A program made the translations under genes and the position numbers. 64,000 nucleotides of DNA from Verrucomicrobiaceae bacterium (GTDB lineage Bacteria > Verrucomicrobiota > Verrucomicrobiia > Verrucomicrobiales > Verrucomicrobiaceae). Within the stretch, counting starts at the first letter, position 1. Every line of letters starts with the position of its first letter. Location: positions 62,001 through 126,000 of the forward strand of contig JAIBCL010000011.1 of NCBI GenBank assembly GCA_019694165.1, given 5' to 3'. The notes under the pieces are model-generated. The model did not search any database. It had not been told where the DNA came from and saw only the letters and a program-made list of their open reading frames with translations. This document shows positions 1 to 64,000 of the stretch, in pieces.

Positions 1-1488
1 CGCCTTGACCGCGAGCGTGATCACCACCGTGGCGGCCACTGAAAGCACGATGGTGAGCAGCGCCGCCTTCAACTGCGCTCCGAGCAGGCCGCCCTCGGTC
101 GCCAGCTTGGCAAGGCCGTTCTTCACGGCGTAGGCACCGGTCAGATTGCTGTTCACTTTCGGATCCACTAGCACGCCGGTGATGATCGCACCGAGTGTCC
201 CGCCCACACCATGCACTCCGAAGGTGTCCAGTGCGTCATCATATCCAAGCTTTGCCTTCGCAAAGACCACCGCGACATAGGGGACGATGGCGGCGAGCAC
301 GCCGATGATCATCGCGCCCTTTGCATTCACAAAGCCCGCCGCGGGCGTGATGACCACGAGACCGGCGACGACCCCCGAGCAGAAGCCGAGGATCGAAGGC
401 TTGCCCTTGTGTATCTTCTCGACGAGCGCCCACACGAAGCTGGCCGTGGCCGCCGCGAGCGTGGTGGTGGTGAAGGCATTCGCCGCGATGCCATCCGCAG
501 CGAGCGCGGACCCGGCGTTGAATCCATACCAGCCTACCCAGAGCATGCCGGTGCCGACCATGCAGAGAACCATCGAGTGCGGAGCCATCTTTTCTTTGCC
601 AAAACCCTGGCGCTTGCCGAGCAGGATGCAGAGAACGAGGGCGCTCCAGCCGGAACTCATGTGCACCACCGTGCCGCCCGCGAAGTCGATCGCAGGAATC
701 GCCGCGCCGCCGTTCCACACACCGTTCATCAATCCGTCAAAGCCCCACACCATGTGGGCGAGCGGGAAATACACGACGAACATCCAAATCGCGCAGAAGA
801 CCATGATCGCAGTGAACTTCATGCGCTCGGCGATGGCGCCGACGATGAGGCCGGGCGTGATGATCGCGAACATGAGCTGGTACATCGAGAACACATTCTG
901 CGAAGGCCACGCGGTGTAGTTCGTGTTTGGCGCACCATCGACTCCAGCGAGGAAGCAGTACTTGAGACTGCCAAGGTACGGCGCCCACCCTGGCGCGCCC
1001 TCGGCGGGATGCTCGCCGAAGACAAACGAGTAGCCGCAGATGAACCACAGGATGGTGACCATGCCCGCCAGGCCGAGGCACTGCGCGAGCACGCTGAGCA
1101 CGTTCTTCGAGCGCACCAGGCCGCCGTAAAACAGCGCCAGCCCCGGCAGCGTCATGAAAAGCACCAGTGCGGCGCAGATCATCATGAAGGCATTGTGGCC
1201 CGGACCCGCGAGTCCGGCCAGCTTCGACTTGTATTGCGCCTCGGGCTTTGCATCAGCGGCGGGACCGGCGGCCAGATTGTTGAAGTATTGCTCGAGATCG
1301 TTCACCCGCTCTTCCAGCGAAGCCGCGCGTGTCTCTGCGGAGACAGGTGCCGGCGCAGCGGCTGCGGGTGGTGCGGCCGGCGCGGGCGGCGGAGCGGCTG
1401 GAGTTTGGGCGATCGCGGAGGCTGCGGACAGCGTGCCTGCGATCACCCAGGCAAGTGCGGTGGTTTTCAGCGGGTGGTGAGTTCTCAT
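1..1488 (-). CDS. amt: Ammonium transporter, Amt family (3' end beyond window)
   Basis: The first 496 codons are present and the C-terminus lies left of the window. Amt proteins are trimeric inner-membrane channels for ammonium/ammonia uptake. The product opens with a signal-peptide-like stretch (ATG at 1488), then a Pro/Ala-rich linker and a short helical segment (VNDLEQYFNNL) that precede the usual Amt core. The core is recognisable by LALFYGGLVRSKN, FAGGTVVHMSSG, GWYGFNAGSA and DTFGVHGVGGTLG; the last carries one of the conserved pore histidines. An extra N-terminal signal and periplasmic segment is common in Amt proteins of this kind. A strong sigma-54 promoter lies about 65 nt upstream, which fits control by nitrogen status. 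A small DMT gene is transcribed divergently. Confidence 0.95.
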   Translation of the reverse strand, partial: MRTHHPLKTTALAWVIAGTLSAASAIAQTPAAPPPAPAAPPAAAAPAPVSAETRAASLEERVNDLEQYFNNLAAGPAADAKPEAQYKSKLAGLAGPGHNAFMMICAALVLFMTLPGLALFYGGLVRSKNVLSVLAQCLGLAGMVTILWFICGYSFVFGEHPAEGAPGWAPYLGSLKYCFLAGVDGAPNTNYTAWPSQNVFSMYQLMFAIITPGLIVGAIAERMKFTAIMVFCAIWMFVVYFPLAHMVWGFDGLMNGVWNGGAAIPAIDFAGGTVVHMSSGWSALVLCILLGKRQGFGKEKMAPHSMVLCMVGTGMLWVGWYGFNAGSALAADGIAANAFTTTTLAAATASFVWALVEKIHKGKPSILGFCSGVVAGLVVITPAAGFVNAKGAMIIGVLAAIVPYVAVVFAKAKLGYDDALDTFGVHGVGGTLGAIITGVLVDPKVNSNLTGAYAVKNGLAKLATEGGLLGAQLKAALLTIVLSVAATVVITLAVKA

Positions 1489-1550
1489 CGTGTGACTGTG
1501 GTTGAAGGGTGGCTCCTGATGGATTCGTGATTCTGACGCCAATCCTCAAA

Positions 1551-1567
1551 AGCAAAGCCCGTGCCAA
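1551..1567 (-). promoter_or_regulatory. Sigma-54 (RpoN) promoter of amt
   Basis: On the minus strand the sequence is TTGGCACGGGCTTTGCT. It contains the -24 element TGGCACG, a 4-nt spacer and the -12 element TTGCT, an essentially perfect match to the RpoN consensus. The conserved GG and GC dinucleotides have the required spacing. It lies about 65 nt before the amt ATG, so transcription should begin near 1540. I see no obvious NtrC-type palindrome further upstream in the 180 bp that remain before the divergent gene. Confidence 0.82.
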
Positions 1568-1743
1568 GTTTCCCCGTGCGGCTTTCCCGGCGCACCGCTC
1601 GATCTCCGCGCTCCATCGACTTCGTGAGCTTCGCGGAACACGCGCGCTGATCCACGCTCAAGGCATGCGAATGCGAAAATGTTCCGTTGGATTCCCGCTC
1701 AAGCCGGCACAATCCCGTTGCCGTGCGCTCCATCTGCTACTTG

Positions 1744-2097
1744 ATGCGCCGCATGAACTGGCCCCTCTTCAAAGCCGTCGCGCTGCTCGTCTGCTCGAAC
1801 GTTTTCATGACCTTCGCCTGGTATGCGCATCTCAAGAACATGCGTGCGAAGCCGTGGTTCTTCGCCGCTGTCGTGAGCTGGGGCATCGCCTTCTTCGAGT
1901 ACATGCTCCAGGTGCCGGCCAACCGCATCGGCAGCGAGTCGCTCTCGTTGCCGCAGCTCAAAATCATCCAGGAGGTGGTCACGCTCTCGGTGTTCGTGCC
2001 CTTTGTGCTGGTGTACATGAAGCAGCCGCTGAAGTGGGACTACGCCTGGGCCGCACTGTGCATGTGCGGGGCGGTGTTTTTCGTCTTCAGAAAGTAG
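1744..2097 (+). CDS. DMT-superfamily small membrane protein (DUF486-like)
   Basis: This 117-residue protein has four hydrophobic segments: AVALLVCSNVFMTFAWYA, a second around FFAAVVSWGIAFFEYML, a third at VVTLSVFVPFVLVYM, and a C-terminal YAWAALCMCGAVFFVF. The QVPANRIG sequence after helix two, together with the length of about 115 residues, matches the DUF486/DMT family of small four-helix membrane proteins, whose substrate is unknown. The start could be 1744 or the in-frame ATG at 1753. An ORF extension to 1687 adds a polar, non-membrane leader and is unlikely. It is divergent from amt, and no ribosome binding site is visible. Confidence 0.8.
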   Translation: MRRMNWPLFKAVALLVCSNVFMTFAWYAHLKNMRAKPWFFAAVVSWGIAFFEYMLQVPANRIGSESLSLPQLKIIQEVVTLSVFVPFVLVYMKQPLKWDYAWAALCMCGAVFFVFRK

Positions 2098-2230
2098 GCC
2101 GCTTGCGTTGGTCTCTTCGCGCGGCTTCGCCAGCGTCGCCGGGACGCCGGAGACATCGGCGGCGTTCTCGCAGAAAGTCGTCAACAAATGCATTGCAGCA
2201 GGCCGGGCATTTTGATGGAATCGGCAGCCT

Positions 2231-3616
2231 ATGAAAGCATATCTCCCGATATACTCGAAATGGGCGGCAGCTTGCTCCGCCATCGCCGTCACCCTCGCCT
2301 CCGTCGCGTTTGCAGCGGAGAAGAAGGCTGACGAGAAGCCAACCGACGGCTCCATCCAGTACAGTGCGAACGGCACCTGGTGGGAGCGACACTATGTGAA
2401 CGGCATCGGCCTCACGCCATTCCACGACGACATCGTGGGCATTCCAAAGCCGGACACTAGCGAGGCCCAGTGGCGGGAAATTCTGACCAAGGTGCACATC
2501 GAAGACATCCGGTATCCCGGCGCGGATTTGCTGCCGGTGAAACGCACGGCAAGACCCGGAGAGTATCTGAGGCTCAACAGCCCGCTGCTCGTGCTCCGCG
2601 TGCAGGATGACCTCGTAAGCAAGCCGCTCGACGCGCAGCCGGCCACCGTGTTCTGGGAGAACGACCGCCACGCGGGCACGTCCTCCACGCTGGTCAATGC
2701 GGCGCTGCTTGCCGAGTTCTACTTCCCCGGTTTCGGCGGCAAGACGAACTTCGGCGGCTACACGCCTGAGGGCATGTTCCATCTGGTTGCCGGAGCGGAA
2801 GCCGAACAGTTTGATTCCGGCGATGCCGCCAAGGAAGTGGACATCCGGCGGTATGCGATTTTCGCCGAGTTCAGCCCGCTGGGCATCCTGGGTTATCACA
2901 ACACGGCAAAGGACGGCAGCAAGCTGGCGCGGCAGACGATGGGCGCAGGCTGGGCCTATGAAGAGGACCTGGTGGCGGACGCCAGGCGGCACAGCTTCCT
3001 GGTCAAATACCATCCTTCATTTACGCTGCCCTTCACCAATCTGTGGGTGGGCGAGCGTTCCTACTTCAAACGGTTCGCCAAGTTTTACGGCCCGAACGGC
3101 GGTGCGGCAGCAGAACCACTGGATGCCGTGCTCGGCGGTGCAGGTGCGCCAGCGCCGACACCCGCTGGCAATGAAATCACCGAGAACTCGGCCGGCAATT
3201 CCGAACCCGTAGGCTCCCAGATCGACAAGCTCGCGCGCGCCAATGCGAAGGCAGCCAATGAAGTCATGGAGAAGAACAAGGTGCGCAGCTTCTTCTTCCT
3301 GCGCCCCACCGCCGGACTTGATTTCGGAGACACCCAGAGCGTCCAGGCCATCTTCGACGAGCAGCCCAACATCAACCTCGTCTATGCCGTCGAAGCCGGC
3401 CTGAGCTTCGGGCACGAAACCTTCTCGCTGGCCTACCGGCTCAAGGGTGTGACCGGCATCGACGGCGGCGAGTCTCACGTCTGCCAGGAGGTCATCGCCC
3501 AGCTCACACCGCGCGGCTGGCCGGGGCGCGTGTTTGCCAGCTACAAGAACGGCGAAGACGCGCCGAGCTTCAAAAAGGGGGACGTGATCCAAGTCGGTGT
3601 CGGCTTCAAGCTGTGA
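2231..3616 (+). CDS. Exported protein of unknown function, possible outer-membrane barrel
   Basis: I do not recognise this 461-residue protein. Residues 1-29 form a signal peptide (AAACSAIAVTLASVAFA, then charged sequence). The mature part is rich in alternating hydrophobic/polar stretches and aromatic residues. Examples are RRYAIFAEFSPLGILGYHN and, in the last third, FFFLRPTAGLDFG and LVYAVEAGLSFGHETFSLAYRL. It ends in VIQVGVGFKL, a terminal strand that resembles those of outer-membrane barrels. A low-complexity Ala/Pro linker (around residues 293-325) separates two halves. A weak promoter-like TTGCAG (2193), 17-bp spacer, TGGAAT (2216) ends 9 nt before the ATG. The gene precedes glpX by 75 bp on the same strand. 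Confidence 0.72.
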   Translation: MKAYLPIYSKWAAACSAIAVTLASVAFAAEKKADEKPTDGSIQYSANGTWWERHYVNGIGLTPFHDDIVGIPKPDTSEAQWREILTKVHIEDIRYPGADLLPVKRTARPGEYLRLNSPLLVLRVQDDLVSKPLDAQPATVFWENDRHAGTSSTLVNAALLAEFYFPGFGGKTNFGGYTPEGMFHLVAGAEAEQFDSGDAAKEVDIRRYAIFAEFSPLGILGYHNTAKDGSKLARQTMGAGWAYEEDLVADARRHSFLVKYHPSFTLPFTNLWVGERSYFKRFAKFYGPNGGAAAEPLDAVLGGAGAPAPTPAGNEITENSAGNSEPVGSQIDKLARANAKAANEVMEKNKVRSFFFLRPTAGLDFGDTQSVQAIFDEQPNINLVYAVEAGLSFGHETFSLAYRLKGVTGIDGGESHVCQEVIAQLTPRGWPGRVFASYKNGEDAPSFKKGDVIQVGVGFKL

Positions 3617-3646
3617 CGGCTGTTTTCGACGGTTGATGCCGCACTC

Positions 3647-3691
3647 GGACTTGCGCGTTCCTCCTCACTCGCTGAGGTAGCGCGCAAGTCC
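3647..3691 (+). promoter_or_regulatory. Long hairpin immediately upstream of glpX start
   Basis: An 11-bp perfect inverted repeat (3647-3657 GGACTTGCGCG with 3681-3691 CGCGCAAGTCC) encloses a second 5-bp stem (3663-3667 CCTCA with 3673-3677 TGAGG, loop CTCGC). The right arm ends on the base before the glpX ATG (3692). No T-tract follows, so it is not a classical terminator for the upstream gene, although it lies only 30 nt beyond that gene's stop codon. It could be an RNA hairpin that controls translation of glpX, or a DNA operator for a dimeric regulator. The structure is seen directly; its function is inferred. Confidence 0.6.
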
Positions 3692-4765
3692 ATGACCTCC
3701 GCCACCGAACTTCCACCGCTTCGCAGCACGCTCGATCTTGAGCGACTGCTCGAGTTCGAATTTGTCCGCGCCACCGAGAACGCCGCGCTCCAGGCCATTC
3801 ACTGGCTCGGGCGCGGTGAGAAGGAAAAGGCCGACGCCGCGGCCTGCCGCGCGATCTATGGCGTCTTCGACATCCTCGACATCCGCGGCCAGGTCGTCAT
3901 CGGAGAAGGGATCAAGGACAACGCGCCGGGCATTTTCGTCGGCGAGCAGCTCGGCACCTGGCGGCCGCACGCGCCACGTTTCGACATCGCGCTCGACCCC
4001 ATCGACGGCACCACGAACATCGCCAAGGGGCTGCCAAACAGCATCGCCGTCATCGCCGCCGCGCAGGTGCCCGACGGCGCGCCCTCGGCCATGCGCAACA
4101 TCCCGAGCTTCTACTCGCACAAGATCGCCTACGGTCCGGCTGTCAGACGGGCGTTGGACGGCACCGGAGCGCGCTGCTTTCTCGACATGCCGCTCGAGGA
4201 GGTGATCGACTTTGCAGCCGCCGCACTCGACAAACATCCGCGCGACGTCGTGGTGATGACGATGGACCGCCCGCGGCACGCCGGCATCGTTGAGGAGGTG
4301 CGCCGCACCGGCGCGGCCTTGCGCATGATTTCCGACGGCGACATCACCGCCGCCGTCGCGCCATCGCTGGCGGAGAGCGGTGTCGATCTCTACGTCGGCA
4401 TGGGCGGCTCACCGGAAGGCGTGCTCGCCGCCGCCGCGCTGAAGTGCCTCGGCGGCGACATGCAGCTCCGCATGTGGTTCCACAACGACGAGCACCGCGC
4501 CGAGGTCGAGCGCGAAGTAGGTGTGGCGGAAGTGCAGCGTGTCTTCCGCTCCGACGACCTCGTCATCGGCGAGAGCGCCCTCTTCTGCGCCACCGGCATC
4601 AGCGACAGCGCCCTGCTACCCGGCGTGAAACTCATCGGCCATCGCGTCGAGACCCACTCCATTCTCATGCGCGCCCGCAGCGGCACCGTCCGCCGCATCC
4701 ACGCCTCGCATCTGCTCGATAAGAAGATCGTGCCGATACGCGAAGGAGCGTTTCCGGGATTTTGA
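3692..4765 (+). CDS. glpX: Fructose-1,6-bisphosphatase class II (GlpX type)
   Basis: The enzyme hydrolyses fructose-1,6-bisphosphate to fructose-6-phosphate in gluconeogenesis, in the cytosol. The 357-residue protein keeps the class II landmarks: an N-terminal helix RATENAALQAIHWLGRG; GEGIKDNAPGIFVGE, carrying the metal-binding glutamate; and ALDPIDGTTN, the metal- and phosphate-binding loop. The usual GEGxxDEAPM is here GEGIKDNAPG, a family variant rather than loss of the ligand. The C-terminal part has the GMGGSPEGVLAAAALKCLGG segment typical of GlpX. The start is fixed by the N-terminal family helix. The ATG abuts the foot of a long hairpin, which may govern expression. Confidence 0.95.
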   Translation: MTSATELPPLRSTLDLERLLEFEFVRATENAALQAIHWLGRGEKEKADAAACRAIYGVFDILDIRGQVVIGEGIKDNAPGIFVGEQLGTWRPHAPRFDIALDPIDGTTNIAKGLPNSIAVIAAAQVPDGAPSAMRNIPSFYSHKIAYGPAVRRALDGTGARCFLDMPLEEVIDFAAAALDKHPRDVVVMTMDRPRHAGIVEEVRRTGAALRMISDGDITAAVAPSLAESGVDLYVGMGGSPEGVLAAAALKCLGGDMQLRMWFHNDEHRAEVEREVGVAEVQRVFRSDDLVIGESALFCATGISDSALLPGVKLIGHRVETHSILMRARSGTVRRIHASHLLDKKIVPIREGAFPGF

Positions 4766-4840
4766 TGGCTCAAATTCCTGCCCGTTTTGCAATGCCGACG
4801 CCAATTGAGCACCTTGTGCGTCATACCAGGCTACGGGCAT

Positions 4841-4921
4841 TCAAGTGAAGAAGCAGTTCGCGAAACCCGCGACAAGTATCGAGGCTGACAGGAACACAAA
4901 CAGACGAGCGCGGTTAATCAT
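4841..4921 (-). CDS. Possible tiny hydrophobic peptide overlapping trmO stop
   Basis: This is a 26-codon ORF whose ATG (4921) overlaps the end of trmO by 8 nt, an arrangement typical of translational coupling. It encodes a basic start (MINRAR) followed by a strongly hydrophobic run (LFVFLSASILVAGFANCFF), so it would be a single-pass membrane peptide or a bare signal-like peptide. The Cys is not preceded by a proper lipobox. I know no family for it. At this length a chance ORF is a serious alternative, so only the overlap and the clean membrane-like composition support it. Confidence 0.22.
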   Translation of the reverse strand: MINRARLFVFLSASILVAGFANCFFT

Positions 4922-5654
4922 GGCTCACGTCTGGGATGCCTTGTCTCAGAAGCCTTGGTTCTGTTCCTGAATCTGCGCTGGAGGCTTGAATGACATCGAT
5001 GCCTGCGTCGGTGACGCGCCATTTCACGTTCCATCCCGCCACCGTCATGCCATACGTCCGCTCCGGATCATCGTGATACGCGGGCTGCGGTTCGAGTTGG
5101 AGGAGGCGGGTGATGAGCAGGGCGTCGGGGCCGAGGGTAATGGCGAGGTCCGGCGGGATGTGGACGTCTTCGGGCGCGCGGAGTGGTGGTGGCGCGGCGG
5201 CCCAGTCGGCACGGGCGTCGGTGCGGCTCTCGCACCACGGAAGATACGGTTTGATGTCGAGCACGGGCGTGCCATCGACGGCATCGACGCCGGCGACCTG
5301 CAGCACGAGTCGCGGCTCGGTCTCGATGCGGATGAGCTTCACGAGGCTGAGGCTGATGGGATTTGGCCGGTTCGGGCTGCGCGTGGCGAAGACGCCGCGT
5401 CGCTCGTTGCCGCCTAGTCGCGGCGGACGAACGGTGGCCTTGCCATCCCACGGCGGCGATCGATGGAAAATGGTGACCAGCCAGATGTGTGAGAACGCCT
5501 CCAGCCCTCGCACGAAGTCGGCGCGGTTGAACTCGTCGTGAAACTCAACTCGACCGACCGCATCTTCGACCAGCCCGCTTTGGCGCGGAATACCAAACTT
5601 CTCCGCGAACGGCGTGCGCAGCGTCGCGATGGGGCGCATGGTGAAGGGGTCCAT
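4914..5654 (-). CDS. trmO: tRNA (t6A37-N6)-methyltransferase TrmO (YaeB/TsaA family)
   Basis: TrmO transfers a methyl group from SAM to the N6 position of t6A37 in tRNA-Thr, giving m6t6A. The 246-residue product matches the family end to end. It starts with the RPIATLRTPFAEKFGIPRQSGLV strand, followed by GLEAFSHIWLVTIFH and the signature GVFATRSPNRPNPISLSLVKL. The C-terminal half has DGTPVLDIKPYLP, which also fits. The ATG at 5654 places the family N-terminus correctly; a second in-frame ATG is at 5639. The reading frame stays open to 6044, but that extension has no family resemblance. A small overlapping ORF follows the stop codon. Confidence 0.92.
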   Translation of the reverse strand: MDPFTMRPIATLRTPFAEKFGIPRQSGLVEDAVGRVEFHDEFNRADFVRGLEAFSHIWLVTIFHRSPPWDGKATVRPPRLGGNERRGVFATRSPNRPNPISLSLVKLIRIETEPRLVLQVAGVDAVDGTPVLDIKPYLPWCESRTDARADWAAAPPPLRAPEDVHIPPDLAITLGPDALLITRLLQLEPQPAYHDDPERTYGMTVAGWNVKWRVTDAGIDVIQASSADSGTEPRLLRQGIPDVSHD

Positions 5655-5976
5655 CCAGCGAGTGTGAGGAGAGAGGATGACGCGGTCAACCGGCAGCCTG
5701 AGCAAAGAACGAAGGACGATACGGGAGTGAATCTGCGGCCCGATGAACCTGCATGAAACATGTGACCATGTGTTGCCGAGAAAGGGATTGCCTGGCGACG
5801 GATTCCTGGAATCCAGAAGCCCAAGGGTTTCTCGCTGTTCAGCCCGGGGTTCGCGAAACCCTGGTGGAGACGGATCCGCAGCCACGCTGAAGACGAGCGC
5901 GACATCGGCGCGACGGAATCGAAGCATGTCTTCCGCTGCGATCATCCGGTGACAGTATTCTCCGCCGACCATTCGC
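5655..5976. other. Intergenic region without a convincing gene
   Basis: These 322 bp separate trmO from the upstream amidohydrolase gene, and both are read on the minus strand. Open frames cross it but show no recognisable protein. It contains two short inverted repeats: GGATTCC-T-GGAATCC around 5803-5817, and AGGGTTTC with GAAACCCT around 5823-5865. Either could be part of a terminator or of a small dispersed repeat, but neither has a T-tract. Confidence 0.4.
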
Positions 5977-8805
5977 TCAACGCGCTGGCTTGTTCTTTGG
6001 AAATCCCGCGAACAAATCCCCCTTCGGCCAGACACGAATGCCATCCAGCAACCGATCTAGCTCCGGCTGCAAGGCACGCGAAAACGCTTCGATGCCTGGC
6101 TTCGCTCTCGCATTGAACAACACGATCCAATTTCTCCCATCGGGACGCTTCATGAGCATCGTCGAAGTGCCCGCGAGCGAACCCGTGTGCGCAAGACAAA
6201 TGCCGCGCGGCGTCTCGCGATGCGCGAGGCCGTAGGCATATGCGAAGTCCTTGTGCTTGCCTTTGTCATCGAGCCAATACTTGTCGTCGGGTCGCGCGAG
6301 CATCATGTCGAGCGTGCTGCGTTTGAGCAGCGTGTGATCGCCATCGAAGCTGCAGGCGAAGCGCGCGAGATCGATGCAAGACGCGATCCACGCGCCGTGC
6401 GAGTCCATCGCTTCGATGCTCCAACTGCCATACGGTGCGGGGACGATCTGGCTCTTGGCATCGGCGAAGACGGATGGCGTGCGAAGCGGAGCGTAGTAGC
6501 GCACTTCGTTAGGCTGACGTTGGTCGAGCAAGGTGTGGCCTTGCATGATGGTGCGTGCTCCGACGGGATCGAGCACGGTGGCTCGCACGAAGTCGGCATA
6601 GCTCTGGCCGGTGAGTTTCTCGATGGCGCGTCCGAGCAGACAGTAGCCGTAGTTAGAATACGACTGCCGCGCTCCGGGATCGAAGTCGAGCGGCTGCGCC
6701 ATCATGTTGCGGATGATCGCGGGAATGTCGGCGGGTGGCGGCAGGTTCAGCGCCTTCGCGAAGTCCTCATACTTGAACATCGCATCGAAGGACTTCTCGC
6801 GATCCCATCCGCCGCTGTGGTTGAGCAGTTGCCGCACGGTGATTTGTTTCAGTCGCGGATCGATCTTAGCGTCGGGCTTCGGTGGGTCGTAGTTCCCAAT
6901 CACATCAAAGATCTTGTCGTCGAGCTTGAGCTTGCCGTCTTCGATGAGCTTGAAGATCGCGACGGCCGTGATCGGCTTAGAGATCGAAGCGATGCGGAAC
7001 AAATGCTCGGGCGTCACTTGCTCGCGTGCCCCGACATCCGCATAGCCAAACCCGCGCGCATACATGAGGCGGCCTCCATCGGTGATGGCGAGCGAAGCGC
7101 CGGGGATGCTGTTGCGCGTGAGATAATCGGCCATCAGCGCATCGACGCTTTGCAGCTCCTTCACCACTTCGCCTGTGATGGGCGGCTCGCGCTTCCAGCC
7201 CGGACCGCGCAGCACATGACCAGGGCGCGCGTTGGTTTGCTTGCCGTCATTGATCACGAGCTGGCCATTCACGATGACGAACTTCATCCCTTCGCTTGGC
7301 TGCTCAGGATGCGCGAAGTCGGCGTGGTCGATGATGTGCTCGTAGTCGAAGACGATCACATCCGCGGCGAGTCCTTCCGCGATGCGACCGCGATCATGCG
7401 CCATGACTTCATTCGCGGCGAGCGCACTGGCTTGGGCGACGAAGCGCTCCAGCGTCGTCGCTTTGCCATCGCGAACGTAGCGCGCGAGCAGTCGCGGGAA
7501 CGATCCGAACGCACGCGGATGCGAGGCGAGCCCGCCGCCTGCCGCTGGACCAACATCCGTGCAGAACGAAATGAAGTCCTCGCCGATGAGCCTGCGTTTG
7601 TTGTCGTCGCTCATCGACTGCGGCATCACAAACGCGCCGCTGCCGACGAGATGGAAAAACAAATCCCACGGATCAAGTTTCAGCTTCTCCGCAGCACTCG
7701 CGAGACTCGATCCGGGCTCGATCTTGTATTTCAAGCTGTGGCTCTTGCCGATGATGAGCTTCGTCCAGTCGCGACCGATGTGTTTATACCAGTTCTCCCA
7801 GCCGCCTTCATCGGACTCCATCTCGGCGCGAATGGTCTTGCGCAGTTCAGGATCATCGAGCCTGCTCACCAACGCCTCGCGCCCTTTGGCGAAGTGACGC
7901 GGATGCACGAGCGCCTCCATGCCGAGGCCGTTGTTGATATACGGATACACATCCGCCGCGACTTCTGCGCCTGATGCACGCGCTGCGCGGATCTTCGCGA
8001 CGGCTTGATCCATCTTTGACCAGTTGCCTTTGCCTGCGGTCTTCAGATGAAAAATGTGCACCGGCGTGTGGCCCTTGCGGCCGATCTCCAGCGCCTCGTC
8101 AATGGCTTCGAGCAGCTTGTCGCCTTCGTTGCGCATGTGCGTGTAATAACGTCCGCCGAACTCGCCAGCGACGCCTGCCAGCGCACCGATTTCATCCGTG
8201 TCGGCAAACACCGCAGGCGGATAAATCAGCGACGTGGAAACGCCAATCGCACCTACCTCCATCGCCTCGCGCACCATGTCCTTCATCTTCGCGAGTTCAT
8301 CATTCGTGGGCTCGCGATCTTCCTCGCCAATCACCAGCCGTCGCACCTGCGTGTGCCCGATGGTCTGCGCGACATTCACCGGAAGCCCGCCGAGATCGAG
8401 CAGATGAAAATACTCCGCCATCGTGCGCCAGCCCATCGACTTCGCCTCACTCTCCGACAGCGGCGCGCCTGAATTGCCCTCGCCCGCGAGGATCGTCGTG
8501 ATGCCCTGCGACACAAGATTGAAACCCGTCTCCGGCTTGTCGAGCATCGGCGTCGCCGTCTGCCCCATCATGTCGATGAACCCCGGCGCGACGATCAAAC
8601 CCTTCGCCTCGATCACCTTCGAAGCTTTCTCACTATCGAGCTTGCCGATCTTCGCAATGCGTCCGTCCTTGATGCCCACGTCAGCTGAATACCACGGCGA
8701 GCCCGTGCCATCGACGATACGTCCGTGTTTGATGAGGATGTCAAAGTTGTCCGCTGCGTGAGCAGAGCAAGACAGGCAAGCGAAGAGAGCGAGGAGACGT
8801 TGCAT
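5977..8805 (-). CDS. Secreted fusion: N-acyl-D-amino-acid deacylase-like amidohydrolase + serine beta-lactamase-fold hydrolase
   Basis: This 942-residue exported protein has a signal peptide in residues 1-17. Residues about 20-545 are a D-aminoacylase-like amidohydrolase: DILIKHGRIVDGTGSPWY, the LVSQGITTILAGEG barrel segment, YYTHMRNEGD, HIFHLKTAG, and a C-terminal RGRIAEGLAADVIVFD strand. The usual HxH metal motif after PGFID is replaced by MMGQT, as in a known subgroup with PGFIDMxGQ. Residues about 550-930 are a class C beta-lactamase/penicillin-binding-like hydrolase with SxxK (SISK, near residue 605), YSN (near 718), and HTGSLAG as the third motif. The likely role is periplasmic or extracellular hydrolysis of D-amino-acid-containing peptides. 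The fusion itself is the notable point; the substrate is not known. Confidence 0.9.
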   Translation of the reverse strand: MQRLLALFACLSCSAHAADNFDILIKHGRIVDGTGSPWYSADVGIKDGRIAKIGKLDSEKASKVIEAKGLIVAPGFIDMMGQTATPMLDKPETGFNLVSQGITTILAGEGNSGAPLSESEAKSMGWRTMAEYFHLLDLGGLPVNVAQTIGHTQVRRLVIGEEDREPTNDELAKMKDMVREAMEVGAIGVSTSLIYPPAVFADTDEIGALAGVAGEFGGRYYTHMRNEGDKLLEAIDEALEIGRKGHTPVHIFHLKTAGKGNWSKMDQAVAKIRAARASGAEVAADVYPYINNGLGMEALVHPRHFAKGREALVSRLDDPELRKTIRAEMESDEGGWENWYKHIGRDWTKLIIGKSHSLKYKIEPGSSLASAAEKLKLDPWDLFFHLVGSGAFVMPQSMSDDNKRRLIGEDFISFCTDVGPAAGGGLASHPRAFGSFPRLLARYVRDGKATTLERFVAQASALAANEVMAHDRGRIAEGLAADVIVFDYEHIIDHADFAHPEQPSEGMKFVIVNGQLVINDGKQTNARPGHVLRGPGWKREPPITGEVVKELQSVDALMADYLTRNSIPGASLAITDGGRLMYARGFGYADVGAREQVTPEHLFRIASISKPITAVAIFKLIEDGKLKLDDKIFDVIGNYDPPKPDAKIDPRLKQITVRQLLNHSGGWDREKSFDAMFKYEDFAKALNLPPPADIPAIIRNMMAQPLDFDPGARQSYSNYGYCLLGRAIEKLTGQSYADFVRATVLDPVGARTIMQGHTLLDQRQPNEVRYYAPLRTPSVFADAKSQIVPAPYGSWSIEAMDSHGAWIASCIDLARFACSFDGDHTLLKRSTLDMMLARPDDKYWLDDKGKHKDFAYAYGLAHRETPRGICLAHTGSLAGTSTMLMKRPDGRNWIVLFNARAKPGIEAFSRALQPELDRLLDGIRVWPKGDLFAGFPKNKPAR

Positions 8806-8859
8806 GGCGGGGCGGGAACGGCGGGCTCATCAGCGTTCTTCTCGGTGAGTCACTGTCCT

Positions 8860-9276
8860 TCACAAGCAGTCGTTGATGAACCGCTCAGGGGTGATTGGCT
8901 GGGGCTTGTAGCCTGAACCAATCAACGCATCGAAGTGATGATCGGACGTGATGATCCAATCGGCGTCCACGACGATGGCGCAGTCGGCGAAAGCGTCATC
9001 GTCAGGATCTCCGATGACCGTATGAAATCGGTAGCTCGCTCCGATGTGTCGCACTGTGCCGTGAAGACTGTCGATCAAGGTGAGAAATCTCGACACGTCA
9101 CTCCAACGCTGCTGCCCGCCATAGCGGACGACGACCTCTTCGTATTCAAGGAGAATCGGCGTGGACACAGCCAAGATCCATTCACCGTTCAACAACGACT
9201 GGCGGATGCGTGCAACTGGCGATGCTTTGCCGAACACCTGGATCAAAGCGTTCGTGTCCAGCACTGCCGTGATCAT
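8860..9276 (-). CDS. PIN-domain toxin (putative endoribonuclease)
   Basis: This 138-residue protein of the PIN_3-type family is predicted to be a metal-dependent RNase and the toxin of a type II toxin-antitoxin pair. The acidic active-site residues are in place: AVLDTNALIQ at the N-terminus, LLEYEEVV in the middle, and DPDDDAFADCAIVVDADWIITSDHHF towards the C-terminus. Its start overlaps the stop of the upstream small gene by 4 nt, the usual arrangement for antitoxin-toxin pairs. The length is normal for the family. It looks intact. Confidence 0.85.
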   Translation of the reverse strand: MITAVLDTNALIQVFGKASPVARIRQSLLNGEWILAVSTPILLEYEEVVVRYGGQQRWSDVSRFLTLIDSLHGTVRHIGASYRFHTVIGDPDDDAFADCAIVVDADWIITSDHHFDALIGSGYKPQPITPERFINDCL

Positions 9277-9521
9277 GATGCCTGACTTGCGCGCAGAGCT
9301 TCCCTCGCAGTCCTAATGATCTCAGGCAATTGCGACAGCTTTCCGGCTGCGCGATCAGCATCAAAGCCTTCGTTCAATCGGTCGGTCACCTCATCGAGTT
9401 CGAGTTGAAGCGCCACACGATGCAAAAGGAGAAGGTTGTCGTCGCCAAGACGATCTACCTCCGCGTGCAGAAGCGGGCGGAGTTCCTTGGGATCGACGGG
9501 CGATGCTGAAAGCAGGCTCAT
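9273..9521 (-). CDS. Antitoxin-like partner of the PIN toxin
   Basis: This 82-residue, mostly helical, acidic protein (LLHAEVDRLGDDNLLLLHRVALQLELDEV) sits directly upstream of the PIN gene and overlaps it by 4 nt. Size, charge and position fit an antitoxin. No ribbon-helix-helix or AbrB motif is obvious, so the DNA-binding family cannot be named. Unnamed antitoxins of this shape commonly accompany PIN_3 toxins. A palindrome just before its ATG could be the autoregulatory operator. Confidence 0.7.
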   Translation of the reverse strand: MSLLSASPVDPKELRPLLHAEVDRLGDDNLLLLHRVALQLELDEVTDRLNEGFDADRAAGKLSQLPEIIRTAREALRASQAS

Positions 9522-9527
9522 GGATGA

Positions 9528-9541
9528 AGTCTAGCAAGACT
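9528..9541 (-). promoter_or_regulatory. Palindrome upstream of the antitoxin start (possible operator)
   Basis: AGTCT-TGCT-AGACT (minus strand) forms a 5-bp inverted repeat that ends 7 nt before the antitoxin ATG at 9521. Antitoxins usually repress their own operon by binding such a site at the promoter. The palindrome is seen in the sequence; the function is inferred from position only. Confidence 0.3.
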
Positions 9542-9680
9542 CGGGTCGCGATGCCACCAGCAAGTTTCGAGGGACCAAGGCAGTGCCGAACTTTAGCGCG
9601 AACGGGCGTCGCGGGCCGAGTCGTTTGATGTGATCGGATCTCCGTCGGCCTTTCACGCTGTCACCGGCGGAAGCCGATGA

Positions 9681-12149
9681 CTACTTTGCTCCGCTCGCGA
9701 GGAACGCCAGCAGATCACGCAACTCTTCATCCGTCATCGTCATCACCAAGCCGGGGGGCATGAGCGAGGTTTTCAATTCGACGCGGCTCACGATGTCGGT
9801 CTGCGGGAAGGACTTCTCTTTGCCGGTGAGATCGCGGAAGACTTCGGTGCTCGATGAGCGGAGCAGGATGCCGATGAAGTCGGTGCCGTCTTTGAGCTTC
9901 ACCTGTGAGGGATAGAATTGTGGTGCGACTTCGCGGCTGGGTTCGAGGATGGAGCGGAGAATCGCAAGTCGGTCGCCTTGCTGAGCGACGAGTGTGAGAT
10001 CAGGGCCGACGACATTCCCGCGCCCGCTGTGGCGATGACACGACGCGCAGGTGGCGACCTTGGTGTTGAAGAAAAGGCGACGCCCGGCTTCGGGATCGGC
10101 TTTGCCAGGGAGCGAGTCGATGAGCTTGAGCCAGGCTTCGGTTTGATCAAAGGGCGGGCGCTGTGGTGCTGGCTCAGGCGGAGGAGCGAAAGAAGAGTGG
10201 CGGTAAACTCGCAGCGCTTCTGAGCGCAAGGATGGCTCGGAACTCGTTGCACTGAGCCGGACCAAATAAGCCATGTAGTCTTTGTCGTCCGAGGTGTTCA
10301 GGCCTGCGATCGCATCTGCACGAACCCTCACCGGACGTGTATCATCACGAACAATCTCAAAGAGCAGAGCATGGGCCTCTTTCGATGGTCTCGCCGCAAG
10401 CGTGCGCACGGCTTCGAGCTGAAGCACGTCGTCGCTGCTGTTAGCGAACTCGCGCAGCATATCGAGCGTGAGCGCTTTGTGCGTCGGTGGTGTGAGACGT
10501 AGCGCGTAGCCTTTGAGTCGTGCGGGTGTTTTGGGATTCGTAATGCGCTCGACAAGCACCTCGGGATTCGTCACGCCTGCGCCGGGATCGCCGCGAAGCG
10601 TGTTCCAGGTCGCGAGCGCGGCTTCGAAGAGTCGATAATCGAGTGAGGCGTCGCTGAGCATGGCTTCGACCGGCATCGTGAAACTCTTGAGCACCGCGTC
10701 GGCAATCCAGCGCAGGCTCTCGAAACGCAGTTCGGGATCGGCATCGTTGAGGAAGGCGCGCGGCCATTGCTCGTCGCTCATATCGTTGCGACGCAGCGCT
10801 ACGAAGGCCCACACGCGGTCTTCCTTTGGCAAGCTCTTCACCTTGTCCACGGTCCATGACTCGCGAGCGAGCGCGGTAAGTGCGGCATCGCTGAGCACGG
10901 CGTCGGTGCCGCGTGCGAGAGTGAGCAGCTTCGCGGTGTCGAGCTTCGCTTTTCCATCGCGCAGATCGCGGGCGAGTTCGGCTTCCTTCGTGAGCGGATC
11001 GTTGTCCTTCTTGATCCACGCAGCATCGTCGCTGATCTCCAACTTCCAGAGGCGGCCGCGTTTGTGGATCGGATACGAGCTGAAGACCCAGTCGTTGAAG
11101 TAGAACACACCTTTGCCTGCCGAGACCATGCAGGTCGGGCGGAAGAAGTCGCTGCCTTTGAGCAGTTTGATGCGCTCGGACGTGTAGCCCGCACCTTTGC
11201 GATGCAACGGGAAGTAGTCCACGCTGTGATCGCTCCACGAGGGAATGAGCACTCCGCCGCCGAGTTCGACCACGGCGCACGGGCCTTCGCCGCTGGGATG
11301 AATCATGCCGAGCGTGCCGCGCAGTTCGCCGTTCCACGCGACAAAGGGATGCACCGGCGCGCTGCCATAGACCCATTGGAAACCGTAGTCCGCGCCTTCG
11401 ACGACATTGAGCAAGCGACACGGCGGACGACTGCCGGGGTCGTTGTCGGCGGCGAAGATCTCGCCATCACTTCGAACGCAGATGCCGAAGGGATTCCAGA
11501 AACCTTTCGCGATGCGATGCAGCTTCTTGCCATCCGCCGTGCAACGAAACACGCCGCCTTCACCGCGACCGCTCACCTTCGTGCCGTCCTTCGCGGTGAG
11601 CGTCCAGTCCTTGCCGAAGTTCTCGCCGAGCGAGAAGACCAAGCTGCCGTCCGGCGCCCAGGCCATGCCGCTGAGGCCGTTGTGCGGATAGTCCGACACC
11701 GTATCGAGCGCGAGCAGCGTCTCCTCTTTGTCGCCGACGCCATCGCCATTCGTATCCTTCACGCGCAGGACGCGTCCGCGCTCCGAGAGATAGATCCAGC
11801 CATCGGGACCGCACTCGACATGCATGGTGGACTTCGTTTGCGTGTAGAATACGCGACGATTTTTCCCGTTCGCATCGAACACGACGACCTCATCATACTG
11901 CGGCCCATCGTAGCCCTCGGGCCGAAAGTGCGTGTGGCACGAGATGCTCCAGATGTTGCCCTTTTCATCGACATCAATGCCGGTCGGCGTCACCAGATCG
12001 GGATGCTCGGCAAGCATCGTGAGCTTCACCCCTGGCTGGAGAATCTCCACACGCGGTGGGAGATCAACGGGCACATCAGGAGCCTTCGGCGGCGGGCCGG
12101 ATTGAGCGAGTGCGGCCAGGGGCAGGAGCATGAAGGCGATGCGGTGCAT
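9681..12149 (-). CDS. PVC-type secreted c-type cytochrome / dehydrogenase-like protein (propeller-HEAT-CxxCH)
   Basis: This 822-residue exported protein starts at the ATG at 12149, which gives the signal peptide MHRIAFMLLPLAALA; an ORF extension to 12194 adds a non-signal leader. Residues about 30-410 form a sorbosone/glucose-dehydrogenase-like beta-propeller: PTGIDVDEKGNIW, ECGPDGWIYLSERGRVLRV, GFWNPFGICVRSDGEIFAADND. Residues about 430-670 are helical HEAT-like repeats. The C-terminus is a cytochrome c domain with the haem motif CASCH near residue 702 and a distal SLMPPGLVMTMTDEELRDLLAFL. This architecture is characteristic of Planctomycetes and Verrucomicrobia. The presumed role is periplasmic sugar or polyol oxidation; the substrate is unknown. 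The intergenic region upstream is about 150 bp. Confidence 0.92.
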   Translation of the reverse strand: MHRIAFMLLPLAALAQSGPPPKAPDVPVDLPPRVEILQPGVKLTMLAEHPDLVTPTGIDVDEKGNIWSISCHTHFRPEGYDGPQYDEVVVFDANGKNRRVFYTQTKSTMHVECGPDGWIYLSERGRVLRVKDTNGDGVGDKEETLLALDTVSDYPHNGLSGMAWAPDGSLVFSLGENFGKDWTLTAKDGTKVSGRGEGGVFRCTADGKKLHRIAKGFWNPFGICVRSDGEIFAADNDPGSRPPCRLLNVVEGADYGFQWVYGSAPVHPFVAWNGELRGTLGMIHPSGEGPCAVVELGGGVLIPSWSDHSVDYFPLHRKGAGYTSERIKLLKGSDFFRPTCMVSAGKGVFYFNDWVFSSYPIHKRGRLWKLEISDDAAWIKKDNDPLTKEAELARDLRDGKAKLDTAKLLTLARGTDAVLSDAALTALARESWTVDKVKSLPKEDRVWAFVALRRNDMSDEQWPRAFLNDADPELRFESLRWIADAVLKSFTMPVEAMLSDASLDYRLFEAALATWNTLRGDPGAGVTNPEVLVERITNPKTPARLKGYALRLTPPTHKALTLDMLREFANSSDDVLQLEAVRTLAARPSKEAHALLFEIVRDDTRPVRVRADAIAGLNTSDDKDYMAYLVRLSATSSEPSLRSEALRVYRHSSFAPPPEPAPQRPPFDQTEAWLKLIDSLPGKADPEAGRRLFFNTKVATCASCHRHSGRGNVVGPDLTLVAQQGDRLAILRSILEPSREVAPQFYPSQVKLKDGTDFIGILLRSSSTEVFRDLTGKEKSFPQTDIVSRVELKTSLMPPGLVMTMTDEELRDLLAFLASGAK

Positions 12150-12302
12150 GGGCACTACTACGCTTCTGAATCTGCAATATTCGCACGAGAGCACAGCTCA
12201 TTGGAGTGGATGCACCTGTCGAAACGAGAACGCTTCCGGCCCAAGTTGACGAAGTCCGTCTGTTGAATTCGGCCTTCCTGTCCACTGCGGGCGCAACGAC
12301 GA

Positions 12303-13010
12303 TCACCGGGGCCATCCGTCGGTGATCACGAACGCAAGAACGTAGCACACACCGATCGCCACGCCGCCGAAGATGCCCGTCGCGACGCTCACGCCCCAAC
12401 CACCACTGCGCAAAAAGCGCGCAAGCCAGGCAAGCGCAACGGCGATGCCGAACTCTCCGACGATGATGTAATACGGTGTTCCTGAGATCATGCGGCAGCC
12501 GGCGTAGCGCCACCAATGGATAAGCCGCGCCATTTCCTCGTAGTAGGGAATATTGATGGCACCGAGCACGCCGGTGACGATCAGGCCGCGTACGGTGCCG
12601 AGGCGCTCCACAAGCCGCAAGCCGATGTACCCAAACTGCACCGCCACGATTTCCCAGGCGAGCGGCATCCACAGAGGCGAACGCCACAGCATGGGGCCGC
12701 CGCCGACCGAGTAGTCGAGCGTGCGAGTAACGTCCACCAACCAGGCATCGGCCGCCAGCTCTACGATGCCGACGGCGAGGCCGAAGACCATGAAGCGGGC
12801 GAGCAGCAAATCGCGCTTCGCGAGGACAAATCCGAGCAGCATCGCATTGTCGATAAGGTTCAGGATCATTCCCGTACGCCAGTCCGACCATGGGGCCAGA
12901 GTGAGCAGTCCAACACCGGTGATGTTTATCGCTACGGTCGCCAGCACCACGCGCAGGCGGGTGCCATCCAGCGGATCAGTTAATGCAGGGGGTGCCTCGC
13001 TCGCGAACAT
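12303..13010 (-). CDS. Integral membrane protein, about seven TM helices, unknown function
   Basis: This 235-residue protein has about seven hydrophobic segments, among them LATVAINITGVGLLTL, LIDNAMLLGFVLA, MVFGLAVGIVELAA, IVTGVLGAINIPYY and GIFGGVAIGVCYVLAFVI. Notable features are conserved-looking charged residues inside or next to helices (DNAMLLG, ELAADAW, YYEEMARLIHWW). I do not recognise the family. The ATG at 13010 lies 8 nt after the stop of the upstream AraC-MGMT gene; the earlier ATG at 13037 would overlap it. The spacing suggests co-transcription with that repair gene. Confidence 0.75.
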   Translation of the reverse strand: MFASEAPPALTDPLDGTRLRVVLATVAINITGVGLLTLAPWSDWRTGMILNLIDNAMLLGFVLAKRDLLLARFMVFGLAVGIVELAADAWLVDVTRTLDYSVGGGPMLWRSPLWMPLAWEIVAVQFGYIGLRLVERLGTVRGLIVTGVLGAINIPYYEEMARLIHWWRYAGCRMISGTPYYIIVGEFGIAVALAWLARFLRSGGWGVSVATGIFGGVAIGVCYVLAFVITDGWPR

Positions 13011-13017
13011 GCGGGCA

Positions 13018-13884
13018 TCATGCCACCGCGTCGGCACGCGGCATCTGATTTCTCAGCGCAGCCTCCCAGCCGAGCATCGCGCGCTTGCGCTCGCGCTCCC
13101 AGCGATACTGGCCGATCACACCCGTCTCGCGGATCACGCGGTGGCAAGGGATGAGAAATGCCAGCGGATTGCTTCCGACCGCCGTGCCCACCGCACGCGA
13201 TGCGCCAGGCCGCCCAATCGCGGTGGCGAGCTGGCCGTAGCTGACCACCACTCCAGGCGGCACGCAGAGCAGCGCGCGCCATACCCGGAGTTGGAACTCC
13301 GTCCCGCGCACGAAGGCGCGGAAGTTTGCGGGCTGCTTCGTCAAACTGGCGCAGGGACTTTGAAAAACACGGGAGACCAGCTCTCGCACAGGGTTGTCAT
13401 TCCATGTGATGTTCGCACGCGGCCATGCTTCGGCGAGCGGCGCGACGGCGGAGTCACGATCAACGTCTTCGACAAATGCCAGATGGCACACACCGCGCGG
13501 ACCGATGCCGGCGCAGCAGAGGCCGAATGGACTCTCCGCAAACCCGATTTCGATTCGCCAGCCCGCGCCGCCCGCCTTGATTTCTCCCGGCGTCGCGGCC
13601 TCGAGGGTGACGCACAGGTCGTGGAGCCGCCCGGCGGAAGACAGGCCGGCATCCAGCGCTGCGTCGAAGACGGTCGCGCCGCGCCGCAATTGCCCGCGTG
13701 CATGGACAAGCGTGAGGCATTGCAAAAAGTCCTTCGGCGACACGCCCGCCCAGCGCGTGAAGAGCCGGTGAAAGTGATGCGCGCTCAATCCTGCAAGCAC
13801 TGCGAGTTCGCCAAGGTCCGGCCGCCCGGCGTGGTTCTCGTCGAGATGTCGGATGATGCGTGCCACGCGCTCATAGTCGTTCAT
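13018..13884 (-). CDS. AraC-type HTH fused to methylated-DNA-[protein]-cysteine S-methyltransferase (Ada-like)
   Basis: The protein has 288 residues. Residues 1-100 form an AraC-type DNA-binding domain (LAVLAGLSAHHFHRLFTRWAGVSPKDFLQ). Residues about 120-285 are an O6-alkylguanine-DNA alkyltransferase domain with FQLRVWRALLCVPPGVVVSYGQLA and the active site PCHRV (Cys about 247), which takes alkyl groups from O6-methylguanine in a suicide reaction. The Ada N-terminal zinc/Cys methyl-phosphotriester sensor is absent, so this is the short Ada form. Any activator role must be triggered another way. The start at 13884 gives MNDYERVARIIRHL, the usual beginning of the AraC domain. It is followed at 8 nt by the 7-TM gene. 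Confidence 0.9.
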   Translation of the reverse strand: MNDYERVARIIRHLDENHAGRPDLGELAVLAGLSAHHFHRLFTRWAGVSPKDFLQCLTLVHARGQLRRGATVFDAALDAGLSSAGRLHDLCVTLEAATPGEIKAGGAGWRIEIGFAESPFGLCCAGIGPRGVCHLAFVEDVDRDSAVAPLAEAWPRANITWNDNPVRELVSRVFQSPCASLTKQPANFRAFVRGTEFQLRVWRALLCVPPGVVVSYGQLATAIGRPGASRAVGTAVGSNPLAFLIPCHRVIRETGVIGQYRWERERKRAMLGWEAALRNQMPRADAVA

Positions 13885-13966
13885 GCCGCGCACTCTGCGC
13901 CGGATCGCCCGCTGCTCCACCCGGTTCTTGCTGCCTGACACCACAAAGCAGCGGGCGCCATGCCTG

Positions 13967-16900
13967 CTACTTGAACACCTTGTCCTCCGGATTACCGGCG
14001 GAGAGCACGTAGGCCAGCAAGTCGAGCAGTTCGTCGGGACTGAGCACGTTGATCATGCCGGGTGGCATCATGGACACAGGATAGACCTTCTTGCTCCGGA
14101 TGTCGGCGGCGTTGATGGCGACGTGATCGTTTGGGGCGAAGGGGTTCGTCATCACGAAGACCTTGTCGTTCTCCTCGACGATTATGCGGCCGATGACACT
14201 GGTTCCGTCCTTCTTCTCGATCTGTTCGGTGCCGTACTGGTCGGAGATCACCTTCGACGGATCGATGATGTTTTCCATCAAGTCGCGCAGCGTGTAGCGG
14301 CTGCCCGCGCCGGTGAGATCAGGGCCGATGCCGCCGCCGTCGCCATTGAAGCGATGGCAGGTGAGGCACATGGTGGCGGCGAAGAGATTCTTTCCTTGGT
14401 CGTAGTTGCGGCCTTTGATGCCGTCCTTCGCGAGCGCGAGCACGTCTTCGATGGTCCATGCTCGGCCCGGGCCTTTTGGCGGCGTGATGTTTGGCATCGC
14501 CACGGCTTCGTTCCGGCTGGAGAGCGCGTCGAGTTCGGCCACTTCATTTTGCGGCACAAACTTTGCGAGTGCTTCCTTGCGGATGTTTTCGATGAAGCCC
14601 TTGAAGCTGTTTCCGCCCTTCCAGGTGCGGGCGTGCGGGAACCACGAGAAGAACGTCTTGCGCGATTCCGGCGTCCAGCCGGCGGTCGCGTTGCGCAGCG
14701 CAAACATGTAACTGATTTGCTGCTTGTTCGGGCGACTGGCGCTCACGAGTTTCGCGGCGTTGGCGTAGCCTTCATTGCGCGAGAGCAAAGACTCGCTGGC
14801 GATGTCTTCATGGTCGTCTTTCGCGGTCGCCATGAGGCCGAGTGTCTTGGAGACGACGGTCGGCGAATCGAGCACAATGAGAATCTGGCAAAGCTCGCGA
14901 TTGATGAAGCTGTCCTTCGATGGATAAAAGTCGTCGAGTTTCTCGGCGATCTTCGCCGCGACTTCCGGCGCTGGTTTGCCGAGGCGGACGATGGCGAGTT
15001 GGATCGTGCGCAGCACGGCGAGCGTCTGTTCATACGACAATTGAGTGCCTTCGAGCTTTCCGAGCGATTCGAGGATGCGGATTTGCAAAGCGGCATCGGC
15101 TTCATTTGCCGGGCCGACGGCGCCCGACGAGCTGCCAGCGGCAGGTTTGCCTTCGACAGGGGCGACGGGATTGCCGGTACGACCAATGCGCGCGAGAGCG
15201 ATCATGCCTTCGATCACCGCGTTCGGCTCGGTGAGCGCGAGCACTTTTTCTTTCCATTGATCCACCGGCTGGCGCTCGATGACGATGCGCGCCGCAGTGC
15301 GGACGAAACGATCAGGATGCGAGAGATGCGGCAGCGCCTTGTCGATCGCACCCGGCCCGGTGCCGTCTTCGTGCAGTTTTTCCAGCTCGTGACGCAGTTT
15401 CATCTCCGGCGTAAGAGGCAGCGGATCGGCAGGCGCGGTCGATTCCTTGCCGATGTAGGTCACGCGATACAGCGCTGACTGCGTGCGGCGACCACCGATG
15501 GCGAAGTACATCGAGCCGTCGTTCGGATGAATGAGCACATCGGTGAGCGGCAGCGGCTTGCCGCTGACGAACTCTTCCTTTACCGACTCATACGTGCCGC
15601 CCTTCGGCGTGCTGTGGATGGCATACATCGTGCCGTAGGTCCAATCCGCTCCGTAGATGCAGCGCTGATATTTCGCCGGGAACATCGCGCCTGTGCCAGC
15701 GACGACGCCCGTCGGACTGCCGGGGCCGATGTCCACCGTCGCGGGCAGACTGTCGGGATAATACGAAGGCCATTTGCCGCTGCCGCTGCGCCAGCCGTAG
15801 TCGGCACCGCTCACGCAATGATTGATGCGCGTGGGCCGATACCAAGGCGCGCCCATGTCCCACTCCATGTCGGCGTCATAGGTGAAGAGTTCGCCCGCGC
15901 TGTTGAAGGCGATGTCGAACTCATTGCGGAAGCCGTAGCAGAACACCTCGACTTTCTTCAGATCAGGATCGGTTTTGCAGACGTAGCCGCCCGGCGCGAG
16001 AATGCCGCGCGCATGGCCGTTCGCATCCCACATGCGAGGCAGGACGTGGTCTTCATCCCAGGCTTTCGCCGCGCGCGAGATCTCGAAGTTCTCCGGCAGC
16101 TTGGTGTGATTGCCACAGTTGAAGAAGATGGATTTGCCATCCGGGCTGAGCACGAAGCTGTGCGGGCCATGCTCGCCGCCGCCATTGATCGCGCGCAGCA
16201 GCACCGGCTCTTCAAAGTTGCCGTCGCCCTTGTCCTTCATGCGCCAGACGCCGGACTCGCGGCCCTTGTTCGGCGTCGCACCCTTCTCATTGAGCATGAG
16301 GTATAGGCTGTTGAACGCATACAGCAGACCGTGCGCTCCGCCGATCTGCATCGGCAATTGCTCGACCTGCGCTTTGTCGCCACTACCGATCGGCGGCAAG
16401 GTCACGCGATACAGGCTGCCATACTGGTCGCATGCAATGATGCGGCCCTTCGGATCGACCGTCATGCTCACCCAGCTCCCCTGCTCTGCCTTCGGCACGG
16501 TGTAGAGCAGCTCTGCCTTGAAGCCGGGCAGCACATTGATGTCCTTCGGATCAATCGCCGTGCTGTTGTCGGCCATCGCCTTGCGATCGACTTTGCCACT
16601 CTTGCCGCCGCCCTTTGCAAACACATCGCCCCACGGTCCCGCACCATACTTCGCCATCACCACGGCCGGCTGCCATTTGTCGGACTTCGGCTCCGCCGCT
16701 TCCCATCCTTCTCCCGTCTCGACGGTCATCTTCTTGCCTCCCGCCAACACAATGTCGAGCTTCACCACGAGCGCCGCGATACCGCCTTGATTCTGCGCAT
16801 TCACCAGCAGTTCGTTCGATCCCGATTTCAAAAGTTTCGCGACGTCCGCTTTCGCCGGCTGCTGCCAGTCCGGGCAATCCGCCGCTTCTTTGCCATTCAC

Positions 16901-17092
16901 ATTCACCTTCGCTCCGTTGTCACACGACACCTGCAGCGTTGCCGACTTCACCTCGCCCGCGACGTCGAACGACTTCCTGAAAACCGCCTTCTCGTGGTCC
17001 TTCGGCGAATGCGAAGACCAAATCCAAGACGGCTCGGCAAGAGCCGGCAACGAGACAGCAGCGAGGGAGAAAAGCAGGACGAATTTTTTCAT
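13967..17092 (-). CDS. Large PVC-type secreted c-type cytochrome / dehydrogenase-like protein
   Basis: This is a 1041-residue exported protein. Residues 1-19 form a signal peptide. Residues about 20-165 form a lectin-like beta-sandwich (FRKSFDVAGEVKSATLQVS, DNGAKVNVNGKEA), resembling the N-terminal domains of glycosidases. Residues about 190-550 are a beta-propeller of the PVC dehydrogenase type (VLPGFKAELLYTVP, CYGFRNEFDIAFNSAGELF, YDADMEWDMGAPW). HEAT-like helices occupy about 570-860. The cytochrome c domain carries CLTCH near residue 910 and ends in MMPPGMINVLSPDELLDLLAYVLS. It is the second protein of this class in the window and differs from the first by the added sandwich domain, which suggests carbohydrate recognition. 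The gene just downstream is the AraC-MGMT fusion, 83 bp away. Confidence 0.93.
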   Translation of the reverse strand: MKKFVLLFSLAAVSLPALAEPSWIWSSHSPKDHEKAVFRKSFDVAGEVKSATLQVSCDNGAKVNVNGKEAADCPDWQQPAKADVAKLLKSGSNELLVNAQNQGGIAALVVKLDIVLAGGKKMTVETGEGWEAAEPKSDKWQPAVVMAKYGAGPWGDVFAKGGGKSGKVDRKAMADNSTAIDPKDINVLPGFKAELLYTVPKAEQGSWVSMTVDPKGRIIACDQYGSLYRVTLPPIGSGDKAQVEQLPMQIGGAHGLLYAFNSLYLMLNEKGATPNKGRESGVWRMKDKGDGNFEEPVLLRAINGGGEHGPHSFVLSPDGKSIFFNCGNHTKLPENFEISRAAKAWDEDHVLPRMWDANGHARGILAPGGYVCKTDPDLKKVEVFCYGFRNEFDIAFNSAGELFTYDADMEWDMGAPWYRPTRINHCVSGADYGWRSGSGKWPSYYPDSLPATVDIGPGSPTGVVAGTGAMFPAKYQRCIYGADWTYGTMYAIHSTPKGGTYESVKEEFVSGKPLPLTDVLIHPNDGSMYFAIGGRRTQSALYRVTYIGKESTAPADPLPLTPEMKLRHELEKLHEDGTGPGAIDKALPHLSHPDRFVRTAARIVIERQPVDQWKEKVLALTEPNAVIEGMIALARIGRTGNPVAPVEGKPAAGSSSGAVGPANEADAALQIRILESLGKLEGTQLSYEQTLAVLRTIQLAIVRLGKPAPEVAAKIAEKLDDFYPSKDSFINRELCQILIVLDSPTVVSKTLGLMATAKDDHEDIASESLLSRNEGYANAAKLVSASRPNKQQISYMFALRNATAGWTPESRKTFFSWFPHARTWKGGNSFKGFIENIRKEALAKFVPQNEVAELDALSSRNEAVAMPNITPPKGPGRAWTIEDVLALAKDGIKGRNYDQGKNLFAATMCLTCHRFNGDGGGIGPDLTGAGSRYTLRDLMENIIDPSKVISDQYGTEQIEKKDGTSVIGRIIVEENDKVFVMTNPFAPNDHVAINAADIRSKKVYPVSMMPPGMINVLSPDELLDLLAYVLSAGNPEDKVFK

Positions 17093-17175
17093 GATTCTAG
17101 CAAGAGAGGTGCGGTAATACGGCGTGCCAGCCGTGTTTTTGCGGTGGAACGGACCGAAACGCCCGGCGAGATCGA

Positions 17176-18159
17176 TTACGGGCGGTTCCGTGGAGGTGGC
17201 GCATCCCCTTCCCGGTGGGCGCGGTAGGCATCGACGATGCGTTGCACGACGGCCTGGCGGACGATGTCCCGGCCCTCGAAGTGCATGAACTTCACGCCTT
17301 CCACCTCGGGCAGGATGTGCATGGCCTCGGACAAACCCGAGCGGATACCACGACGGAGATCGACCTGGCTGGGATCGCCGGTGACGACACAGCGGGACCC
17401 CTCCCCGAGACGGGTGAGAAACATGAGCATCTGCTCGGTGGTGGTGTTCTGCGCTTCGTCGAGGATGATGAAGGCATTTTTCAATGTGCGCCCGCGCATG
17501 TAGGCCAGCGGGGCGATCTCGATAAAGCCGCGCTCGATGAGCCGCTCGGCCTCCTCGGTCTCGAGCATCTCAAAGAGTGCATCGTAGAGCGGCCGGAGGT
17601 AAGGAAATATCTTCTCCTTCAAATCCCCGGGCAGGAAGCCGAGGGCCTCGCCGGCCTCGACGGCAGGGCGCGTGAGCACGAGGCGTTGGACGACTTTCTC
17701 GCGCAGATAGTGAAGCCCTTGCGCCATGGCGAGGTAGGTTTTGCCAGTGCCGGCGGGACCGACGCCGAAGACCACTTCGTTCGACTGCATGGCTTCGAGA
17801 TAGGCGATCTGACCCCGCGTCTTTGCCAGCACGGGCTGGCGCCGCGTGGAGCCGAGCAGCTTCAGGCTCATGAGCCTGCCGGAGGCGTCCGTTCCCGAGG
17901 CCTCGCGCACCGAATCGAGCACGAGATTGAAAACGGCTGCGCTGACTTCCCCGCCCTGCCGTCTGATTTTCTCCAGTTGCACGAGCACCTCGCGGGTCGC
18001 GGCGATGCCGGCGGACTCCCCCTCCATGCGCACCCAGGCATCCCGGCTGGTGATCTTCACGGACAACGCCTCGCCGAGGCGACGCAGCAACTGCTGGTCG
18101 TTGGCGATGAGTCCCTGGAGGAACTGCGGTGTTTCGTAGGTGATGGTTTCGACGGACAC
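17176..18159 (-). CDS. phoH: PhoH family ATPase
   Basis: PhoH proteins are cytoplasmic P-loop ATPases linked to RNA metabolism. The 327-residue product has the N-terminal KH-like region (LSVKITSRDAWVRMEGES), Walker A GPAGTGKT, FLPGDLKEKIFPYLRPLYDAL, Walker B FIILDEAQN and VVTGDPSQVDL, so the core is complete. I chose the GTG at 18159 because the family begins there (SVETITYETPQ). The longer ATG start at 18327 would add 56 residues of low-complexity Pro/Ser sequence that look non-coding. No ribosome binding site supports either start. The upstream gene ends at 18328. Confidence 0.93.
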   Translation of the reverse strand: MSVETITYETPQFLQGLIANDQQLLRRLGEALSVKITSRDAWVRMEGESAGIAATREVLVQLEKIRRQGGEVSAAVFNLVLDSVREASGTDASGRLMSLKLLGSTRRQPVLAKTRGQIAYLEAMQSNEVVFGVGPAGTGKTYLAMAQGLHYLREKVVQRLVLTRPAVEAGEALGFLPGDLKEKIFPYLRPLYDALFEMLETEEAERLIERGFIEIAPLAYMRGRTLKNAFIILDEAQNTTTEQMLMFLTRLGEGSRCVVTGDPSQVDLRRGIRSGLSEAMHILPEVEGVKFMHFEGRDIVRQAVVQRIVDAYRAHREGDAPPPRNRP

Positions 18160-18327
18160 GGGTGCGGGGGATGATGAAACGGGAAATGGTGAGACGGGCG
18201 GGCGGCTCGGATGCGAACAGACGCCGGGAAGATCGGACACATGTTGCACACGATTGCAGGGATTCACTGTGTGAATCACAGACCTGCCTCGTGAGGCGAG
18301 CACTCTACATGAGGAGTCCCGCTTCAA

Positions 18328-18798
18328 TCACCGGTAGCCATACGCCAGCGCCCAGAAGACGCTCTTTTCGCGCTTGGACTTCACGGAAAAGACGACGGCG
18401 TAGGTGCCGGTCTTCGGCGGGTTGACGCGGACGGCGACGAACATCCCGTTCTTGTCGTCCTTGCGGTCGATGTGAATCGGTTTGCCGGCTTCATCGAGCA
18501 CTTGCAGCTCAAGTTTGCAGCCTTCATTGGCGGTGCCCAGCCAGAAGGCGTACTCATTGCCCTTGAAGAGCTGGTGGCGCACCATGAGCTTCTGCGCGCT
18601 CATCACCTCGCCATGCCAGTAGTCCTCGCGCACGATGAAGCCCTGCTCCACAAAGGGCGAGGCCGCCTCCATCGCGAAACCGTGGGCGTCATCGACCGTG
18701 GCGTGTGAGAGCGGACAAGTGGCCGCAAGCGCCAGCGCCGTGATGACGCCGGTGAAGCGCCGCCGGGCGCGATGCCAGAAGTGGGTACGGGTGCTCAT
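18328..18798 (-). CDS. Small exported protein of unknown function
   Basis: This 156-residue product has a long basic n-region followed by a signal core (VITALALAATCPLSHA). The mature domain of about 115 residues looks like an all-beta domain: LFKGNEYAFWLGTAN, CKLELQVLDEAGKPIHIDRKDDK, and VAVRVNPPKTGTYAVVFSVKS. It resembles a pre-peptidase C-terminal (PPC)-like ligand-binding fold, in which 'pxtGtY.v.v' is typical, but I cannot name the family with certainty. The start at 18798 is preferred over 18831 because it places the signal peptide correctly. It lies between the next unknown exported gene and phoH on the same strand. Confidence 0.65.
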   Translation of the reverse strand: MSTRTHFWHRARRRFTGVITALALAATCPLSHATVDDAHGFAMEAASPFVEQGFIVREDYWHGEVMSAQKLMVRHQLFKGNEYAFWLGTANEGCKLELQVLDEAGKPIHIDRKDDKNGMFVAVRVNPPKTGTYAVVFSVKSKREKSVFWALAYGYR

Positions 18799-18866
18799 AG
18801 GATTGATGTGGCGGTTGTCGGTTGGGGGCATTCTCCACCTCGGTCACTCACGTCAGGTCGAGGCGC

Positions 18867-19700
18867 TCACTTGGTGTTGATGGAGCTGAGCAGCCCGTTG
18901 CAGGTGCCGCCAATCCTGCCGACCGCCTCTTTCGTGAAGCCTTTCGCACCGGCTTCCATGACCTGTTTGACGTCCTCAAGGCCTTTCGAGATCGCGGACA
19001 GCATGGGATGCTTCCGTTTGGATGGGGACATCTTTGCGATGGCTGCGATGAAGTGGTTCACGAGCATTGGCTGGTTCAGCAGCTCCGAGCGGTCGTCGGA
19101 GAAGTTCTTCCCTACGACGGAGGTCACCGCCGCCGTGCCGCGCAGCCAGCCGCCCACGCTCACGCACTGGGACAGATCAGAGTCCTTCATCTGCTCCATG
19201 GTGTCGCGCACGGTTTTCTGCGTGAGGTCGAATTCTTTGCGAATCGCCGGCCAGTTGTTCTTATCTGCGGCGTCGAGGATGCTCTGCGCATGCGGCAGGA
19301 CGGACTTGCTGAGGCCGAGCGCCTTGGCGAGATCGATGACCTCCTTGCCGATGTCCTCGACGGACTTGCGGTCCTGCGCCTGCACAGCCACGAAACCCTC
19401 GGCCACAGCCACGCCGAAGAGCAGCGAGAGGCGCGTGCGGTCGGAGGTGTTCGCGTTGGCAAGCTTGCGCAGTTCCTGCCGCCAGTTCGGCTCCCCGAGC
19501 TTGTCGAGCACGGCAAAGATTTCGCTGGGCACCGGAACCACCACTTCATCGACCACGTAGCCGGGAAACTTTTTCGGATCGAACTGTTCGACTCCATCCT
19601 TCACGCCTTCGGCGAGGGCGGCAGGCTTGCCACCAAGGAGGAGCGTTGCCGCGCAGACCGCGGCCGACCGGAAAAAGGAGGACGTTTTTGTCATGCTCAT
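18867..19700 (-). CDS. Exported helical protein of unknown function
   Basis: This 277-residue protein has a signal peptide (FFRSAAVCAATLLLGGKPAALA). The mature part is largely helical, with no recognised motif: EIFAVLDKLGEPNWRQELRKLA, SLLFGVAVAEGFVAVQAQDRKSVEDIGKEVIDLAKALG, and VKQVMEAGAKGFTKEAVGRIGG. It has no membrane segments beyond the signal and one potential Cys pair. The start is the ATG at 19700 or 19694. It is 68 bp upstream of another small exported protein on the same strand, so the two may be expressed together. Confidence 0.65.
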   Translation of the reverse strand: MSMTKTSSFFRSAAVCAATLLLGGKPAALAEGVKDGVEQFDPKKFPGYVVDEVVVPVPSEIFAVLDKLGEPNWRQELRKLANANTSDRTRLSLLFGVAVAEGFVAVQAQDRKSVEDIGKEVIDLAKALGLSKSVLPHAQSILDAADKNNWPAIRKEFDLTQKTVRDTMEQMKDSDLSQCVSVGGWLRGTAAVTSVVGKNFSDDRSELLNQPMLVNHFIAAIAKMSPSKRKHPMLSAISKGLEDVKQVMEAGAKGFTKEAVGRIGGTCNGLLSSINTK

Positions 19701-20097
19701 GGGGGAAAATGTGAGGGTTGGTCCGATGGACTTCGACGGCCGCAATCAAACCAGCAAAAGATCACACCGCAAGGGATTTGCTGGAGTGGCGCCACGCGGT
19801 GCACCACGCACCACATCGCGGTCCGGCTGATGTCACGGACAATTCTGTGCGACCTCCTTCGGGGCGGGCGACATGCTCCCGCGCTTTCAGCGCCAGCTAC
19901 TTTGTTATTCGAGTGCACCCGCTGCCGGCTCCTGCCAGGGCAGCGCTCGCTCCTCGCCTGCCACCGGCTTCGCCGCCCGTCTGGTCGAGATTCGGAAAAG
20001 CACAAAAAACGCGCGGCATGAATCTTTCCCACGTCCTCAGTCCTTTGCCACACGACCGTCGCCAACCTGATCATTTCTGCCTGCTGACGGATCAAAT
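19701..20097. other. Intergenic region, no gene recognised
   Basis: These 397 bp lie between the large RESPT-repeat gene's stop and the start of the next gene, both on the minus strand. Several short frames cross it without protein-like composition. The only structured element I see is the 10-bp palindrome GTGGCGCCAC at 19786-19795, flanked by CACCGC and GCGGTG. It may hold the promoter for the 18867-19700 gene. No RNA gene was recognised. Confidence 0.4.
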
Positions 20098-23000
20098 TTA
20101 CGGCGACTGCACCCTGAAGAAGCTCGCGCCGTCCGGGACGGTGAAAAGGAACTCCAGCTTGCCTCCGGCGTTGATCGTCGATTGGGGGGCGCTCAACGGG
20201 AAGGGATCGAAGTGGATCAAGTCGGACGACTTCTGCACGCCGAAGATGAGCTTGAACTGATTGGTGCCGGGGAGCTTTTGCAGAAGCGGCACATCCATAT
20301 TCAGGGCTTGCACATCGCTGGTGAGGAAAAGGCCGTTGTTGCGGAAGAAGGCGAGGCGGTCGCTGTCGTTGTGCAGGGGATTCACAAAGGGACTGCCGCT
20401 TTCGCTGTAGAGCGGGTTCGTGACGAGGTTGATCTCCTGTTGATTCGTCAGGCCGTCGCCATCGTCGTCGCCAGTGGGGGAAAGCGCGCGGGCGGTGAGG
20501 GTGATGTCGAAGGGGGACTCGTCGCTGTCGTTGCTGGTGATGCGAAGCGTGGTTGTTCGCGTGCCCGCAGTGGTGGCGGTGAAGGTGATCGGGACGGTGA
20601 TCGTCGAGCCGGGTGCCAGGGTGGTGGTTGTCGGAGGCGCGAAGGTGAAGTCCGTGGCGGTCGTGCTGAGGTTGGCCATGCCGAAGTCGGAGAGCATGAC
20701 TTGGCCGTGGTTGCTGATCAGGATGTTCCGCGTGGCGGTGCTGCCGGTGAGCAGGTAGCCAAAGTCGATGGTGGAGACACCGGCGATGAGATCGGTGGAG
20801 GGCTCGAGGCGCACGTCGAGTTCGGGCGCGGCGAGTTCGAGATGCATCGGCACATCGCACTCGGCCCAGGTCTGGCCGCCATCGACGCTGATCTCTGTCC
20901 AGACATCGAAGAAGCTGCTAATGCGGTAGTTTCCGCTACCGACATTAGTGACGGTGTGGCGTCCGAGTGATGCTTTGGTCGGACTTTCGCGAATGCGAAA
21001 CTCGGCGGGCGAAATCGTGCCGGTGAGGCCAAGGCTGAGCACTTCGGCATCGAAGTAGCGCGTGCTGCCGACAGTCTCGATGAGCGTGAGGTTGACCTCC
21101 ATATTCACATTCGCGCTGACGGAGGAACTGCTGGCACCGTTGCGAGTGAAGCTGGAGGTGAAAAGGCCCGATGCAGTGAACGGTGTCGCAACTCCAGGCA
21201 CGCTTGGAAGCGGTGCAGGCGGTGAGGTGAAGTCACACACGCTGGCCGCGCAGGTGCCATCGGAGCAGCGAATCGGAGTGCTCGATTGCTTGTAGATGCC
21301 TTGAGGCATGAAGTGATCGCTGTGTGTCAGCGAAGACATCACCTCATCCTCCGCCTCGAAGTGCAGCGGCAGATCGCTCGCGCTCCACGTCGCGCCGTTG
21401 TCGTGGCTGATCTCCGTGAAGACATCGAAGAAGCTGAGCACGCTGACGCTGCCGTCAGGATTGGTGACACGCTCGCAGCGTCCACGGGAGGGCAGCGACG
21501 GACTCTCGCGCAGCTTCATCCCTGCGGGCATGGTGCCGCCGCTCATGTCGAACTGCGTGATGTCCATGTTGTAAGTCGTGCGGTCAGCCGTGAGCTTGGG
21601 ATCAGTCCAGAAGACATAACCAAAGGTGAGCTGAGGGCGCGTGCGCGTGACGACTCCAGTGTCGCCAGCTTGATACTCGAGCACCGCATCGTAGTGGCGC
21701 AGGCCTATGAGCTGTCGGTCATCGACGAAGTTGAGCGTGCTGTCGATCAGCGCGGCAAACTGCGCCTGCGTGGGTTTGTCGCCGGTTTCAAAGTAGGTCT
21801 TGATGACATTTCGTGGGGCTTTGAACAAGGGTGGCAGCGGATCTGTGCTGCCAATGCCGAAGCGTTTGGGGCGCGAGGCGTCCACGCTTTCCATTTCCAG
21901 AGCCGTCGTCGCGGCGTGCCAGGTCTGGCCGCCATCGAGACTGAGTTCGAGGAAAACTCTCACCTGGCTGCCAGCGCCGAAACTCCCAGGCACAAGCACG
22001 AGCCGCTGGCGTCCGGTCGAGGCTCGTGTGGGGCTTTCGCGCAGCATCACGCCAGGCAGATCCGTGGTGAGGCTCAGGCCGCTGAGTTCGATATCCACTT
22101 CCTGCTGCGAACCAGACGTTGTCTTGTTCTGCTCCGTCCAGAAAATCCAGCCAAACTGAAGCTGACGGCGCTTTGGCGTCGATGACACACCACTGATGTA
22201 ATACCCGGTTGGGCATGAGCAGGTGCGCTGGTTGACGCCACCCGATGCTTCCGCCGGCAGGGGTCCATCTGGCTCGACGCTCGTCGCGCTGCCGATAACC
22301 AGACCGCTGACGGTGGCGTCTGTGCCTACGAAGTGCAGTTCGAAGTCCGGGTCCACCGCACGATGCGTGGCATGGGCCTCGGTGCCCCAGGTTTGATCCG
22401 TCGCGACCTCCAGCCCCACACGACTACAATTCAGGCGGCAGGCTTCCGCCGCAGGCGTCCATGTGCCGCCGCCATCGAGACTGATCTCGGTGAAGATGTC
22501 AAAGAAGCTGTCGATGAGTGTGCCGTTTCCAGTGTAGCCAGCAGGCTTCGTGCGAATAGTGGTCTGCCCTTGCGAAAGCAGCGTGGGGCTTTCCCGCAGC
22601 ATGAACGAGGCACTACTGACGCCCATCGCGGTGACCGTGAACACATATTTGTCTTCGATGCTTGTCGGCACCACGGTGAAGGTGAACGAGGCTGGCACCG
22701 TGAGCGACGACCAGGTCTGGCCGCCGTCAAAGGAAGCCTTGCAGCGGCACTGACAAGAGATCGTTCTCGCGCCTGACGCACTGGTGAGGGGCTGCGACGT
22801 TGCGAATCCATCCAACGCCAAATCGCGCACCATCACGTTTGATCCGTAAAGGATCGGCGGCGCTCCGGGCTCTGCCTCAAACGCACCGTCACGCGGTGGG
22901 AAGAAGTTCGTGGCGAAGGCATTGTCTTGCGCAGGTGTCGGTTCGAGGTTGAGACGGAGCAGATTGCTGCGCGGCGACCAGACGAGACCGTTGTCGAAGC

Positions 23001-25806
23001 TCACCTCGGTAAAGATGTCGAAGAAGCTCTGCACCATGTGACCTGCCATGCGGCCCTTGCGGCCGGTGTTGAACAGACACTGGCGAAACATCGCCCTTCC
23101 CAGCGACGGCAGTGTAGGGCTTTCGCGAATCTGGATCGTCGCTCCACCGCTCGTGATGGCGAAGGCAAAGTCGCGACAATCAAAGGTCACCGTGCCATCC
23201 GCGCGATCGTAACCGACGAGCAAGTTCTCCGTGTAAGTCGTCTGGAACGCCTGCCGTGTCGCGCCGCCGTCGGTGGAGATTTCGCCTTCGATGATGCCGC
23301 TGGACGGAATCACACGATCAGCGATTTCATTGTCCCAGGCTTGATACAAAGGGTCGGGCCGCTTCCGCATGCGATAGAGCGTCACGCTGCTCGACAGCAC
23401 CACCGGATCGCTGCACACGTAGTCGCCGCAGATCGGCACGCACACGGACGGGAAGAAATGCTCCTGCGGCGGTGCTTTGAACCCCATGCTTACCGGCAGC
23501 CCGCTCGAAGGCGTCCACGTCGCGCCGTTGTCGGTGCTGATCTCGGTGAAGACATCGAAGAACGAGAGCTGACCAAAGGAACTGCTCGGCGTGGTGCGCA
23601 CCGAGGTGCGGCCCAGCGATGCCTTCGTCGGACTCTCGCGCACGCGCACTGCGCCGAGGCCTCCGCCGCCGAGGTCGAGCGCGAGCAGTTCGCCGTTGAA
23701 GAACCGGATGTCATCCACACCATCATGGTCCGAATCATCATCCAGGAAGTCCGTGAGCCCGATGCTGCCGGTGCAATCACCGACCCAATCACGGAACGTC
23801 ACGCCACCATCGGTGGAGAGTTCGCCGGATGCGGTGGTCGTGAAGGTGAACGTCTTCGACGCGCCTGGATTCGGCAGGTTCGATCCATTGTGAATCTTGT
23901 GAATCATCACCCGACGCAGCACCACGCCATTCGACGCATAGATGTCCGACGGACACGACAACACGGACTCGGCAGGCGGGAAGTCGCTCGTCGTTGTGAT
24001 CTGCTCGCGTAGTATTTCCGGAGCATTCCATCGGAGGGGAGGGCCGGAAGATGAGCCCGTGACCTGCACTGTTCTTGCGTGGCAGATCAAGCATTCATAG
24101 AGCGCTCCGCCCGACTCCCACGTCGTTCCGCCATCGCGGCTGAGTTCGGTGAAGATATCAAAGAAGCTGCTGATCATGGATGTGCCATCCGGAGCGGCGC
24201 GCATCGCGGTCTTGCCGGTGGACGACTTCGTCGGACTCTCGCGCAGTTGAAGTGTGCCGCCGGAACCCAGCGTGGTGCTGAAGTCCAGCGCCAGCCATTC
24301 AATCGTATGCAACGCCGCGGACGCACCCGCGCCCACCGCCACCGCATTGATGCGCACGCTGGCCGTCGCGGTGCCGCGCACCGGCTCATAGCTCACGCCG
24401 CCATCCGACGACACCTCGCACTGCACTGTGATGTCAATGTTCTGGGTCAATGGCGGAGCACCGAGTGCCGGCGGCTTCACCGCTGATGAGGGCAATGAAA
24501 AGCTCAGCCCGCGAATGATCGTGCCCGAGGGATACTCGATGAGGTCCTCCTGCGTGGGGACGTCGCCGTTCTCAAAATGAGTCATCAGTGCGGGAGAATG
24601 CGATGAAGGCTGCGACTTCGCCACCGCGCTGGTGATTTCCGTGGGATTGAAAGCAAACGCCGCCACGTCCACGCCGGGCGTGCCGTGACTATTGGTGATG
24701 TAGCATGGCGAGCCATCGTTCGGCGACCACGTCGCGCCGTTGTTCAAACTGCACTCGAAGAACACATCGAAGAAGCTGCCGATGCGATACAAACCATCCG
24801 GCGCGCGTCGCGACGAAGCGCGACCCAGCGACGCCTTGGTGGGCGATTCACGAATGCGCATCCCCGCTGGCAGCGTGCCGCCACTGAGATTGAGGGCAAC
24901 CAGCTCTTCGTCATAGAAGTAGGCTTCCGAGGTCTTCGATTTCGCCTGATACTTCTTCGTCGCCGTGAATTCACACGCGAAGGGCGCGAAAGTTGTGCCA
25001 CCGTCAGCGGACACCTGGCCCGTCGCTTTGCCTTTCTCTGTCGTTTGATACAAGTTCCCGTTCAAAGGCAGGGAGGTGATGGTCGCGGGCGATGGCTTCA
25101 ATTGCAGATCACTCACCTGCACCAGATTCGGAAACTCGATCTTCCCAGGCACCTTGATCGCAGAGCCCGCAGGCGGCAGTTGGTTCTCCGTAGCCACCAG
25201 CAGTTCTGGCTCGGTCAGCTCGAAGTGCATCGCCGCAGAGCCAGGTATCCACGTTGCGCCACCATCCGCGCTGATCTCCGTGAAGACATCGAAGAAGCTG
25301 CTCACGTAGTAGTTCCCGCTCGGCACCTGGCGGATCGTGTGCTGACCGGTGGATTGCAGCGTCGGGCTCTCGCGAATCATGATGCCGCCGGGCAAACTCG
25401 TGGCCGAGAGCGACAGCACCTCGAGATCAAGCACTCCCGCCATGCCCATTGCGCTCGGCGTGAGGCGAAAAGAGATGTCCATCGGCACCGAGACAAACAC
25501 CGGCGTAGTGGAGCCGCCGCTGACGACACGGAAGTGCGCCGTCTCGCCGCACAGATAGGTCCCCGCACTCGTGCCCGTCGGTGGTGGCAGAGATTTGTCC
25601 GCCGAGTGGCAATGATCCATTTTGATCTGCACCGTCGCACCGTAGATCACATTCGCGGCAGCCGCGTTGCGGTAGATGCCGGTGGGTGATGGGAACAAGT
25701 TCGACGGGCTGGCGACTTCTGGAATTGCGACCGCAAACTGCGGAGAGACAAGACCGGCAGCGATGATCAGAGCGAACCGGGACGAGAGGGTGACCAGCGA
25801 GTTCAT
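20098..25806 (-). CDS. Giant exported protein with nine 'RESPT' repeats and an anchor-D-type domain
   Basis: This 1902-residue product (ATG at 25806; a TTG four codons earlier is possible) has a signal peptide ending near residue 27. Its body is nine diverged modules of about 170-205 residues. Each carries the block RESPTxxSxGR, then about 15 variable residues, then SFFDVFTEISxDGGxTW. The RESPT blocks fall near residues 144, 318, 523, 723, 893, 1072, 1257, 1433 and 1607. Several modules also contain scattered cysteines. About 1680-1780 is a choice-of-anchor-D/ASPM-like immunoglobulin domain (DFGMANLSTTATDFTF, GTRTTTLRITSND). A DDDGDGLTNQQE calcium-loop-like motif follows, and the C-terminus ends in FFRVQSP. 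There is no PEP-CTERM. I do not recognise the RESPT module by name. A cell-surface or matrix role is inferred from size and export only. Confidence 0.85.
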   Translation of the reverse strand: MNSLVTLSSRFALIIAAGLVSPQFAVAIPEVASPSNLFPSPTGIYRNAAAANVIYGATVQIKMDHCHSADKSLPPPTGTSAGTYLCGETAHFRVVSGGSTTPVFVSVPMDISFRLTPSAMGMAGVLDLEVLSLSATSLPGGIMIRESPTLQSTGQHTIRQVPSGNYYVSSFFDVFTEISADGGATWIPGSAAMHFELTEPELLVATENQLPPAGSAIKVPGKIEFPNLVQVSDLQLKPSPATITSLPLNGNLYQTTEKGKATGQVSADGGTTFAPFACEFTATKKYQAKSKTSEAYFYDEELVALNLSGGTLPAGMRIRESPTKASLGRASSRRAPDGLYRIGSFFDVFFECSLNNGATWSPNDGSPCYITNSHGTPGVDVAAFAFNPTEITSAVAKSQPSSHSPALMTHFENGDVPTQEDLIEYPSGTIIRGLSFSLPSSAVKPPALGAPPLTQNIDITVQCEVSSDGGVSYEPVRGTATASVRINAVAVGAGASAALHTIEWLALDFSTTLGSGGTLQLRESPTKSSTGKTAMRAAPDGTSMISSFFDIFTELSRDGGTTWESGGALYECLICHARTVQVTGSSSGPPLRWNAPEILREQITTTSDFPPAESVLSCPSDIYASNGVVLRRVMIHKIHNGSNLPNPGASKTFTFTTTASGELSTDGGVTFRDWVGDCTGSIGLTDFLDDDSDHDGVDDIRFFNGELLALDLGGGGLGAVRVRESPTKASLGRTSVRTTPSSSFGQLSFFDVFTEISTDNGATWTPSSGLPVSMGFKAPPQEHFFPSVCVPICGDYVCSDPVVLSSSVTLYRMRKRPDPLYQAWDNEIADRVIPSSGIIEGEISTDGGATRQAFQTTYTENLLVGYDRADGTVTFDCRDFAFAITSGGATIQIRESPTLPSLGRAMFRQCLFNTGRKGRMAGHMVQSFFDIFTEVSFDNGLVWSPRSNLLRLNLEPTPAQDNAFATNFFPPRDGAFEAEPGAPPILYGSNVMVRDLALDGFATSQPLTSASGARTISCQCRCKASFDGGQTWSSLTVPASFTFTVVPTSIEDKYVFTVTAMGVSSASFMLRESPTLLSQGQTTIRTKPAGYTGNGTLIDSFFDIFTEISLDGGGTWTPAAEACRLNCSRVGLEVATDQTWGTEAHATHRAVDPDFELHFVGTDATVSGLVIGSATSVEPDGPLPAEASGGVNQRTCSCPTGYYISGVSSTPKRRQLQFGWIFWTEQNKTTSGSQQEVDIELSGLSLTTDLPGVMLRESPTRASTGRQRLVLVPGSFGAGSQVRVFLELSLDGGQTWHAATTALEMESVDASRPKRFGIGSTDPLPPLFKAPRNVIKTYFETGDKPTQAQFAALIDSTLNFVDDRQLIGLRHYDAVLEYQAGDTGVVTRTRPQLTFGYVFWTDPKLTADRTTYNMDITQFDMSGGTMPAGMKLRESPSLPSRGRCERVTNPDGSVSVLSFFDVFTEISHDNGATWSASDLPLHFEAEDEVMSSLTHSDHFMPQGIYKQSSTPIRCSDGTCAASVCDFTSPPAPLPSVPGVATPFTASGLFTSSFTRNGASSSSVSANVNMEVNLTLIETVGSTRYFDAEVLSLGLTGTISPAEFRIRESPTKASLGRHTVTNVGSGNYRISSFFDVWTEISVDGGQTWAECDVPMHLELAAPELDVRLEPSTDLIAGVSTIDFGYLLTGSTATRNILISNHGQVMLSDFGMANLSTTATDFTFAPPTTTTLAPGSTITVPITFTATTAGTRTTTLRITSNDSDESPFDITLTARALSPTGDDDGDGLTNQQEINLVTNPLYSESGSPFVNPLHNDSDRLAFFRNNGLFLTSDVQALNMDVPLLQKLPGTNQFKLIFGVQKSSDLIHFDPFPLSAPQSTINAGGKLEFLFTVPDGASFFRVQSP
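20970..25390 (-). repeat. Nine protein-level RESPT/SFFDVFTE modules within the giant gene
   Basis: The conserved block recurs at roughly 25375, 24850, 24235, 23635, 23125, 22590, 22035, 21505 and 20985. The module is recognisable at protein level, but the DNA copies are well diverged, so the duplications are old. Copy 7 keeps RESPT but has VRVFLELSLDGG in place of SFFDVFTEISxDGG. Copy 8 reads RESPS. Confidence 0.8.
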
Positions 25807-25881
25807 GATTGAAAACAATCACCGCACCGCTTTCCAGGCACAAGGCCGTTGTGCTCTTTTTTGCGACCTGCGAACGGATGC

Positions 25882-26532
25882 TCAAGCGCGCTTGAGGTCG
25901 TCGTAGCTCGTGGAGCCGACGGCGAGTTCGGGCGGCAGCGGAGCATCTTCGTCGAGGTCGAGGCAGCGGACGACATCACCCTTCTTTTCGTAGCGGAACT
26001 TGCTCTCGGGGCAGACCGCGACGCCTTTGTCGTCAAAATGCAGCATGTGGCCGTGGCGGCTCATGTAGCCTTTCAGCCTGCCGGGCACGCCGAGGATGAA
26101 GCCGTAGTCGGGCACGTCCTTGGCGACGACGGCACCTGCACCGATGAAGGCATAGCGGCCGAGCGTAATGCCGCACACGATGGTGGCGTTCGCACCCACC
26201 GTCGCTCCACGGCGGATGAGCGTCTTCTCATACAACGAGCGGCGGACGACCTGGGAGCGGGGGTTGGTGACATTGGTCAGCACGCAGGATGGACCCAGGA
26301 AAACATCGTCCTCGACGACGGTGCCGCCGTAGATGGCGACGTTGTTCTGCACCTTGACGTTGTTCCCGATCTTCACGTTGTCGGCCACCATCGTGTTCTG
26401 GCCGAAAATGCAGCGCTCGCCGATGACCGCACCTTTGCAGATGTGGGCGAAGTGCCAGATGCCGGTGCCTTTGCCGATGACGGCTCCTTCATCGATGACG
26501 GCGGTGGGATGGGCGGTGTACGAGGGGGGCAT
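25882..26532 (-). CDS. wbpD: WbpD/WlbB-like N-acetyltransferase (left-handed beta-helix)
   Basis: This 216-residue protein has hexapeptide repeats (AVIDEGAVIGKGTGIWHFAHI, VKIGNNVKVQNNVAIYGG, VFLGPSCVLTNVTNPRS, TVGANATIVCGITLGRYAFIGAGAVV). It closely follows WbpD/WlbB, which acetylates the 3-amino group of UDP-GlcNAc3NA using acetyl-CoA in the synthesis of UDP-2,3-diacetamido-2,3-dideoxy-glucuronate, a surface-polysaccharide precursor. A C-terminal extension contains two cysteines (VCPESKFRYE...RCLDLDE), common in this subfamily. The WbpB- and WbpA-like genes lie directly upstream on the same strand, which supports the assignment. Confidence 0.88.
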   Translation of the reverse strand: MPPSYTAHPTAVIDEGAVIGKGTGIWHFAHICKGAVIGERCIFGQNTMVADNVKIGNNVKVQNNVAIYGGTVVEDDVFLGPSCVLTNVTNPRSQVVRRSLYEKTLIRRGATVGANATIVCGITLGRYAFIGAGAVVAKDVPDYGFILGVPGRLKGYMSRHGHMLHFDDKGVAVCPESKFRYEKKGDVVRCLDLDEDAPLPPELAVGSTSYDDLKRA

Positions 26533-26546
26533 GGGGCGGATGGATC

Positions 26547-26696
26547 AGTGTTCAGTTTTCTAAGTCATCGGATTGGACGTGTGCAGACGGAAGGTGAAGT
26601 GAACCTGAATTGCGATGTTTGGAAGGAGCGGGACGATCGTTGCAGCGGGAAATTCGGGATTCGGACTCAATACTGGCTCACTGAATACTGAACACT
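26547..26696. repeat. Inverted repeat pair spanning the wbpD-wbpB intergenic region
   Basis: AGTGTTCAGT at 26547-26556 and its exact reverse complement ACTGAACACT at 26687-26696 bracket 130 bp of AT-richer DNA between two otherwise tightly arranged genes. The right end also shows tandem-like words (CTGAATACTGAACACT). It may be a small non-autonomous element or a transcript-folding structure. No coding sequence lies inside. Confidence 0.4.
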
Positions 26697-26732
26697 CACC
26701 TGGCTCCCCCATGACACGGCGGCGCGCAAATC

Positions 26733-27680
26733 TCAAGACGCGGGCCGGAACAACATCTCGGCCTGTTCCAGCACGCGGACGACGGACAGTCCGTTCTCTC
26801 CATCGGAGCGCGGCGTGGCGCGGGTCTGGCAGCATTCCATGAAGTGCTTCATTTCAAGAATTAGGGGCTCGCCGCTGCCATTGAAGACGACCTCCTCGCC
26901 TTGATCGACGTTGGCGAGGGCGGCGTCGATTTTCTTCCGGTGCAGCGTCACCTTTTGTCCGGTCTCGCTGTAAACGAGCATGCCTTCCGAGCCGATGACG
27001 ATGAGCCACCGCGCCACGTCGGGCCAGAGCCACGAATTGTGCAGATGTGCCTTCACGCCGCCGGGGAATGTGAGGTGCAGATACACGTCGTCCTCAATGC
27101 CCGCCTGCAGACCGCAATGGCCGCTGACCTGCACGTCGCAAGGCTTCTCACCGACGAGATCGAGCAGCACGGCGACGTCATGGACTCCAAAGCTCCACAG
27201 CACATTCTCCACCGCGCGGGCGCGGCCGAGTTTCGAGCGCTGCTGGTGGATGGTGAAGACTTTTCCGATCGCTCCCTGGCCGATGAGTTCCTTGATCTTG
27301 TGTATCGCGGGCTGGTACATCAGCAGATGGCCCACCATGAGGATGCGCCCGTGCTTGGCCGCGGTCGCGACGAGGTCTTCCGACTCGGAGGCGACGAGCG
27401 TCATCGGCTTCTCGACGAAAACATCCTTGCCGGCTTCGAGCAGCGCCTTCGCGATCGCATGATGCGTATGGGCAGGCGTGGCCACGGCCACCGCAGTGAC
27501 GGCAGGATCGTTGAGCACACCGGCATAGTCGGGGCGCAACTCGATACCGGGATAAGTCTCCGCAAGCTTGTCGCGCAATCCCTGGCTTGCTTCGGCAACC
27601 GGCCCGAGGCTTCCCAGCTTGGTGAGTGTACTGACGAGGTTTTTTCCCCAGGCTCCGGCTCCGACAACGGCGACGTTCAT
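26733..27680 (-). CDS. wbpB: Gfo/Idh/MocA oxidoreductase, WbpB/WlbA-like
   Basis: This 315-residue NAD-dependent sugar dehydrogenase has a Rossmann nucleotide site at the very N-terminus (VAVVGAGAWGKNLV). It also has the family EKP motif (DVFVEKPMTL) and the second domain with GHLLMYQPAIHKIKEL and FGVHDVAVLLDLVG, the last containing the catalytic-position histidine. Given its neighbours it probably oxidises UDP-GlcNAcA at C3, the WbpB step of the diacetamido-uronate pathway. The gene starts 18 nt from the stop of the WbpA-like gene, which indicates one operon. The 3-aminotransferase (WbpE) normally found between wbpB and wbpD is not here. Confidence 0.88.
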   Translation of the reverse strand: MNVAVVGAGAWGKNLVSTLTKLGSLGPVAEASQGLRDKLAETYPGIELRPDYAGVLNDPAVTAVAVATPAHTHHAIAKALLEAGKDVFVEKPMTLVASESEDLVATAAKHGRILMVGHLLMYQPAIHKIKELIGQGAIGKVFTIHQQRSKLGRARAVENVLWSFGVHDVAVLLDLVGEKPCDVQVSGHCGLQAGIEDDVYLHLTFPGGVKAHLHNSWLWPDVARWLIVIGSEGMLVYSETGQKVTLHRKKIDAALANVDQGEEVVFNGSGEPLILEMKHFMECCQTRATPRSDGENGLSVVRVLEQAEMLFRPAS

Positions 27681-27698
27681 TTCAGCGGCGGAGTTGGA

Positions 27699-29018
27699 TC
27701 AAGCCTTGGTCACCTGGCCGGGCTTCGTATTGCGGCCGGCGAGCGTGTTCCGCGTGTCGATGATGCAGTCACACCACTCCACGAGCTGGTCGAGATTGTA
27801 CGCGCGGTGGCCGGTGGAAATGATGACGGCGTCGTAGCTCCGCAGCGTCTTTTCATCCCAGGCCACGGACTTGTGGCCGGTCCACTCCTTGTGCTCGCGG
27901 GTGGGCGGCACCACGGGGATGTGTGGATCGTAGTAGTGCGCATCGGCGCCGTGGAGCTTCAGCTGATCGAGCAGCTTGAAGCTGGGCGACTCGCGCATGT
28001 CATCGACATTGGCCTTGTAGGCCAGGCCCAGCACGAGCACGCGGCTGCCGTTCATGGCCTTCTTCTTGCGCAGGTTCAGCACCTCCATCGTGCGGCGGAT
28101 CACGTAGTCGGGCATGTGGTCGTTGATCTCGCCTGCCAGCTCGATGAAGCGGGTGTGGATGCCATACTCCTTGGCCTTCCATGTGAGATAAAACGGATCG
28201 ATCGGGATGCAGTGCCCGCCGAGACCGGGGCCGGGATAGAATGCCTTGAAGCCGAACGGCTTCGTCGATGCGGCATGGATGACCTCCCAGATATCGACGC
28301 CCATCTTGTCGGCCACGATCTTCATTTCGTTGACGAGGCCGATGTTCACCGAGCGGTAGATGTTCTCCAGCAGCTTTGCAAACTCCGCCACCTGCGTGGA
28401 ACCGACGGGCACGACGGTCTCAAATGCCGCGCCATAGAGCGCCCTGCCCTGCTCAAGGCACGCGGGCGTGGTGCCGCCGACGATTTTCGGAATCTTGTGG
28501 CTCGGGAACTGTTCGTTACCCGGATCCTCGCGCTCGGGCGAGAAGACGAGGTGGAAGTTTTCGCCGATCTTGAAGCCGCGCTTCTCAATGCGCGGCCGGA
28601 GTTCCTCATCGGTCGTGCCGGGATAGGTGGTGCTTTCCAAGCTTACGAGCTGGTTTTCGCGAAGGTGGGGCAGGATCGCCTCGATGGTGCTGATGACGTA
28701 GGCAAGGTCCGGATCAAGATGGTGCGTGAGCGGCGTGGGCACGCAGATGATGATGGCATCGGCATCCTTGGCGCGGGACATGTCCGTGGTGGCCTCCAGC
28801 AGCCCCTTGTTCTTCATCTCGGAGATTTCCGCTGAAGGAATGTGCTCGATATAGCTTCGGCCGGCATTCACGGCATCGACCTTGGTCTTGTCCACGTCGA
28901 GGCCCAGGGCCTTGAATCCTTTGCGTCCAAAATTGAGGGCCAGCGGAAGGCCGACATAGCCAAGGCCGATGATGCCGATTTTCGCCTGCCGGGAGTGAAT
29001 GAGTTCGGATAGCTTCAT
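27699..29018 (-). CDS. wbpA: Nucleotide-sugar dehydrogenase (UDP-GlcNAc 6-dehydrogenase, WbpA-like)
   Basis: This 439-residue enzyme of the UDP-Glc/UDP-GlcNAc dehydrogenase family oxidises the C6 hydroxyl to a carboxylate with two NAD+. It shows the N-terminal GLGYVGLPLAL dinucleotide site, SLESTTYPGTT, FSPEREDPGN, and the catalytic-cysteine block GPGLGGHCIPIDPFYL. The C-terminal domain has VLGLAYKANVDDMRESPS. The ATG at 29018 gives the family start (KIGIIGLGYVG near residue 13); an open extension to 29285 is poor in family features. It is first in a wbpA-wbpB-wbpD-like operon and divergent from the rfbD-like gene across 183 bp. A plausible promoter (TTGATT, 16 bp, TAAATG) lies in that gap. 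Confidence 0.92.
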   Translation of the reverse strand: MKLSELIHSRQAKIGIIGLGYVGLPLALNFGRKGFKALGLDVDKTKVDAVNAGRSYIEHIPSAEISEMKNKGLLEATTDMSRAKDADAIIICVPTPLTHHLDPDLAYVISTIEAILPHLRENQLVSLESTTYPGTTDEELRPRIEKRGFKIGENFHLVFSPEREDPGNEQFPSHKIPKIVGGTTPACLEQGRALYGAAFETVVPVGSTQVAEFAKLLENIYRSVNIGLVNEMKIVADKMGVDIWEVIHAASTKPFGFKAFYPGPGLGGHCIPIDPFYLTWKAKEYGIHTRFIELAGEINDHMPDYVIRRTMEVLNLRKKKAMNGSRVLVLGLAYKANVDDMRESPSFKLLDQLKLHGADAHYYDPHIPVVPPTREHKEWTGHKSVAWDEKTLRSYDAVIISTGHRAYNLDQLVEWCDCIIDTRNTLAGRNTKPGQVTKA

Positions 29019-29201
29019 GTGTGAGTGACCGGTAGGACCGCGCTGCAAATCCAGGCAAGCCGCGCCGCCTCCGGGGCCGGTGCATTTAGGACAGGCGGCT
29101 GCCAAATCAAGAAAAACTTGCCCCGTGGCGGCACGACGGCCAAACACGCTTGACCGCCTTCCGCGCCGCATCCAAGTGTGCCGCCCTTCGTCCTCCACCC
29201 C

Positions 29202-30095
29202 ATGCCGGCGCGCAGCAAGATCATCATTCTCGGAGCCAGAGGCCGTCTCGGCGCAGCCTTGGTGCGGCGGTGGTCTGCGGACCACGAGGTCATCGCGCTC
29301 GGGCGGGCTGATCTCGACCTGCTAAAGGCCGGGGAGATCGAATCGAAGCTGGGCGCGCACGCCTTCGATGCGCTGGTGAACGCCGCCGGCATCACCAGCG
29401 TGGACCGGTGCGAGACGCACCCGGAGGAAGCCCGCATCTCAAACGCCACCGCGCCCGAAATCATCGCCCGCGTGTGCCACGAGCGTGGGGCGCGCTTCAT
29501 CCACATCAGCACCGACTATGTCTTCAGCGGTGCCGGACGAACGCCGCAAACCGAAGACTCACCCGCGGAGCCGGCGAACATTTACGGTGCGACGAAGCTT
29601 GAAGGCGAGCGCCTCGTCCTCGCCGCGTGCCCGGATGCGCTGGTCGCACGCGTCTCGTGGCTTTTCGGCCTCGACAAAGACAGCTTTCCCGACCGCATCA
29701 TCAAGACCGCCCTGGTCAGCGACCACGTCGATGCCGTGAGCGACAAGTGGTCGTCCCCCACCTACGCCGAGGATCTCGCCGACTGGCTTCTGCATTTCAT
29801 CGTGGATCGCCGGCACAGTTCTGGACTGCTCCACCTGTGCAACTCGGGCTGGACCTCCTGGCAGGACTACGGCCAGTGCGCGCTCGACATCGCCGCGCGG
29901 CTGGGCCTTCCATTGCGCACGAGAACCGTCGCCCCGATCTCGATGCACGGGTTTTCCGAGTTCATCGCCACCCGCCCGCCCTTCACCGTGCTGGACACCG
30001 CCCGCTTCACCCGTCTCACGGGAATCACCCCGAGGACATGGCAGGACGCCCTCGCAGAGTACATAGCGGCGCGCTACCTCCGGCGCCCCCAGTGA
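29202..30095 (+). CDS. rfbD: dTDP-4-dehydrorhamnose reductase family protein
   Basis: This 297-residue SDR-extended protein has GARGRLGAAL near the N-terminus, then LVNAAGITSVDRCE, FIHISTDYVFSGAG with the catalytic-type Thr/Ser, and YGATKLEGE with the catalytic Tyr and Lys. RfbD reduces dTDP-4-dehydro-L-rhamnose to dTDP-L-rhamnose. No rfbA/B/C genes are adjacent, so the exact nucleotide sugar is uncertain and a related reductase function is possible. The ATG at 29202 is preferred to the in-frame GTG at 29178, because the glycine-rich loop should lie within the first residues. Confidence 0.87.
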   Translation: MPARSKIIILGARGRLGAALVRRWSADHEVIALGRADLDLLKAGEIESKLGAHAFDALVNAAGITSVDRCETHPEEARISNATAPEIIARVCHERGARFIHISTDYVFSGAGRTPQTEDSPAEPANIYGATKLEGERLVLAACPDALVARVSWLFGLDKDSFPDRIIKTALVSDHVDAVSDKWSSPTYAEDLADWLLHFIVDRRHSSGLLHLCNSGWTSWQDYGQCALDIAARLGLPLRTRTVAPISMHGFSEFIATRPPFTVLDTARFTRLTGITPRTWQDALAEYIAARYLRRPQ

Positions 30096-30130
30096 CGGGC
30101 CTGCCTGCTGCCGGGCTGAGAACATCGTGA

Positions 30131-30158
30131 TTGTGCCGCCATCGCGGCTCACTACTCT
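30131..30158 (+). promoter_or_regulatory. Sigma-70-like promoter ending just before the GHL10 gene start
   Basis: TTGTGC (30131-30136), a 16-bp spacer and TACTCT (30153-30158) lie immediately upstream of the ATG at 30169. Transcription starting 6-8 nt after the -10 box would leave a leader of only a few nucleotides. The 12-mer CTACTCTCGCGG, which includes the -10 box, recurs in the same relative position before thyA, again with a TTGNNC box 16 bp upstream. Confidence 0.45.
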
Positions 30159-30168
30159 CGCGGGTGCC

Positions 30169-32541
30169 ATGAAATGCATCGCCATCCTCTTTGCTCTCGT
30201 TTCGTCCTGTCTTGCAGACGCCGTCATCGATGCCTGCGTCTATCCAGACGATGCGACCGCCGCGAAGGCATGGCTCGCACGCGAAGGATCGCCACCGCCG
30301 GCAATGCAGCAGGCCGATGGCGCGGCGGTGCTCACGCTCGACTGCAAATTTGCCACCTCGAACGTCGGGCGCGGCTGCTGGGATCGCGAATTGAACCTCG
30401 ATCTCGGCGCGGCGGAAGGATTGCAGCTCGACATGTTTTGCGCGGACGCTGGGCCGATCTCGAGCTTCATGGTCTATCTCAAGACCGGCGGCGGCTGGCG
30501 CACGCACACTTTCTCGCTGCGGCGCACCGGCGGGTGGGAGACGGTGATCATCCCGAAGTCCGAGATGCGCGAGGATGGCAAGCCGGGCGGTTGGGATGAG
30601 ATCACAGCGCTGCGTCTCGCTGCGTGGAAGGGCGACAATGCGAACACGTCGTTTCGCATCCGCAATCTGCGCAAGTTCGGCGTCCTCGGCGAGGACACGC
30701 GCATCGTGCTCGTGCGCGGCGCCGACGAAAAGGATCCCTTCGGCGCAAACGTGTCGAAACTCCTCGGCGACCTCGGCCTGCATCACGCGTTCATCGCCGA
30801 GTCGGAGCTGAACGGCGACATCCTCTCCAAAGCACGGCTCGCGATCCTGCCGCACAATCCAAAGCTGCCCGACACAGCGACCGATGCGCTCATCGAGTAT
30901 CTGAAGCGCGACGGCCGACTGCTCGCGTTTTATTCCATCCCGTCGAAACTGGAGGAAGCCACCGGCATCGGCCACGGCAAGCACACGATGCCGGCGGCGA
31001 AGGGACAGTTTTCCTCGATTCGTCCGCTCAGCGACTGGCTGCCCGGCGCGCCCGCCGTCACAGCGCAGGCTTCATGGAACATCAACTCGGCGACGGTCGT
31101 GGAAGATCGCAGCCGCGCGATCGCGGAGTGGTACGATGCCGAAGGGAAGCCGACGGGCTTCCCCGCCGTGATTGCGTCGCCGAACACCGTATTCATGTCG
31201 CATGTGCTGCTTGATGATGATCGCGAAAACAAAGCACGTCTGCTGCTGGCGATGGTCGGATATTTGCAGGACGGGGTCTGGCGGGAGGTGATCGAGGGTC
31301 GTCGCGCAAAGCTGGACCACATCGGTCCCTTCAACCGTTTCGAGGACGTGAGCGCGCATCTGCTGAAGAATCCGGGGGCGGACGTCGGTGAGCGCATCAA
31401 TGGCGCGCTCAGAATGCTGGGTGACGCGGAGAAGGCGGCGAAGGCCCGCCGCTTCGGGAAGGCGCTGGATTTGCAGGACGCCGCGCTGCTGAAAGTGCGC
31501 GAGGCATGGTGCTGCGCGCAGCCGTCGAAACCGGATGAATTCCGGGCCATGTGGTGCCACAGCGCTTTTGGCGTGAAGGGCATGACGTGGGATGCGGCCA
31601 TCAAGCGGCTCAAGGACAACGGCTTCACCGCCATCATGCCAAACATGCTGTGGGGCGGCGTGGCGTATTATCCGGGCGAAGTCCTGCCCGTGGCCGAAAG
31701 TGTGAAGGAGAAAGGCGACCAGATGGCGGCGTGCATCGAGGCGTGCAAGAAGCACGGCGTCCAGTGCCATGTGTGGAAGGTCGATTGGAATCTCGGCCAT
31801 GATGTGCCCGCGGCGTTCGTCGAGAAGATGCGCGCGGAGGGCCGCTTGCAACGCAGCTTCAGCGGCGAGGAGCAACCGTGGCTCTGCCCGTCGAATCCCG
31901 CGAACGTGCGGCTCGAGCTCGACGCCCTGCTCGAAGTCGCGCGGAAGTATCCCATCGACGGCATCCACTTCGATTACATCCGCTACCCCGGCGCGGACCA
32001 CTGCTTCTGCGCGCCGTGCCGCGAGCGGTTTGAAAAAGCCACCGGCGAACCCGTCGCCGACTGGCCGAAGGACGTGCAGATGAAAGGCGTCCGGCGCGAG
32101 CAATGGATCCCTTGGTGCCAGAACAACATCACCACGCTCGTGCGCACCACGAGCGAGGAAGTGCGCAAGGTGCGCCCCGGCATCAAGGTCAGCGCCGCTG
32201 TGTTCCGGAACTGGGACGTGGACAGCCGCATCGTGATGCAGGACTGGAAGCTGTGGTGCGCGAAGGGCTGGCTCGATTTCGTGTGCCCGATGGACTACAC
32301 CACGAACAACGGCACCTACGACTCGTGGGTGCGCCGGCAAAAAATCCTCGCAGGCCCCGCCGGACTCGTGCCCGGCATCGGCGCATCATCCTCGCACTCA
32401 TCCCTCGCCGCAGACGAAGTCATCAGCCAGATCGAGATCACAAGAAAGCACGACACGAAGGGCTTCATCATCTTCAACTACGGCGAGCGCGAAGCCGGCG
32501 AGGTCATCCCCCTGCTCGGCCTCGGCGCGACGAAGAAGTGA
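30169..32541 (+). CDS. Exported glycoside-hydrolase-like family 10 (GHL10/DUF187) protein
   Basis: This 790-residue exported protein has a signal peptide MKCIAILFALVSSCLADA. The N-terminal half (about 20-430) is a putative carbohydrate-binding beta-sandwich region (LDLGAAEGLQLDMFC, WETVIIPKSEM) followed by a region that resembles a glutamine-amidotransferase-like fold (VLVRGADEKDPFGANVSKLL, IEYLKRDGRLLAFYS). The C-terminal part (about 455-785) is a GHL10 TIM barrel with NGFTAIMPNMLWGG, the hallmark DGIHFDYIRYPG, and WLDFVCPMDYTTN. GHL10 proteins are thought to cleave or bind extracellular glycans. The barrel is complete. The substrate is unknown. Confidence 0.88.
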   Translation: MKCIAILFALVSSCLADAVIDACVYPDDATAAKAWLAREGSPPPAMQQADGAAVLTLDCKFATSNVGRGCWDRELNLDLGAAEGLQLDMFCADAGPISSFMVYLKTGGGWRTHTFSLRRTGGWETVIIPKSEMREDGKPGGWDEITALRLAAWKGDNANTSFRIRNLRKFGVLGEDTRIVLVRGADEKDPFGANVSKLLGDLGLHHAFIAESELNGDILSKARLAILPHNPKLPDTATDALIEYLKRDGRLLAFYSIPSKLEEATGIGHGKHTMPAAKGQFSSIRPLSDWLPGAPAVTAQASWNINSATVVEDRSRAIAEWYDAEGKPTGFPAVIASPNTVFMSHVLLDDDRENKARLLLAMVGYLQDGVWREVIEGRRAKLDHIGPFNRFEDVSAHLLKNPGADVGERINGALRMLGDAEKAAKARRFGKALDLQDAALLKVREAWCCAQPSKPDEFRAMWCHSAFGVKGMTWDAAIKRLKDNGFTAIMPNMLWGGVAYYPGEVLPVAESVKEKGDQMAACIEACKKHGVQCHVWKVDWNLGHDVPAAFVEKMRAEGRLQRSFSGEEQPWLCPSNPANVRLELDALLEVARKYPIDGIHFDYIRYPGADHCFCAPCRERFEKATGEPVADWPKDVQMKGVRREQWIPWCQNNITTLVRTTSEEVRKVRPGIKVSAAVFRNWDVDSRIVMQDWKLWCAKGWLDFVCPMDYTTNNGTYDSWVRRQKILAGPAGLVPGIGASSSHSSLAADEVISQIEITRKHDTKGFIIFNYGEREAGEVIPLLGLGATKK

Positions 32542-32634
32542 CCGTCGGCAGCCGTACCGAGGCATCGCATCCCCTGCCCCTCCCCGCCGACTTCCGCCTT
32601 GTCACACATCCGCCCACCCGTCACCATCATTGCC

Positions 32635-34548
32635 ATGAACATGCGCAGACTTCTCTCGTGGTTCCTTCCAGTCCTTTGTTTCCTTTCCGCCCGCGCCCAG
32701 GACAAGCCCAAGTCTGACGAACCCAAGCTTGATGTCGCCTGGCTGGCCGAGCACTACACCAAGTACGAGTACCGCATCCCGATGCGGGATGGCGTGAAGC
32801 TCTTCACGCGCGTGTATGTGCCGAAGGATGATTCGCAGGCATGGCCGCTCATCCTGACGCGCACGCCGTATGCGTTGAAGCCGTACGGCGAGGACAATTT
32901 CATGGACCCGTCCGGCTCCACCTTCGGCACCCTCGCGAAGGACAAATTCATCATGTGCGCGCAGGACGTGCGCGGGCGCTATGCCTCCGAAGGCATCTAC
33001 ATGCATGTGCGCCCGCACAACCCGAACAAAGGCCCGAAGGACATCGACGAGAGCAGCGACACCTACGACACGATCGACTGGCTGGTGAAGAACATCCCGA
33101 ACAACAACGGCAAGGCCGGTATGTACGGCATCTCGTATCCCGGCTTCTACACGGCGATGGGCATGATCGACAGCCATCCGGCGCTCAAGGCCGCCTCACC
33201 TCAGGCACCCGTGACCGACTGGTGGGTGGGCGATGACATCCATCACAACGGCGCATTCTTCCTCGCGCAGAATTTCGACTTCTTCTACAAGTTCACTTTC
33301 AAGATGGAGGACCCGCTGCGCGATACACTGCTCAGCTACCGCTTCGGCACGCCGGACGGCTATGACTTTTTCCTCCGCATGGGGTCGCTCGACAAGTCCG
33401 ACGAGTTGCTCAAGGGCCAGGCCCCCGAGTGGTCGGAGTTTCTCGCGCACCCGAACTACGATGACTTCTGGAAGGCGCGAAACCCACGGCCCCATTTGAA
33501 GAACGTGCACTGTGCGGTGCTCACCGTCGGCGGCTGGTTTGATGCCGAGGATTTGTTTGGTCCGCTCGAAGTGTACCGTAACACCGAACGCCTGAATCCT
33601 GGCATCGACAACCGCATCGTCATCGGCCCGTGGTCGCACGGCCAGTGGGGCAAGGGTCCGGGCGACAAGCTCGGTCAGATCAGCTTCCATGCGAAGACGA
33701 GCGAGTACTACCGCGAGAAGATCGAGCTGCCGTTCTTCCGCCAGCATTTGAAGGATGCAAAAGGGGACAAGGATTATCGTCCCGCGGAAGCCACCGTCTT
33801 CGAAATGGGCACCATGCAGTGGAAACGCTACGACACCTGGCCGCCGAAGAACGTGGTGCCGCGCACCTTGTATTTCCACCCCGGCCACGCGCTATCGTTT
33901 GATGCACCGAAGCAGGGTGGCGAGGCTTTCGATGACTACGTCAGCGATCCAAACAAGCCGGTGCCCTTCACCAATGATCCAAGCACCACGTATCCGAAAG
34001 CCTATCCAATCGAGGATCAGCGTTTCGTTTCCTCCCGCACCGACGTGCTCGTGTACGAGACGCCGCTCCTGGACGCCGACATCACCTTTGCCGGCCCGCT
34101 GAAAGCCACCCTGCATGTCTCCACCACCGGCACCGACTCCGACTTCGTCATCAAGCTCATCGATGTTTACTCCGGCGACTACCCGAACCCTGAGCCGAAC
34201 TCCGCTGACGTGAAGCTCGGCGGCTACCATCAGCTCGTTCGCGGAGATGTCTTCCGTGGCCGCTTCCGCAACAGCCCCGAGAAGCCCGAGCCTTTCGAAC
34301 CCGGCAAGCCGGCGAAGATCGAGATGAACATCCCTGACGTGTATCATTGCTTCCGCCGCGGTCATCGCATCATGATCCACGTCCAGAGCACCTGGTTCCC
34401 GCTGGTCGATCGCAATCCGCAAACCTTCGTGCCGAATATCGCGCACGCGAAGCCCGAGGACTTCAAGAAAGCCACGCAGCGCGTATATCGCGGAACAGAA
34501 CGGGGGTCGTCACTGACGGTTCATGTGCTTGGCGCAGGGCAGAATTGA
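32635..34548 (+). CDS. Exported CocE/NonD family serine hydrolase (S15-like)
   Basis: This 637-residue secreted alpha/beta hydrolase has a signal peptide (MNMRRLLSWFLPVLCFLSARA) and an N-terminal strand RIPMRDGVKLFTRVYVP. The catalytic serine lies in GISYPG (Ser167), the aspartate in GGWFDAED (Asp303), and the histidine in GPWSHGQW (His335). The C-terminal jelly-roll typical of X-Pro dipeptidyl-peptidase/CocE proteins follows (ADITFAGPLKATLHVSTTGTDSDFVIKLIDV). Family members hydrolyse acyl esters or amide/peptide bonds, so specificity cannot be assigned from sequence. It lies about 90 bp after the GHL10 gene on the same strand and may share its transcript. Confidence 0.93.
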   Translation: MNMRRLLSWFLPVLCFLSARAQDKPKSDEPKLDVAWLAEHYTKYEYRIPMRDGVKLFTRVYVPKDDSQAWPLILTRTPYALKPYGEDNFMDPSGSTFGTLAKDKFIMCAQDVRGRYASEGIYMHVRPHNPNKGPKDIDESSDTYDTIDWLVKNIPNNNGKAGMYGISYPGFYTAMGMIDSHPALKAASPQAPVTDWWVGDDIHHNGAFFLAQNFDFFYKFTFKMEDPLRDTLLSYRFGTPDGYDFFLRMGSLDKSDELLKGQAPEWSEFLAHPNYDDFWKARNPRPHLKNVHCAVLTVGGWFDAEDLFGPLEVYRNTERLNPGIDNRIVIGPWSHGQWGKGPGDKLGQISFHAKTSEYYREKIELPFFRQHLKDAKGDKDYRPAEATVFEMGTMQWKRYDTWPPKNVVPRTLYFHPGHALSFDAPKQGGEAFDDYVSDPNKPVPFTNDPSTTYPKAYPIEDQRFVSSRTDVLVYETPLLDADITFAGPLKATLHVSTTGTDSDFVIKLIDVYSGDYPNPEPNSADVKLGGYHQLVRGDVFRGRFRNSPEKPEPFEPGKPAKIEMNIPDVYHCFRRGHRIMIHVQSTWFPLVDRNPQTFVPNIAHAKPEDFKKATQRVYRGTERGSSLTVHVLGAGQN

Positions 34549-34806
34549 GAAGCTTGGCCAAGATTCGGGTCTCACGGGATAATCAGGAATGGGTGCGGAA
34601 GGCGCACGACCGTCCGCCGGGGTGTGCTGGACGGGCGCCGAAACCGCAGGTCTTGTCCACTCCCAACCGCAAACGCCGCAGGCCGCTGCGCAATGAAGGC
34701 GGAATCATCGGCCGGAATGACATACAAAATTTTGCTCGGAATGAGGCCGCTGCGCCTCTAATCTCGGAGCCGCTCCCGCCGCCACTCGCAATCCATTCTT
34801 CGCCTC

Positions 34807-37800
34807 ATGAAGACGTTTCTCCGTCTGCTTTCCATCTGTATTTGCCTTGCTGCTGTCGGGTCTCAGGCCCAGGTCACGCGGGACTTCTCCATCGACTTGA
34901 AGGCCACGCCGTCCGCCACTGTGCCGCGCATCACGTTGTCCTGGTCGCTGCGGCTGGCCGGCACGATCACAGCGCAGGAAATCTATCGCAGGCCGAAAGG
35001 TGCGGTGAACTGGGGCACGGCCTTGGCGACGCTCGGCGTGGCGGACACGTCATGGGCGGACAACACGGCGCTGGAAGGTGTGGAGTACGAATACTGGCTC
35101 AAGCGGACTTACTCGACGAACTACCCCTACACAGCACAGGGTTACATCACGGCGGGCGTGAATCTGCCGATGGTGGAGAATCGCGGCAAATCGCTGCTGC
35201 TCGTGGACGCAACCATGGAGGGACCGCTGGGGCCGGAGATCGAGCAATTGAAACGCGACCTCACCGGCGACGGCTGGACGGTGCAGCAAATCTCGGCGGC
35301 ACGGCGCGACACGCTGACAGATGTGACGGCGGCGGCAGATACGAAAGCGCTGATCAAGTCCGCATACGACGCTGATCCGGCGAACGTGAAACAGGTTTAC
35401 ATCCTCGGCCATGTGCCGGTGCCTTACGCGGGGAATAGCGCGTGGGATGGTCATGGCAATCACAGCGGCGCGTGGTCGGCAGACGGATTCTATGGCGACA
35501 TGGACGGCACATGGACCGACTCGTCGGTGAATAACAACGTGACCGCGAACGTGCGCCTCACGAACGTCCCCGGCGACGGCCGGCTCGACCAGTCGAACAT
35601 CCCCAGCGCGCTCGAACTGATGGTGGGCCGCGTCGATCTGTCGAACATGCAGCGCGCGCCCGCGACGGCTGCTTCGGAGACTTCGCTGCTGCGCCGCTAT
35701 TTGAAGAAGGCGCACGATTTCAAAACGAAGCAGGGCGCCTACGCGAACGTGCAGCGTCGCGTGCTGATCCGCGATGGCTTCGGCTACTTCGGCGGAGAGG
35801 CGTTCATGATGAGTGGCTGGACCTGGGCCTTCACGGGAGTGGGACGCACGCCAGACATCACGATCGATGAGCCAGCTTCCAATCAATGGTGGGCTCCAGC
35901 GGCGGCAAACACATATCTAATGGCCAATGGCAACGGTGGCGGCAGCTACGAGACGTGCAGCAGTGTGGGCGCGACGGCGGACTTCGGGCGAAGGCCGTTC
36001 CGTGCAGCATTTGTGTCGCTCTTCGGCAGTTACTTCGGTGACTGGGACGCGACGAATGACATCCTGCGCGCACCTTTGGCTGGCAATGCGACGGGCGATG
36101 GTCTCGGGCTGACTTGTTTCTGGGCGGGGCGTCCGGGCTGGTTCATGCACCACATGGCCACGGGCGAGACGGTGGGTTACTCAATCCGGCTCTCGATGAA
36201 CTCCAATCAATCGAGCGTCAGCAGCCCGGCCTACACGCCGGCAAACTTCGGTGTCGGCGGCACGCATTGCGGGCTTCTCGGCGATCCATCGCTGCGCATG
36301 CATGTCGTGGAACCGCCGCGCAATCTGGCGGCGACGAGCGCGAGCGGCGCGGTGAATCTGAACTGGAGCGCTTCGACGGAATCGAACCTGCTCGGCTACC
36401 ATGTCTATCGCGCGGCGACGACAGCGGGACCGTTCACGCGGCTCACGGTGTCACCGTTGCCATCGCCGGCTTATTCGGATGCCACAGGAACGCCGGGCAA
36501 CTCATATGCCTACATGGTGCGCACGCTGAAGCTGGAGACTTCGCCTGGTGGCACTTATCAAAACCTCAGCGTCGGCGAGATGGCGACGGTCACGGTCAAT
36601 GCGAGTGCCACCGGTGGTCCAGTCTCTCCCACGAGCCTCGCGGTGGTGCAGAACAGCGGCGTGAACGCACAACTCACCTGGATCGACAACGCCACCGACG
36701 AAACAAGCTACCGCGTGGAGCGAAAAGTGAACGGTGCGGGCACCTACGCGACGCTGACCACGCTCAGCGCGGGTGCGACTTCGCACACGGATCCGGGTCC
36801 GTTTGCAAACGGCAGCGTCTACTTTTACCGCGTGGTCGCCGTGAACGGAGCGGGCGATTCGGTGGCGTCGAATGAAGCCTCGTTCGAGGCCATTCCTGGC
36901 TTCTTCGAGTTCGGTGACACGCTTGCGAAGGTGAACAAGACCGTGGGCACGGCGTTGATTCCTGTGACGCGATTCGGCGGCGTGAATGGCGCGGTGAGCG
37001 TGAACTACGCCACTTCGAACAGCTCCGCCGTTACCGGCACGCATTACACCGCCGCCAGCGGCACGCTGAACTGGGCGGATGGCGAGACGGGCATCAAGAA
37101 CATCAGCGTGCCGATCACGAACAACGCCAGCGCGCAAATGGCGCGGCAGTTTCGCATCACCTTGAGCAGCGCGTCGTCGGGCACTGGCATCGGCACTTAC
37201 AATGCGATCTCCGTCTTGATCGAAGACCCCACCGCAACGCTCGCCGGACCGTGGCAGCAGGTGGTGCTGGGCTCGCTCAACAGCTCGTCGCCATCGGTGA
37301 GTGCGGAGAGCAGCATCAGTTCGACGACTGTCGGCGGCTCGGGACTCGTGACAGCGGCGACGGTTGAAGAAGGTCAGTTTGTTTACCAAACCCGCACGGG
37401 CGATGGCGTGCTCACGGCTTTCGTTCCCGCCGCGTTGCCAGCAGCATCCGGAGCAAGGTTTGCCGTGATGGTGCGCGAGAATTCGACATCCACCGGCGCG
37501 TTGATGGCGGGCACGGCGGTGAGCAACACGGCGGGCACGTTCCCGGCGCGGCAGGTTTCACGCGCGACGGCGAGCGCGACGGCCACTTACGGAACAGGCG
37601 TCGGCTCCATTGCAGCGCCGTGTTGGCTGCGCATCACGCGCGCGGGCAACAGCTTCAACTCGGAAGCCTCGACCGACGGCACGACATGGATCAATCAAGG
37701 CACCGTCACCGTCGCCATGGCAGCCACGGCGCAGTGGGGACTGTTTCACACTTCCGATGCGCTGAGCGGCACAACCTACTCGGGCAACTATCAGACCATC

Positions 37801-39429
37801 GGCTTCCAAAACGTGGCGTTTAGTGCTGTAAGCGTGCCGGGCGCGCCGGGCGCTCTGAGTTCCAGTGTCGTCACCTCCGGCTCTGTCACGCTGAACTGGG
37901 GAGCGGCCACTTCGGCGGCCGGTTATCGTTTGGAGCGCCGCTCGGAGACGGGTGCCTTCGCCCAGGTCATCGACCTGCCCGCTGGGACGCTGAATTTCAC
38001 GGACACGAGCGTGGGCGCTGACAGCGCCTACGAGTATCGCATCTACGGCTACAATGCCTCGGGCAACGGGCCTCTCTCGAACACCATCCAGGTCGCCACC
38101 TCATCCCCGGCCATCACCACCCTGATCACCACGGAATCGACCGCGGAAGGAGCGGACGCATCGATCAAAGGAAGCGCGACGAGCACGAACTTCGGCGCCG
38201 ACACCACAGTGCGCGTCGGCGGCACCAGCTCGACGGGTTCGCTTTCGACCTGCGCCAAGTTTTATCTGCGCTTCGACTTGAGCGCCATCAGCGCCTCGAT
38301 CTCGACCGCGACGCTGCGTCTCGCCGTGGCGCAAACGGGGAACTTCGCGCAGTCGGGCTATTCGTTCATCGGGTCGGCACGCATGTTCCCTGAGGCGTCG
38401 GATGTATGGACCGACTCCGGCATCACCTGGGATAATGCGCCGCTGAACAACACGGCGAACAACAGCTTCCTCACCGGCACCTTCTCGGTCGGCTCGCTCA
38501 GCATCACCGATCCGCTCAGCGTGCCGTCGCCGGGCGCGATCATCGGCATTCCGCTCACCGCGAGCACGATCAACACGAACAAAGGCGCGAACGGCATCGT
38601 CACGCTCGGCATGAACACGACAACGACCGCTGCGTGGATCGAGTTTGCATCCAAAGAACACGCCACGCTGCCGCCTCCGACGCTGGAGCTGACCTTCGCC
38701 TCCACGCTGCCGAAGCGCCCGTCGTTCCTCACCGTCACTCCGGGCACGGGATCGAATCTCGATCTCGCGTGGGTGGACAACAACACCACCGAGACCGGTT
38801 TTGAAATCGAGCGTCGCCCCGCTGGCGGTTCCTTTGCTCCGCTCATCACGCTTCCGGCCGATGCGGTCGCGCATTCAGACACGACCACGACGCTCGGCAC
38901 CACTTACGAGTATCGCGTGCGCACCACGAGCGCGGCGGGCAATTCCGCATGGTCGCTGGTCGTCGCTGGCACCGCCGGCGGCAGCACCGGCTCGCTGCTC
39001 GCCGAGCCGCAGACTTTTGCAAGCTGGATGCAGTTCTACAGCCCGAATGGCGAAGCCGCCGCCGATCCCGCGGCCGATTCCGACGGCGACGGCATTCCAA
39101 ACCTCATCGAATACGCACTCGGCTCCTCCGCCCACTATGCCAGCACCGACAGCGAGCCGAAAGCTGGCGAAGTGAAAATCGGCAACGACACCTTCCTCAC
39201 ACTCACTTTTGCTCGTCGCCTCGATGCGACCGATGTCGCCCTCACCGTGGAGGTCGCCGACTCGCTCACAGGACCGTGGACACCGCTCGATCCCCTGCTC
39301 CCCGAGAACCAGGCGCAGGTGCAGACCAATACACCTTACGCCGGATTCCAGACGATCACCGTCAAGGACAAGGAACCCATGAACGGCTCCACCCGCCGCT
39401 TCATGCGCCTGAGCGCCTCGCCGCGCTGA
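34807..39429 (+). CDS. 1540-residue exported multidomain protein (caspase-like fold candidate, fn3, Calx-beta, DNRLRE)
   Basis: A signal peptide occupies residues 1-21, followed by an fn3-like domain to about 115. Residues about 125-495 form a conserved alpha/beta domain (GKSLLLVDATMEGPL, VKQVYILGHVPVPYAG, GDGRLDQSNIPSALELMVGRVDL) reminiscent of gingipain/caspase-fold proteins. His203 of the GHVPV motif and Cys383 of SYETC are candidate active residues, but peptidase activity is unproven. Then come fn3 domains (about 500-600 and 605-695), Calx-beta (about 699-805, FFEFGDTLAKVNKTVGTALIPV), and a concanavalin-like region (about 807-1005). Another fn3 (to 1095), a DNRLRE domain (about 1099-1295), fn3 (about 1300-1390), and a C-terminal DSDGDGIPNLIEYALG motif with the end RRFMRLS complete it. 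It is probably a cell-surface or secreted protein. The next gene starts only 74 bp downstream. Confidence 0.9.
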   Translation: MKTFLRLLSICICLAAVGSQAQVTRDFSIDLKATPSATVPRITLSWSLRLAGTITAQEIYRRPKGAVNWGTALATLGVADTSWADNTALEGVEYEYWLKRTYSTNYPYTAQGYITAGVNLPMVENRGKSLLLVDATMEGPLGPEIEQLKRDLTGDGWTVQQISAARRDTLTDVTAAADTKALIKSAYDADPANVKQVYILGHVPVPYAGNSAWDGHGNHSGAWSADGFYGDMDGTWTDSSVNNNVTANVRLTNVPGDGRLDQSNIPSALELMVGRVDLSNMQRAPATAASETSLLRRYLKKAHDFKTKQGAYANVQRRVLIRDGFGYFGGEAFMMSGWTWAFTGVGRTPDITIDEPASNQWWAPAAANTYLMANGNGGGSYETCSSVGATADFGRRPFRAAFVSLFGSYFGDWDATNDILRAPLAGNATGDGLGLTCFWAGRPGWFMHHMATGETVGYSIRLSMNSNQSSVSSPAYTPANFGVGGTHCGLLGDPSLRMHVVEPPRNLAATSASGAVNLNWSASTESNLLGYHVYRAATTAGPFTRLTVSPLPSPAYSDATGTPGNSYAYMVRTLKLETSPGGTYQNLSVGEMATVTVNASATGGPVSPTSLAVVQNSGVNAQLTWIDNATDETSYRVERKVNGAGTYATLTTLSAGATSHTDPGPFANGSVYFYRVVAVNGAGDSVASNEASFEAIPGFFEFGDTLAKVNKTVGTALIPVTRFGGVNGAVSVNYATSNSSAVTGTHYTAASGTLNWADGETGIKNISVPITNNASAQMARQFRITLSSASSGTGIGTYNAISVLIEDPTATLAGPWQQVVLGSLNSSSPSVSAESSISSTTVGGSGLVTAATVEEGQFVYQTRTGDGVLTAFVPAALPAASGARFAVMVRENSTSTGALMAGTAVSNTAGTFPARQVSRATASATATYGTGVGSIAAPCWLRITRAGNSFNSEASTDGTTWINQGTVTVAMAATAQWGLFHTSDALSGTTYSGNYQTIGFQNVAFSAVSVPGAPGALSSSVVTSGSVTLNWGAATSAAGYRLERRSETGAFAQVIDLPAGTLNFTDTSVGADSAYEYRIYGYNASGNGPLSNTIQVATSSPAITTLITTESTAEGADASIKGSATSTNFGADTTVRVGGTSSTGSLSTCAKFYLRFDLSAISASISTATLRLAVAQTGNFAQSGYSFIGSARMFPEASDVWTDSGITWDNAPLNNTANNSFLTGTFSVGSLSITDPLSVPSPGAIIGIPLTASTINTNKGANGIVTLGMNTTTTAAWIEFASKEHATLPPPTLELTFASTLPKRPSFLTVTPGTGSNLDLAWVDNNTTETGFEIERRPAGGSFAPLITLPADAVAHSDTTTTLGTTYEYRVRTTSAAGNSAWSLVVAGTAGGSTGSLLAEPQTFASWMQFYSPNGEAAADPAADSDGDGIPNLIEYALGSSAHYASTDSEPKAGEVKIGNDTFLTLTFARRLDATDVALTVEVADSLTGPWTPLDPLLPENQAQVQTNTPYAGFQTITVKDKEPMNGSTRRFMRLSASPR

Positions 39430-39503
39430 GGAACCGCTCGTCATGCCACGCACTGATTGTGGTGGCTCGCACATTCACCTTTCTCTTTTGCCCCCTCATC
39501 ACG

Positions 39504-42500
39504 ATGAACCGAACCCAACCTCAACACCGCCAACGTCGCTCGCCTTTGCTTGCCTGGATGCGTTGGCGATTGAAGACACCAGTCACCGCACTGCTCCTCG
39601 GCTGTTTTGTGCTGTGGACGACTCCGGCCCGGGCGCTCACGGGCTATTGGAACTTCGATGGCACGGGCAACTGGTCGAACTCGGGCAACTGGCTCGGCGG
39701 CACGATTCCGAACGGCGTTGGTGACATCGCAAACTTCAATTTCAACATCGGCAGCAATCGCACGGTCACACTCGATGCGCCTGTCACGCTCGGCGGCCTT
39801 GTGATCGGCGACACGCTGGGCGCGCAGGCTTACACGTTTGCGGGGCCTGGCGCGCTGACGCTGGATGCTCTCGGTGCGGCTCATGCGTCCATCAACAAAT
39901 ACAACTCCACCACCGATGTGTGGCAGGCACCGCTGAATTTGAATGACGCGCTGGATGCAAACATCTTCGCGGGCATCCTGGACATGACCGGAGCCGGCAG
40001 CACGCAGATCGCCATCAGCAGCAGCGCGTCGGACATCATCAAGAACAACGGCGGCAACCTGCGGCTCAATTTGGACGCCTCGGCGTTCAACGGGAACTGG
40101 ATCGTCAATCAAGGCACGCTGACCATCGGCGGCGCGAATGCCAACACGGCAGGAAACCTCGGCAATGGCACGGGTGGCATCATTCTGAATGGAACGGGTC
40201 TCGCCGCCGCATCGGTTCTGAGCTTGAACAACAACGGCACGGGCAGCAACGGCAACATCACCTACACCGGCAACAACGACGTGGTGCTGCAAGGCGCGGC
40301 GACGATCAACGCGGACCGCAACTACATCAGCGGAGCGAACACCGGCAACACCATCGTGCTCGACAACCTGACGATGAACGGCGGCATCCTCGGCGTGACG
40401 AGCGCGAACAGCTATGCGCTGCGCTTCAACGGCACGACGACGCTTGTGGGTGACACGAACGTCTTCTCAGTCGGCAACAACTCGACGGTGAACCTGCCGA
40501 ACCTGACTCTCGGCGGTGTGATCGACGACGGCGCAAAAAGCCGCGCGTTGATCAAAGAAGGCACAGGCCGCATGGTCATCGCCAACAGTGCGAACACCTA
40601 CGACGGCGCGACGGTCGTGAAGGATGGCTTCCTGCAAATCGCATCCGGCGCGAACCTCGGCACGGGCAAGGTTTTCGTGAGTGGCGGTGTGCTGAGCCTC
40701 GTGGCGGCGAATCAGACCGGCGTGGCAACGATGCCAGGCGGCTTGAATCTCGTCTCGCAGATTGGAACGACGCGCGCCGTGCTGCCAGTGATCGGGAACA
40801 CCGGCTTCACCATCGACAGCGCGAATCCGCTTAATGTCACCGTGCCGATCTACGGTATGGTGCTCGGTGTCGATGGCGACATCGCGAATAACATCGACCT
40901 CAGCCAGATCGGCGGCACGGGCAACACGCGCGTATCCGTGGCGAACGTCGGCGGCGTGAACCGCACTTACACCGGCACGATTTTGCCCGCGACCGACAAC
41001 ACGATCCGTCTCAACTCGGCCGCGAACATCTTCATCATCTCTGGCACCAACGCGCTCGGCGGCGCGACTTCGACGGCGAATGTCATCGCCGGTCTTGATT
41101 ACGCGACGCCGCTGAATTTGCCCGGCGTGAACATCACACAAGGCAACACAGGCACCATCTCGGTGCGTGGCAACAATTCAGCGACCCTCGGCAACGTGAC
41201 CGTCAATCGCGGCATCACCGCGAGCATTGAAGGCACGGGCCTGACCACACCGCTCGGCAACGGCGTCGTGACAGCGCTCGGTGGCACGGTCACAACGGAT
41301 GCGACGACGGACTCGAAGTTCGGCAACACGGATTTCCGGCTCTACGGCGGCAGCACACTTTTCATCGACAACGCCAGCGTCACGTCAGCGAACGCGGACC
41401 GTCGAATGCTGACCACGAGCAACATCGACCTAACAAGTTCCACCTTCCGCCTGCGCGGCGATGGCGGCGCGGCGACGGTTTCATCGCAGGCGGTGAATTC
41501 CATCGACTACTGGGGCGGCAGCACGCTCAGCATCGATACGGACGGCACCACGGCAGGCCGCCTCACCACGCTGACAACAGGCTCACTCAACCGCCAGGGC
41601 ACCGCCACGCTGAACATCCGCAATATCGGCGGCCAGGCGACGACCTTCGGCACGGCATCGGCAACGCAGAAGCTGCTCGTAACCTCTGCGCCAACGGTAA
41701 CCAATGGGATGATCGGCGCCAACGTCGCGCTATGGGCAGGCACCGCATCGAATGACGCGGGTGACACGCGTTTCGCCACTTACACGGCCAACGGCATCGA
41801 AGCCGCGACCTTCAATCTCACACCAACCACCGCCACGGCGCTGCAAGCTGCGACGGCGACGCAGATCGTCGATTTCAACGCCGTCACCGGCACGATCACG
41901 ATGACAGCCAGTGCCACGATGCAGGCGTTGCGACTGCGAACGACGACGAACACACAGATCCTCAGCAGCGGCGCGTTCACCCTCACGCTCGGCAGCGCTG
42001 CGGCGGTCGGGCAAGGCGCGGGCTTGCAACTCGAGCACACGGCGAACAACGAAGTCATTCATCCGCTCAACATCGCCTTCGGCACGCAAGAAGGCATGAT
42101 TTACACGGCGACAACCGGCGGCACATCGGGCATCGTGACGATGAGCGGCGTGTTGAGCGGCACCAATGGCATCACGCGCTTTGGCGACGGCATCCTGCGC
42201 CTCACGGGCACGAACACCTTCACCGGTCCGCTCACGATCAATGCCGGCGAGACGCGCTTGAATAACGTGCGCGCCGCCGGAGCCACGACCGGCACGCCGA
42301 ACGACATCAATCTCTGGGGCGGCTCGCTCTACTTCGAAGCCGCGACGCAGCGCTACAACAACAACGTCACCTTCTTCAACGACGCGCGACTCGGAAACGT
42401 CAATGTCGCCAACACAGGCTTCAACAACCTCGCCGTCGCCGCACGCACCGGCAGCACGGCTCCCGTGGTGCTCGACATCCGCGTGAACGGCGGCAGCAAT

Positions 42501-45500
42501 CAAACCACGGCCTACGGCGGACTGACGCTGAACGGCCCGGCGCAGTTCTACAACACCAACCTCCTTCAAATCAACGGCGGCATCAGCGGCTCGGGTCGCC
42601 TGGAGAAGTTTGGCAATGAGCGCCTCCTCATCGGCGGTGATTCGAGCGGCTATCTCCAGCCGATCACGGTGAATACCGGCGTGATCAGCAGCCTCAACGC
42701 CACCAGCACGGCGAAGCCTTTTGGCACGGGCACGATCACCCTGAATCCCGGCGGCAGCATTCGTCTCGCGGCTTCCAGCAACATCAACGCATCGCAGGTG
42801 ACGATGAATTCCGACCTCGGCGGCATCGGGGGCATCGGCATGAGCTACGTCGCAAATCCGACTTCACTGCCCGTGATGACGATCAACTCTTCTGCGCCAT
42901 GGAAAGGCACGCTCGGCATCGGCGCGGTCGGTTTCAGCCAGAACATCGACCAGGGCACGCTTTGGGGCGGCGGCGCGTATCTCGGAGCGTTGCTCGGCGA
43001 CACGGGCATCTACACCGGCACGCTGACGCCCGACGGCACAACCTTCCGCCTCGGCACCGGCCAGGGCACGATCCGCATCGACAGTCCGCTCACCGGAGCA
43101 TCGAATAGCGTGCAGGTCGGCCTCTCGATGACCGGCGATGTCGGCCGCGCCGATCAGGCCGTAAACAATGCGGGCGGCACGGTGCAGTTTGATGTGCCGA
43201 TGACCTACGGCGGCGCGACGGTGCTGCAAACCAACGGCGCACTGCGCATCAGCGCCACGACAGCGACCACCGGCATCGGCGCGATCACGCTCAACGGCGG
43301 CATTTTGCAAGGCGACTCGCTGGTGAGCAATTTCCGAGGCATCGCGCCGCTCTCCATTGCCAATACGATCGAACTCACCGCCGACAGCACGATCCAGATG
43401 CAGAACAACGCGGGCGATTTCCGGCTCGCTGGCCCGGTGAATCTCGCTTCGGGTTCCACTGGCGTCGTGCGCCAGCTCACAGTCGGCATTGATGGCACGA
43501 ACGCCGGTCAGCTCTATCTCGACGGCGGCATCAGCGACGGCACTGGCGGCTCTGGCAATCACTTGATCAAGGCCGGACAAGGCGCGGCCTTCATCACCAC
43601 GCCAGTGAGCTACACGGGCACGACGAACATCACCGGTGGATTCCTCGCGATCAATTCGCCCGCTGATCTCGCCAGCAGCTCGCAGATCGTGCTCTCCGGC
43701 GGCGGCCTCGCTGTGTGGGAGAATTCGATGACGCTCGACCGCAACGTGAGCATTCAGAGCACGGCGAACAACACGCCCGGCTGGTTCGACGTGCAGGCGG
43801 GACTCACGCTCACGCAGAGCGCGGCGAGCACCATCGAAGGTCCGCAAAACGCTGCTTTCACAAACTCCGGTATGCTCATGAAGCGCGGTCTCGGCACGCT
43901 GATCCTCAATGGCAGCAATGCGATGACCGGCGTGCTCGCGCTCGACGGTATCCTGCAAATCAACAACCAGGCCGCGCTCGGCGATCCGGCACGCGTTGGC
44001 GCTTCCGACATCCAGATCGGCGGTGACTTCGCCATTGGCGGCACGACAACGGTCACGCGCTTCACCGGCGGCACGCTGCGCATCAATGACAACGTGGTCA
44101 CGTCGCGCGGTATCCAGTTCAACAACAACAGCTCGTCCATTTACGGCGGCGGCATTGACGTCACGCCGGGCAACAACTTCGCGGTCACAGGAATCCTCTC
44201 GCAGGGCACCGACTTCGATTTCTGGTTTAAGACCGGCGCTGGATCGCTCGTGACGACGGGCGCGAATACGTTCAGGCAATTCGCCATGGTCGGCGGCACT
44301 TATCAATTTGGCACGAGCACACCGTGGGCGAACAGCACAGCCACGAGCACGGATACGACGACCATCGAGATGATCGGTGGCACGATGCGCGCCGTGAACG
44401 CGGCCGCGAGCATCGCGCTGGCCAACAACGTCAGCACGACGAACTACAACTACAGTGGCGGCATGATTCTCCAGATGGAAAGCGGCGTGCTCCAGAGCAT
44501 CGAGTTCCAGGCCGATGCGCTCACGCGGCAGAATCAAGGCACGCTCGTGCTGCAAACGATGAACGGCACCACGCTCGGCGCGGCGGGCAGCACGAATGCA
44601 GCGCGTGTGATTCCGACGAATGCCGTGAACAGCGGCCTCGCGCGAGCCTCGGCGCTGAGCAGCAGCGGAATCTTCGCTCCGCATCTCGTCGCTGCCGACA
44701 GCACGGGCATCGCGAGTTTTGTCACCGACGATGCGACCAACGGCATCAAGCCCTACTCTGGCGCGACGTTGTCTTCGCTCGTTGGCAGCAATCCGACGAG
44801 CATCGCCGACATCGGCGGCACGCAGACGCTCAGCGGCAGCAACAGCATTTTTGCCCTGCGCACGACCGCCGACATCAACGGCGGCACGCTGAGCATTCGA
44901 GCCGTCGACAACGTGAACATGGGCGGCATCCTCATCAACGGCAGCAACACGATCAGCAGCAATGTTGTCTTTGATCCGACTTCCGCCACAGCTCCAGGCA
45001 CCGGCACACCGGCTGAGGGCCTCGTCTATGTGAAGGAAGGCGAGAACGCGGCTCTCAGTGGCAAGCTGCTCGCGAATGCATTCACGAAGTTCGGTCGCGG
45101 CACGCTCACGCTCAGCGGCGGCGGTGCGGTTCTGGGCGACGTCAGCATTCAAGACGGCACGGTGAAAGTCGGCGCGACGAATCCGCTGAGCCGCATGGAC
45201 AGCGAGTTGAACATCAACTCGGGCGCGACGCTCGACTTGAACGGCAACAGCATCGCGGTCGAGACGCTCGGCAGCAACAACCGGCAGGTCACCGGCACCG
45301 GCGGCGGTGTGAATTTCGGCGGTAGCGTCACGAACGCGGCTGGCGGCAGCGCGGCGACGCTCAGCATGGCCGGGCCGCAGAGTTCGACCTTCACCGGCAC
45401 CATCAATGGCAACTTGAAGCTCATGAAGGCAGGCAGCGGCGTGCTCACCATCGACGGCTATCGCGCCAGCACGCCGGACTCGGGCAGCAACACCTTTACT

Positions 45501-48500
45501 GGTGGCACGAACGTCTATGGCGTTGGCACCACGGGCGGATTGCTCATCGACAACGCGCCATTCGCATTCGGCGGCGCGAATGGCTCGACGCCTGGCGATG
45601 TGAATCTTTACAGCGGCACGCTCGACTTCCGCTACAGCGGCAATGCCACCACCTTCAGCATCGCTGGCGGCACGAACGGCCAGCAATACAACAACCTCGT
45701 CGTGCGCATCGGTGCGGACGGCACAAACGGCGTCACGCTCAATGTGAAGGGCCCCGGCTTGATCAATGTGAATCAAAGCACCGGCGCGATCGGTCAGGGC
45801 AACATCATCCAGGTCGGCACGCTAAACATGACCGACACCTCGCTCAGCAGCAGCGGGGCGAATCTGTATCGCTTCCGCGCCGCCGGGCCGGTGAACATTC
45901 AAGGTGCGCAGGCCAGCTTCAACACCACGAGCACCGGCCCAGCCGGCATGATCGAACTCGCGGGCGTCATCGGCGGCAGCGGCTCGCTCAACAAGCTCGG
46001 CGACACCGTGCTCGGCGCGGTCGTCATTTCGGGCAATGCGAACACTTACAGCGGCGGCACAAACATCATCGCGGGCGAGGTGCAGGTCACGGCCACGAGT
46101 GGCACGCCGCTCGGCTCGGGCGCGGTGCGCGTCTTCCCCACCGGCACGCTGCGTCTCGCGGGCAATGGCAGCGTGAATGGCGCAAAGCTCGAAGTGATGA
46201 GCAGCGCCACGGCGCTCGGCGCGATCTCGCTCGATCAGAATTTCAATCCGACGGTGCTCACGAGCGCGAACTTCGGCAGCGTCTATAACAACACGTTGCA
46301 GCTCTCGCAGCCCTATTGGACGCAACCGCTCGACCTCGCCGCCATCGGCGATGGTCGCAGCTTCCTTGGCACCGGATTGGGCCAGGAAGTGAAATACATG
46401 GCCGCCACGCTCGGCGCGGGCGTGGCCGATCCGGCGATCACGGCGACGGGCGTTTATCGTCTTGTCGGTGGATCGAGCAATCTCGCGTTCGATGGCGTGA
46501 ACAACGTGCTCACGGGCAACAACTACCTCCAGCTTGGACCGCAGCGCGGCAATGTGCTGGCCGCACCGACCAATGGCGGCAACGCGGTGGTGATTCGCAA
46601 TTCGAACAACTTCACCGCCGGCACGCAGATCACCGAGGGCACCACGCTCGCGATTGAAACCGGCGGCTCGCCCATCGGCGAGACGCCGCTCGGCTCCGGC
46701 GCGGTGGAGGTGTATGGCACGCTGCAAATCTCCGGCAATCTCGGCTCCGCCTTCAATGCAAGCACTGGAAGCAATGCGAACACGATCACGCTGCGGCCCG
46801 GCGGTCAGGTGCGCATCATCGACTCCTTCAACACACTCGTCGCCGGTGATCAAGGCCGCTGGGGCGACACCGTAGCCGTCGATTTAAACGGCGGCATCTT
46901 CCGCCTCGACGGCGCGGCGAACTGGCAGACGACCGAAACCATCGGCGACGTCACTGCGCGCAAGGGCGGCACGCTGACCGTGGTCAAAAACAGCGCGGCC
47001 TCCAGCGCGCAGTTGAACGTTGCCTCGCTCGCCCGAGCGGATCGCGGCTCGGTCTCGATCAACTACACCGCCGGCTTCCTCGGCCAGAACACGAACACGC
47101 CGCTGAGCTACGAACGTCTGCTGGTAAACGGTGGCGTCGCTGTCGGCGGCACCACGACGAATGGCAGCGGCTTCACGAACACCGGCATGGCTGCTCCATG
47201 GATCATCGACCGCGTGGCGAACACCTTCGTCGGCTACAACACGACCACCGGCTTCCAGCCTTTGATCAGCGCGGCTCCGGGCGTGGGTGAAGTGGCCTAC
47301 AACAAGATTGTGTCCGGCGCGCTTTCCGCAGGCGGACTCGTCGCGGGCGACATCGCGGACCTCACCACGGCTGCGAAGACGCTGGCGGACAATCCGACGC
47401 TCTACGCACTGCGCACAAATCAAAACATCAGCCCGACTGCGGGCAACAACACGATGACGCTCACCAGCGGCGGCCTCATCATGACGGCGGGCACGATCAA
47501 TCCTACGAGCGCGATCACCAGCGGCTACGTCTCGCCGATGACGCTGAACTTTGGCGCTGGCGGTGGCGGCGAGGCGCTGATCTTCGTCGGCGCGGCGACT
47601 TCCACGATCCAAGCGCAGATCGTTGCGGCGCAAGGCCTCACGAAGATGGGTCCGAACCAACTCACGCTCACGTCGATCAATCCCGGCATCGGCGCACCGG
47701 TCGTGATCAATGAAGGCACCTTGCTCGCGCGCGTTCCTGTGGCAGGTGGTGGTAGCGGCGCGGCGGTCGGCACGGTTTTCAATGGCCAGGACGTGATCTT
47801 GAACGGTGGCGCGTTGCAACTTGCCTCGCAGCTCGCGAATGCCACGGGCACTGCTTCTGAGATCGCCAGCAATGCGACTGTCACCGGAAGCTTCGGTAGC
47901 AATGTCCTCGTTCGCGCTGACTCGACGCTCGGCAACAATGGCGTGGCGCAATACGTGCGGATCAACAACCTCACCATCGCGAACGCGGCGGGCGCTGCGG
48001 CGATGAACAACAACGGCGTCATCGCGCTCGCGCTGCAAAGCGGCATCTGGGTCGGCGGCACGACGACGCTAAGCACGCAGGCACGGCTCAACAGCACCTT
48101 CAATGGCATGTCGCAGACAACGCTCGCAGGAATCGTTACGGGAGCTGTGATCGAGAAATTCGGCAACGGCGCGATCACGCTGCTCAACGGCGCAAACAAC
48201 TACTCCGGCGGCACCATCATTCACGGCGCGGCTGCGGCCACTGCGACGAGCGCCGTCGCATCCGGCTTCCGCGGCACTGGCACGCCATTTGGCACCGGCG
48301 ACATCACCATCAATCCCGGCGGCGTGCTGCGCCTCGCGGACAATGCAAACATCGCCAGCAACGCCGTGACGATGAAGTCGGATGACATCGGCCTGGCCGG
48401 CATCGGCATCGCGCACAATGCAGCCTTGCCCACGATCATCACCAGCGGCTCTCCGAGTGCGGGACAGATCAAACTCGAAACCACCGGAGCTTACGGCGGC

Positions 48501-51500
48501 GCGATCACGCTCGATTACGGCTACTATTCGCAGCCGCTGAACATGAGCAGCGTCGGCAATGGCACGCTCTGGCTGGGCAACTCGCAACAGGCCGACGCCT
48601 ACTATTTCAATCCGTCGCTCGGCGCGAACGCGAATGGCGAATACCAGCTCGGCGCGGGCGGCAACCAGGCGCATTTGTATCTCGGCGGCCTGCTCGTCTC
48701 GGCGGGCAGACAGTCGTTGTTTGAAAATGTCTTCAGCGGCGGCACGGCTAACAGCACGCGCATCGAGGTCGGCGCGCTCACCGGCAATCTCGCGGCGGAA
48801 GGTCCGTCTTTCGTGAACGGCAACACCGGCGGCATCGGCCTGCTCACGCGGAACATGAACCTCACCGGTGACGTGCGCGTGAACACAAACAGCACGCTCA
48901 ACATCGGCAACAACTTCGCGCTCGGTAGCGGACGCCTCGTGCTCAACGGCGGCAACATCCGCGTGGATGCCGTGCAGAACACGACCATCGACAACAACGT
49001 CCTGCTCACTGGCGACTTCAACACGAGCAACGGCAACGACTTCGTGATCAATGGGAATGTCGCGATGCACGACGCGGCATACTCGGCGGGCGCGACTCGC
49101 CTTTGGAACCTCGCGGGCACAGGCACCATGGGTGTGTATGGCGTCATCAGCGGCGCGGACGGCAGCAACTTCATCAAGAGCGGCGTGCAGTTCCTCCTCC
49201 TCGGCGGCGCGAACACCTACCAAGGCTACACGCAGATCAACAACGGCGAGATCATCGCGCAGGGCAACGTGCTGCCGGGCGTGGCAGGTCCGCTCGGCAT
49301 CAGCGACTCGCCCATCGTCTTCGGCAGCGGGACGGGCAACACGGGCGGCACCGCGAACGTCGGCGGCTGGCTCGGCATTGGCGGCAAGTTCACCATCGGT
49401 CGTGACATCATCCTCGGCCAGACCACGGGCACGGGCTCCAGCGCGCTGGATGCCCGCACCAATGAGCGCGTGACGATCAGCGGCGGCATCTCACTCATCG
49501 CGAGCAGCGCGCTGACCGTTGGCTCGATGGCAGCAAACGTGTCCAACTTCCAAGGCGGCACCATTGATCTCGCGGGACCAATTTCCGGCGCGGGATCGCT
49601 CATCATCGGCACCACGACGACCACGAACAACGCCACCACCGTCGCGAACGGCGGCACCGTCATTCTGTCGGCCAGCACGAACGGCTACGGCACGAACACC
49701 TTCAGCGGCGGCGTCACGCTGAACTCCGCGCGCTTGCAGATCGCGTCGGACACCTACTTCACCAACGCGGCGACGAATCCGACGATCCTTAGCGGCCCGC
49801 TCGGCACTGGCACCTTCACCTTCGGCGCAGGTGAATCGAATCGTGGCGGAACCATCGAGGCCGTCGGCGGCGCGCGCACCATCGTAAACGCGCTCGGCAA
49901 TCTCGCGACTGCATCCAACACCACGCTCGGCTTCAGCGGCGTGAACGCGCTCACCTTCACGCGCGATCTCAACATCAACTCTGATGCCACCATGCGCACC
50001 CGCACCTTCAACGTGCCGAATGCCTGGGCACCGATCACTTTCAGCGGCAACCTCACCAACTCCGGCGCGGGCGGCGCGACACTGATCAAAAACGGCGTCG
50101 GCACGCTCGTTCTCACCGGCACGAACACGCAGGCCGATCTGCTCACGACCGATGCGAACTACGGCGCTGGCGTGGTGGTCAATGCCGGCATTCTGCGGGT
50201 GAACGCGGATGCGGCGCTCGGCAGCACGACAAGCATCGCGGCGGGCGGCACGCACCTTGTCGGCCCTGCGGACATCAAACTCGCAGGTGGCACCTTGTCG
50301 GCCTCGGCAGGTTTCACGACCGCGCGTCAGTTGATTCTCACGGCGAACAGCGGCGTGGATGTCGCCTCCGGTCAGTCGCTCACGCTTAGCACGGCGACGG
50401 CGGGTGCGTTCACGATCACGAAGACCGGCCCGGGCACGCTCGCCTTGAACAACGCCGCCAATGCGCAGACCGGACTCACGCTCGGTGGCCAGGCACAGCA
50501 GAATCCGGCTTACGGTCGTTTCAGCAACACGGGTGGCACCGTTTCGACAACGGCGACAAGTGGCACGCCCTTCGTCGCGGGTGCAGCCGGCACGGTGACC
50601 ATCAACAGCGGCACCTTGTCGCTCGTCGGTGGAGCTTCGGCGCAGAGCCTGAGCATTCCGCGCCTCATCTACGGCGCGGCCGGTCATCTGGCTATAAATC
50701 AAGGCACCACGACATCCACGCTCACCGCAAGCGAAGCCGCTGCCACCGCTTTCCAACGCGCGGGCACCCTCAACTCGGTGAGCTTCGGCACGCTCGCGCT
50801 GAACACATCGGTCGCCGGTGCGCTCGGCGGCAATGAGAAGGTGCTGATCTCAAACGCAGCCGCGCAGCCTGCCAACACCGCTGGCACGGGCGGCAGCATC
50901 TTGAGCGTGCCTTCCATCGTCACCGCCGTGAGCGGCAGCGGGCAGGACGCTGACTTTGTGCGCTACGACGCAACGAACGGCTTCATGGCGCACAACGTCA
51001 CCACGGTCACCGCGCTCGGCGCGACCGCTCCGACCAATGTCGGTGACATCAGCGCCGCTGGCAGCACCGCAGGCGCGGGAATCATTGACGTGCTCGCACT
51101 GCGCACCGCAGGCAACATCACGCCGACCGATGGCACCTCGCTTGTCCGCATTCTCGGCGGTGGATTGATTTTGAATGGCAGCACCGCGCCGAACATCAGC
51201 GCCAACGTCAGCTTCAACAGCGGCAGCGCGGCCATCGAGGCGCTCACTTATGTGCGCGATGGTCAGAGCGGCGCGTCGATTCTTTCCGGCAGCATCGCGG
51301 CTCGCGACTTCACCAAGTTTGGTCCCGGCACGCTCGAATTGAGCGGCACGGCGAATGTTTTGACCGCAGGCACGGCTCGTCTGCCAGTGCTGAGCGTGCA
51401 GGAAGGCACGCTGCGCTTTGCCAATGCCGGCGCGCTCTTCCAGAACGGCTCGCGCGGCAATGAGACGGGCCTCTTCACGCTGAATGTGAATGAGAGCGGC

Positions 51501-54500
51501 GTGTTCGACACGAACGGCCTCGCGCTGTCCATCGCTGGCATCACGGGCAATGGCACGATCCTCGGCGGCGGTGCGCTGACCAGCCGCAATGGCTTTGGTG
51601 TCGATCTCACCTTCGGCGGCGGCATCACCGGCACGTCGAGCTTCACAAAGTCCGGCGATGGCATCCTCACGATGACGGGGTTCAGCACCTACAGCGGCGG
51701 CACGAGCGTCGAGGCCGGTCGCATCGTCTCCGCCATTCCGCTGCCAAACACGAACACCGCGCCCGGCTTGTCGCTCGCATCGCTCGGCACGCTGGATGCG
51801 CGCGGCGCGCAGGCGCTGGGCACTGGACCGATCACGCTCAAAGGTGGCATTCTCGCCATTAACAACAACATCGCGCACGCCGAGGTCGAGGACGGCATCG
51901 ACTTCAACACGTTCGGCCCCGGCAACGGCTACGACATCACCGTGGCAAATGTCGGCGCGACGAACGGCATTGCGCTGCCCGGAAACATGACGAGCACCAT
52001 TTATCTGAACTCCAGCAACACCGCGACGCTCACCGGCAATAGCGCGATCAACTCGCTGACCATCGACGCGCCGCAGCTCAACATCGCCGGCCTGGCGAAC
52101 AACAGCGGCAACCTGAGCCTTCTCTTCGTCAAGGGCGCGACGAACTTCTCGCAGCCAAACACGGTGCTCGACACAAACGGCGGCCGCCTTTTCCTCGGCG
52201 GTCAGATCAATGCGAACGGCAAGACGATCACGAAGATCGGCTTGCAGGACGTGGTGCTCTCCAATACCGAGCTTGATGCCGGGCAGAACCAAGTCGGGCT
52301 TTGGAAGGTGTATGGCGGCGTTTTGAACCCGCGCGTGGCCGACGGCGCGTCGAATCCCCTCGGCAGCGGTGTCACCGTCGAACTCAACGGCGGCACGACG
52401 GGCGTGATTCATTTGAACCTCAGCACCGACGGCAACGGCACGACCCTGTCCGAGCGCATCTCGACCTATCAGGACACCAACCTGCGCTTTGGCTCGATGC
52501 TGCCGGTGACGAGCAGCGAGTTCGTCATGACCGGCGCGAGCCGCGTAAACACGGACCGCATCGTCGGCAACAACTCCAACAAGACGACGGTCATCAACAA
52601 TCTCGAAGCCGGCGGCGTGCTTGGCTCACCGTATGTTTATTTCACCGGCGCGGCGACTGCCACCGGCGACAACTTCTGGGTGAACGGCACCACCAAATTC
52701 GTCCGCGACCTGTATTTGCAGAACGACGTGGCGCTCACGCTCAATGGGGTGATCAGCGGCCAGGGCACTTTTGTGAAGCGTTTCGGAACCACGATTTATG
52801 TGAACGCCGACAACACGACCGGCTACAACGGCGGCACCATCCTCACGGGAACCGCGTTGCTCTTCGGCAGTCTGGAGGGGAATCAAATCACGCTGAACGA
52901 CACCGCGAAGCTCGGCAAAGGCCACGTCGTCGTGAACGCGAACGGCCAGCTTCAATTCAACAGCGCCTCCAACCTGCAGGCGGGCCAGAACGTCTATGTG
53001 AGCAGCAACCTCGACAACTTCGGCGTGCTACGCCTCGCGGCAAACCTCACGCTTGATCAGGTGAACTTCCGCGCGGCCGGAGTCGGCGGCGCGCAGGCCA
53101 CCGCGAGCAATTACTACCTCACCAGCACGAATCCCGGCGGCGGCGTGCTGGCGCTGAACACCGTTTACAGCAACGCGCTGAACATGCGCTCGCTTGGCGA
53201 CGGCACCTGGTTCCTCGGCAGCACGACCAATGGTGTCGGCGCAAACGGCTCGTATGACGCCGCGACGCTCGCGCCCGGCTTCAACAACACCTACCGACTC
53301 GGTGCTGGCGGCTCGACGCTGTTCTTCGGCTCGAACGGCGCAAGCAACGTGATCACGAACACCGATGCGAGCTGCATCAGCAATCTCGTCGTCGGCGCGC
53401 CGATGTCCGTGCAGAACAACGCGGTGATCGGCAATGGCGCCGGCAACGTGGTCTTCCTCACGTCGCAGAACTACGGCGGCACCACGGTGATCAACCGCAG
53501 CAGCACGCTCGACTTCCGCGGCACGCTGAACACAAGCGGCATCGAGACCTACGGCGGCCTGAACGTCGCCGGCGAGACCGGCACCTTCTTGAAGGGCGGC
53601 ACGGGCGCGAACATTCCCGTCACTCTGCGTCCGGGTTCCACGCTGCGCTTTGACAACACCTCAGCCGGTGTGCTGCCGGTGGCGTCCACACAAGGACGCT
53701 GGGCGGATGGCACGGGCATCGATCTAGACAACGCGACGCTGCGTCTGCAAGGCAATGCGGCAGTGGAAGTGAGCGAAACCGTCGGCGCGATCGCAGCGAA
53801 AGGCGGCTCGTTCATCGAAGTCGTGCGCGGCGTGGCCGGTCGGGGCACCGAGCTGCGCACACCGGGCATCACGCGCGTCGGCGCGGGCACGATCACGTTT
53901 AATACCAACAGCGAGACGCTAGGCAGCGACGAGCGCGTCATCATCACTGGCACCGCACCAGTGGTGACGAACGGCATGGTCTCCCCGTGGATGATCAGCA
54001 ACACGAACACGGAATTCATCACCTACAATGCCGACACTGGCTTCTCGAAGGCGGGCTTCACCAATGTGCAGGTTGGTGGCACGACAGCGGCGACGCTGAG
54101 TCTTACGAATGATCGCGTGCTCTTCGGCACGGCGACGACGGCGATCGGCAACGGCTTTGACATCAACGCATGGGCCGCGCGGCTCGATGTCGATCTCACG
54201 CTCGCCACCGCTTCCAACGCCACCAGTGCGGCCAACCGGCTCGTTCTCGGTAGCGGTGGTCTCATCACCACCGGCACGCGGCAGATCAATGCAGGCCTCG
54301 TCGCCGGTGCGGGCGCAAGCGAGCTGCTCATCTTCAACACGGGCACCACGACCATCGGCGACAGCGCCAACATCACCACGAGCGGCCAGATTGCCGCGTC
54401 GAGCATCACGAAGTCAGGTGCTGGCACGCTGGCGCTGCAAGCCGTGCAGGGAATTTTCAGCGGCAACATTAACGTGAATCAAGGAGCGCTCACGTTGGGC

Positions 54501-57500
54501 TACAATCCAACCGGAGCGACGGGATCGGTGACGGTGACGCCCATTGTGAACGTCGGCGGCGCGGGCGGCACGATCTTCCTCAACGGACCGAACGTCTCAC
54601 TCAACCTCAACGGCGGCAACGATGCCTATGCGGCCGGGGTGAACACGATCTTCAACAACAGCGTCACCATCGGCGACTACAACCCGATCGTGCAGCTTGT
54701 GGCGAACCGATTCGGCGGCGCGATCACCGGCCGCCGCGTGGTCATCGGCGGCAATTTCACCTTTGGGGCAAACACGGCCGAGACGGGCCAGATCGCGCGG
54801 TTCACCTCTGGCAATGCGTTTGACTGGCAGCTTGGCGACTCGGCGAGCGACACCGTCACGCTCGTCGGCAAATCGGTGTTCGATGTCGATAACGGCGGCA
54901 CGGCTGGCCAGCCAGATTTGACCATCACGGCGAAAGTGACCGGCACCGGCACGCTGGTGAAGAGCCGCATCGACACCAGCTCGGATTTGATGCTGATGGA
55001 GAACGTCACGAACCTCAATGACTTCAGCGGCGGCACCATCGTCACCGGCGGCACGCTTCGCGTGTATGCGAAGGCGAACAACGTCGCGGCGGCAGCCTCG
55101 ACGAACATCACGGCGGGCGGTCTTGGCACCGGGGCCATAACGCTGATGGGCGGCACGCTCGATCTGCGCGTGGACAACGATGTCGGCGGCGCCGCGGACA
55201 CGAACGCGGAGCGCACGTTCTTCAGCGCGGCTGGCAATGGACTCGATCTCATCGTGAACGGCTCCGCCACGCTCAACGTGGACCGCACCGGCCTCGTGGC
55301 GGCGGGAACGACGAAGCAAATCGCCTTCAACTCGCTCACCATCGGCTCGCAGATCCTCACGGTGAGCGGCGGCAACACCTACTCAGCCGAGATCGCCGGA
55401 ACGACGACGCTGAAGGGCAATCTGTTCCTCAACAACAGCGTTGACGTGATCCTCGGCGGCGACATCAACGACGGCGGCGCAGGCCTGTTCATCAACAAGA
55501 TCAACACCGGCGTGCTCTGGGTGAACTCGGCCACGAACACGCTCGGCGGCGGTGCATTCATCAATGCCGGCATGCTGCGCTTCGGCACGCCACGCGCCGA
55601 CAGCACGACGGCGCAGCTCGGCAGCGGCCTGATCACGATCAATCCCGACGCCGAAATCCGTGTGAACGCGCTGACCAACATCAACACAACGGCGAATCAG
55701 AAAATCGATCTCATCAGCACCGCCTACGCGCCCGCCGTGCTGCGCACCGCCGCTCTTACGCAGGCGCAGTATCAGTCGATCCTGACCACGACTTCGAGCG
55801 GCCAGCTCGCGCTCCTCGGCACAGAGAGCAACGCGCTCGACATGAGCACGCTCGGCGATGGCCGCATGTATCTCGGCAGCGTCGAAGCGGACCGAACCTA
55901 CAATGCCGCCACGCTCGCGCCCGGCCTTGCTGATCTTGGCGGAACAAACCGCGTCTATCGACTCGGCACGCGCAACTCGGGCAATTTGATCGTGAACCTC
56001 TCCGGCACAGGCAATCTCACTGATGTGGGCGGCGTTACGGATGTGAGGATTGGCTCGCTGGCCAATCTCGGACCGCAAGGAAGCTGGGGCATCGGCAATG
56101 TGCTGCTGCAGGATCAGAACACCTACACCGGCAGCACGACGATCGTGCGCGGCAGCTCGCTGCGTTTCGATCAAGCCAACACGCTTACCGCGGGCAGCCT
56201 CGGTGCGTTGACGGGTGCCACGGGCACCAGTGCGGCTGCGATTCATACTTATGGCATTCTGCGCGTCGAAGGCACCAACGGCTCTTTCGTTGACTCGACC
56301 AACTCGGCGAACGCCTACACTAACATCACGCTGCATCCCGGCAGTGAGCTTCGTCTTCAGGACGTCAACACGACGGGAGCGGCTGCCAATCGCTGGCACG
56401 ACTCCGCCGCCATCGGCTTGAACGGATCGTTGCTCACTTTGCAAACCGCGAACGCAGTCGTCACGGGGGCGGAGACAGTGGGTGCGATCAGCTTTGATCG
56501 CGGTTCGCGCATCCAGCCCCTTACGCAAAGCACCGCGCAGCTCACGCTGAACACGCCTAGCCTCACGCGCGTCGGCAGCGGGACCATGGTCTTTTTGCCG
56601 TCGGCGGCTGGTCGTCTCGGGCTTGCGCCGGGGGCCAACAGCGAACGAGTCATTGTGACCGGAACGGCTCCGACCGCCACTAACAGCATGTTGCCGGGCT
56701 ATTTCATCTCGGCGGGAGCGGATCAGCGGTTTGTGAGCTACGACAACACCAACGGCGTGACGCTCGTGGCCGATGCCGCCATGACCGCCTTCGCCGGAGG
56801 GATGACAGCGGGGACTGCCATCGTGAACGTCACCGCCGCGACAAACCTGCCGGACATGAATCCGACGATTTACGCCCTGCGAACAGCGGCCAACATCAGC
56901 AGCCCGACAGGCTCCAACAACGACGCCACCATCACCTTCGGCGGAAGCGGAGCGAATGTGGGCGGGCTGCTTTTGATCAATGGCGGCGCGGATAACACGA
57001 CCACGCTCGTCAGCCCGAATCTCAAGTTCGGCACGACGGGGGCTAACGAGGCGCTGATCTACTTCCAGAATCCCGGCGGCACGAACCGCACGGCAACCCT
57101 CGCCGGCAACATCACCGCCACAGGAGTCACCAAGTTCGGAACCGGCTTGCTGATCGTCGCGAACGACCAGAGCGATGCCGCGCGTGGCGTGGGCAATGGC
57201 TACAGCAACGGATGGGTGGTGAACGAAGGCACCCTGCAACTCGGCACCTTTGGTTCCGCAGGCAATGCGGTGGTCGGCAACACCATCACGCTCAACGGCA
57301 GCCAGGTCGGCGCGGCGCAGCTCAATCTGCGCGCGCAGCCTCAGAACACGCTGCTCAATTACAGCTACACCAGCGGCAAGATCATCGCCGTGGACAACGC
57401 GATCATTGATTGGGATCCCGGTGCGAACGACCGCGTCCACACCATCGCTGACATCGAGGTGCAGCAGGCGGGCGGCAATGGCCCAGTCGATGCGCAGCTT

Positions 57501-59507
57501 CGTTTCGCCAACAACCGTGCGCGTTCCATCCTCGCCACAGGCCAGCTCACGCTGACGAACAACGCGATCATCAACGTGGACACCACCGCCGACCAGAGCG
57601 TCTTCTACGCCTACACCACGACGAACACCAACCTCACCACCGGCACCAGCTCCGGGATCTCGGTCGCGAATTTGAACGGCAGCGGCAACTTCACCAAGTG
57701 GGGCGACGGCTACCTGTATGTGCGCGGTGCCAGCCCGACCTTCACCGGCAACGTCGTGATCGACCAGGGCGCGGTGCAGGTGAACGATAACAACGCGCTC
57801 GGCTCCGGCTCGATCACGGTGAACCGCTACGGCATTCTCGACATCGCAGTCGCGAACTACACGCCGACGGCCACCTACAACGACGCATCCGTGGAGCGCT
57901 GGAGCATCGACGGAGCCCGCACCGGCACGGTGAACCTCGGACTCGGCACGCTTCAAGTGGCGGCGAATCAAAGCGGCACGGCGACGGTCGTGCTGAACGG
58001 CGGCTCCATCGAAGGCTGGCTGCGCAGCGATGACGTGACGGAAAACAATCGCAACTCCGGCGTCTTCCGCAATCTCGGACCGAACATCAGCATCACGCTC
58101 GCCGGCAATTCGCTCGTCGGCACGCAGTTCTACGAAGGCGCGAACGGCCTCGACATGGGCAAGCAGACGAATGACTCGCGTCCGCTTGAGGAATACTTCG
58201 GCTCCGGCGTCATCCTCGACATCCAGGGCGTCATCAGCGGCGCGGGCAAGTCCTTGACCAAGGTCGGCTACGACACCGTCATCCTCTCCGGCGCGAACAC
58301 TTACACCGGCGGAACGAACGTGAACGGCGGCAAGCTCCTCCTCGGCCGCAACGACGCGCTGGCCATCACCGGCGATGTCGCCACGAACGCCAGCGGCGTC
58401 CTCGACCTCAACGGCTCCAACCAGACCGTCGCGAGATTGTCGAACGCCGTGAATCCCGCCGCGCCCTCGACCAACAGCGGCTACATCACCAACTCGGCCG
58501 CCAGCGTGAACACGCTCACCGTCGGCAACGGCGTCGCCACCAACTTCACCTACAGCGGCGTCATTCAGAACAACGTCGCGCTCACGAAGACCGGCGGCGG
58601 CGCGTTGCAGCTCGACAACGCAAACACCTATCTCGGCAAGACCACCGTCTCCGCGGGTGCGATCAAGCTCGGCGTGAGCGGCAGCATCGACGACTCGCCG
58701 TGGATCGAGATCAGCCCGGCCGCGATGCTCGATGTCACCGCAAAGACCGGCGGCTACGCGTTCGACGGCACCATCACCGGCGGCGGTGCCGATGCCGCTG
58801 GGACGACCTTTGCCACCGTGACGACTGCCGCGCGCATCGCGGGGAACATCACCGTTGGCGATCACATCGGCGAAGTCTGCCTCATCGGCAACCTCTCTCC
58901 TGGCGGCAGCAGCAGCGCGGCTGACATCATCACCGCCGGCAATCAGATCGGCCACATCTACACGAGCGGCAATGTCACGCTCAGCGGCGGCTTGGTCGGC
59001 AGCTCGCCCATCGTGCCCGAGACGCGGCTCGCGATGCAGCTCGCAGGCTCCACCACCACGCTGGCCGCGCTGGGCTACACCGGCGGCAATGTTGAGACCT
59101 TCATCGACGGTCTCACCGGCACCGAGGCTTCGCTGAACGGCGGCGCAGGCAATCTGGCCGGCCACGACTACGTCAACGTCGGCGGCACGCTCACGCTGAA
59201 TGCGAATGGCCGCATCGTCGTGACGAACTTCGGCAGCTACACGCCGTCGTTCGGCGACGTGTTCAATTTGCTCGACTGGGGCGCACTCACGAACAACGGC
59301 TTCGTCACCGGTGCTCGCTACCAATCCGGCAACGAAACCAACGTCGATCTCGATCTGCCTGTGCTAGCCAACGCATCTTTGAGCTGGGACACGAGCAGGT
59401 TCGCCGGCCTCGGGGTGGTGGTCGTGGTGCCGGAGCCCGGACGTTGCCTGCTGCTCCTGTTCGGCCTCGCATCACTGCTGCTCCGCCGCCGTCGTGCAGC
59501 CACATGA
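39504..59507 (+). CDS. 6667-residue autotransporter-associated beta-strand repeat protein with PEP-CTERM tag
   Basis: The ATG at 39504 gives an arginine-rich leader and signal core (VTALLLGCFVLWTTPARA). An open frame reaching back to 38949 only shadows the previous gene. The N-terminus has the usual W-x-NW block (TGNWSNSGNWLGG). About twenty PATR units follow, with cores such as ANTYSGGTNIIAGEVQV and ANTYTGGTNVNGGKLLL, predicted to stack as a beta-helix. Between them lie longer recurring modules, described separately as super-repeats. The C-terminus has no autotransporter barrel; it ends in VPEP (from residue 6642), a hydrophobic helix and RRRR, a PEP-CTERM sorting signal processed by exosortase. 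The expected product is a huge cell-surface or matrix fibre. Its size is extreme for a bacterial protein. Nothing interrupts the frame over 20 kb, so it is probably expressed. Confidence 0.93.
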   Translation: MNRTQPQHRQRRSPLLAWMRWRLKTPVTALLLGCFVLWTTPARALTGYWNFDGTGNWSNSGNWLGGTIPNGVGDIANFNFNIGSNRTVTLDAPVTLGGLVIGDTLGAQAYTFAGPGALTLDALGAAHASINKYNSTTDVWQAPLNLNDALDANIFAGILDMTGAGSTQIAISSSASDIIKNNGGNLRLNLDASAFNGNWIVNQGTLTIGGANANTAGNLGNGTGGIILNGTGLAAASVLSLNNNGTGSNGNITYTGNNDVVLQGAATINADRNYISGANTGNTIVLDNLTMNGGILGVTSANSYALRFNGTTTLVGDTNVFSVGNNSTVNLPNLTLGGVIDDGAKSRALIKEGTGRMVIANSANTYDGATVVKDGFLQIASGANLGTGKVFVSGGVLSLVAANQTGVATMPGGLNLVSQIGTTRAVLPVIGNTGFTIDSANPLNVTVPIYGMVLGVDGDIANNIDLSQIGGTGNTRVSVANVGGVNRTYTGTILPATDNTIRLNSAANIFIISGTNALGGATSTANVIAGLDYATPLNLPGVNITQGNTGTISVRGNNSATLGNVTVNRGITASIEGTGLTTPLGNGVVTALGGTVTTDATTDSKFGNTDFRLYGGSTLFIDNASVTSANADRRMLTTSNIDLTSSTFRLRGDGGAATVSSQAVNSIDYWGGSTLSIDTDGTTAGRLTTLTTGSLNRQGTATLNIRNIGGQATTFGTASATQKLLVTSAPTVTNGMIGANVALWAGTASNDAGDTRFATYTANGIEAATFNLTPTTATALQAATATQIVDFNAVTGTITMTASATMQALRLRTTTNTQILSSGAFTLTLGSAAAVGQGAGLQLEHTANNEVIHPLNIAFGTQEGMIYTATTGGTSGIVTMSGVLSGTNGITRFGDGILRLTGTNTFTGPLTINAGETRLNNVRAAGATTGTPNDINLWGGSLYFEAATQRYNNNVTFFNDARLGNVNVANTGFNNLAVAARTGSTAPVVLDIRVNGGSNQTTAYGGLTLNGPAQFYNTNLLQINGGISGSGRLEKFGNERLLIGGDSSGYLQPITVNTGVISSLNATSTAKPFGTGTITLNPGGSIRLAASSNINASQVTMNSDLGGIGGIGMSYVANPTSLPVMTINSSAPWKGTLGIGAVGFSQNIDQGTLWGGGAYLGALLGDTGIYTGTLTPDGTTFRLGTGQGTIRIDSPLTGASNSVQVGLSMTGDVGRADQAVNNAGGTVQFDVPMTYGGATVLQTNGALRISATTATTGIGAITLNGGILQGDSLVSNFRGIAPLSIANTIELTADSTIQMQNNAGDFRLAGPVNLASGSTGVVRQLTVGIDGTNAGQLYLDGGISDGTGGSGNHLIKAGQGAAFITTPVSYTGTTNITGGFLAINSPADLASSSQIVLSGGGLAVWENSMTLDRNVSIQSTANNTPGWFDVQAGLTLTQSAASTIEGPQNAAFTNSGMLMKRGLGTLILNGSNAMTGVLALDGILQINNQAALGDPARVGASDIQIGGDFAIGGTTTVTRFTGGTLRINDNVVTSRGIQFNNNSSSIYGGGIDVTPGNNFAVTGILSQGTDFDFWFKTGAGSLVTTGANTFRQFAMVGGTYQFGTSTPWANSTATSTDTTTIEMIGGTMRAVNAAASIALANNVSTTNYNYSGGMILQMESGVLQSIEFQADALTRQNQGTLVLQTMNGTTLGAAGSTNAARVIPTNAVNSGLARASALSSSGIFAPHLVAADSTGIASFVTDDATNGIKPYSGATLSSLVGSNPTSIADIGGTQTLSGSNSIFALRTTADINGGTLSIRAVDNVNMGGILINGSNTISSNVVFDPTSATAPGTGTPAEGLVYVKEGENAALSGKLLANAFTKFGRGTLTLSGGGAVLGDVSIQDGTVKVGATNPLSRMDSELNINSGATLDLNGNSIAVETLGSNNRQVTGTGGGVNFGGSVTNAAGGSAATLSMAGPQSSTFTGTINGNLKLMKAGSGVLTIDGYRASTPDSGSNTFTGGTNVYGVGTTGGLLIDNAPFAFGGANGSTPGDVNLYSGTLDFRYSGNATTFSIAGGTNGQQYNNLVVRIGADGTNGVTLNVKGPGLINVNQSTGAIGQGNIIQVGTLNMTDTSLSSSGANLYRFRAAGPVNIQGAQASFNTTSTGPAGMIELAGVIGGSGSLNKLGDTVLGAVVISGNANTYSGGTNIIAGEVQVTATSGTPLGSGAVRVFPTGTLRLAGNGSVNGAKLEVMSSATALGAISLDQNFNPTVLTSANFGSVYNNTLQLSQPYWTQPLDLAAIGDGRSFLGTGLGQEVKYMAATLGAGVADPAITATGVYRLVGGSSNLAFDGVNNVLTGNNYLQLGPQRGNVLAAPTNGGNAVVIRNSNNFTAGTQITEGTTLAIETGGSPIGETPLGSGAVEVYGTLQISGNLGSAFNASTGSNANTITLRPGGQVRIIDSFNTLVAGDQGRWGDTVAVDLNGGIFRLDGAANWQTTETIGDVTARKGGTLTVVKNSAASSAQLNVASLARADRGSVSINYTAGFLGQNTNTPLSYERLLVNGGVAVGGTTTNGSGFTNTGMAAPWIIDRVANTFVGYNTTTGFQPLISAAPGVGEVAYNKIVSGALSAGGLVAGDIADLTTAAKTLADNPTLYALRTNQNISPTAGNNTMTLTSGGLIMTAGTINPTSAITSGYVSPMTLNFGAGGGGEALIFVGAATSTIQAQIVAAQGLTKMGPNQLTLTSINPGIGAPVVINEGTLLARVPVAGGGSGAAVGTVFNGQDVILNGGALQLASQLANATGTASEIASNATVTGSFGSNVLVRADSTLGNNGVAQYVRINNLTIANAAGAAAMNNNGVIALALQSGIWVGGTTTLSTQARLNSTFNGMSQTTLAGIVTGAVIEKFGNGAITLLNGANNYSGGTIIHGAAAATATSAVASGFRGTGTPFGTGDITINPGGVLRLADNANIASNAVTMKSDDIGLAGIGIAHNAALPTIITSGSPSAGQIKLETTGAYGGAITLDYGYYSQPLNMSSVGNGTLWLGNSQQADAYYFNPSLGANANGEYQLGAGGNQAHLYLGGLLVSAGRQSLFENVFSGGTANSTRIEVGALTGNLAAEGPSFVNGNTGGIGLLTRNMNLTGDVRVNTNSTLNIGNNFALGSGRLVLNGGNIRVDAVQNTTIDNNVLLTGDFNTSNGNDFVINGNVAMHDAAYSAGATRLWNLAGTGTMGVYGVISGADGSNFIKSGVQFLLLGGANTYQGYTQINNGEIIAQGNVLPGVAGPLGISDSPIVFGSGTGNTGGTANVGGWLGIGGKFTIGRDIILGQTTGTGSSALDARTNERVTISGGISLIASSALTVGSMAANVSNFQGGTIDLAGPISGAGSLIIGTTTTTNNATTVANGGTVILSASTNGYGTNTFSGGVTLNSARLQIASDTYFTNAATNPTILSGPLGTGTFTFGAGESNRGGTIEAVGGARTIVNALGNLATASNTTLGFSGVNALTFTRDLNINSDATMRTRTFNVPNAWAPITFSGNLTNSGAGGATLIKNGVGTLVLTGTNTQADLLTTDANYGAGVVVNAGILRVNADAALGSTTSIAAGGTHLVGPADIKLAGGTLSASAGFTTARQLILTANSGVDVASGQSLTLSTATAGAFTITKTGPGTLALNNAANAQTGLTLGGQAQQNPAYGRFSNTGGTVSTTATSGTPFVAGAAGTVTINSGTLSLVGGASAQSLSIPRLIYGAAGHLAINQGTTTSTLTASEAAATAFQRAGTLNSVSFGTLALNTSVAGALGGNEKVLISNAAAQPANTAGTGGSILSVPSIVTAVSGSGQDADFVRYDATNGFMAHNVTTVTALGATAPTNVGDISAAGSTAGAGIIDVLALRTAGNITPTDGTSLVRILGGGLILNGSTAPNISANVSFNSGSAAIEALTYVRDGQSGASILSGSIAARDFTKFGPGTLELSGTANVLTAGTARLPVLSVQEGTLRFANAGALFQNGSRGNETGLFTLNVNESGVFDTNGLALSIAGITGNGTILGGGALTSRNGFGVDLTFGGGITGTSSFTKSGDGILTMTGFSTYSGGTSVEAGRIVSAIPLPNTNTAPGLSLASLGTLDARGAQALGTGPITLKGGILAINNNIAHAEVEDGIDFNTFGPGNGYDITVANVGATNGIALPGNMTSTIYLNSSNTATLTGNSAINSLTIDAPQLNIAGLANNSGNLSLLFVKGATNFSQPNTVLDTNGGRLFLGGQINANGKTITKIGLQDVVLSNTELDAGQNQVGLWKVYGGVLNPRVADGASNPLGSGVTVELNGGTTGVIHLNLSTDGNGTTLSERISTYQDTNLRFGSMLPVTSSEFVMTGASRVNTDRIVGNNSNKTTVINNLEAGGVLGSPYVYFTGAATATGDNFWVNGTTKFVRDLYLQNDVALTLNGVISGQGTFVKRFGTTIYVNADNTTGYNGGTILTGTALLFGSLEGNQITLNDTAKLGKGHVVVNANGQLQFNSASNLQAGQNVYVSSNLDNFGVLRLAANLTLDQVNFRAAGVGGAQATASNYYLTSTNPGGGVLALNTVYSNALNMRSLGDGTWFLGSTTNGVGANGSYDAATLAPGFNNTYRLGAGGSTLFFGSNGASNVITNTDASCISNLVVGAPMSVQNNAVIGNGAGNVVFLTSQNYGGTTVINRSSTLDFRGTLNTSGIETYGGLNVAGETGTFLKGGTGANIPVTLRPGSTLRFDNTSAGVLPVASTQGRWADGTGIDLDNATLRLQGNAAVEVSETVGAIAAKGGSFIEVVRGVAGRGTELRTPGITRVGAGTITFNTNSETLGSDERVIITGTAPVVTNGMVSPWMISNTNTEFITYNADTGFSKAGFTNVQVGGTTAATLSLTNDRVLFGTATTAIGNGFDINAWAARLDVDLTLATASNATSAANRLVLGSGGLITTGTRQINAGLVAGAGASELLIFNTGTTTIGDSANITTSGQIAASSITKSGAGTLALQAVQGIFSGNINVNQGALTLGYNPTGATGSVTVTPIVNVGGAGGTIFLNGPNVSLNLNGGNDAYAAGVNTIFNNSVTIGDYNPIVQLVANRFGGAITGRRVVIGGNFTFGANTAETGQIARFTSGNAFDWQLGDSASDTVTLVGKSVFDVDNGGTAGQPDLTITAKVTGTGTLVKSRIDTSSDLMLMENVTNLNDFSGGTIVTGGTLRVYAKANNVAAAASTNITAGGLGTGAITLMGGTLDLRVDNDVGGAADTNAERTFFSAAGNGLDLIVNGSATLNVDRTGLVAAGTTKQIAFNSLTIGSQILTVSGGNTYSAEIAGTTTLKGNLFLNNSVDVILGGDINDGGAGLFINKINTGVLWVNSATNTLGGGAFINAGMLRFGTPRADSTTAQLGSGLITINPDAEIRVNALTNINTTANQKIDLISTAYAPAVLRTAALTQAQYQSILTTTSSGQLALLGTESNALDMSTLGDGRMYLGSVEADRTYNAATLAPGLADLGGTNRVYRLGTRNSGNLIVNLSGTGNLTDVGGVTDVRIGSLANLGPQGSWGIGNVLLQDQNTYTGSTTIVRGSSLRFDQANTLTAGSLGALTGATGTSAAAIHTYGILRVEGTNGSFVDSTNSANAYTNITLHPGSELRLQDVNTTGAAANRWHDSAAIGLNGSLLTLQTANAVVTGAETVGAISFDRGSRIQPLTQSTAQLTLNTPSLTRVGSGTMVFLPSAAGRLGLAPGANSERVIVTGTAPTATNSMLPGYFISAGADQRFVSYDNTNGVTLVADAAMTAFAGGMTAGTAIVNVTAATNLPDMNPTIYALRTAANISSPTGSNNDATITFGGSGANVGGLLLINGGADNTTTLVSPNLKFGTTGANEALIYFQNPGGTNRTATLAGNITATGVTKFGTGLLIVANDQSDAARGVGNGYSNGWVVNEGTLQLGTFGSAGNAVVGNTITLNGSQVGAAQLNLRAQPQNTLLNYSYTSGKIIAVDNAIIDWDPGANDRVHTIADIEVQQAGGNGPVDAQLRFANNRARSILATGQLTLTNNAIINVDTTADQSVFYAYTTTNTNLTTGTSSGISVANLNGSGNFTKWGDGYLYVRGASPTFTGNVVIDQGAVQVNDNNALGSGSITVNRYGILDIAVANYTPTATYNDASVERWSIDGARTGTVNLGLGTLQVAANQSGTATVVLNGGSIEGWLRSDDVTENNRNSGVFRNLGPNISITLAGNSLVGTQFYEGANGLDMGKQTNDSRPLEEYFGSGVILDIQGVISGAGKSLTKVGYDTVILSGANTYTGGTNVNGGKLLLGRNDALAITGDVATNASGVLDLNGSNQTVARLSNAVNPAAPSTNSGYITNSAASVNTLTVGNGVATNFTYSGVIQNNVALTKTGGGALQLDNANTYLGKTTVSAGAIKLGVSGSIDDSPWIEISPAAMLDVTAKTGGYAFDGTITGGGADAAGTTFATVTTAARIAGNITVGDHIGEVCLIGNLSPGGSSSAADIITAGNQIGHIYTSGNVTLSGGLVGSSPIVPETRLAMQLAGSTTTLAALGYTGGNVETFIDGLTGTEASLNGGAGNLAGHDYVNVGGTLTLNANGRIVVTNFGSYTPSFGDVFNLLDWGALTNNGFVTGARYQSGNETNVDLDLPVLANASLSWDTSRFAGLGVVVVVPEPGRCLLLLFGLASLLLRRRRAAT
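46105..47670 (+). repeat. Super-repeat copy 1 (modules B-C-A) in the giant protein
   Basis: Module B (46105-46495) has GTPLGSGAVRVFPTGTLRL and LDLAAIGDGRSFLG...VYRLVGG. Module C (46782-47085) has LRPGGQVRI, QGRWGDTVAVDL and TIGDVTARKGG. Module A (47105-47670) runs from SYERLLVNG through TLYALRTNQNIS, GGLIM and EALIFVGA to LTKMGPNQLTL. The same order and spacing recur twice further on. Confidence 0.75.
52905..54440 (+). repeat. Super-repeat copy 2 (modules B-C-A) in the giant protein
   Basis: Module B (52905-53335) has LNMRSLGDGTWFLG and TLAPGFNNTYRLGAGG. Module C (53617-53930) has LRPGSTLRF, QGRWADGTGIDL and TVGAIAAKGGS. Module A (53925-54440) runs from DERVIITGTAPVVTNGM through GGLITTG and ELLIFNTG to ITKSGAGTLAL. 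It is clearly homologous to copies 1 and 3 at protein level. Confidence 0.78.
55610..57170 (+). repeat. Super-repeat copy 3 (modules B-C-A) in the giant protein
   Basis: Module B (55610-55995) has LDMSTLGDGRMYLG and TLAPGLADL...YRLGTR. Module C (56324-56630) has LHPGSELRL, NRWHDSAAIGL and TVGAISFDRGS. Module A (56640-57170) runs from SERVIVTGTAPTATNSM through TIYALRTAANIS, GGLLLI and EALIYFQ to VTKFGTGLLIV. Isolated A modules occur at about 41685-42240, 44595-45115 and 50825-51345, and isolated B modules at about 42712-43085 and 48285-48690. Confidence 0.78.
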
Positions 59508-59508
59508 T

Positions 59509-59527
59509 GCCGGCGGTGCACGCCGGC
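59509..59527 (+). terminator. GC-rich hairpin right after the giant gene
   Basis: GCCGGCG, a 5-nt loop GTGCA and CGCCGGC form a perfect 7-bp stem starting 2 nt after the TGA of the 20-kb gene. It is followed by GAAAATC rather than a T-tract, so it is at best an atypical terminator or an mRNA 3'-end stabiliser. It also sits just upstream of the next gene's possible -10 box (TATCTG, 59551-59556). Confidence 0.35.
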
Positions 59528-59561
59528 GAAAATCACGCGCCGGGCCGGCGTATCTGTCGGC

Positions 59562-61079
59562 ATGAGATTCACCCGCCTTCTTTTCATCGTCGCAATCTTC
59601 GTTTCACCAGCCACGGCGCAGCAGCCGGTGAAAAGCAACATCAAGGCCGGCTTCGCGGAGCGGGACATCACGCCCGACATCGGAATGGAGCAGCCGGGCG
59701 GCTACGGAAAGAGCTATCACCGGACGTTTCACGACAATTGCAAGGTGCGTGTGGCTGTCTTCGACGACGGCAAAAAGAAGATCGCCCTCGTCGGGCTCGA
59801 CACGCTGGTGGTGCCGCGCGCCGTGGTGCTCGCCGCGCGGGAGCGAATCCAGAAGGAGTGCGGCATCGCGCCGGAGGCGGTGCTGGTGGGCGCATCCCAC
59901 TCGCATTCTTCGGGACCGGTGGGCATGGTGCAGCCAGGCGAGTTCGACGGCGCACCGGAGCCGGTGAGGAAGCTTGCATATGAGGAGTCGTCGTGCGCGG
60001 ACGCCGGCTTCCTTCTGCGACTGCAGAACGAGATCGTCACCGGAGTGAAGGCCGCGGACGCCGCGCGCGTACCGGCACAGACGGGCTTCGGGTACGGGCA
60101 CGAGGACAAGGTGGCCTTCAACCGCCGTCTGCGCATGAAGAACGGGCAGAGCTGGAGCCATCCCGGGGCCGGGAATCCGGACATCATCGGTTATGCGGGT
60201 CCCACCGATCCTCAGGTGGGCGTGATCGGCGCGTGGGATATCGAAGGACGGCTGCTCGGCACCGTGGTGAACTACGCCTGCCATGCCACGACGAATCCCG
60301 GCGGCATCTCAGCGAACTGGGTTCACTACCTCGAGCAGACCGTTCAGGGCGCGCTCGACACGAAGGCTCCGGTCGTCTTTCTCCAAGGTGCGTGCGGGGA
60401 TGTCACGCAGGTGGACAACCTGAATCCCGCCCGCCGGCCCGGCCCCGAGGAGTGGGCGAGGCTCGTGGGAGGCCGCGTCGGCGCGGAGACCGTGAAGGTG
60501 CTGTTGAGCATGGCAAAGGGCACCGACGCGCCGCTCGATGTCAGGCAGACCGTTCTCCACATCAAGCGCCGCCCGCCCTCCGCCGCGCATTTGAAAAAGT
60601 CGCGCGAACTCGTCGCAGCCGGCAAGCCCGCCCTGCCGGCCGATCCCACGGAGTACATCTTCGCGAAGGAGATCGTGATGCTGGATTACATGATCTCCGT
60701 CGCGCCGGTGGTGGATGTCGAGGTGCAGGCCGTGCAGATCGGGCCGGTCGTGTGCGTGAGCAATCCGGCGGAGTACTTCGTGCAATACGGTCTCGACATC
60801 AAGAAGGGCAGCCCCTTCCCGTTCACCTTCCCTGTCGAGCTGGCAAACGGCTTTGTCGGCTACGTTCCGACCGAGGAAGCCTTCGGTCCGCAAGGAGGCG
60901 GCTACGAGACGCGCCTCACTGCTTACAGCAATCTCGAGATCACCGGCGGAACCCAGATCGCGAATGCGGGCATCGCACTGGCACGACAGATGAACCCCGC
61001 CCCGGTGCCCGAGCCGCCGAAAGCGCCGCCTTTCACGAAGCCGTGGAGCTACGGCAGTCTGCCGCCGGAGAAGGAATGA
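59562..61079 (+). CDS. Exported neutral-ceramidase-like hydrolase
   Basis: This 505-residue exported protein has a signal peptide (MRFTRLLFIVAIFVSPATA). It resembles the N-terminal catalytic domain of neutral/alkaline non-lysosomal ceramidases. It has KAGFAERDITPDIGMEQPGGY at the N-terminus, ALVGLDTLVVPRAVV, the zinc-ligand block GASHSHSSGP, VVNYACHATT with a second zinc histidine, and FLQGACGDVTQ. Ceramidases cleave the amide bond of ceramides, but many bacterial homologues of this length (without the C-terminal Ig-like domain) have unknown amide or ester substrates. The gene is read in the same direction as the giant gene, 54 bp downstream. Confidence 0.88.
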   Translation: MRFTRLLFIVAIFVSPATAQQPVKSNIKAGFAERDITPDIGMEQPGGYGKSYHRTFHDNCKVRVAVFDDGKKKIALVGLDTLVVPRAVVLAARERIQKECGIAPEAVLVGASHSHSSGPVGMVQPGEFDGAPEPVRKLAYEESSCADAGFLLRLQNEIVTGVKAADAARVPAQTGFGYGHEDKVAFNRRLRMKNGQSWSHPGAGNPDIIGYAGPTDPQVGVIGAWDIEGRLLGTVVNYACHATTNPGGISANWVHYLEQTVQGALDTKAPVVFLQGACGDVTQVDNLNPARRPGPEEWARLVGGRVGAETVKVLLSMAKGTDAPLDVRQTVLHIKRRPPSAAHLKKSRELVAAGKPALPADPTEYIFAKEIVMLDYMISVAPVVDVEVQAVQIGPVVCVSNPAEYFVQYGLDIKKGSPFPFTFPVELANGFVGYVPTEEAFGPQGGGYETRLTAYSNLEITGGTQIANAGIALARQMNPAPVPEPPKAPPFTKPWSYGSLPPEKE

Positions 61080-61122
61080 CAGCGGACTCACGGATGCGGG
61101 CGAGGCCACCGCCGTGCCGGGT

Positions 61123-62124
61123 TCAATTCACCGCCAGATCCAGGATCACCTTCCCGCTCCGTCCGCTTTCCTGCGCGCGGGTTATGGCTTTGGAAAACTC
61201 CTTGAGCGGGACGATTTCATCCACGGCCATGGCCAGTTCGCCATTGCGCATCATCTCGGCCAACGGATGGAGCGCTTCGTACAGTTCCGCACTGCCCGCC
61301 TTCTCCACCCACTTGGTGATCCACAAGCCGCGAAGCTGGAGATTTTTGAAGATGAGAAACTTGTTCGGCACCTTGAGACTCTGACGGCTCATCGCACCGT
61401 AGGTCACCAGCGTGCCCTCGGGCGAAAGCATGTCCATCAGCCGGACGGCCGAGTCACCGCTCACCGCGTTTGCCGCCAGACGAAGCGGCACTTTTTTCAG
61501 CAGGGATTTTGCGGACGCGAGACCTTCGTCATTGTCGAGGAAGACGCTGTCCGCGCCAAGCGCCTTGAGTTCATCGATAAGTTCGGGCCGGCGCACGAAG
61601 TTGATCGTGTGGATGCCCTCTTTTTTCGCGATCTGGATCAAGGCGCGGCCCACGCCTGAGTTCGCGGCGTTCTGCGCGATCACGTCCCCTTTTTCGAGAT
61701 CGACGAATCCTTTGAGAATGCGCCATGCGGTCAGTGGATTGATGCGCAGCATGGATGCCTGCACGCGGTCCAGCCGCCGCGGCAGCTTTGCGAAGTGATG
61801 CTCCGCCGCCGTGAGATGCTGCGCCCAGCACGAATTCCCCTCGATCGGCACCACCAGGTCCCCTTTCTCCAGCGATTCCACGGCCGGCCCCACCTCCTCC
61901 ACCTCACCGCTGCCCTCGTGACCCGGCACAGCCGGCGGATGTGCGGGCCGCCCGTAGGTGCCTTCGATGAAATTGAGATCGGCCGGATTGACCGGCGCAT
62001 AGCGCATCCGCACCCGCACCTCATGAGGGCCGAGAGGCAGCAGCGGACGCGACACCAGCTTGAGCACCTCCAGCGGCTGCCCGGTACGATCAAATTGAAG
62101 ACAAAGCGATTCCATATCCTTCAT
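61123..62124 (-). CDS. MDR-family 2-enoyl thioester reductase-like oxidoreductase
   Basis: This 333-residue medium-chain dehydrogenase/reductase without zinc ligands most resembles mitochondrial trans-2-enoyl-CoA/ACP reductase (MECR/ETR1). It has [18 protein letters not shown], with the tyrosine expected for enoyl reduction, then [12 protein letters not shown] and the NADPH-site block [19 protein letters not shown]. It also has INFVRR and the C-terminal AMDEIVPL-like segment. It probably reduces an enoyl thioester with NADPH in fatty-acid metabolism; a quinone-reductase-like activity is the alternative. The start is ATG 62124 or 62115. It is divergent from thyA across about 130 bp. Confidence 0.85.
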
Positions 62125-62220
62125 GCCCGCATCTTCCACGCCGACGGCAGAGAGGAAAATGGAAAGTGCGCCGGTCTGTGGGGAGAGTGACAACAGCATC
62201 CCTCCAGATCAGGCGCGCGA

Positions 62221-62248
62221 TTGCACTGCCGGTCATTCCCGCTACTCT
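62221..62248 (+). promoter_or_regulatory. Sigma-70-like promoter of thyA, predicted leaderless
   Basis: TTGCAC (62221-62226), a 16-bp spacer and TACTCT (62243-62248) end 7 nt before the thyA ATG at 62256. Initiation at the normal distance from the -10 box would fall on or next to the A of the ATG. The same 12-mer CTACTCTCGCGG lies before the GHL10 gene at 30152-30163. Confidence 0.5.
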
Positions 62249-62255
62249 CGCGGCG

Positions 62256-63053
62256 ATGCAGGAGTATCACAGGCTTTTGAAGAAAGTGCTCGAGCACGGC
62301 AGCTACCGGGAGGACCGGACCGGCGTGGGGGCGTATTCTGTTTTCGGCGAGCAGAGCCGCTACGATCTGGGCGCGGGCTTTCCCGTGGTGACCACGAAGA
62401 AGCTGCATCTGCGCTCCATCATCCACGAGCTGCTCTGGTTCATCAAGGGAGACACGAACGTCCGCTACCTCAACGAGCACAAGGTCAGCATCTGGGACGA
62501 GTGGGCCGACGAGCGCGGCGACCTCGGTCCCGTGTACGGCGCTCAGTGGCGGCGCTGGGAGGGAGTGCCCGGCGCGGAACCGTACGACCAGTTGCGCACG
62601 GTGACCGAGGCGATCAAGAAGAACCCCTACAGCCGTCGCCACATCGTCAGCGCCTGGAACGTCGCCCGCATCAGCGAGATGGCCCTGCCTCCCTGCCATG
62701 TGCTGTTTCAGTTTTTCGTGGACCGGGGGAAGCTGAGCTGCCAGCTCTACCAGCGCAGCGCCGATCTCTTCCTCGGCGTGCCTTTCAACATCGCCTCCTA
62801 CGCCCTTCTTGCGATGATGGTGGCGCAGGTCTGCGACCTGGCTCCGGGCGAGTTCATCCACACCTTCGGCGACCTGCACCTCTACTCAAATCACCTCGAT
62901 CAGGCGCGCCTTCAACTCTCCCGCGAGCCGCGCCCGCTTCCGGTCATGAAAATCAACCCCGACCGGAAGGACATCGACGAATTCGTCTTCGGTGATTTCA
63001 CGCTCGAAGGCTACGATGCGTGGCCGACGATCAAGGCGGACATCGCCGTTTGA
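62256..63053 (+). CDS. thyA: Thymidylate synthase
   Basis: The enzyme methylates dUMP to dTMP with 5,10-methylene-tetrahydrofolate, the last step of de novo thymidylate synthesis. The 265-residue protein matches the E. coli length and motifs: [42 protein letters not shown], the catalytic [11 protein letters not shown] (Cys147), and [21 protein letters not shown], plus the C-terminal [13 protein letters not shown]. The ATG at 62256 gives the family start ([15 protein letters not shown]); the open frame back to 62166 overlaps the divergent gene's leader and is not family-like. No dihydrofolate reductase gene is adjacent. Confidence 0.97.
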
Positions 63054-63068
63054 AGCACAACCGGCCGG

Positions 63069-64000
63069 TCACAGCGCGGCCATGCCGCCTCGCTTGATCC
63101 AGCACTCGAGTGTCTCAAACGAACTGACGGGCATCTCATTGGCGAAGCCGAAGGGCGCGCCATTCACCGTGGAGAGCGCGAGCCTGCCATCCCGAATGTC
63201 GAGCGTAGGGAAGCCGGCCTCATGACGGCGATAGAATCCGGCGTGCGTCTCCAGCACGCTCCACTGGACGGCGTCCGGATACATCGACAGACCGCGGAAG
63301 TAGTGGTGCCCGTTGCGCTCGACATGGCCGATGCCGAGCATGGCCGTCATCGCCAGATCCTGCAGCATCGCCACGGGTCCGACGCCCGCGAGATCTTCCC
63401 CACTGAGGTGGAAGGCGGCGCCGGGGCTCTGCGACTGGCACACATGGAGCAGCGCGGCATTCGCGAGGCCTTTGACGATGCCCTTGCAGTTCTTGTGGCT
63501 AGTGCCGCGGTAGCCGAGCGAGAGGGCACGCGGCAGATCGGCCAGCGAGCCGTCGGATTCGTCGATGATCATGCCGGGGCCGTCGCGCCAGCTTTGCAGC
63601 ACGGGCGCGATGGAGTCATCCAGGGCCTTGGAGCGGTGCATGGGCTGCTCGATGAGGACGAGGTTGTCGAAAAGGGGGCGCAACTCGGGCCGGCCCGCGA
63701 GATCGTCGTAGAATTCGCGAAAGGCACGGAGGTCGTGGAACTGCTCGTTGCCGTCGAGCGTGGCCTTGAATCCCTCCGGGCAGAGCGCAGTGAGCACGGC
63801 GGCGATCTCGCGCAGGCGCGGCGCGTCGATCCCGGGCCGGCCGCAGACTTTGATCTTGAAGAAGCGCAGGCCGTAGGCGCGGATGGAGTCGTCGAGTGCG
63901 TAGGGCAGGCCGTCGTCGAGCCGCTCGGCGGCGGACAGCTCGCTCGCTCGAAGCGGATCACCGAGACCGATCGTGTGTCGCGCGAAGACGGAATCGAGCG
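63069..64000 (-). CDS. Enolase-superfamily enzyme, muconate-lactonizing/mandelate-racemase type (5' end beyond window)
   Basis: The C-terminal ~310 codons are present, and the start lies right of the window. The barrel motifs are complete: FFKIKVCG with the KxK catalytic lysines on strand 2; then the metal ligands Asp in LDGNEQF, Glu in LIEQPM and Asp/Glu in IIDESDG; then a lysine at SHKNCKG on strand 6. This KxK...K arrangement is that of the MLE subgroup (muconate cycloisomerase, dipeptide epimerase, o-succinylbenzoate synthase). Sequence does not decide between racemisation, cycloisomerisation and dehydration. It converges on thyA, with 15 bp between the stop codons and a short CCGGCCGG palindrome in between. 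Confidence 0.85.
   Translation of the reverse strand, partial: LDSVFARHTIGLGDPLRASELSAAERLDDGLPYALDDSIRAYGLRFFKIKVCGRPGIDAPRLREIAAVLTALCPEGFKATLDGNEQFHDLRAFREFYDDLAGRPELRPLFDNLVLIEQPMHRSKALDDSIAPVLQSWRDGPGMIIDESDGSLADLPRALSLGYRGTSHKNCKGIVKGLANAALLHVCQSQSPGAAFHLSGEDLAGVGPVAMLQDLAMTAMLGIGHVERNGHHYFRGLSMYPDAVQWSVLETHAGFYRRHEAGFPTLDIRDGRLALSTVNGAPFGFANEMPVSSFETLECWIKRGGMAAL

Follow-up and report, generated by a model that had tools for sequence, protein, structure and literature searches.

The GHL10 gene, thyA and their upstream boxes

The window analyzed here (the whole 64,000-nucleotide stretch of DNA) carries two unrelated genes on its forward strand with a promoter-like pair of hexamers just ahead of the start codon. 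One of these encodes a GHL10-domain protein of 790 aa (Pfam PF02638; positions 30169..32541) and is preceded by a -35 box, TTGTGC (30131..30136), and, after a 16-bp spacer, a -10 box, TACTCT (30153..30158), that ends 10 nt from the ATG. The other is thyA, encoding a 265-aa thymidylate synthase (Pfam PF00303; 62256..63053), where a pattern scan of the window, which also located the GHL10 pair, finds TTGCAC (62221..62226) and, again 16 bp downstream, TACTCT (62243..62248), 7 nt from the ATG. Both boxes are thus present as a sequence-only reading of this DNA had described them. The two sites have a TTG-type -35, a TANNNT-type -10 and a 16-bp spacer, as sigma-70-type promoters do, and the nearness of the -10 box to the ATG is a feature of leaderless (TA-led) genes; no Shine-Dalgarno sequence lies between the -10 box and the ATG of either gene. 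The same reading had noted a shared 12-mer, CTACTCTCGCGG, in the same position before both genes; it lies at 30152-30163 ahead of the GHL10-gene ATG (30169) and at 62242-62253 ahead of the thyA ATG (62256), so that "the same position" holds to within 3 nt and is not exact (10 versus 7 nt from -10 box to ATG).

Both start codons look right from their sequences. That of thyA appears to be fixed by homology, as M1 aligns across 29 relatives, and that of the GHL10 gene is credible on our own reading of the protein's N-terminus, which resembles a signal peptide; the GHL10 frame stays open upstream as far as a GTG at 30127. The gene upstream of the GHL10 gene is RmlD-like, on the same strand and separated from it by a 73-nt gap. 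ThyA and its neighbour are divergently oriented, and thyA therefore needs a promoter of its own, either no more than 56 bp away or in the neighbouring gene.

Among 38 genomes searched, just two clear orthologues of the GHL10 gene were found beyond its own genome, so footprinting of this gene is uninformative; by eye, the box is absent upstream of the orthologue in genome G026. The thyA upstream regions could be compared at 29 loci, own genome included (30 were taken, and L180 was left out because no reading passed the filter). TTG-N15-19-NANNNT is present 4-13 nt before the thyA ATG in 11 of the 29 (shifted controls: mean 0.97, maximum 4) and is lacking at that distance in the other 18; five of the 11 have the TANNNT form (control mean 0.08, maximum 1). 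The sole congener has the same architecture, TTGATG-N16-TACGCT, upstream of its thyA. Among 80 named thyA loci the closest match is that of a Verrucomicrobiia MAG, with 72% identity, which serves as a hint of the phylum.

The shared 12-mer and the exact motif

TTGNNC-N16-TACTCT occurs at two sites in the window, against 0.01 expected from shuffled sequence. The identity of the 12-mer is weak evidence, since recurrence of 12-mers is frequent both in the window, where 1,229 different ones are found at least twice on the + strand, and near starts, where 47 pairs among the 643 non-operon genes of the genome sample described below have a common 12-mer at matching offsets in the zone -45..-1, compared with 35 in a control zone at -105..-61. 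CTACTCTCGCGG itself has four sites genome-wide, and the two outside the window are both within genes and antisense. Beyond the -10 box that they share, the agreement of thyA and the GHL10 gene over this 12-mer is probably a coincidence.

When the motif is sought in the whole 7.8 Mb with spacers of 15 to 18 bp (TTGNNC-N15-18-TACTCT), its sites prove to be non-randomly placed and not enriched in number. There are 15 of them, compared with 32 for the reversed control pattern, and on these counts the exact motif was rejected as a genome-wide class. Five of the 15, however, end 6-10 nt ahead of a start called on their own strand (loci L009, L014, L016, L017 and L019, of which L016 and L017 are the window's own two sites); given that about 0.24% of positions lie 5-11 nt before a start, the binomial P is 2e-10, and it is 4e-6 when the window sites are left out (3 of 13). 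Further sites lie 20, 27, 30, 62, 95 and 1,387 nt from a start, and four of the 15 have no same-strand start inside their 3-kb locus.

Promoter-like signals in a genome sample

A sample of 1.224 Mb of the 7.80-Mb genome, made up of the window and stretches of three contigs (C22, C61 and C12), was searched for position-dependent signals before genes. Genes were called with a simple hexamer-based caller that is blind to upstream signal, and all start codons are thus computational; of the 834 genes called, 643 are lead (non-operon) genes, whose neighbour is 40 nt or more away or on the opposite strand, and 191 are operon-internal. EM motif discovery, whether unrestricted or confined to the zone 3-13 nt ahead of starts, did not converge on a single consensus or a clean -10, with mixture fractions from 0.45 to 1.0 that were no lower at control positions than near starts, and we therefore used model-free counts. 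In the EM ranking of the 643 lead genes thyA was 71st and the GHL10 gene 404th.

In the lead genes TTG is concentrated at -38..-34 (106 versus 44.7 expected) and TANNNT at -17..-11 (36 versus 11.5). TTG-NANNNT pairs that end 5-11 nt before starts with spacers of 16-18 bp number 61 versus 9.6 expected (24, 26 and 11 for spacers of 16, 17 and 18, against about 3 each), and spacers of 13-15 and 19-22 are not enriched (2-4 versus 2.2-3.4). Such a box is present in 57 of the 643 lead genes, compared with a mean of 8.0 and a maximum of 18 in 17 shifted controls. The signal is on every sampled contig (TTG observed/expected 27/14.1, 34/14.8 and 39/14.5, and 6/1.3 in the window), and with the window left out there are still 56 pairs versus 9.1; the strict form with TANNNT and a 16-bp spacer then stands at 11 versus 2.47. 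Operon-internal genes have five joint-box sites in 191 genes against 0.5 expected, few yet above chance, and these may be separate promoters or errors of the caller.

The consensus of these boxes is neither TTGNNC nor TACTCT. The base after TTG is A or C in 49 of the 56 pairs outside the window; in the TTG-aligned set, A (0.31) and C (0.30) are about equally frequent in column 6, TTGNNC accounts for only 12 of the 56 pairs, and TTG-TACTCT occurs once outside the window against 0.25 expected. TACTCT is found in the -20..-9 zone of only three of the 643 non-operon genes. A special TTGNNC-TACTCT class was accordingly rejected, there being no preference for C at position 6 or for exact TACTCT. The proposal of a promoter class that gives leaderless or near-leaderless mRNAs survives in its positional signal, in the 16-18 bp spacer, and in the occurrence of the signal in three relatives and not in E. 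coli (below); it does not survive as a special class of TTGNNC, TACTCT and CTACTCTCGCGG (12/56; 3/643).

C is favoured just before the start (0.60 at -1 and 0.50 at -2 in non-operon genes). We rejected this as a transcription-initiator signal, since it is equally strong in operon-internal genes (C at -1, 0.68) and internal in-frame ATGs are likewise preceded by C (0.57). The -1 C is strongly favoured in all four sampled (probable) Verrucomicrobiota genomes, at 0.48-0.60 in lead and 0.43-0.74 in operon-internal genes, and it is partly a matter of codon composition.

Relatives and control genomes

The same caller was applied to 400 kb each of three related genomes, G003 (same family) and G029 and G032 (same order, other families), and to two controls, 200 kb of E. 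coli K-12 and 200 kb of the Thermus plasmid pTT27. Joint TTG-NANNNT pairs are in excess in all three relatives: 24 versus 4.7 in G003, 32 versus 7.9 in G029 and 29 versus 7.4 in G032. The E. coli K-12 segment has no such enrichment (1 versus 3.3) and a strong Shine-Dalgarno peak (63 versus 8.8). Plasmid pTT27 has joint pairs (6 versus 0.7) of a different emphasis, in that its -10 is dominant (TANNNT, 21 versus 1.8) and its TTG is without a peak (6 versus 4.6), whereas in the genome studied here the TTG is strong and the -10 is weak (106 versus 44.7 and 36 versus 11.5, above).

Shine-Dalgarno words are not enriched before the 643 lead genes (56 versus 88 expected). The 3' end of the 16S rRNA of this genome retains CCTCC, so Shine-Dalgarno use elsewhere in the genome is possible. 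Operon-internal genes are also without Shine-Dalgarno enrichment (35 versus 28.7 expected).

Leaderless genes in other bacteria

The leaderless genes described in Deinococcus-Thermus and Actinobacteria likewise lack a Shine-Dalgarno sequence and have, some 6-10 nt ahead of the start codon, a -10 of TANNNT type (PMC3160421, PMC12340547), a layout also displayed by the pTT27 control. The groups listed by Zheng et al. 2011 as having leaderless genes do not include the Verrucomicrobiota (PMC3160421). In Akkermansia muciniphila, however, which probably shares its phylum, the Verrucomicrobiota, with the present organism, Cappable-seq placed 10% of high-confidence transcription start sites at annotated gene starts, that is, leaderless, and -35 and -10 elements were found upstream of start sites (PMC4782308); the leaderless starts are measured there, in another species, and predicted from sequence here. 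Akkermansia is also named among genomes that are poor in Shine-Dalgarno sequences and yet have an intact anti-Shine-Dalgarno (PMC10783764), and the genome studied here resembles the Shine-Dalgarno-scarce genomes of that report in having CCTCC at the 16S 3' end and little Shine-Dalgarno signal before genes. A literature search of partial coverage found little transcript data for this branch and, beyond the Akkermansia Cappable-seq, no work on leaderless promoters in the phylum.

Interpretation of the boxes

The two boxes are very probably ordinary sigma-70-type promoters that adjoin their start codons and would give leaderless or near-leaderless mRNAs, the leaderless step being one that we infer from box positions and spacing. 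The promoter that RNA polymerase would use has a TTG(A/C)-like -35, a 16-18 bp spacer and a weak TANNNT or NANNNT -10, and transcription would begin at the start codon or within about 4 nt of it. The distance from a -10 box to the transcription start is usually 6-8 nt; by this measure the predicted leader is 2-4 nt long for the GHL10 gene (10 nt), and thyA (7 nt) would lack one, give or take 1 nt. The thyA mRNA would then be leaderless and the GHL10-gene mRNA nearly so, and ribosomes would presumably enter at a 5'-terminal or near-terminal AUG with no Shine-Dalgarno helix.

Might the boxes of the GHL10 gene and thyA instead be chance matches, with the true promoters elsewhere? For the GHL10 gene, transcription could read through from the RmlD-like gene, which is on the same strand and only 73 nt upstream, and the 8.0 of 643 genes that have a box at shifted positions mean that about one in seven near-start boxes is perhaps due to chance. 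Nonetheless, both boxes combine strict TANNNT with a 16-bp spacer, a form less often met by chance (11 versus 2.47 outside the window), the divergent thyA has to find a promoter within 56 bp or inside its neighbour, and the same architecture stands ahead of the congener's thyA, so that we consider a chance match improbable. Slightly less probable still is that TACTCTCGCGG is the binding site of a regulator common to thyA and the GHL10 gene, in a small regulon. An identical 12-mer upstream of two unrelated genes would fit such a site, and no other 12-mer is common to the near-start regions of the 27 window genes; on the other hand, the box sits where a -10 would, with a correctly spaced TTG, and as a regulon site the 12-mer was rejected on the antisense, intragenic position of its remaining two genome copies and on how common near-start sharing is generally (47 pairs versus 35 in the control).

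We give the least credence of all to misannotated start codons, by which the promoters would be normal and translation would start farther downstream (or, for the GHL10 gene, upstream), leaving a normal leader or a box within coding sequence. Start assignment is indeed computational, and the GHL10 frame is open up to the GTG at 30127. But that GTG would add 14 residues ahead of the signal-peptide-like N-terminus, homology fixes the thyA start, and the sample-wide peak is located 5-9 nt before the called starts. We return, then, to sigma-70-type promoters adjoining the start codons: the GHL10 gene and thyA would have a box in common because it is the general promoter type of the lineage, and not because they belong to one regulon. 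For these two genes the layout is ordinary housekeeping architecture; it is known from other bacteria and seems to serve many genes here and in related genomes.

On balance we also favour, with a good deal less assurance, a broader reading in which leaderless or near-leaderless sigma-70-type starts are a standing, order-wide mode in this (probable) Verrucomicrobiota branch, used by some 8-10% of first genes or more, with the anti-Shine-Dalgarno kept and little Shine-Dalgarno use even within operons. The sequence rule TTG(A/C)-N16-18-NANNNT, 5-11 nt from the start, offers a means of locating promoters and correcting start codons in this branch, and the finding is a further sign that leaderless initiation is common beyond the Actinobacteria and Deinococcus-Thermus.

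Other genes of the window

Five window genes have the box: the GHL10 gene (30169-32541), thyA (62256-63053) and the genes at 4914-5654(-), 20098-25806(-) and 32635-34548. The last of these, a peptidase S15 family gene that is next after the GHL10 gene, has TTGTCA-N17-CACCAT at 32599..32627 on the + strand, 7 nt from its ATG. The two minus-strand genes have TTGACC-N17-CACACT (5661..5689), 6 nt from the ATG of 4914-5654(-), and TTGTGC-N17-GATTGT (25815..25843), 8 nt from the ATG of 20098-25806(-).

The window also contains a single open frame at 39558-59507 (+) of about 6,650 aa (6,852 aa counted from its first ATG), which is preceded by a frame of 1,510 aa that has fn3, CBM96 and Calx-beta domains; the giant frame possibly encodes a very large surface or secreted protein. 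Finally, CATTC-like runs (gcattc, tcattc, ccattc) lie directly before thyA in several relatives, for example at loci L165, L174 and L176, and CATTCC is the most enriched hexamer at -22..-1 of the genes of this genome (8 versus 0.3 in the first sample); these CATTC-like units may form a dispersed repeat or belong to a variant of the -10.

Follow-up and report, generated by a model that had tools for sequence, protein, structure and literature searches.

A giant PATR/PEP-CTERM protein of Verrucomicrobiaceae is built as an ordered series of units conserved across relatives

Proteins that combine PATR repeats with a PEP-CTERM sorting signal are already known. Verrucomicrobium spinosum, with 65 instances, is the species in which the PEP-CTERM domain was originally encountered, and PEP-CTERM systems accompany exopolysaccharide loci (PMC1569441). 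Of 23 PEP-CTERM proteins predicted in Akkermansia, mass spectrometry picked up 9 (PMC4960237), and the PVC superphylum, more generally, is rich in huge proteins (PMC11573180). Giants of the PATR/PEP-CTERM kind are easily dismissed as uninformative repeat strings. What is new in the protein described here is its body, an ordered and conserved series of units, for which no published description was found in a search of mainly openly accessible literature.

The window, the whole stretch of DNA analysed, is 64,000 nucleotides long (G000:C47:62001-126000) and comes from a 7.8-Mb Verrucomicrobiaceae genome in 66 contigs that is 96% complete. A first-pass annotation had reported in it a 6,667-residue PATR reading frame ending in VPEP, a transmembrane (TM) helix and RRRR, with no barrel. 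The frame is indeed intact, with zero internal stops, and its C-terminal signal lies above the TIGR02595 cut-off (Table 1). PF12951 was the sole Pfam domain found over the whole length, at 58.7 and 48 bits (curated cut-off 27), and TIGR02601 scored 49.9 and 49.5 bits (curated cut-off 19.85) in the NCBIfam scan of residues 1–3333 and 5001–6667. The repeats were thus correctly recognised; their number, originally given as about 20, was looser, and nine reach E ≤ 0.001 with PF12951. No enzyme domain was found by Pfam over the whole length or by NCBIfam in the same two stretches. The Pfam scan reported no TPS domain and showed no C-terminal β-barrel of the type Va kind in the ORF, and PF03797 had 0 matches genome-wide at 96% completeness, so that the description as barrel-free holds for the ORF and, as far as PF03797 detects such barrels, for the entire genome.

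Windowed self-BLAST of the giant gave 50 off-diagonal matches, with E values down to 2.6e-17, and none in three block-shuffled versions. Module HMMs recovered six copies of module A and five of module B, as first described, and four of module C: the three copies reported earlier stood, and a refined HMM added a fourth (unit 1 in Table 1). The resulting layout is C-A, B-D-A, B-C-A, B-D-A, B-C-A, B-C-A, where D is a middle segment in place of C. The three B-C-A runs noted in the first pass were found again by the HMMs at 46095-47669, 52911-54437 and 55602-57158. As the first module HMMs were built from, and hence contain, the copies that they recover, the independent support for the modules comes from a sibling protein and from orthologs in other genomes.

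The repeat continues on the N-terminal side of B, where residues 2031–2716 align with 5210–5879 (E 3e-38) and 4339–4976 with 5248–5883 (E 1e-45). The unit, in units 3, 5 and 6, is therefore about 640–690 residues long, and the ≈515 residues initially taken as the super-repeat are only its core. Units 2 and 4 belong to a second type, B-D-A, in which residues 1383–1870 match 3461–3946 (E 9e-23). The original proposal of an ordered repeat that is a distinct structural unit is supported in its essence, and has to be amended to allow for a greater length than first given, for a second unit type and, as described below, for units that cannot stand in for one another.

In the 16 other PATR-region ORFs of the genome, module A gave one weak match (24 bits), module B nothing over 15 bits and module C seven weak matches (18–39 bits), and shuffled versions gave none. 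That the modules are generic motifs of PATR proteins was rejected, since these ORFs are essentially devoid of A and B; the seven weak matches of C indicate that this module is partly common to other PATR proteins. Neither of the two findings that would have refuted the first-pass proposal was made: the modules align far above both the shuffled and the other-PATR controls, and exosortase genes are present in the genome, as described below.

Table 1. Features of the giant ORF and its upstream neighbour, in window coordinates.
Feature	Coordinates	Strand	Basis or remark
Upstream 1,540-aa secreted-type protein (fn3, CBM96/DNRLRE, Calx-beta)	34807..39429	+	Domain scans
Giant PATR/PEP-CTERM ORF	39504..59507	+	6,667 aa; start ATG 39504 fits ortholog leaders
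Leader/putative signal peptide, leader type a (SPLLAWMRWRLKTPVTALLLGCFVLWTTPARA)	39504..39638	+	Common to C25 sibling and C12 ORF
Module C, unit 1 (fourth C copy)	41262..41609 (aa 587-702)	+	Refined HMM, 57 bits
Module A, unit 1	41667..42203	+	Module HMM
Module B, unit 2	42702..43070	+	Module HMM
Middle segment D, unit 2 (in place of C)	43650..44249	+	Matches 49884-50441
Module A, unit 2	44655..45113	+	Module HMM
Module B, unit 3	46095..46478	+	Module HMM
Module C, unit 3	46704..47048	+	Module HMM
Module A, unit 3	47112..47669	+	Module HMM
Module B, unit 4	48276..48668	+	Module HMM
Middle segment D, unit 4	49884..50441	+	Matches 43650-44249
Module A, unit 4	50835..51341	+	Module HMM
Module B, unit 5	52899..53318	+	Module HMM; unit 5 modelled with AlphaFold
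Module C, unit 5	53541..53891	+	Module HMM
Module A, unit 5	53931..54437	+	Module HMM
Module B, unit 6	55602..55979	+	Module HMM
Module C, unit 6	56241..56585	+	Module HMM
Module A, unit 6	56643..57155	+	Module HMM
C-terminal PATR region	57156..59426	+	Among parts best conserved vs sibling
PEP-CTERM sorting signal (VPEP, TM helix, RRRR)	59427..59495	+	TIGR02595, 23.7 bits, cut-off 16

The sibling is encoded in the same genome. An open frame of 13,713 residues runs off the end of contig C25 (G000:C25:1-41139), and the end of contig C26 (C26:104314-105852) shares a stretch of ≈40 residues with it and continues to a PEP-CTERM end. From these contig ends, we infer a single protein of 14,158 residues, joined over the overlap. 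Its C-terminal part carries the same module series as the giant, and the two are colinear, with gaps, from about residue 966 to residue 6664 of the giant, as seen in two long HSPs (41% and 38% identity) and in windowed best hits; identity is 50–53% in windows of giant residues 6376–6664. The N-terminal half of the sibling contains a different super-repeat, with a spacing of about 1,150–1,290 residues. Two more giant PEP-CTERM/PATR ORFs stand in tandem at G000:C51:562-37618, with open frames of 5,976 and 6,359 residues, and neither contains module A or B.

A six-unit profile matched 25 of 57 genomes, a count that includes the genome of the window. All 25 are of the same family, and none of the 21 from other families of the order matched. 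Among 388 genomes of the phylum, near-full-length matches occurred only in Verrucomicrobiaceae and those elsewhere were partial, in a scan that scored few candidates per genome and therefore tests absence outside the family weakly. With a profile built from an alignment of unit-3 orthologs, 33 of 68 family genomes matched, about ten of them at scores marking the proteins of the giant's own kind, type I. The relatives matched by name are Verrucomicrobiaceae MAGs, one of them labelled Prosthecobacter sp. The unit profile partially matched an open frame of 17,232 residues (G151:C2:41170-41961) from a different family of the class.

The complete PEP-CTERM-bearing type I proteins, measured from the leader's first Met to the stop, are 6,667 (window), 6,796 (G010), 6,642 (G034), 6,689 (G437) and 6,732 (G439) residues long. 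G010, G034, G028, G437 and G439 all keep the giant's unit order in their type I proteins, as does G017, where the protein is split over contigs; the partial sequences from G463 and G450 agree with this order. The giant is 55–58% identical to the proteins of G010, G034 and G028 end to end, over 6,468–6,505 residues; identity between species is only slightly higher in the modules than in the rest (0.58 vs 0.54). This retention of order and of a nearly constant length points to a defined layout and not to a loose repeat string. Type II proteins, which include the orthologs of the sibling in Verrucomicrobiaceae, have the same series in the C-terminal part of longer and variable open frames (11,546–14,657 residues) with long N-terminal expansions. 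One extra B-C-A/B-D-A pair of units is present in G003 and G032, and a compact family of 4,241–4,889 residues, which is doubled in G026 and G027, has two B-C-A units.

It is the conservation of the module series as a whole across these relatives that is the new point here, and it extends to the individual positions. A tree built from 103 A modules groups them by ordinal position, with types I and II as subgroups. Support was 85 for unit 3 and 97 for unit 5; the other ordinals are not single clades, because copies from G003/G032 or weakly placed copies fall among them. With each unit's ordinal taken from its place along the chain, the best A matches of units 2–6 in 12 proteins fell on the same ordinal in 640 of 660 cases, and in 300 of 300 within a type. 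From species to species, every position thus retains a sequence of its own, and units from different positions are not interchangeable. Recent tandem duplication or homogenisation within a genome was rejected on the basis of this tree and this count.

The leader of the giant is conserved, with a hydrophobic core and an ARA/RGA-like site, the cleavage site being placed by eye. Leader type a is found on the giant, on the C25 sibling and on an ORF on C12; type b occurs in other genomes, on proteins of types I and II and on compact and eight-unit ones. For most of the pairs compared, similarity in the DNA of leader b is confined to a stretch from about the ATG to about nucleotide 76; in G027, G035 and G032 the similarity extends into the upstream DNA. 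Weaker versions of leader b head other ORFs of 6,283–12,750 residues, and both leader types sit on giants with different bodies (a in the window, G000:C25 and C12; b in G437, G439, G035, G027 and G032). Judged from these sequences, the ends look exchangeable, with leaders as if swapped as cassettes. At the other end, the type I ortholog in G028 (G028:C137:10548-37214) carries the same unit series in an open frame of 8,889 residues, a length due to its differing end. Its long tail has cadherin-, Ig- and kelch-like stretches, recognised by eye, and no PEP-CTERM, which suggests that exosortase sorting is not essential to the role of the body.

Exosortase sorting had been part of the first-pass proposal, and the genome was found to have two exosortase genes (PF09721), with the cysteine motifs PCSGLRSL and PCSGVRSL, along with 30 PEP-CTERM matches. 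The gene on C6 is over the TIGR02602 cut-off, and that on C57 is just under it (100.5 vs 105.55) but over that of TIGR04178. One of the two has a separate EpsI-like gene adjoining, and the other is fused to an EpsI-like domain.

AlphaFold models were calculated for one unit of each type. The B-C-A unit (unit 5; 509 residues, 19 sequences) reached a pLDDT of 81.2 and a pTM of 0.84, and the B-D-A unit (804 residues, 16 sequences) a pLDDT of 83.3 and a pTM of 0.81; both models, which represent single units and not the junctions between them, are nearly all β. The unit profile had only a chance-level match among PDB sequences. Foldseek with the B-C-A model gave nothing at E ≤ 0.001, so that the fold assignment is based on a second-look aligner and on secondary structure. 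With this aligner, the top matches of the B-C-A model were β-helices, the IcsA passenger (Z 13.0 over 234 residues, rmsd 4.7) and pertactin (Z 11.6), and those of the B-D-A model were RbmB (Z 13.7), PfbA (Z 13.2) and Ag43 (Z 11.3); the matches hardly reached into the later half of A. Repeat folds quite often give Z values of this size, and the matches therefore support a fold class and not a function. As modelled, both unit types resemble β-helices such as autotransporter passengers. With the textbook rise of about 4.8 Å per rung, and assuming some 22 residues in each rung, 6,600 residues folded in this way would span more than 100 nm.

We consider it probable that the giant is an ordered β-helical rod that is exported by Sec and sorted by an exosortase, with export, surface location and function inferred. 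The Sec-type leader would carry the protein over the inner membrane. The body would consist of six homologous units of two types in fixed order, followed by the conserved C-terminal PATR region, and the units may form a single continuous rod across their junctions. The PEP-CTERM tail would keep the end of the protein in the membrane until an exosortase processes it and passes it on to the cell surface or matrix, where its role may be structural or adhesive. Internal duplication presumably gave rise to the units at a time when neither the present species nor types I and II had yet diverged; that each position has kept its own sequence since then suggests constraint on the layout in its entirety. 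A bolder version of this reading, which we put forward only tentatively, is that the protein is a surface rod of set length specific to Verrucomicrobiaceae, in which the six non-interchangeable β-helical units are positions on a ruler-like filament of more than 100 nm, the ends are exchangeable cassettes and the sister proteins lengthen the N-terminal side only.

The likeness of the unit models to type V passengers raises the question of a different exit. In that scheme, two-partner or other, an unrecognised outer-membrane barrel encoded elsewhere would secrete the rod, and the PEP-CTERM signal would be a temporary anchor. PATR is classically an autotransporter repeat, and the fact that two leader types are common to several giants could also be accommodated. 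We regard this route as unlikely, given an ORF in which Pfam shows no barrel and a genome with no PF03797 match.

A direct role in carbohydrate binding or cleavage was also weighed. The upstream gene, which includes a carbohydrate-binding module, ends about 75 nt before the giant, and a homologue adjoins the giant in G010 (70% identity) and G017 (67%), making its product a possible partner; it was not found in the giant flanks examined in G034, G028, G437 and G439. Together with this protein, the β-helix might serve as a carbohydrate-active or matrix-binding scaffold that binds or cleaves polysaccharide, as the structures that the unit models resemble include several polysaccharide lyases or tailspikes, and the association of PEP-CTERM systems with exopolysaccharide loci noted above would be in keeping with it. 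Many non-enzymes are β-helical as well, however, and as neither Pfam nor NCBIfam showed an enzyme domain in the scanned stretches and the neighbour was not found in four of the flanks examined, such a scaffold appears quite improbable.

Least credible, and very improbable in our judgement, is a loosely constrained, fast-evolving PATR array in which every genome gains, loses and homogenises repeats for itself and recent tandem duplication has left the B-C-A order behind: the detectable similarity of units within one protein, the extra pair in G003 and G032, the long type II expansions and the separate repeat in the sibling's expansion would suit it, but the A modules group by position across genomes and not by genome, nearly all best matches fall on the same ordinal, and the five complete PEP-CTERM-bearing type I proteins all lie within 6,642–6,796 residues.

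The giant can be regarded as an orthologous protein with defined parts, whose order and, nearly, length are kept across species. These parts make its function testable, since a unit could be removed or exchanged according to its position, and a well-defined giant cargo becomes available for exosortase sorting.

Compared with the known PATR/TIGR02601 autotransporter-associated proteins, the giant has PATR cores above the cut-offs and a β-helix-like prediction; unlike them, it has no C-terminal barrel, and its PATR cores are embedded in six far longer, ordered units. It shares with PEP-CTERM cargo of the exosortases (EpsH, Xrt) a leader resembling a signal peptide, the VPEP-TM-RRRR tail and exosortases in the genome. 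Typical cargo of this kind is far shorter, and the giant differs further in its conserved multi-unit body and in having one ortholog without the tail. The type Va passengers IcsA, pertactin and Ag43 are fold neighbours of the predicted unit models, whereas the aligned parts are only about 10–15% identical and neither the ORF nor, by PF03797, the genome has the barrel of such proteins. With the huge proteins of the PVC superphylum, the giant has in common a length of more than 5,000 residues; it differs from them in that its orthology, unit order and positional conservation have been resolved across genomes.
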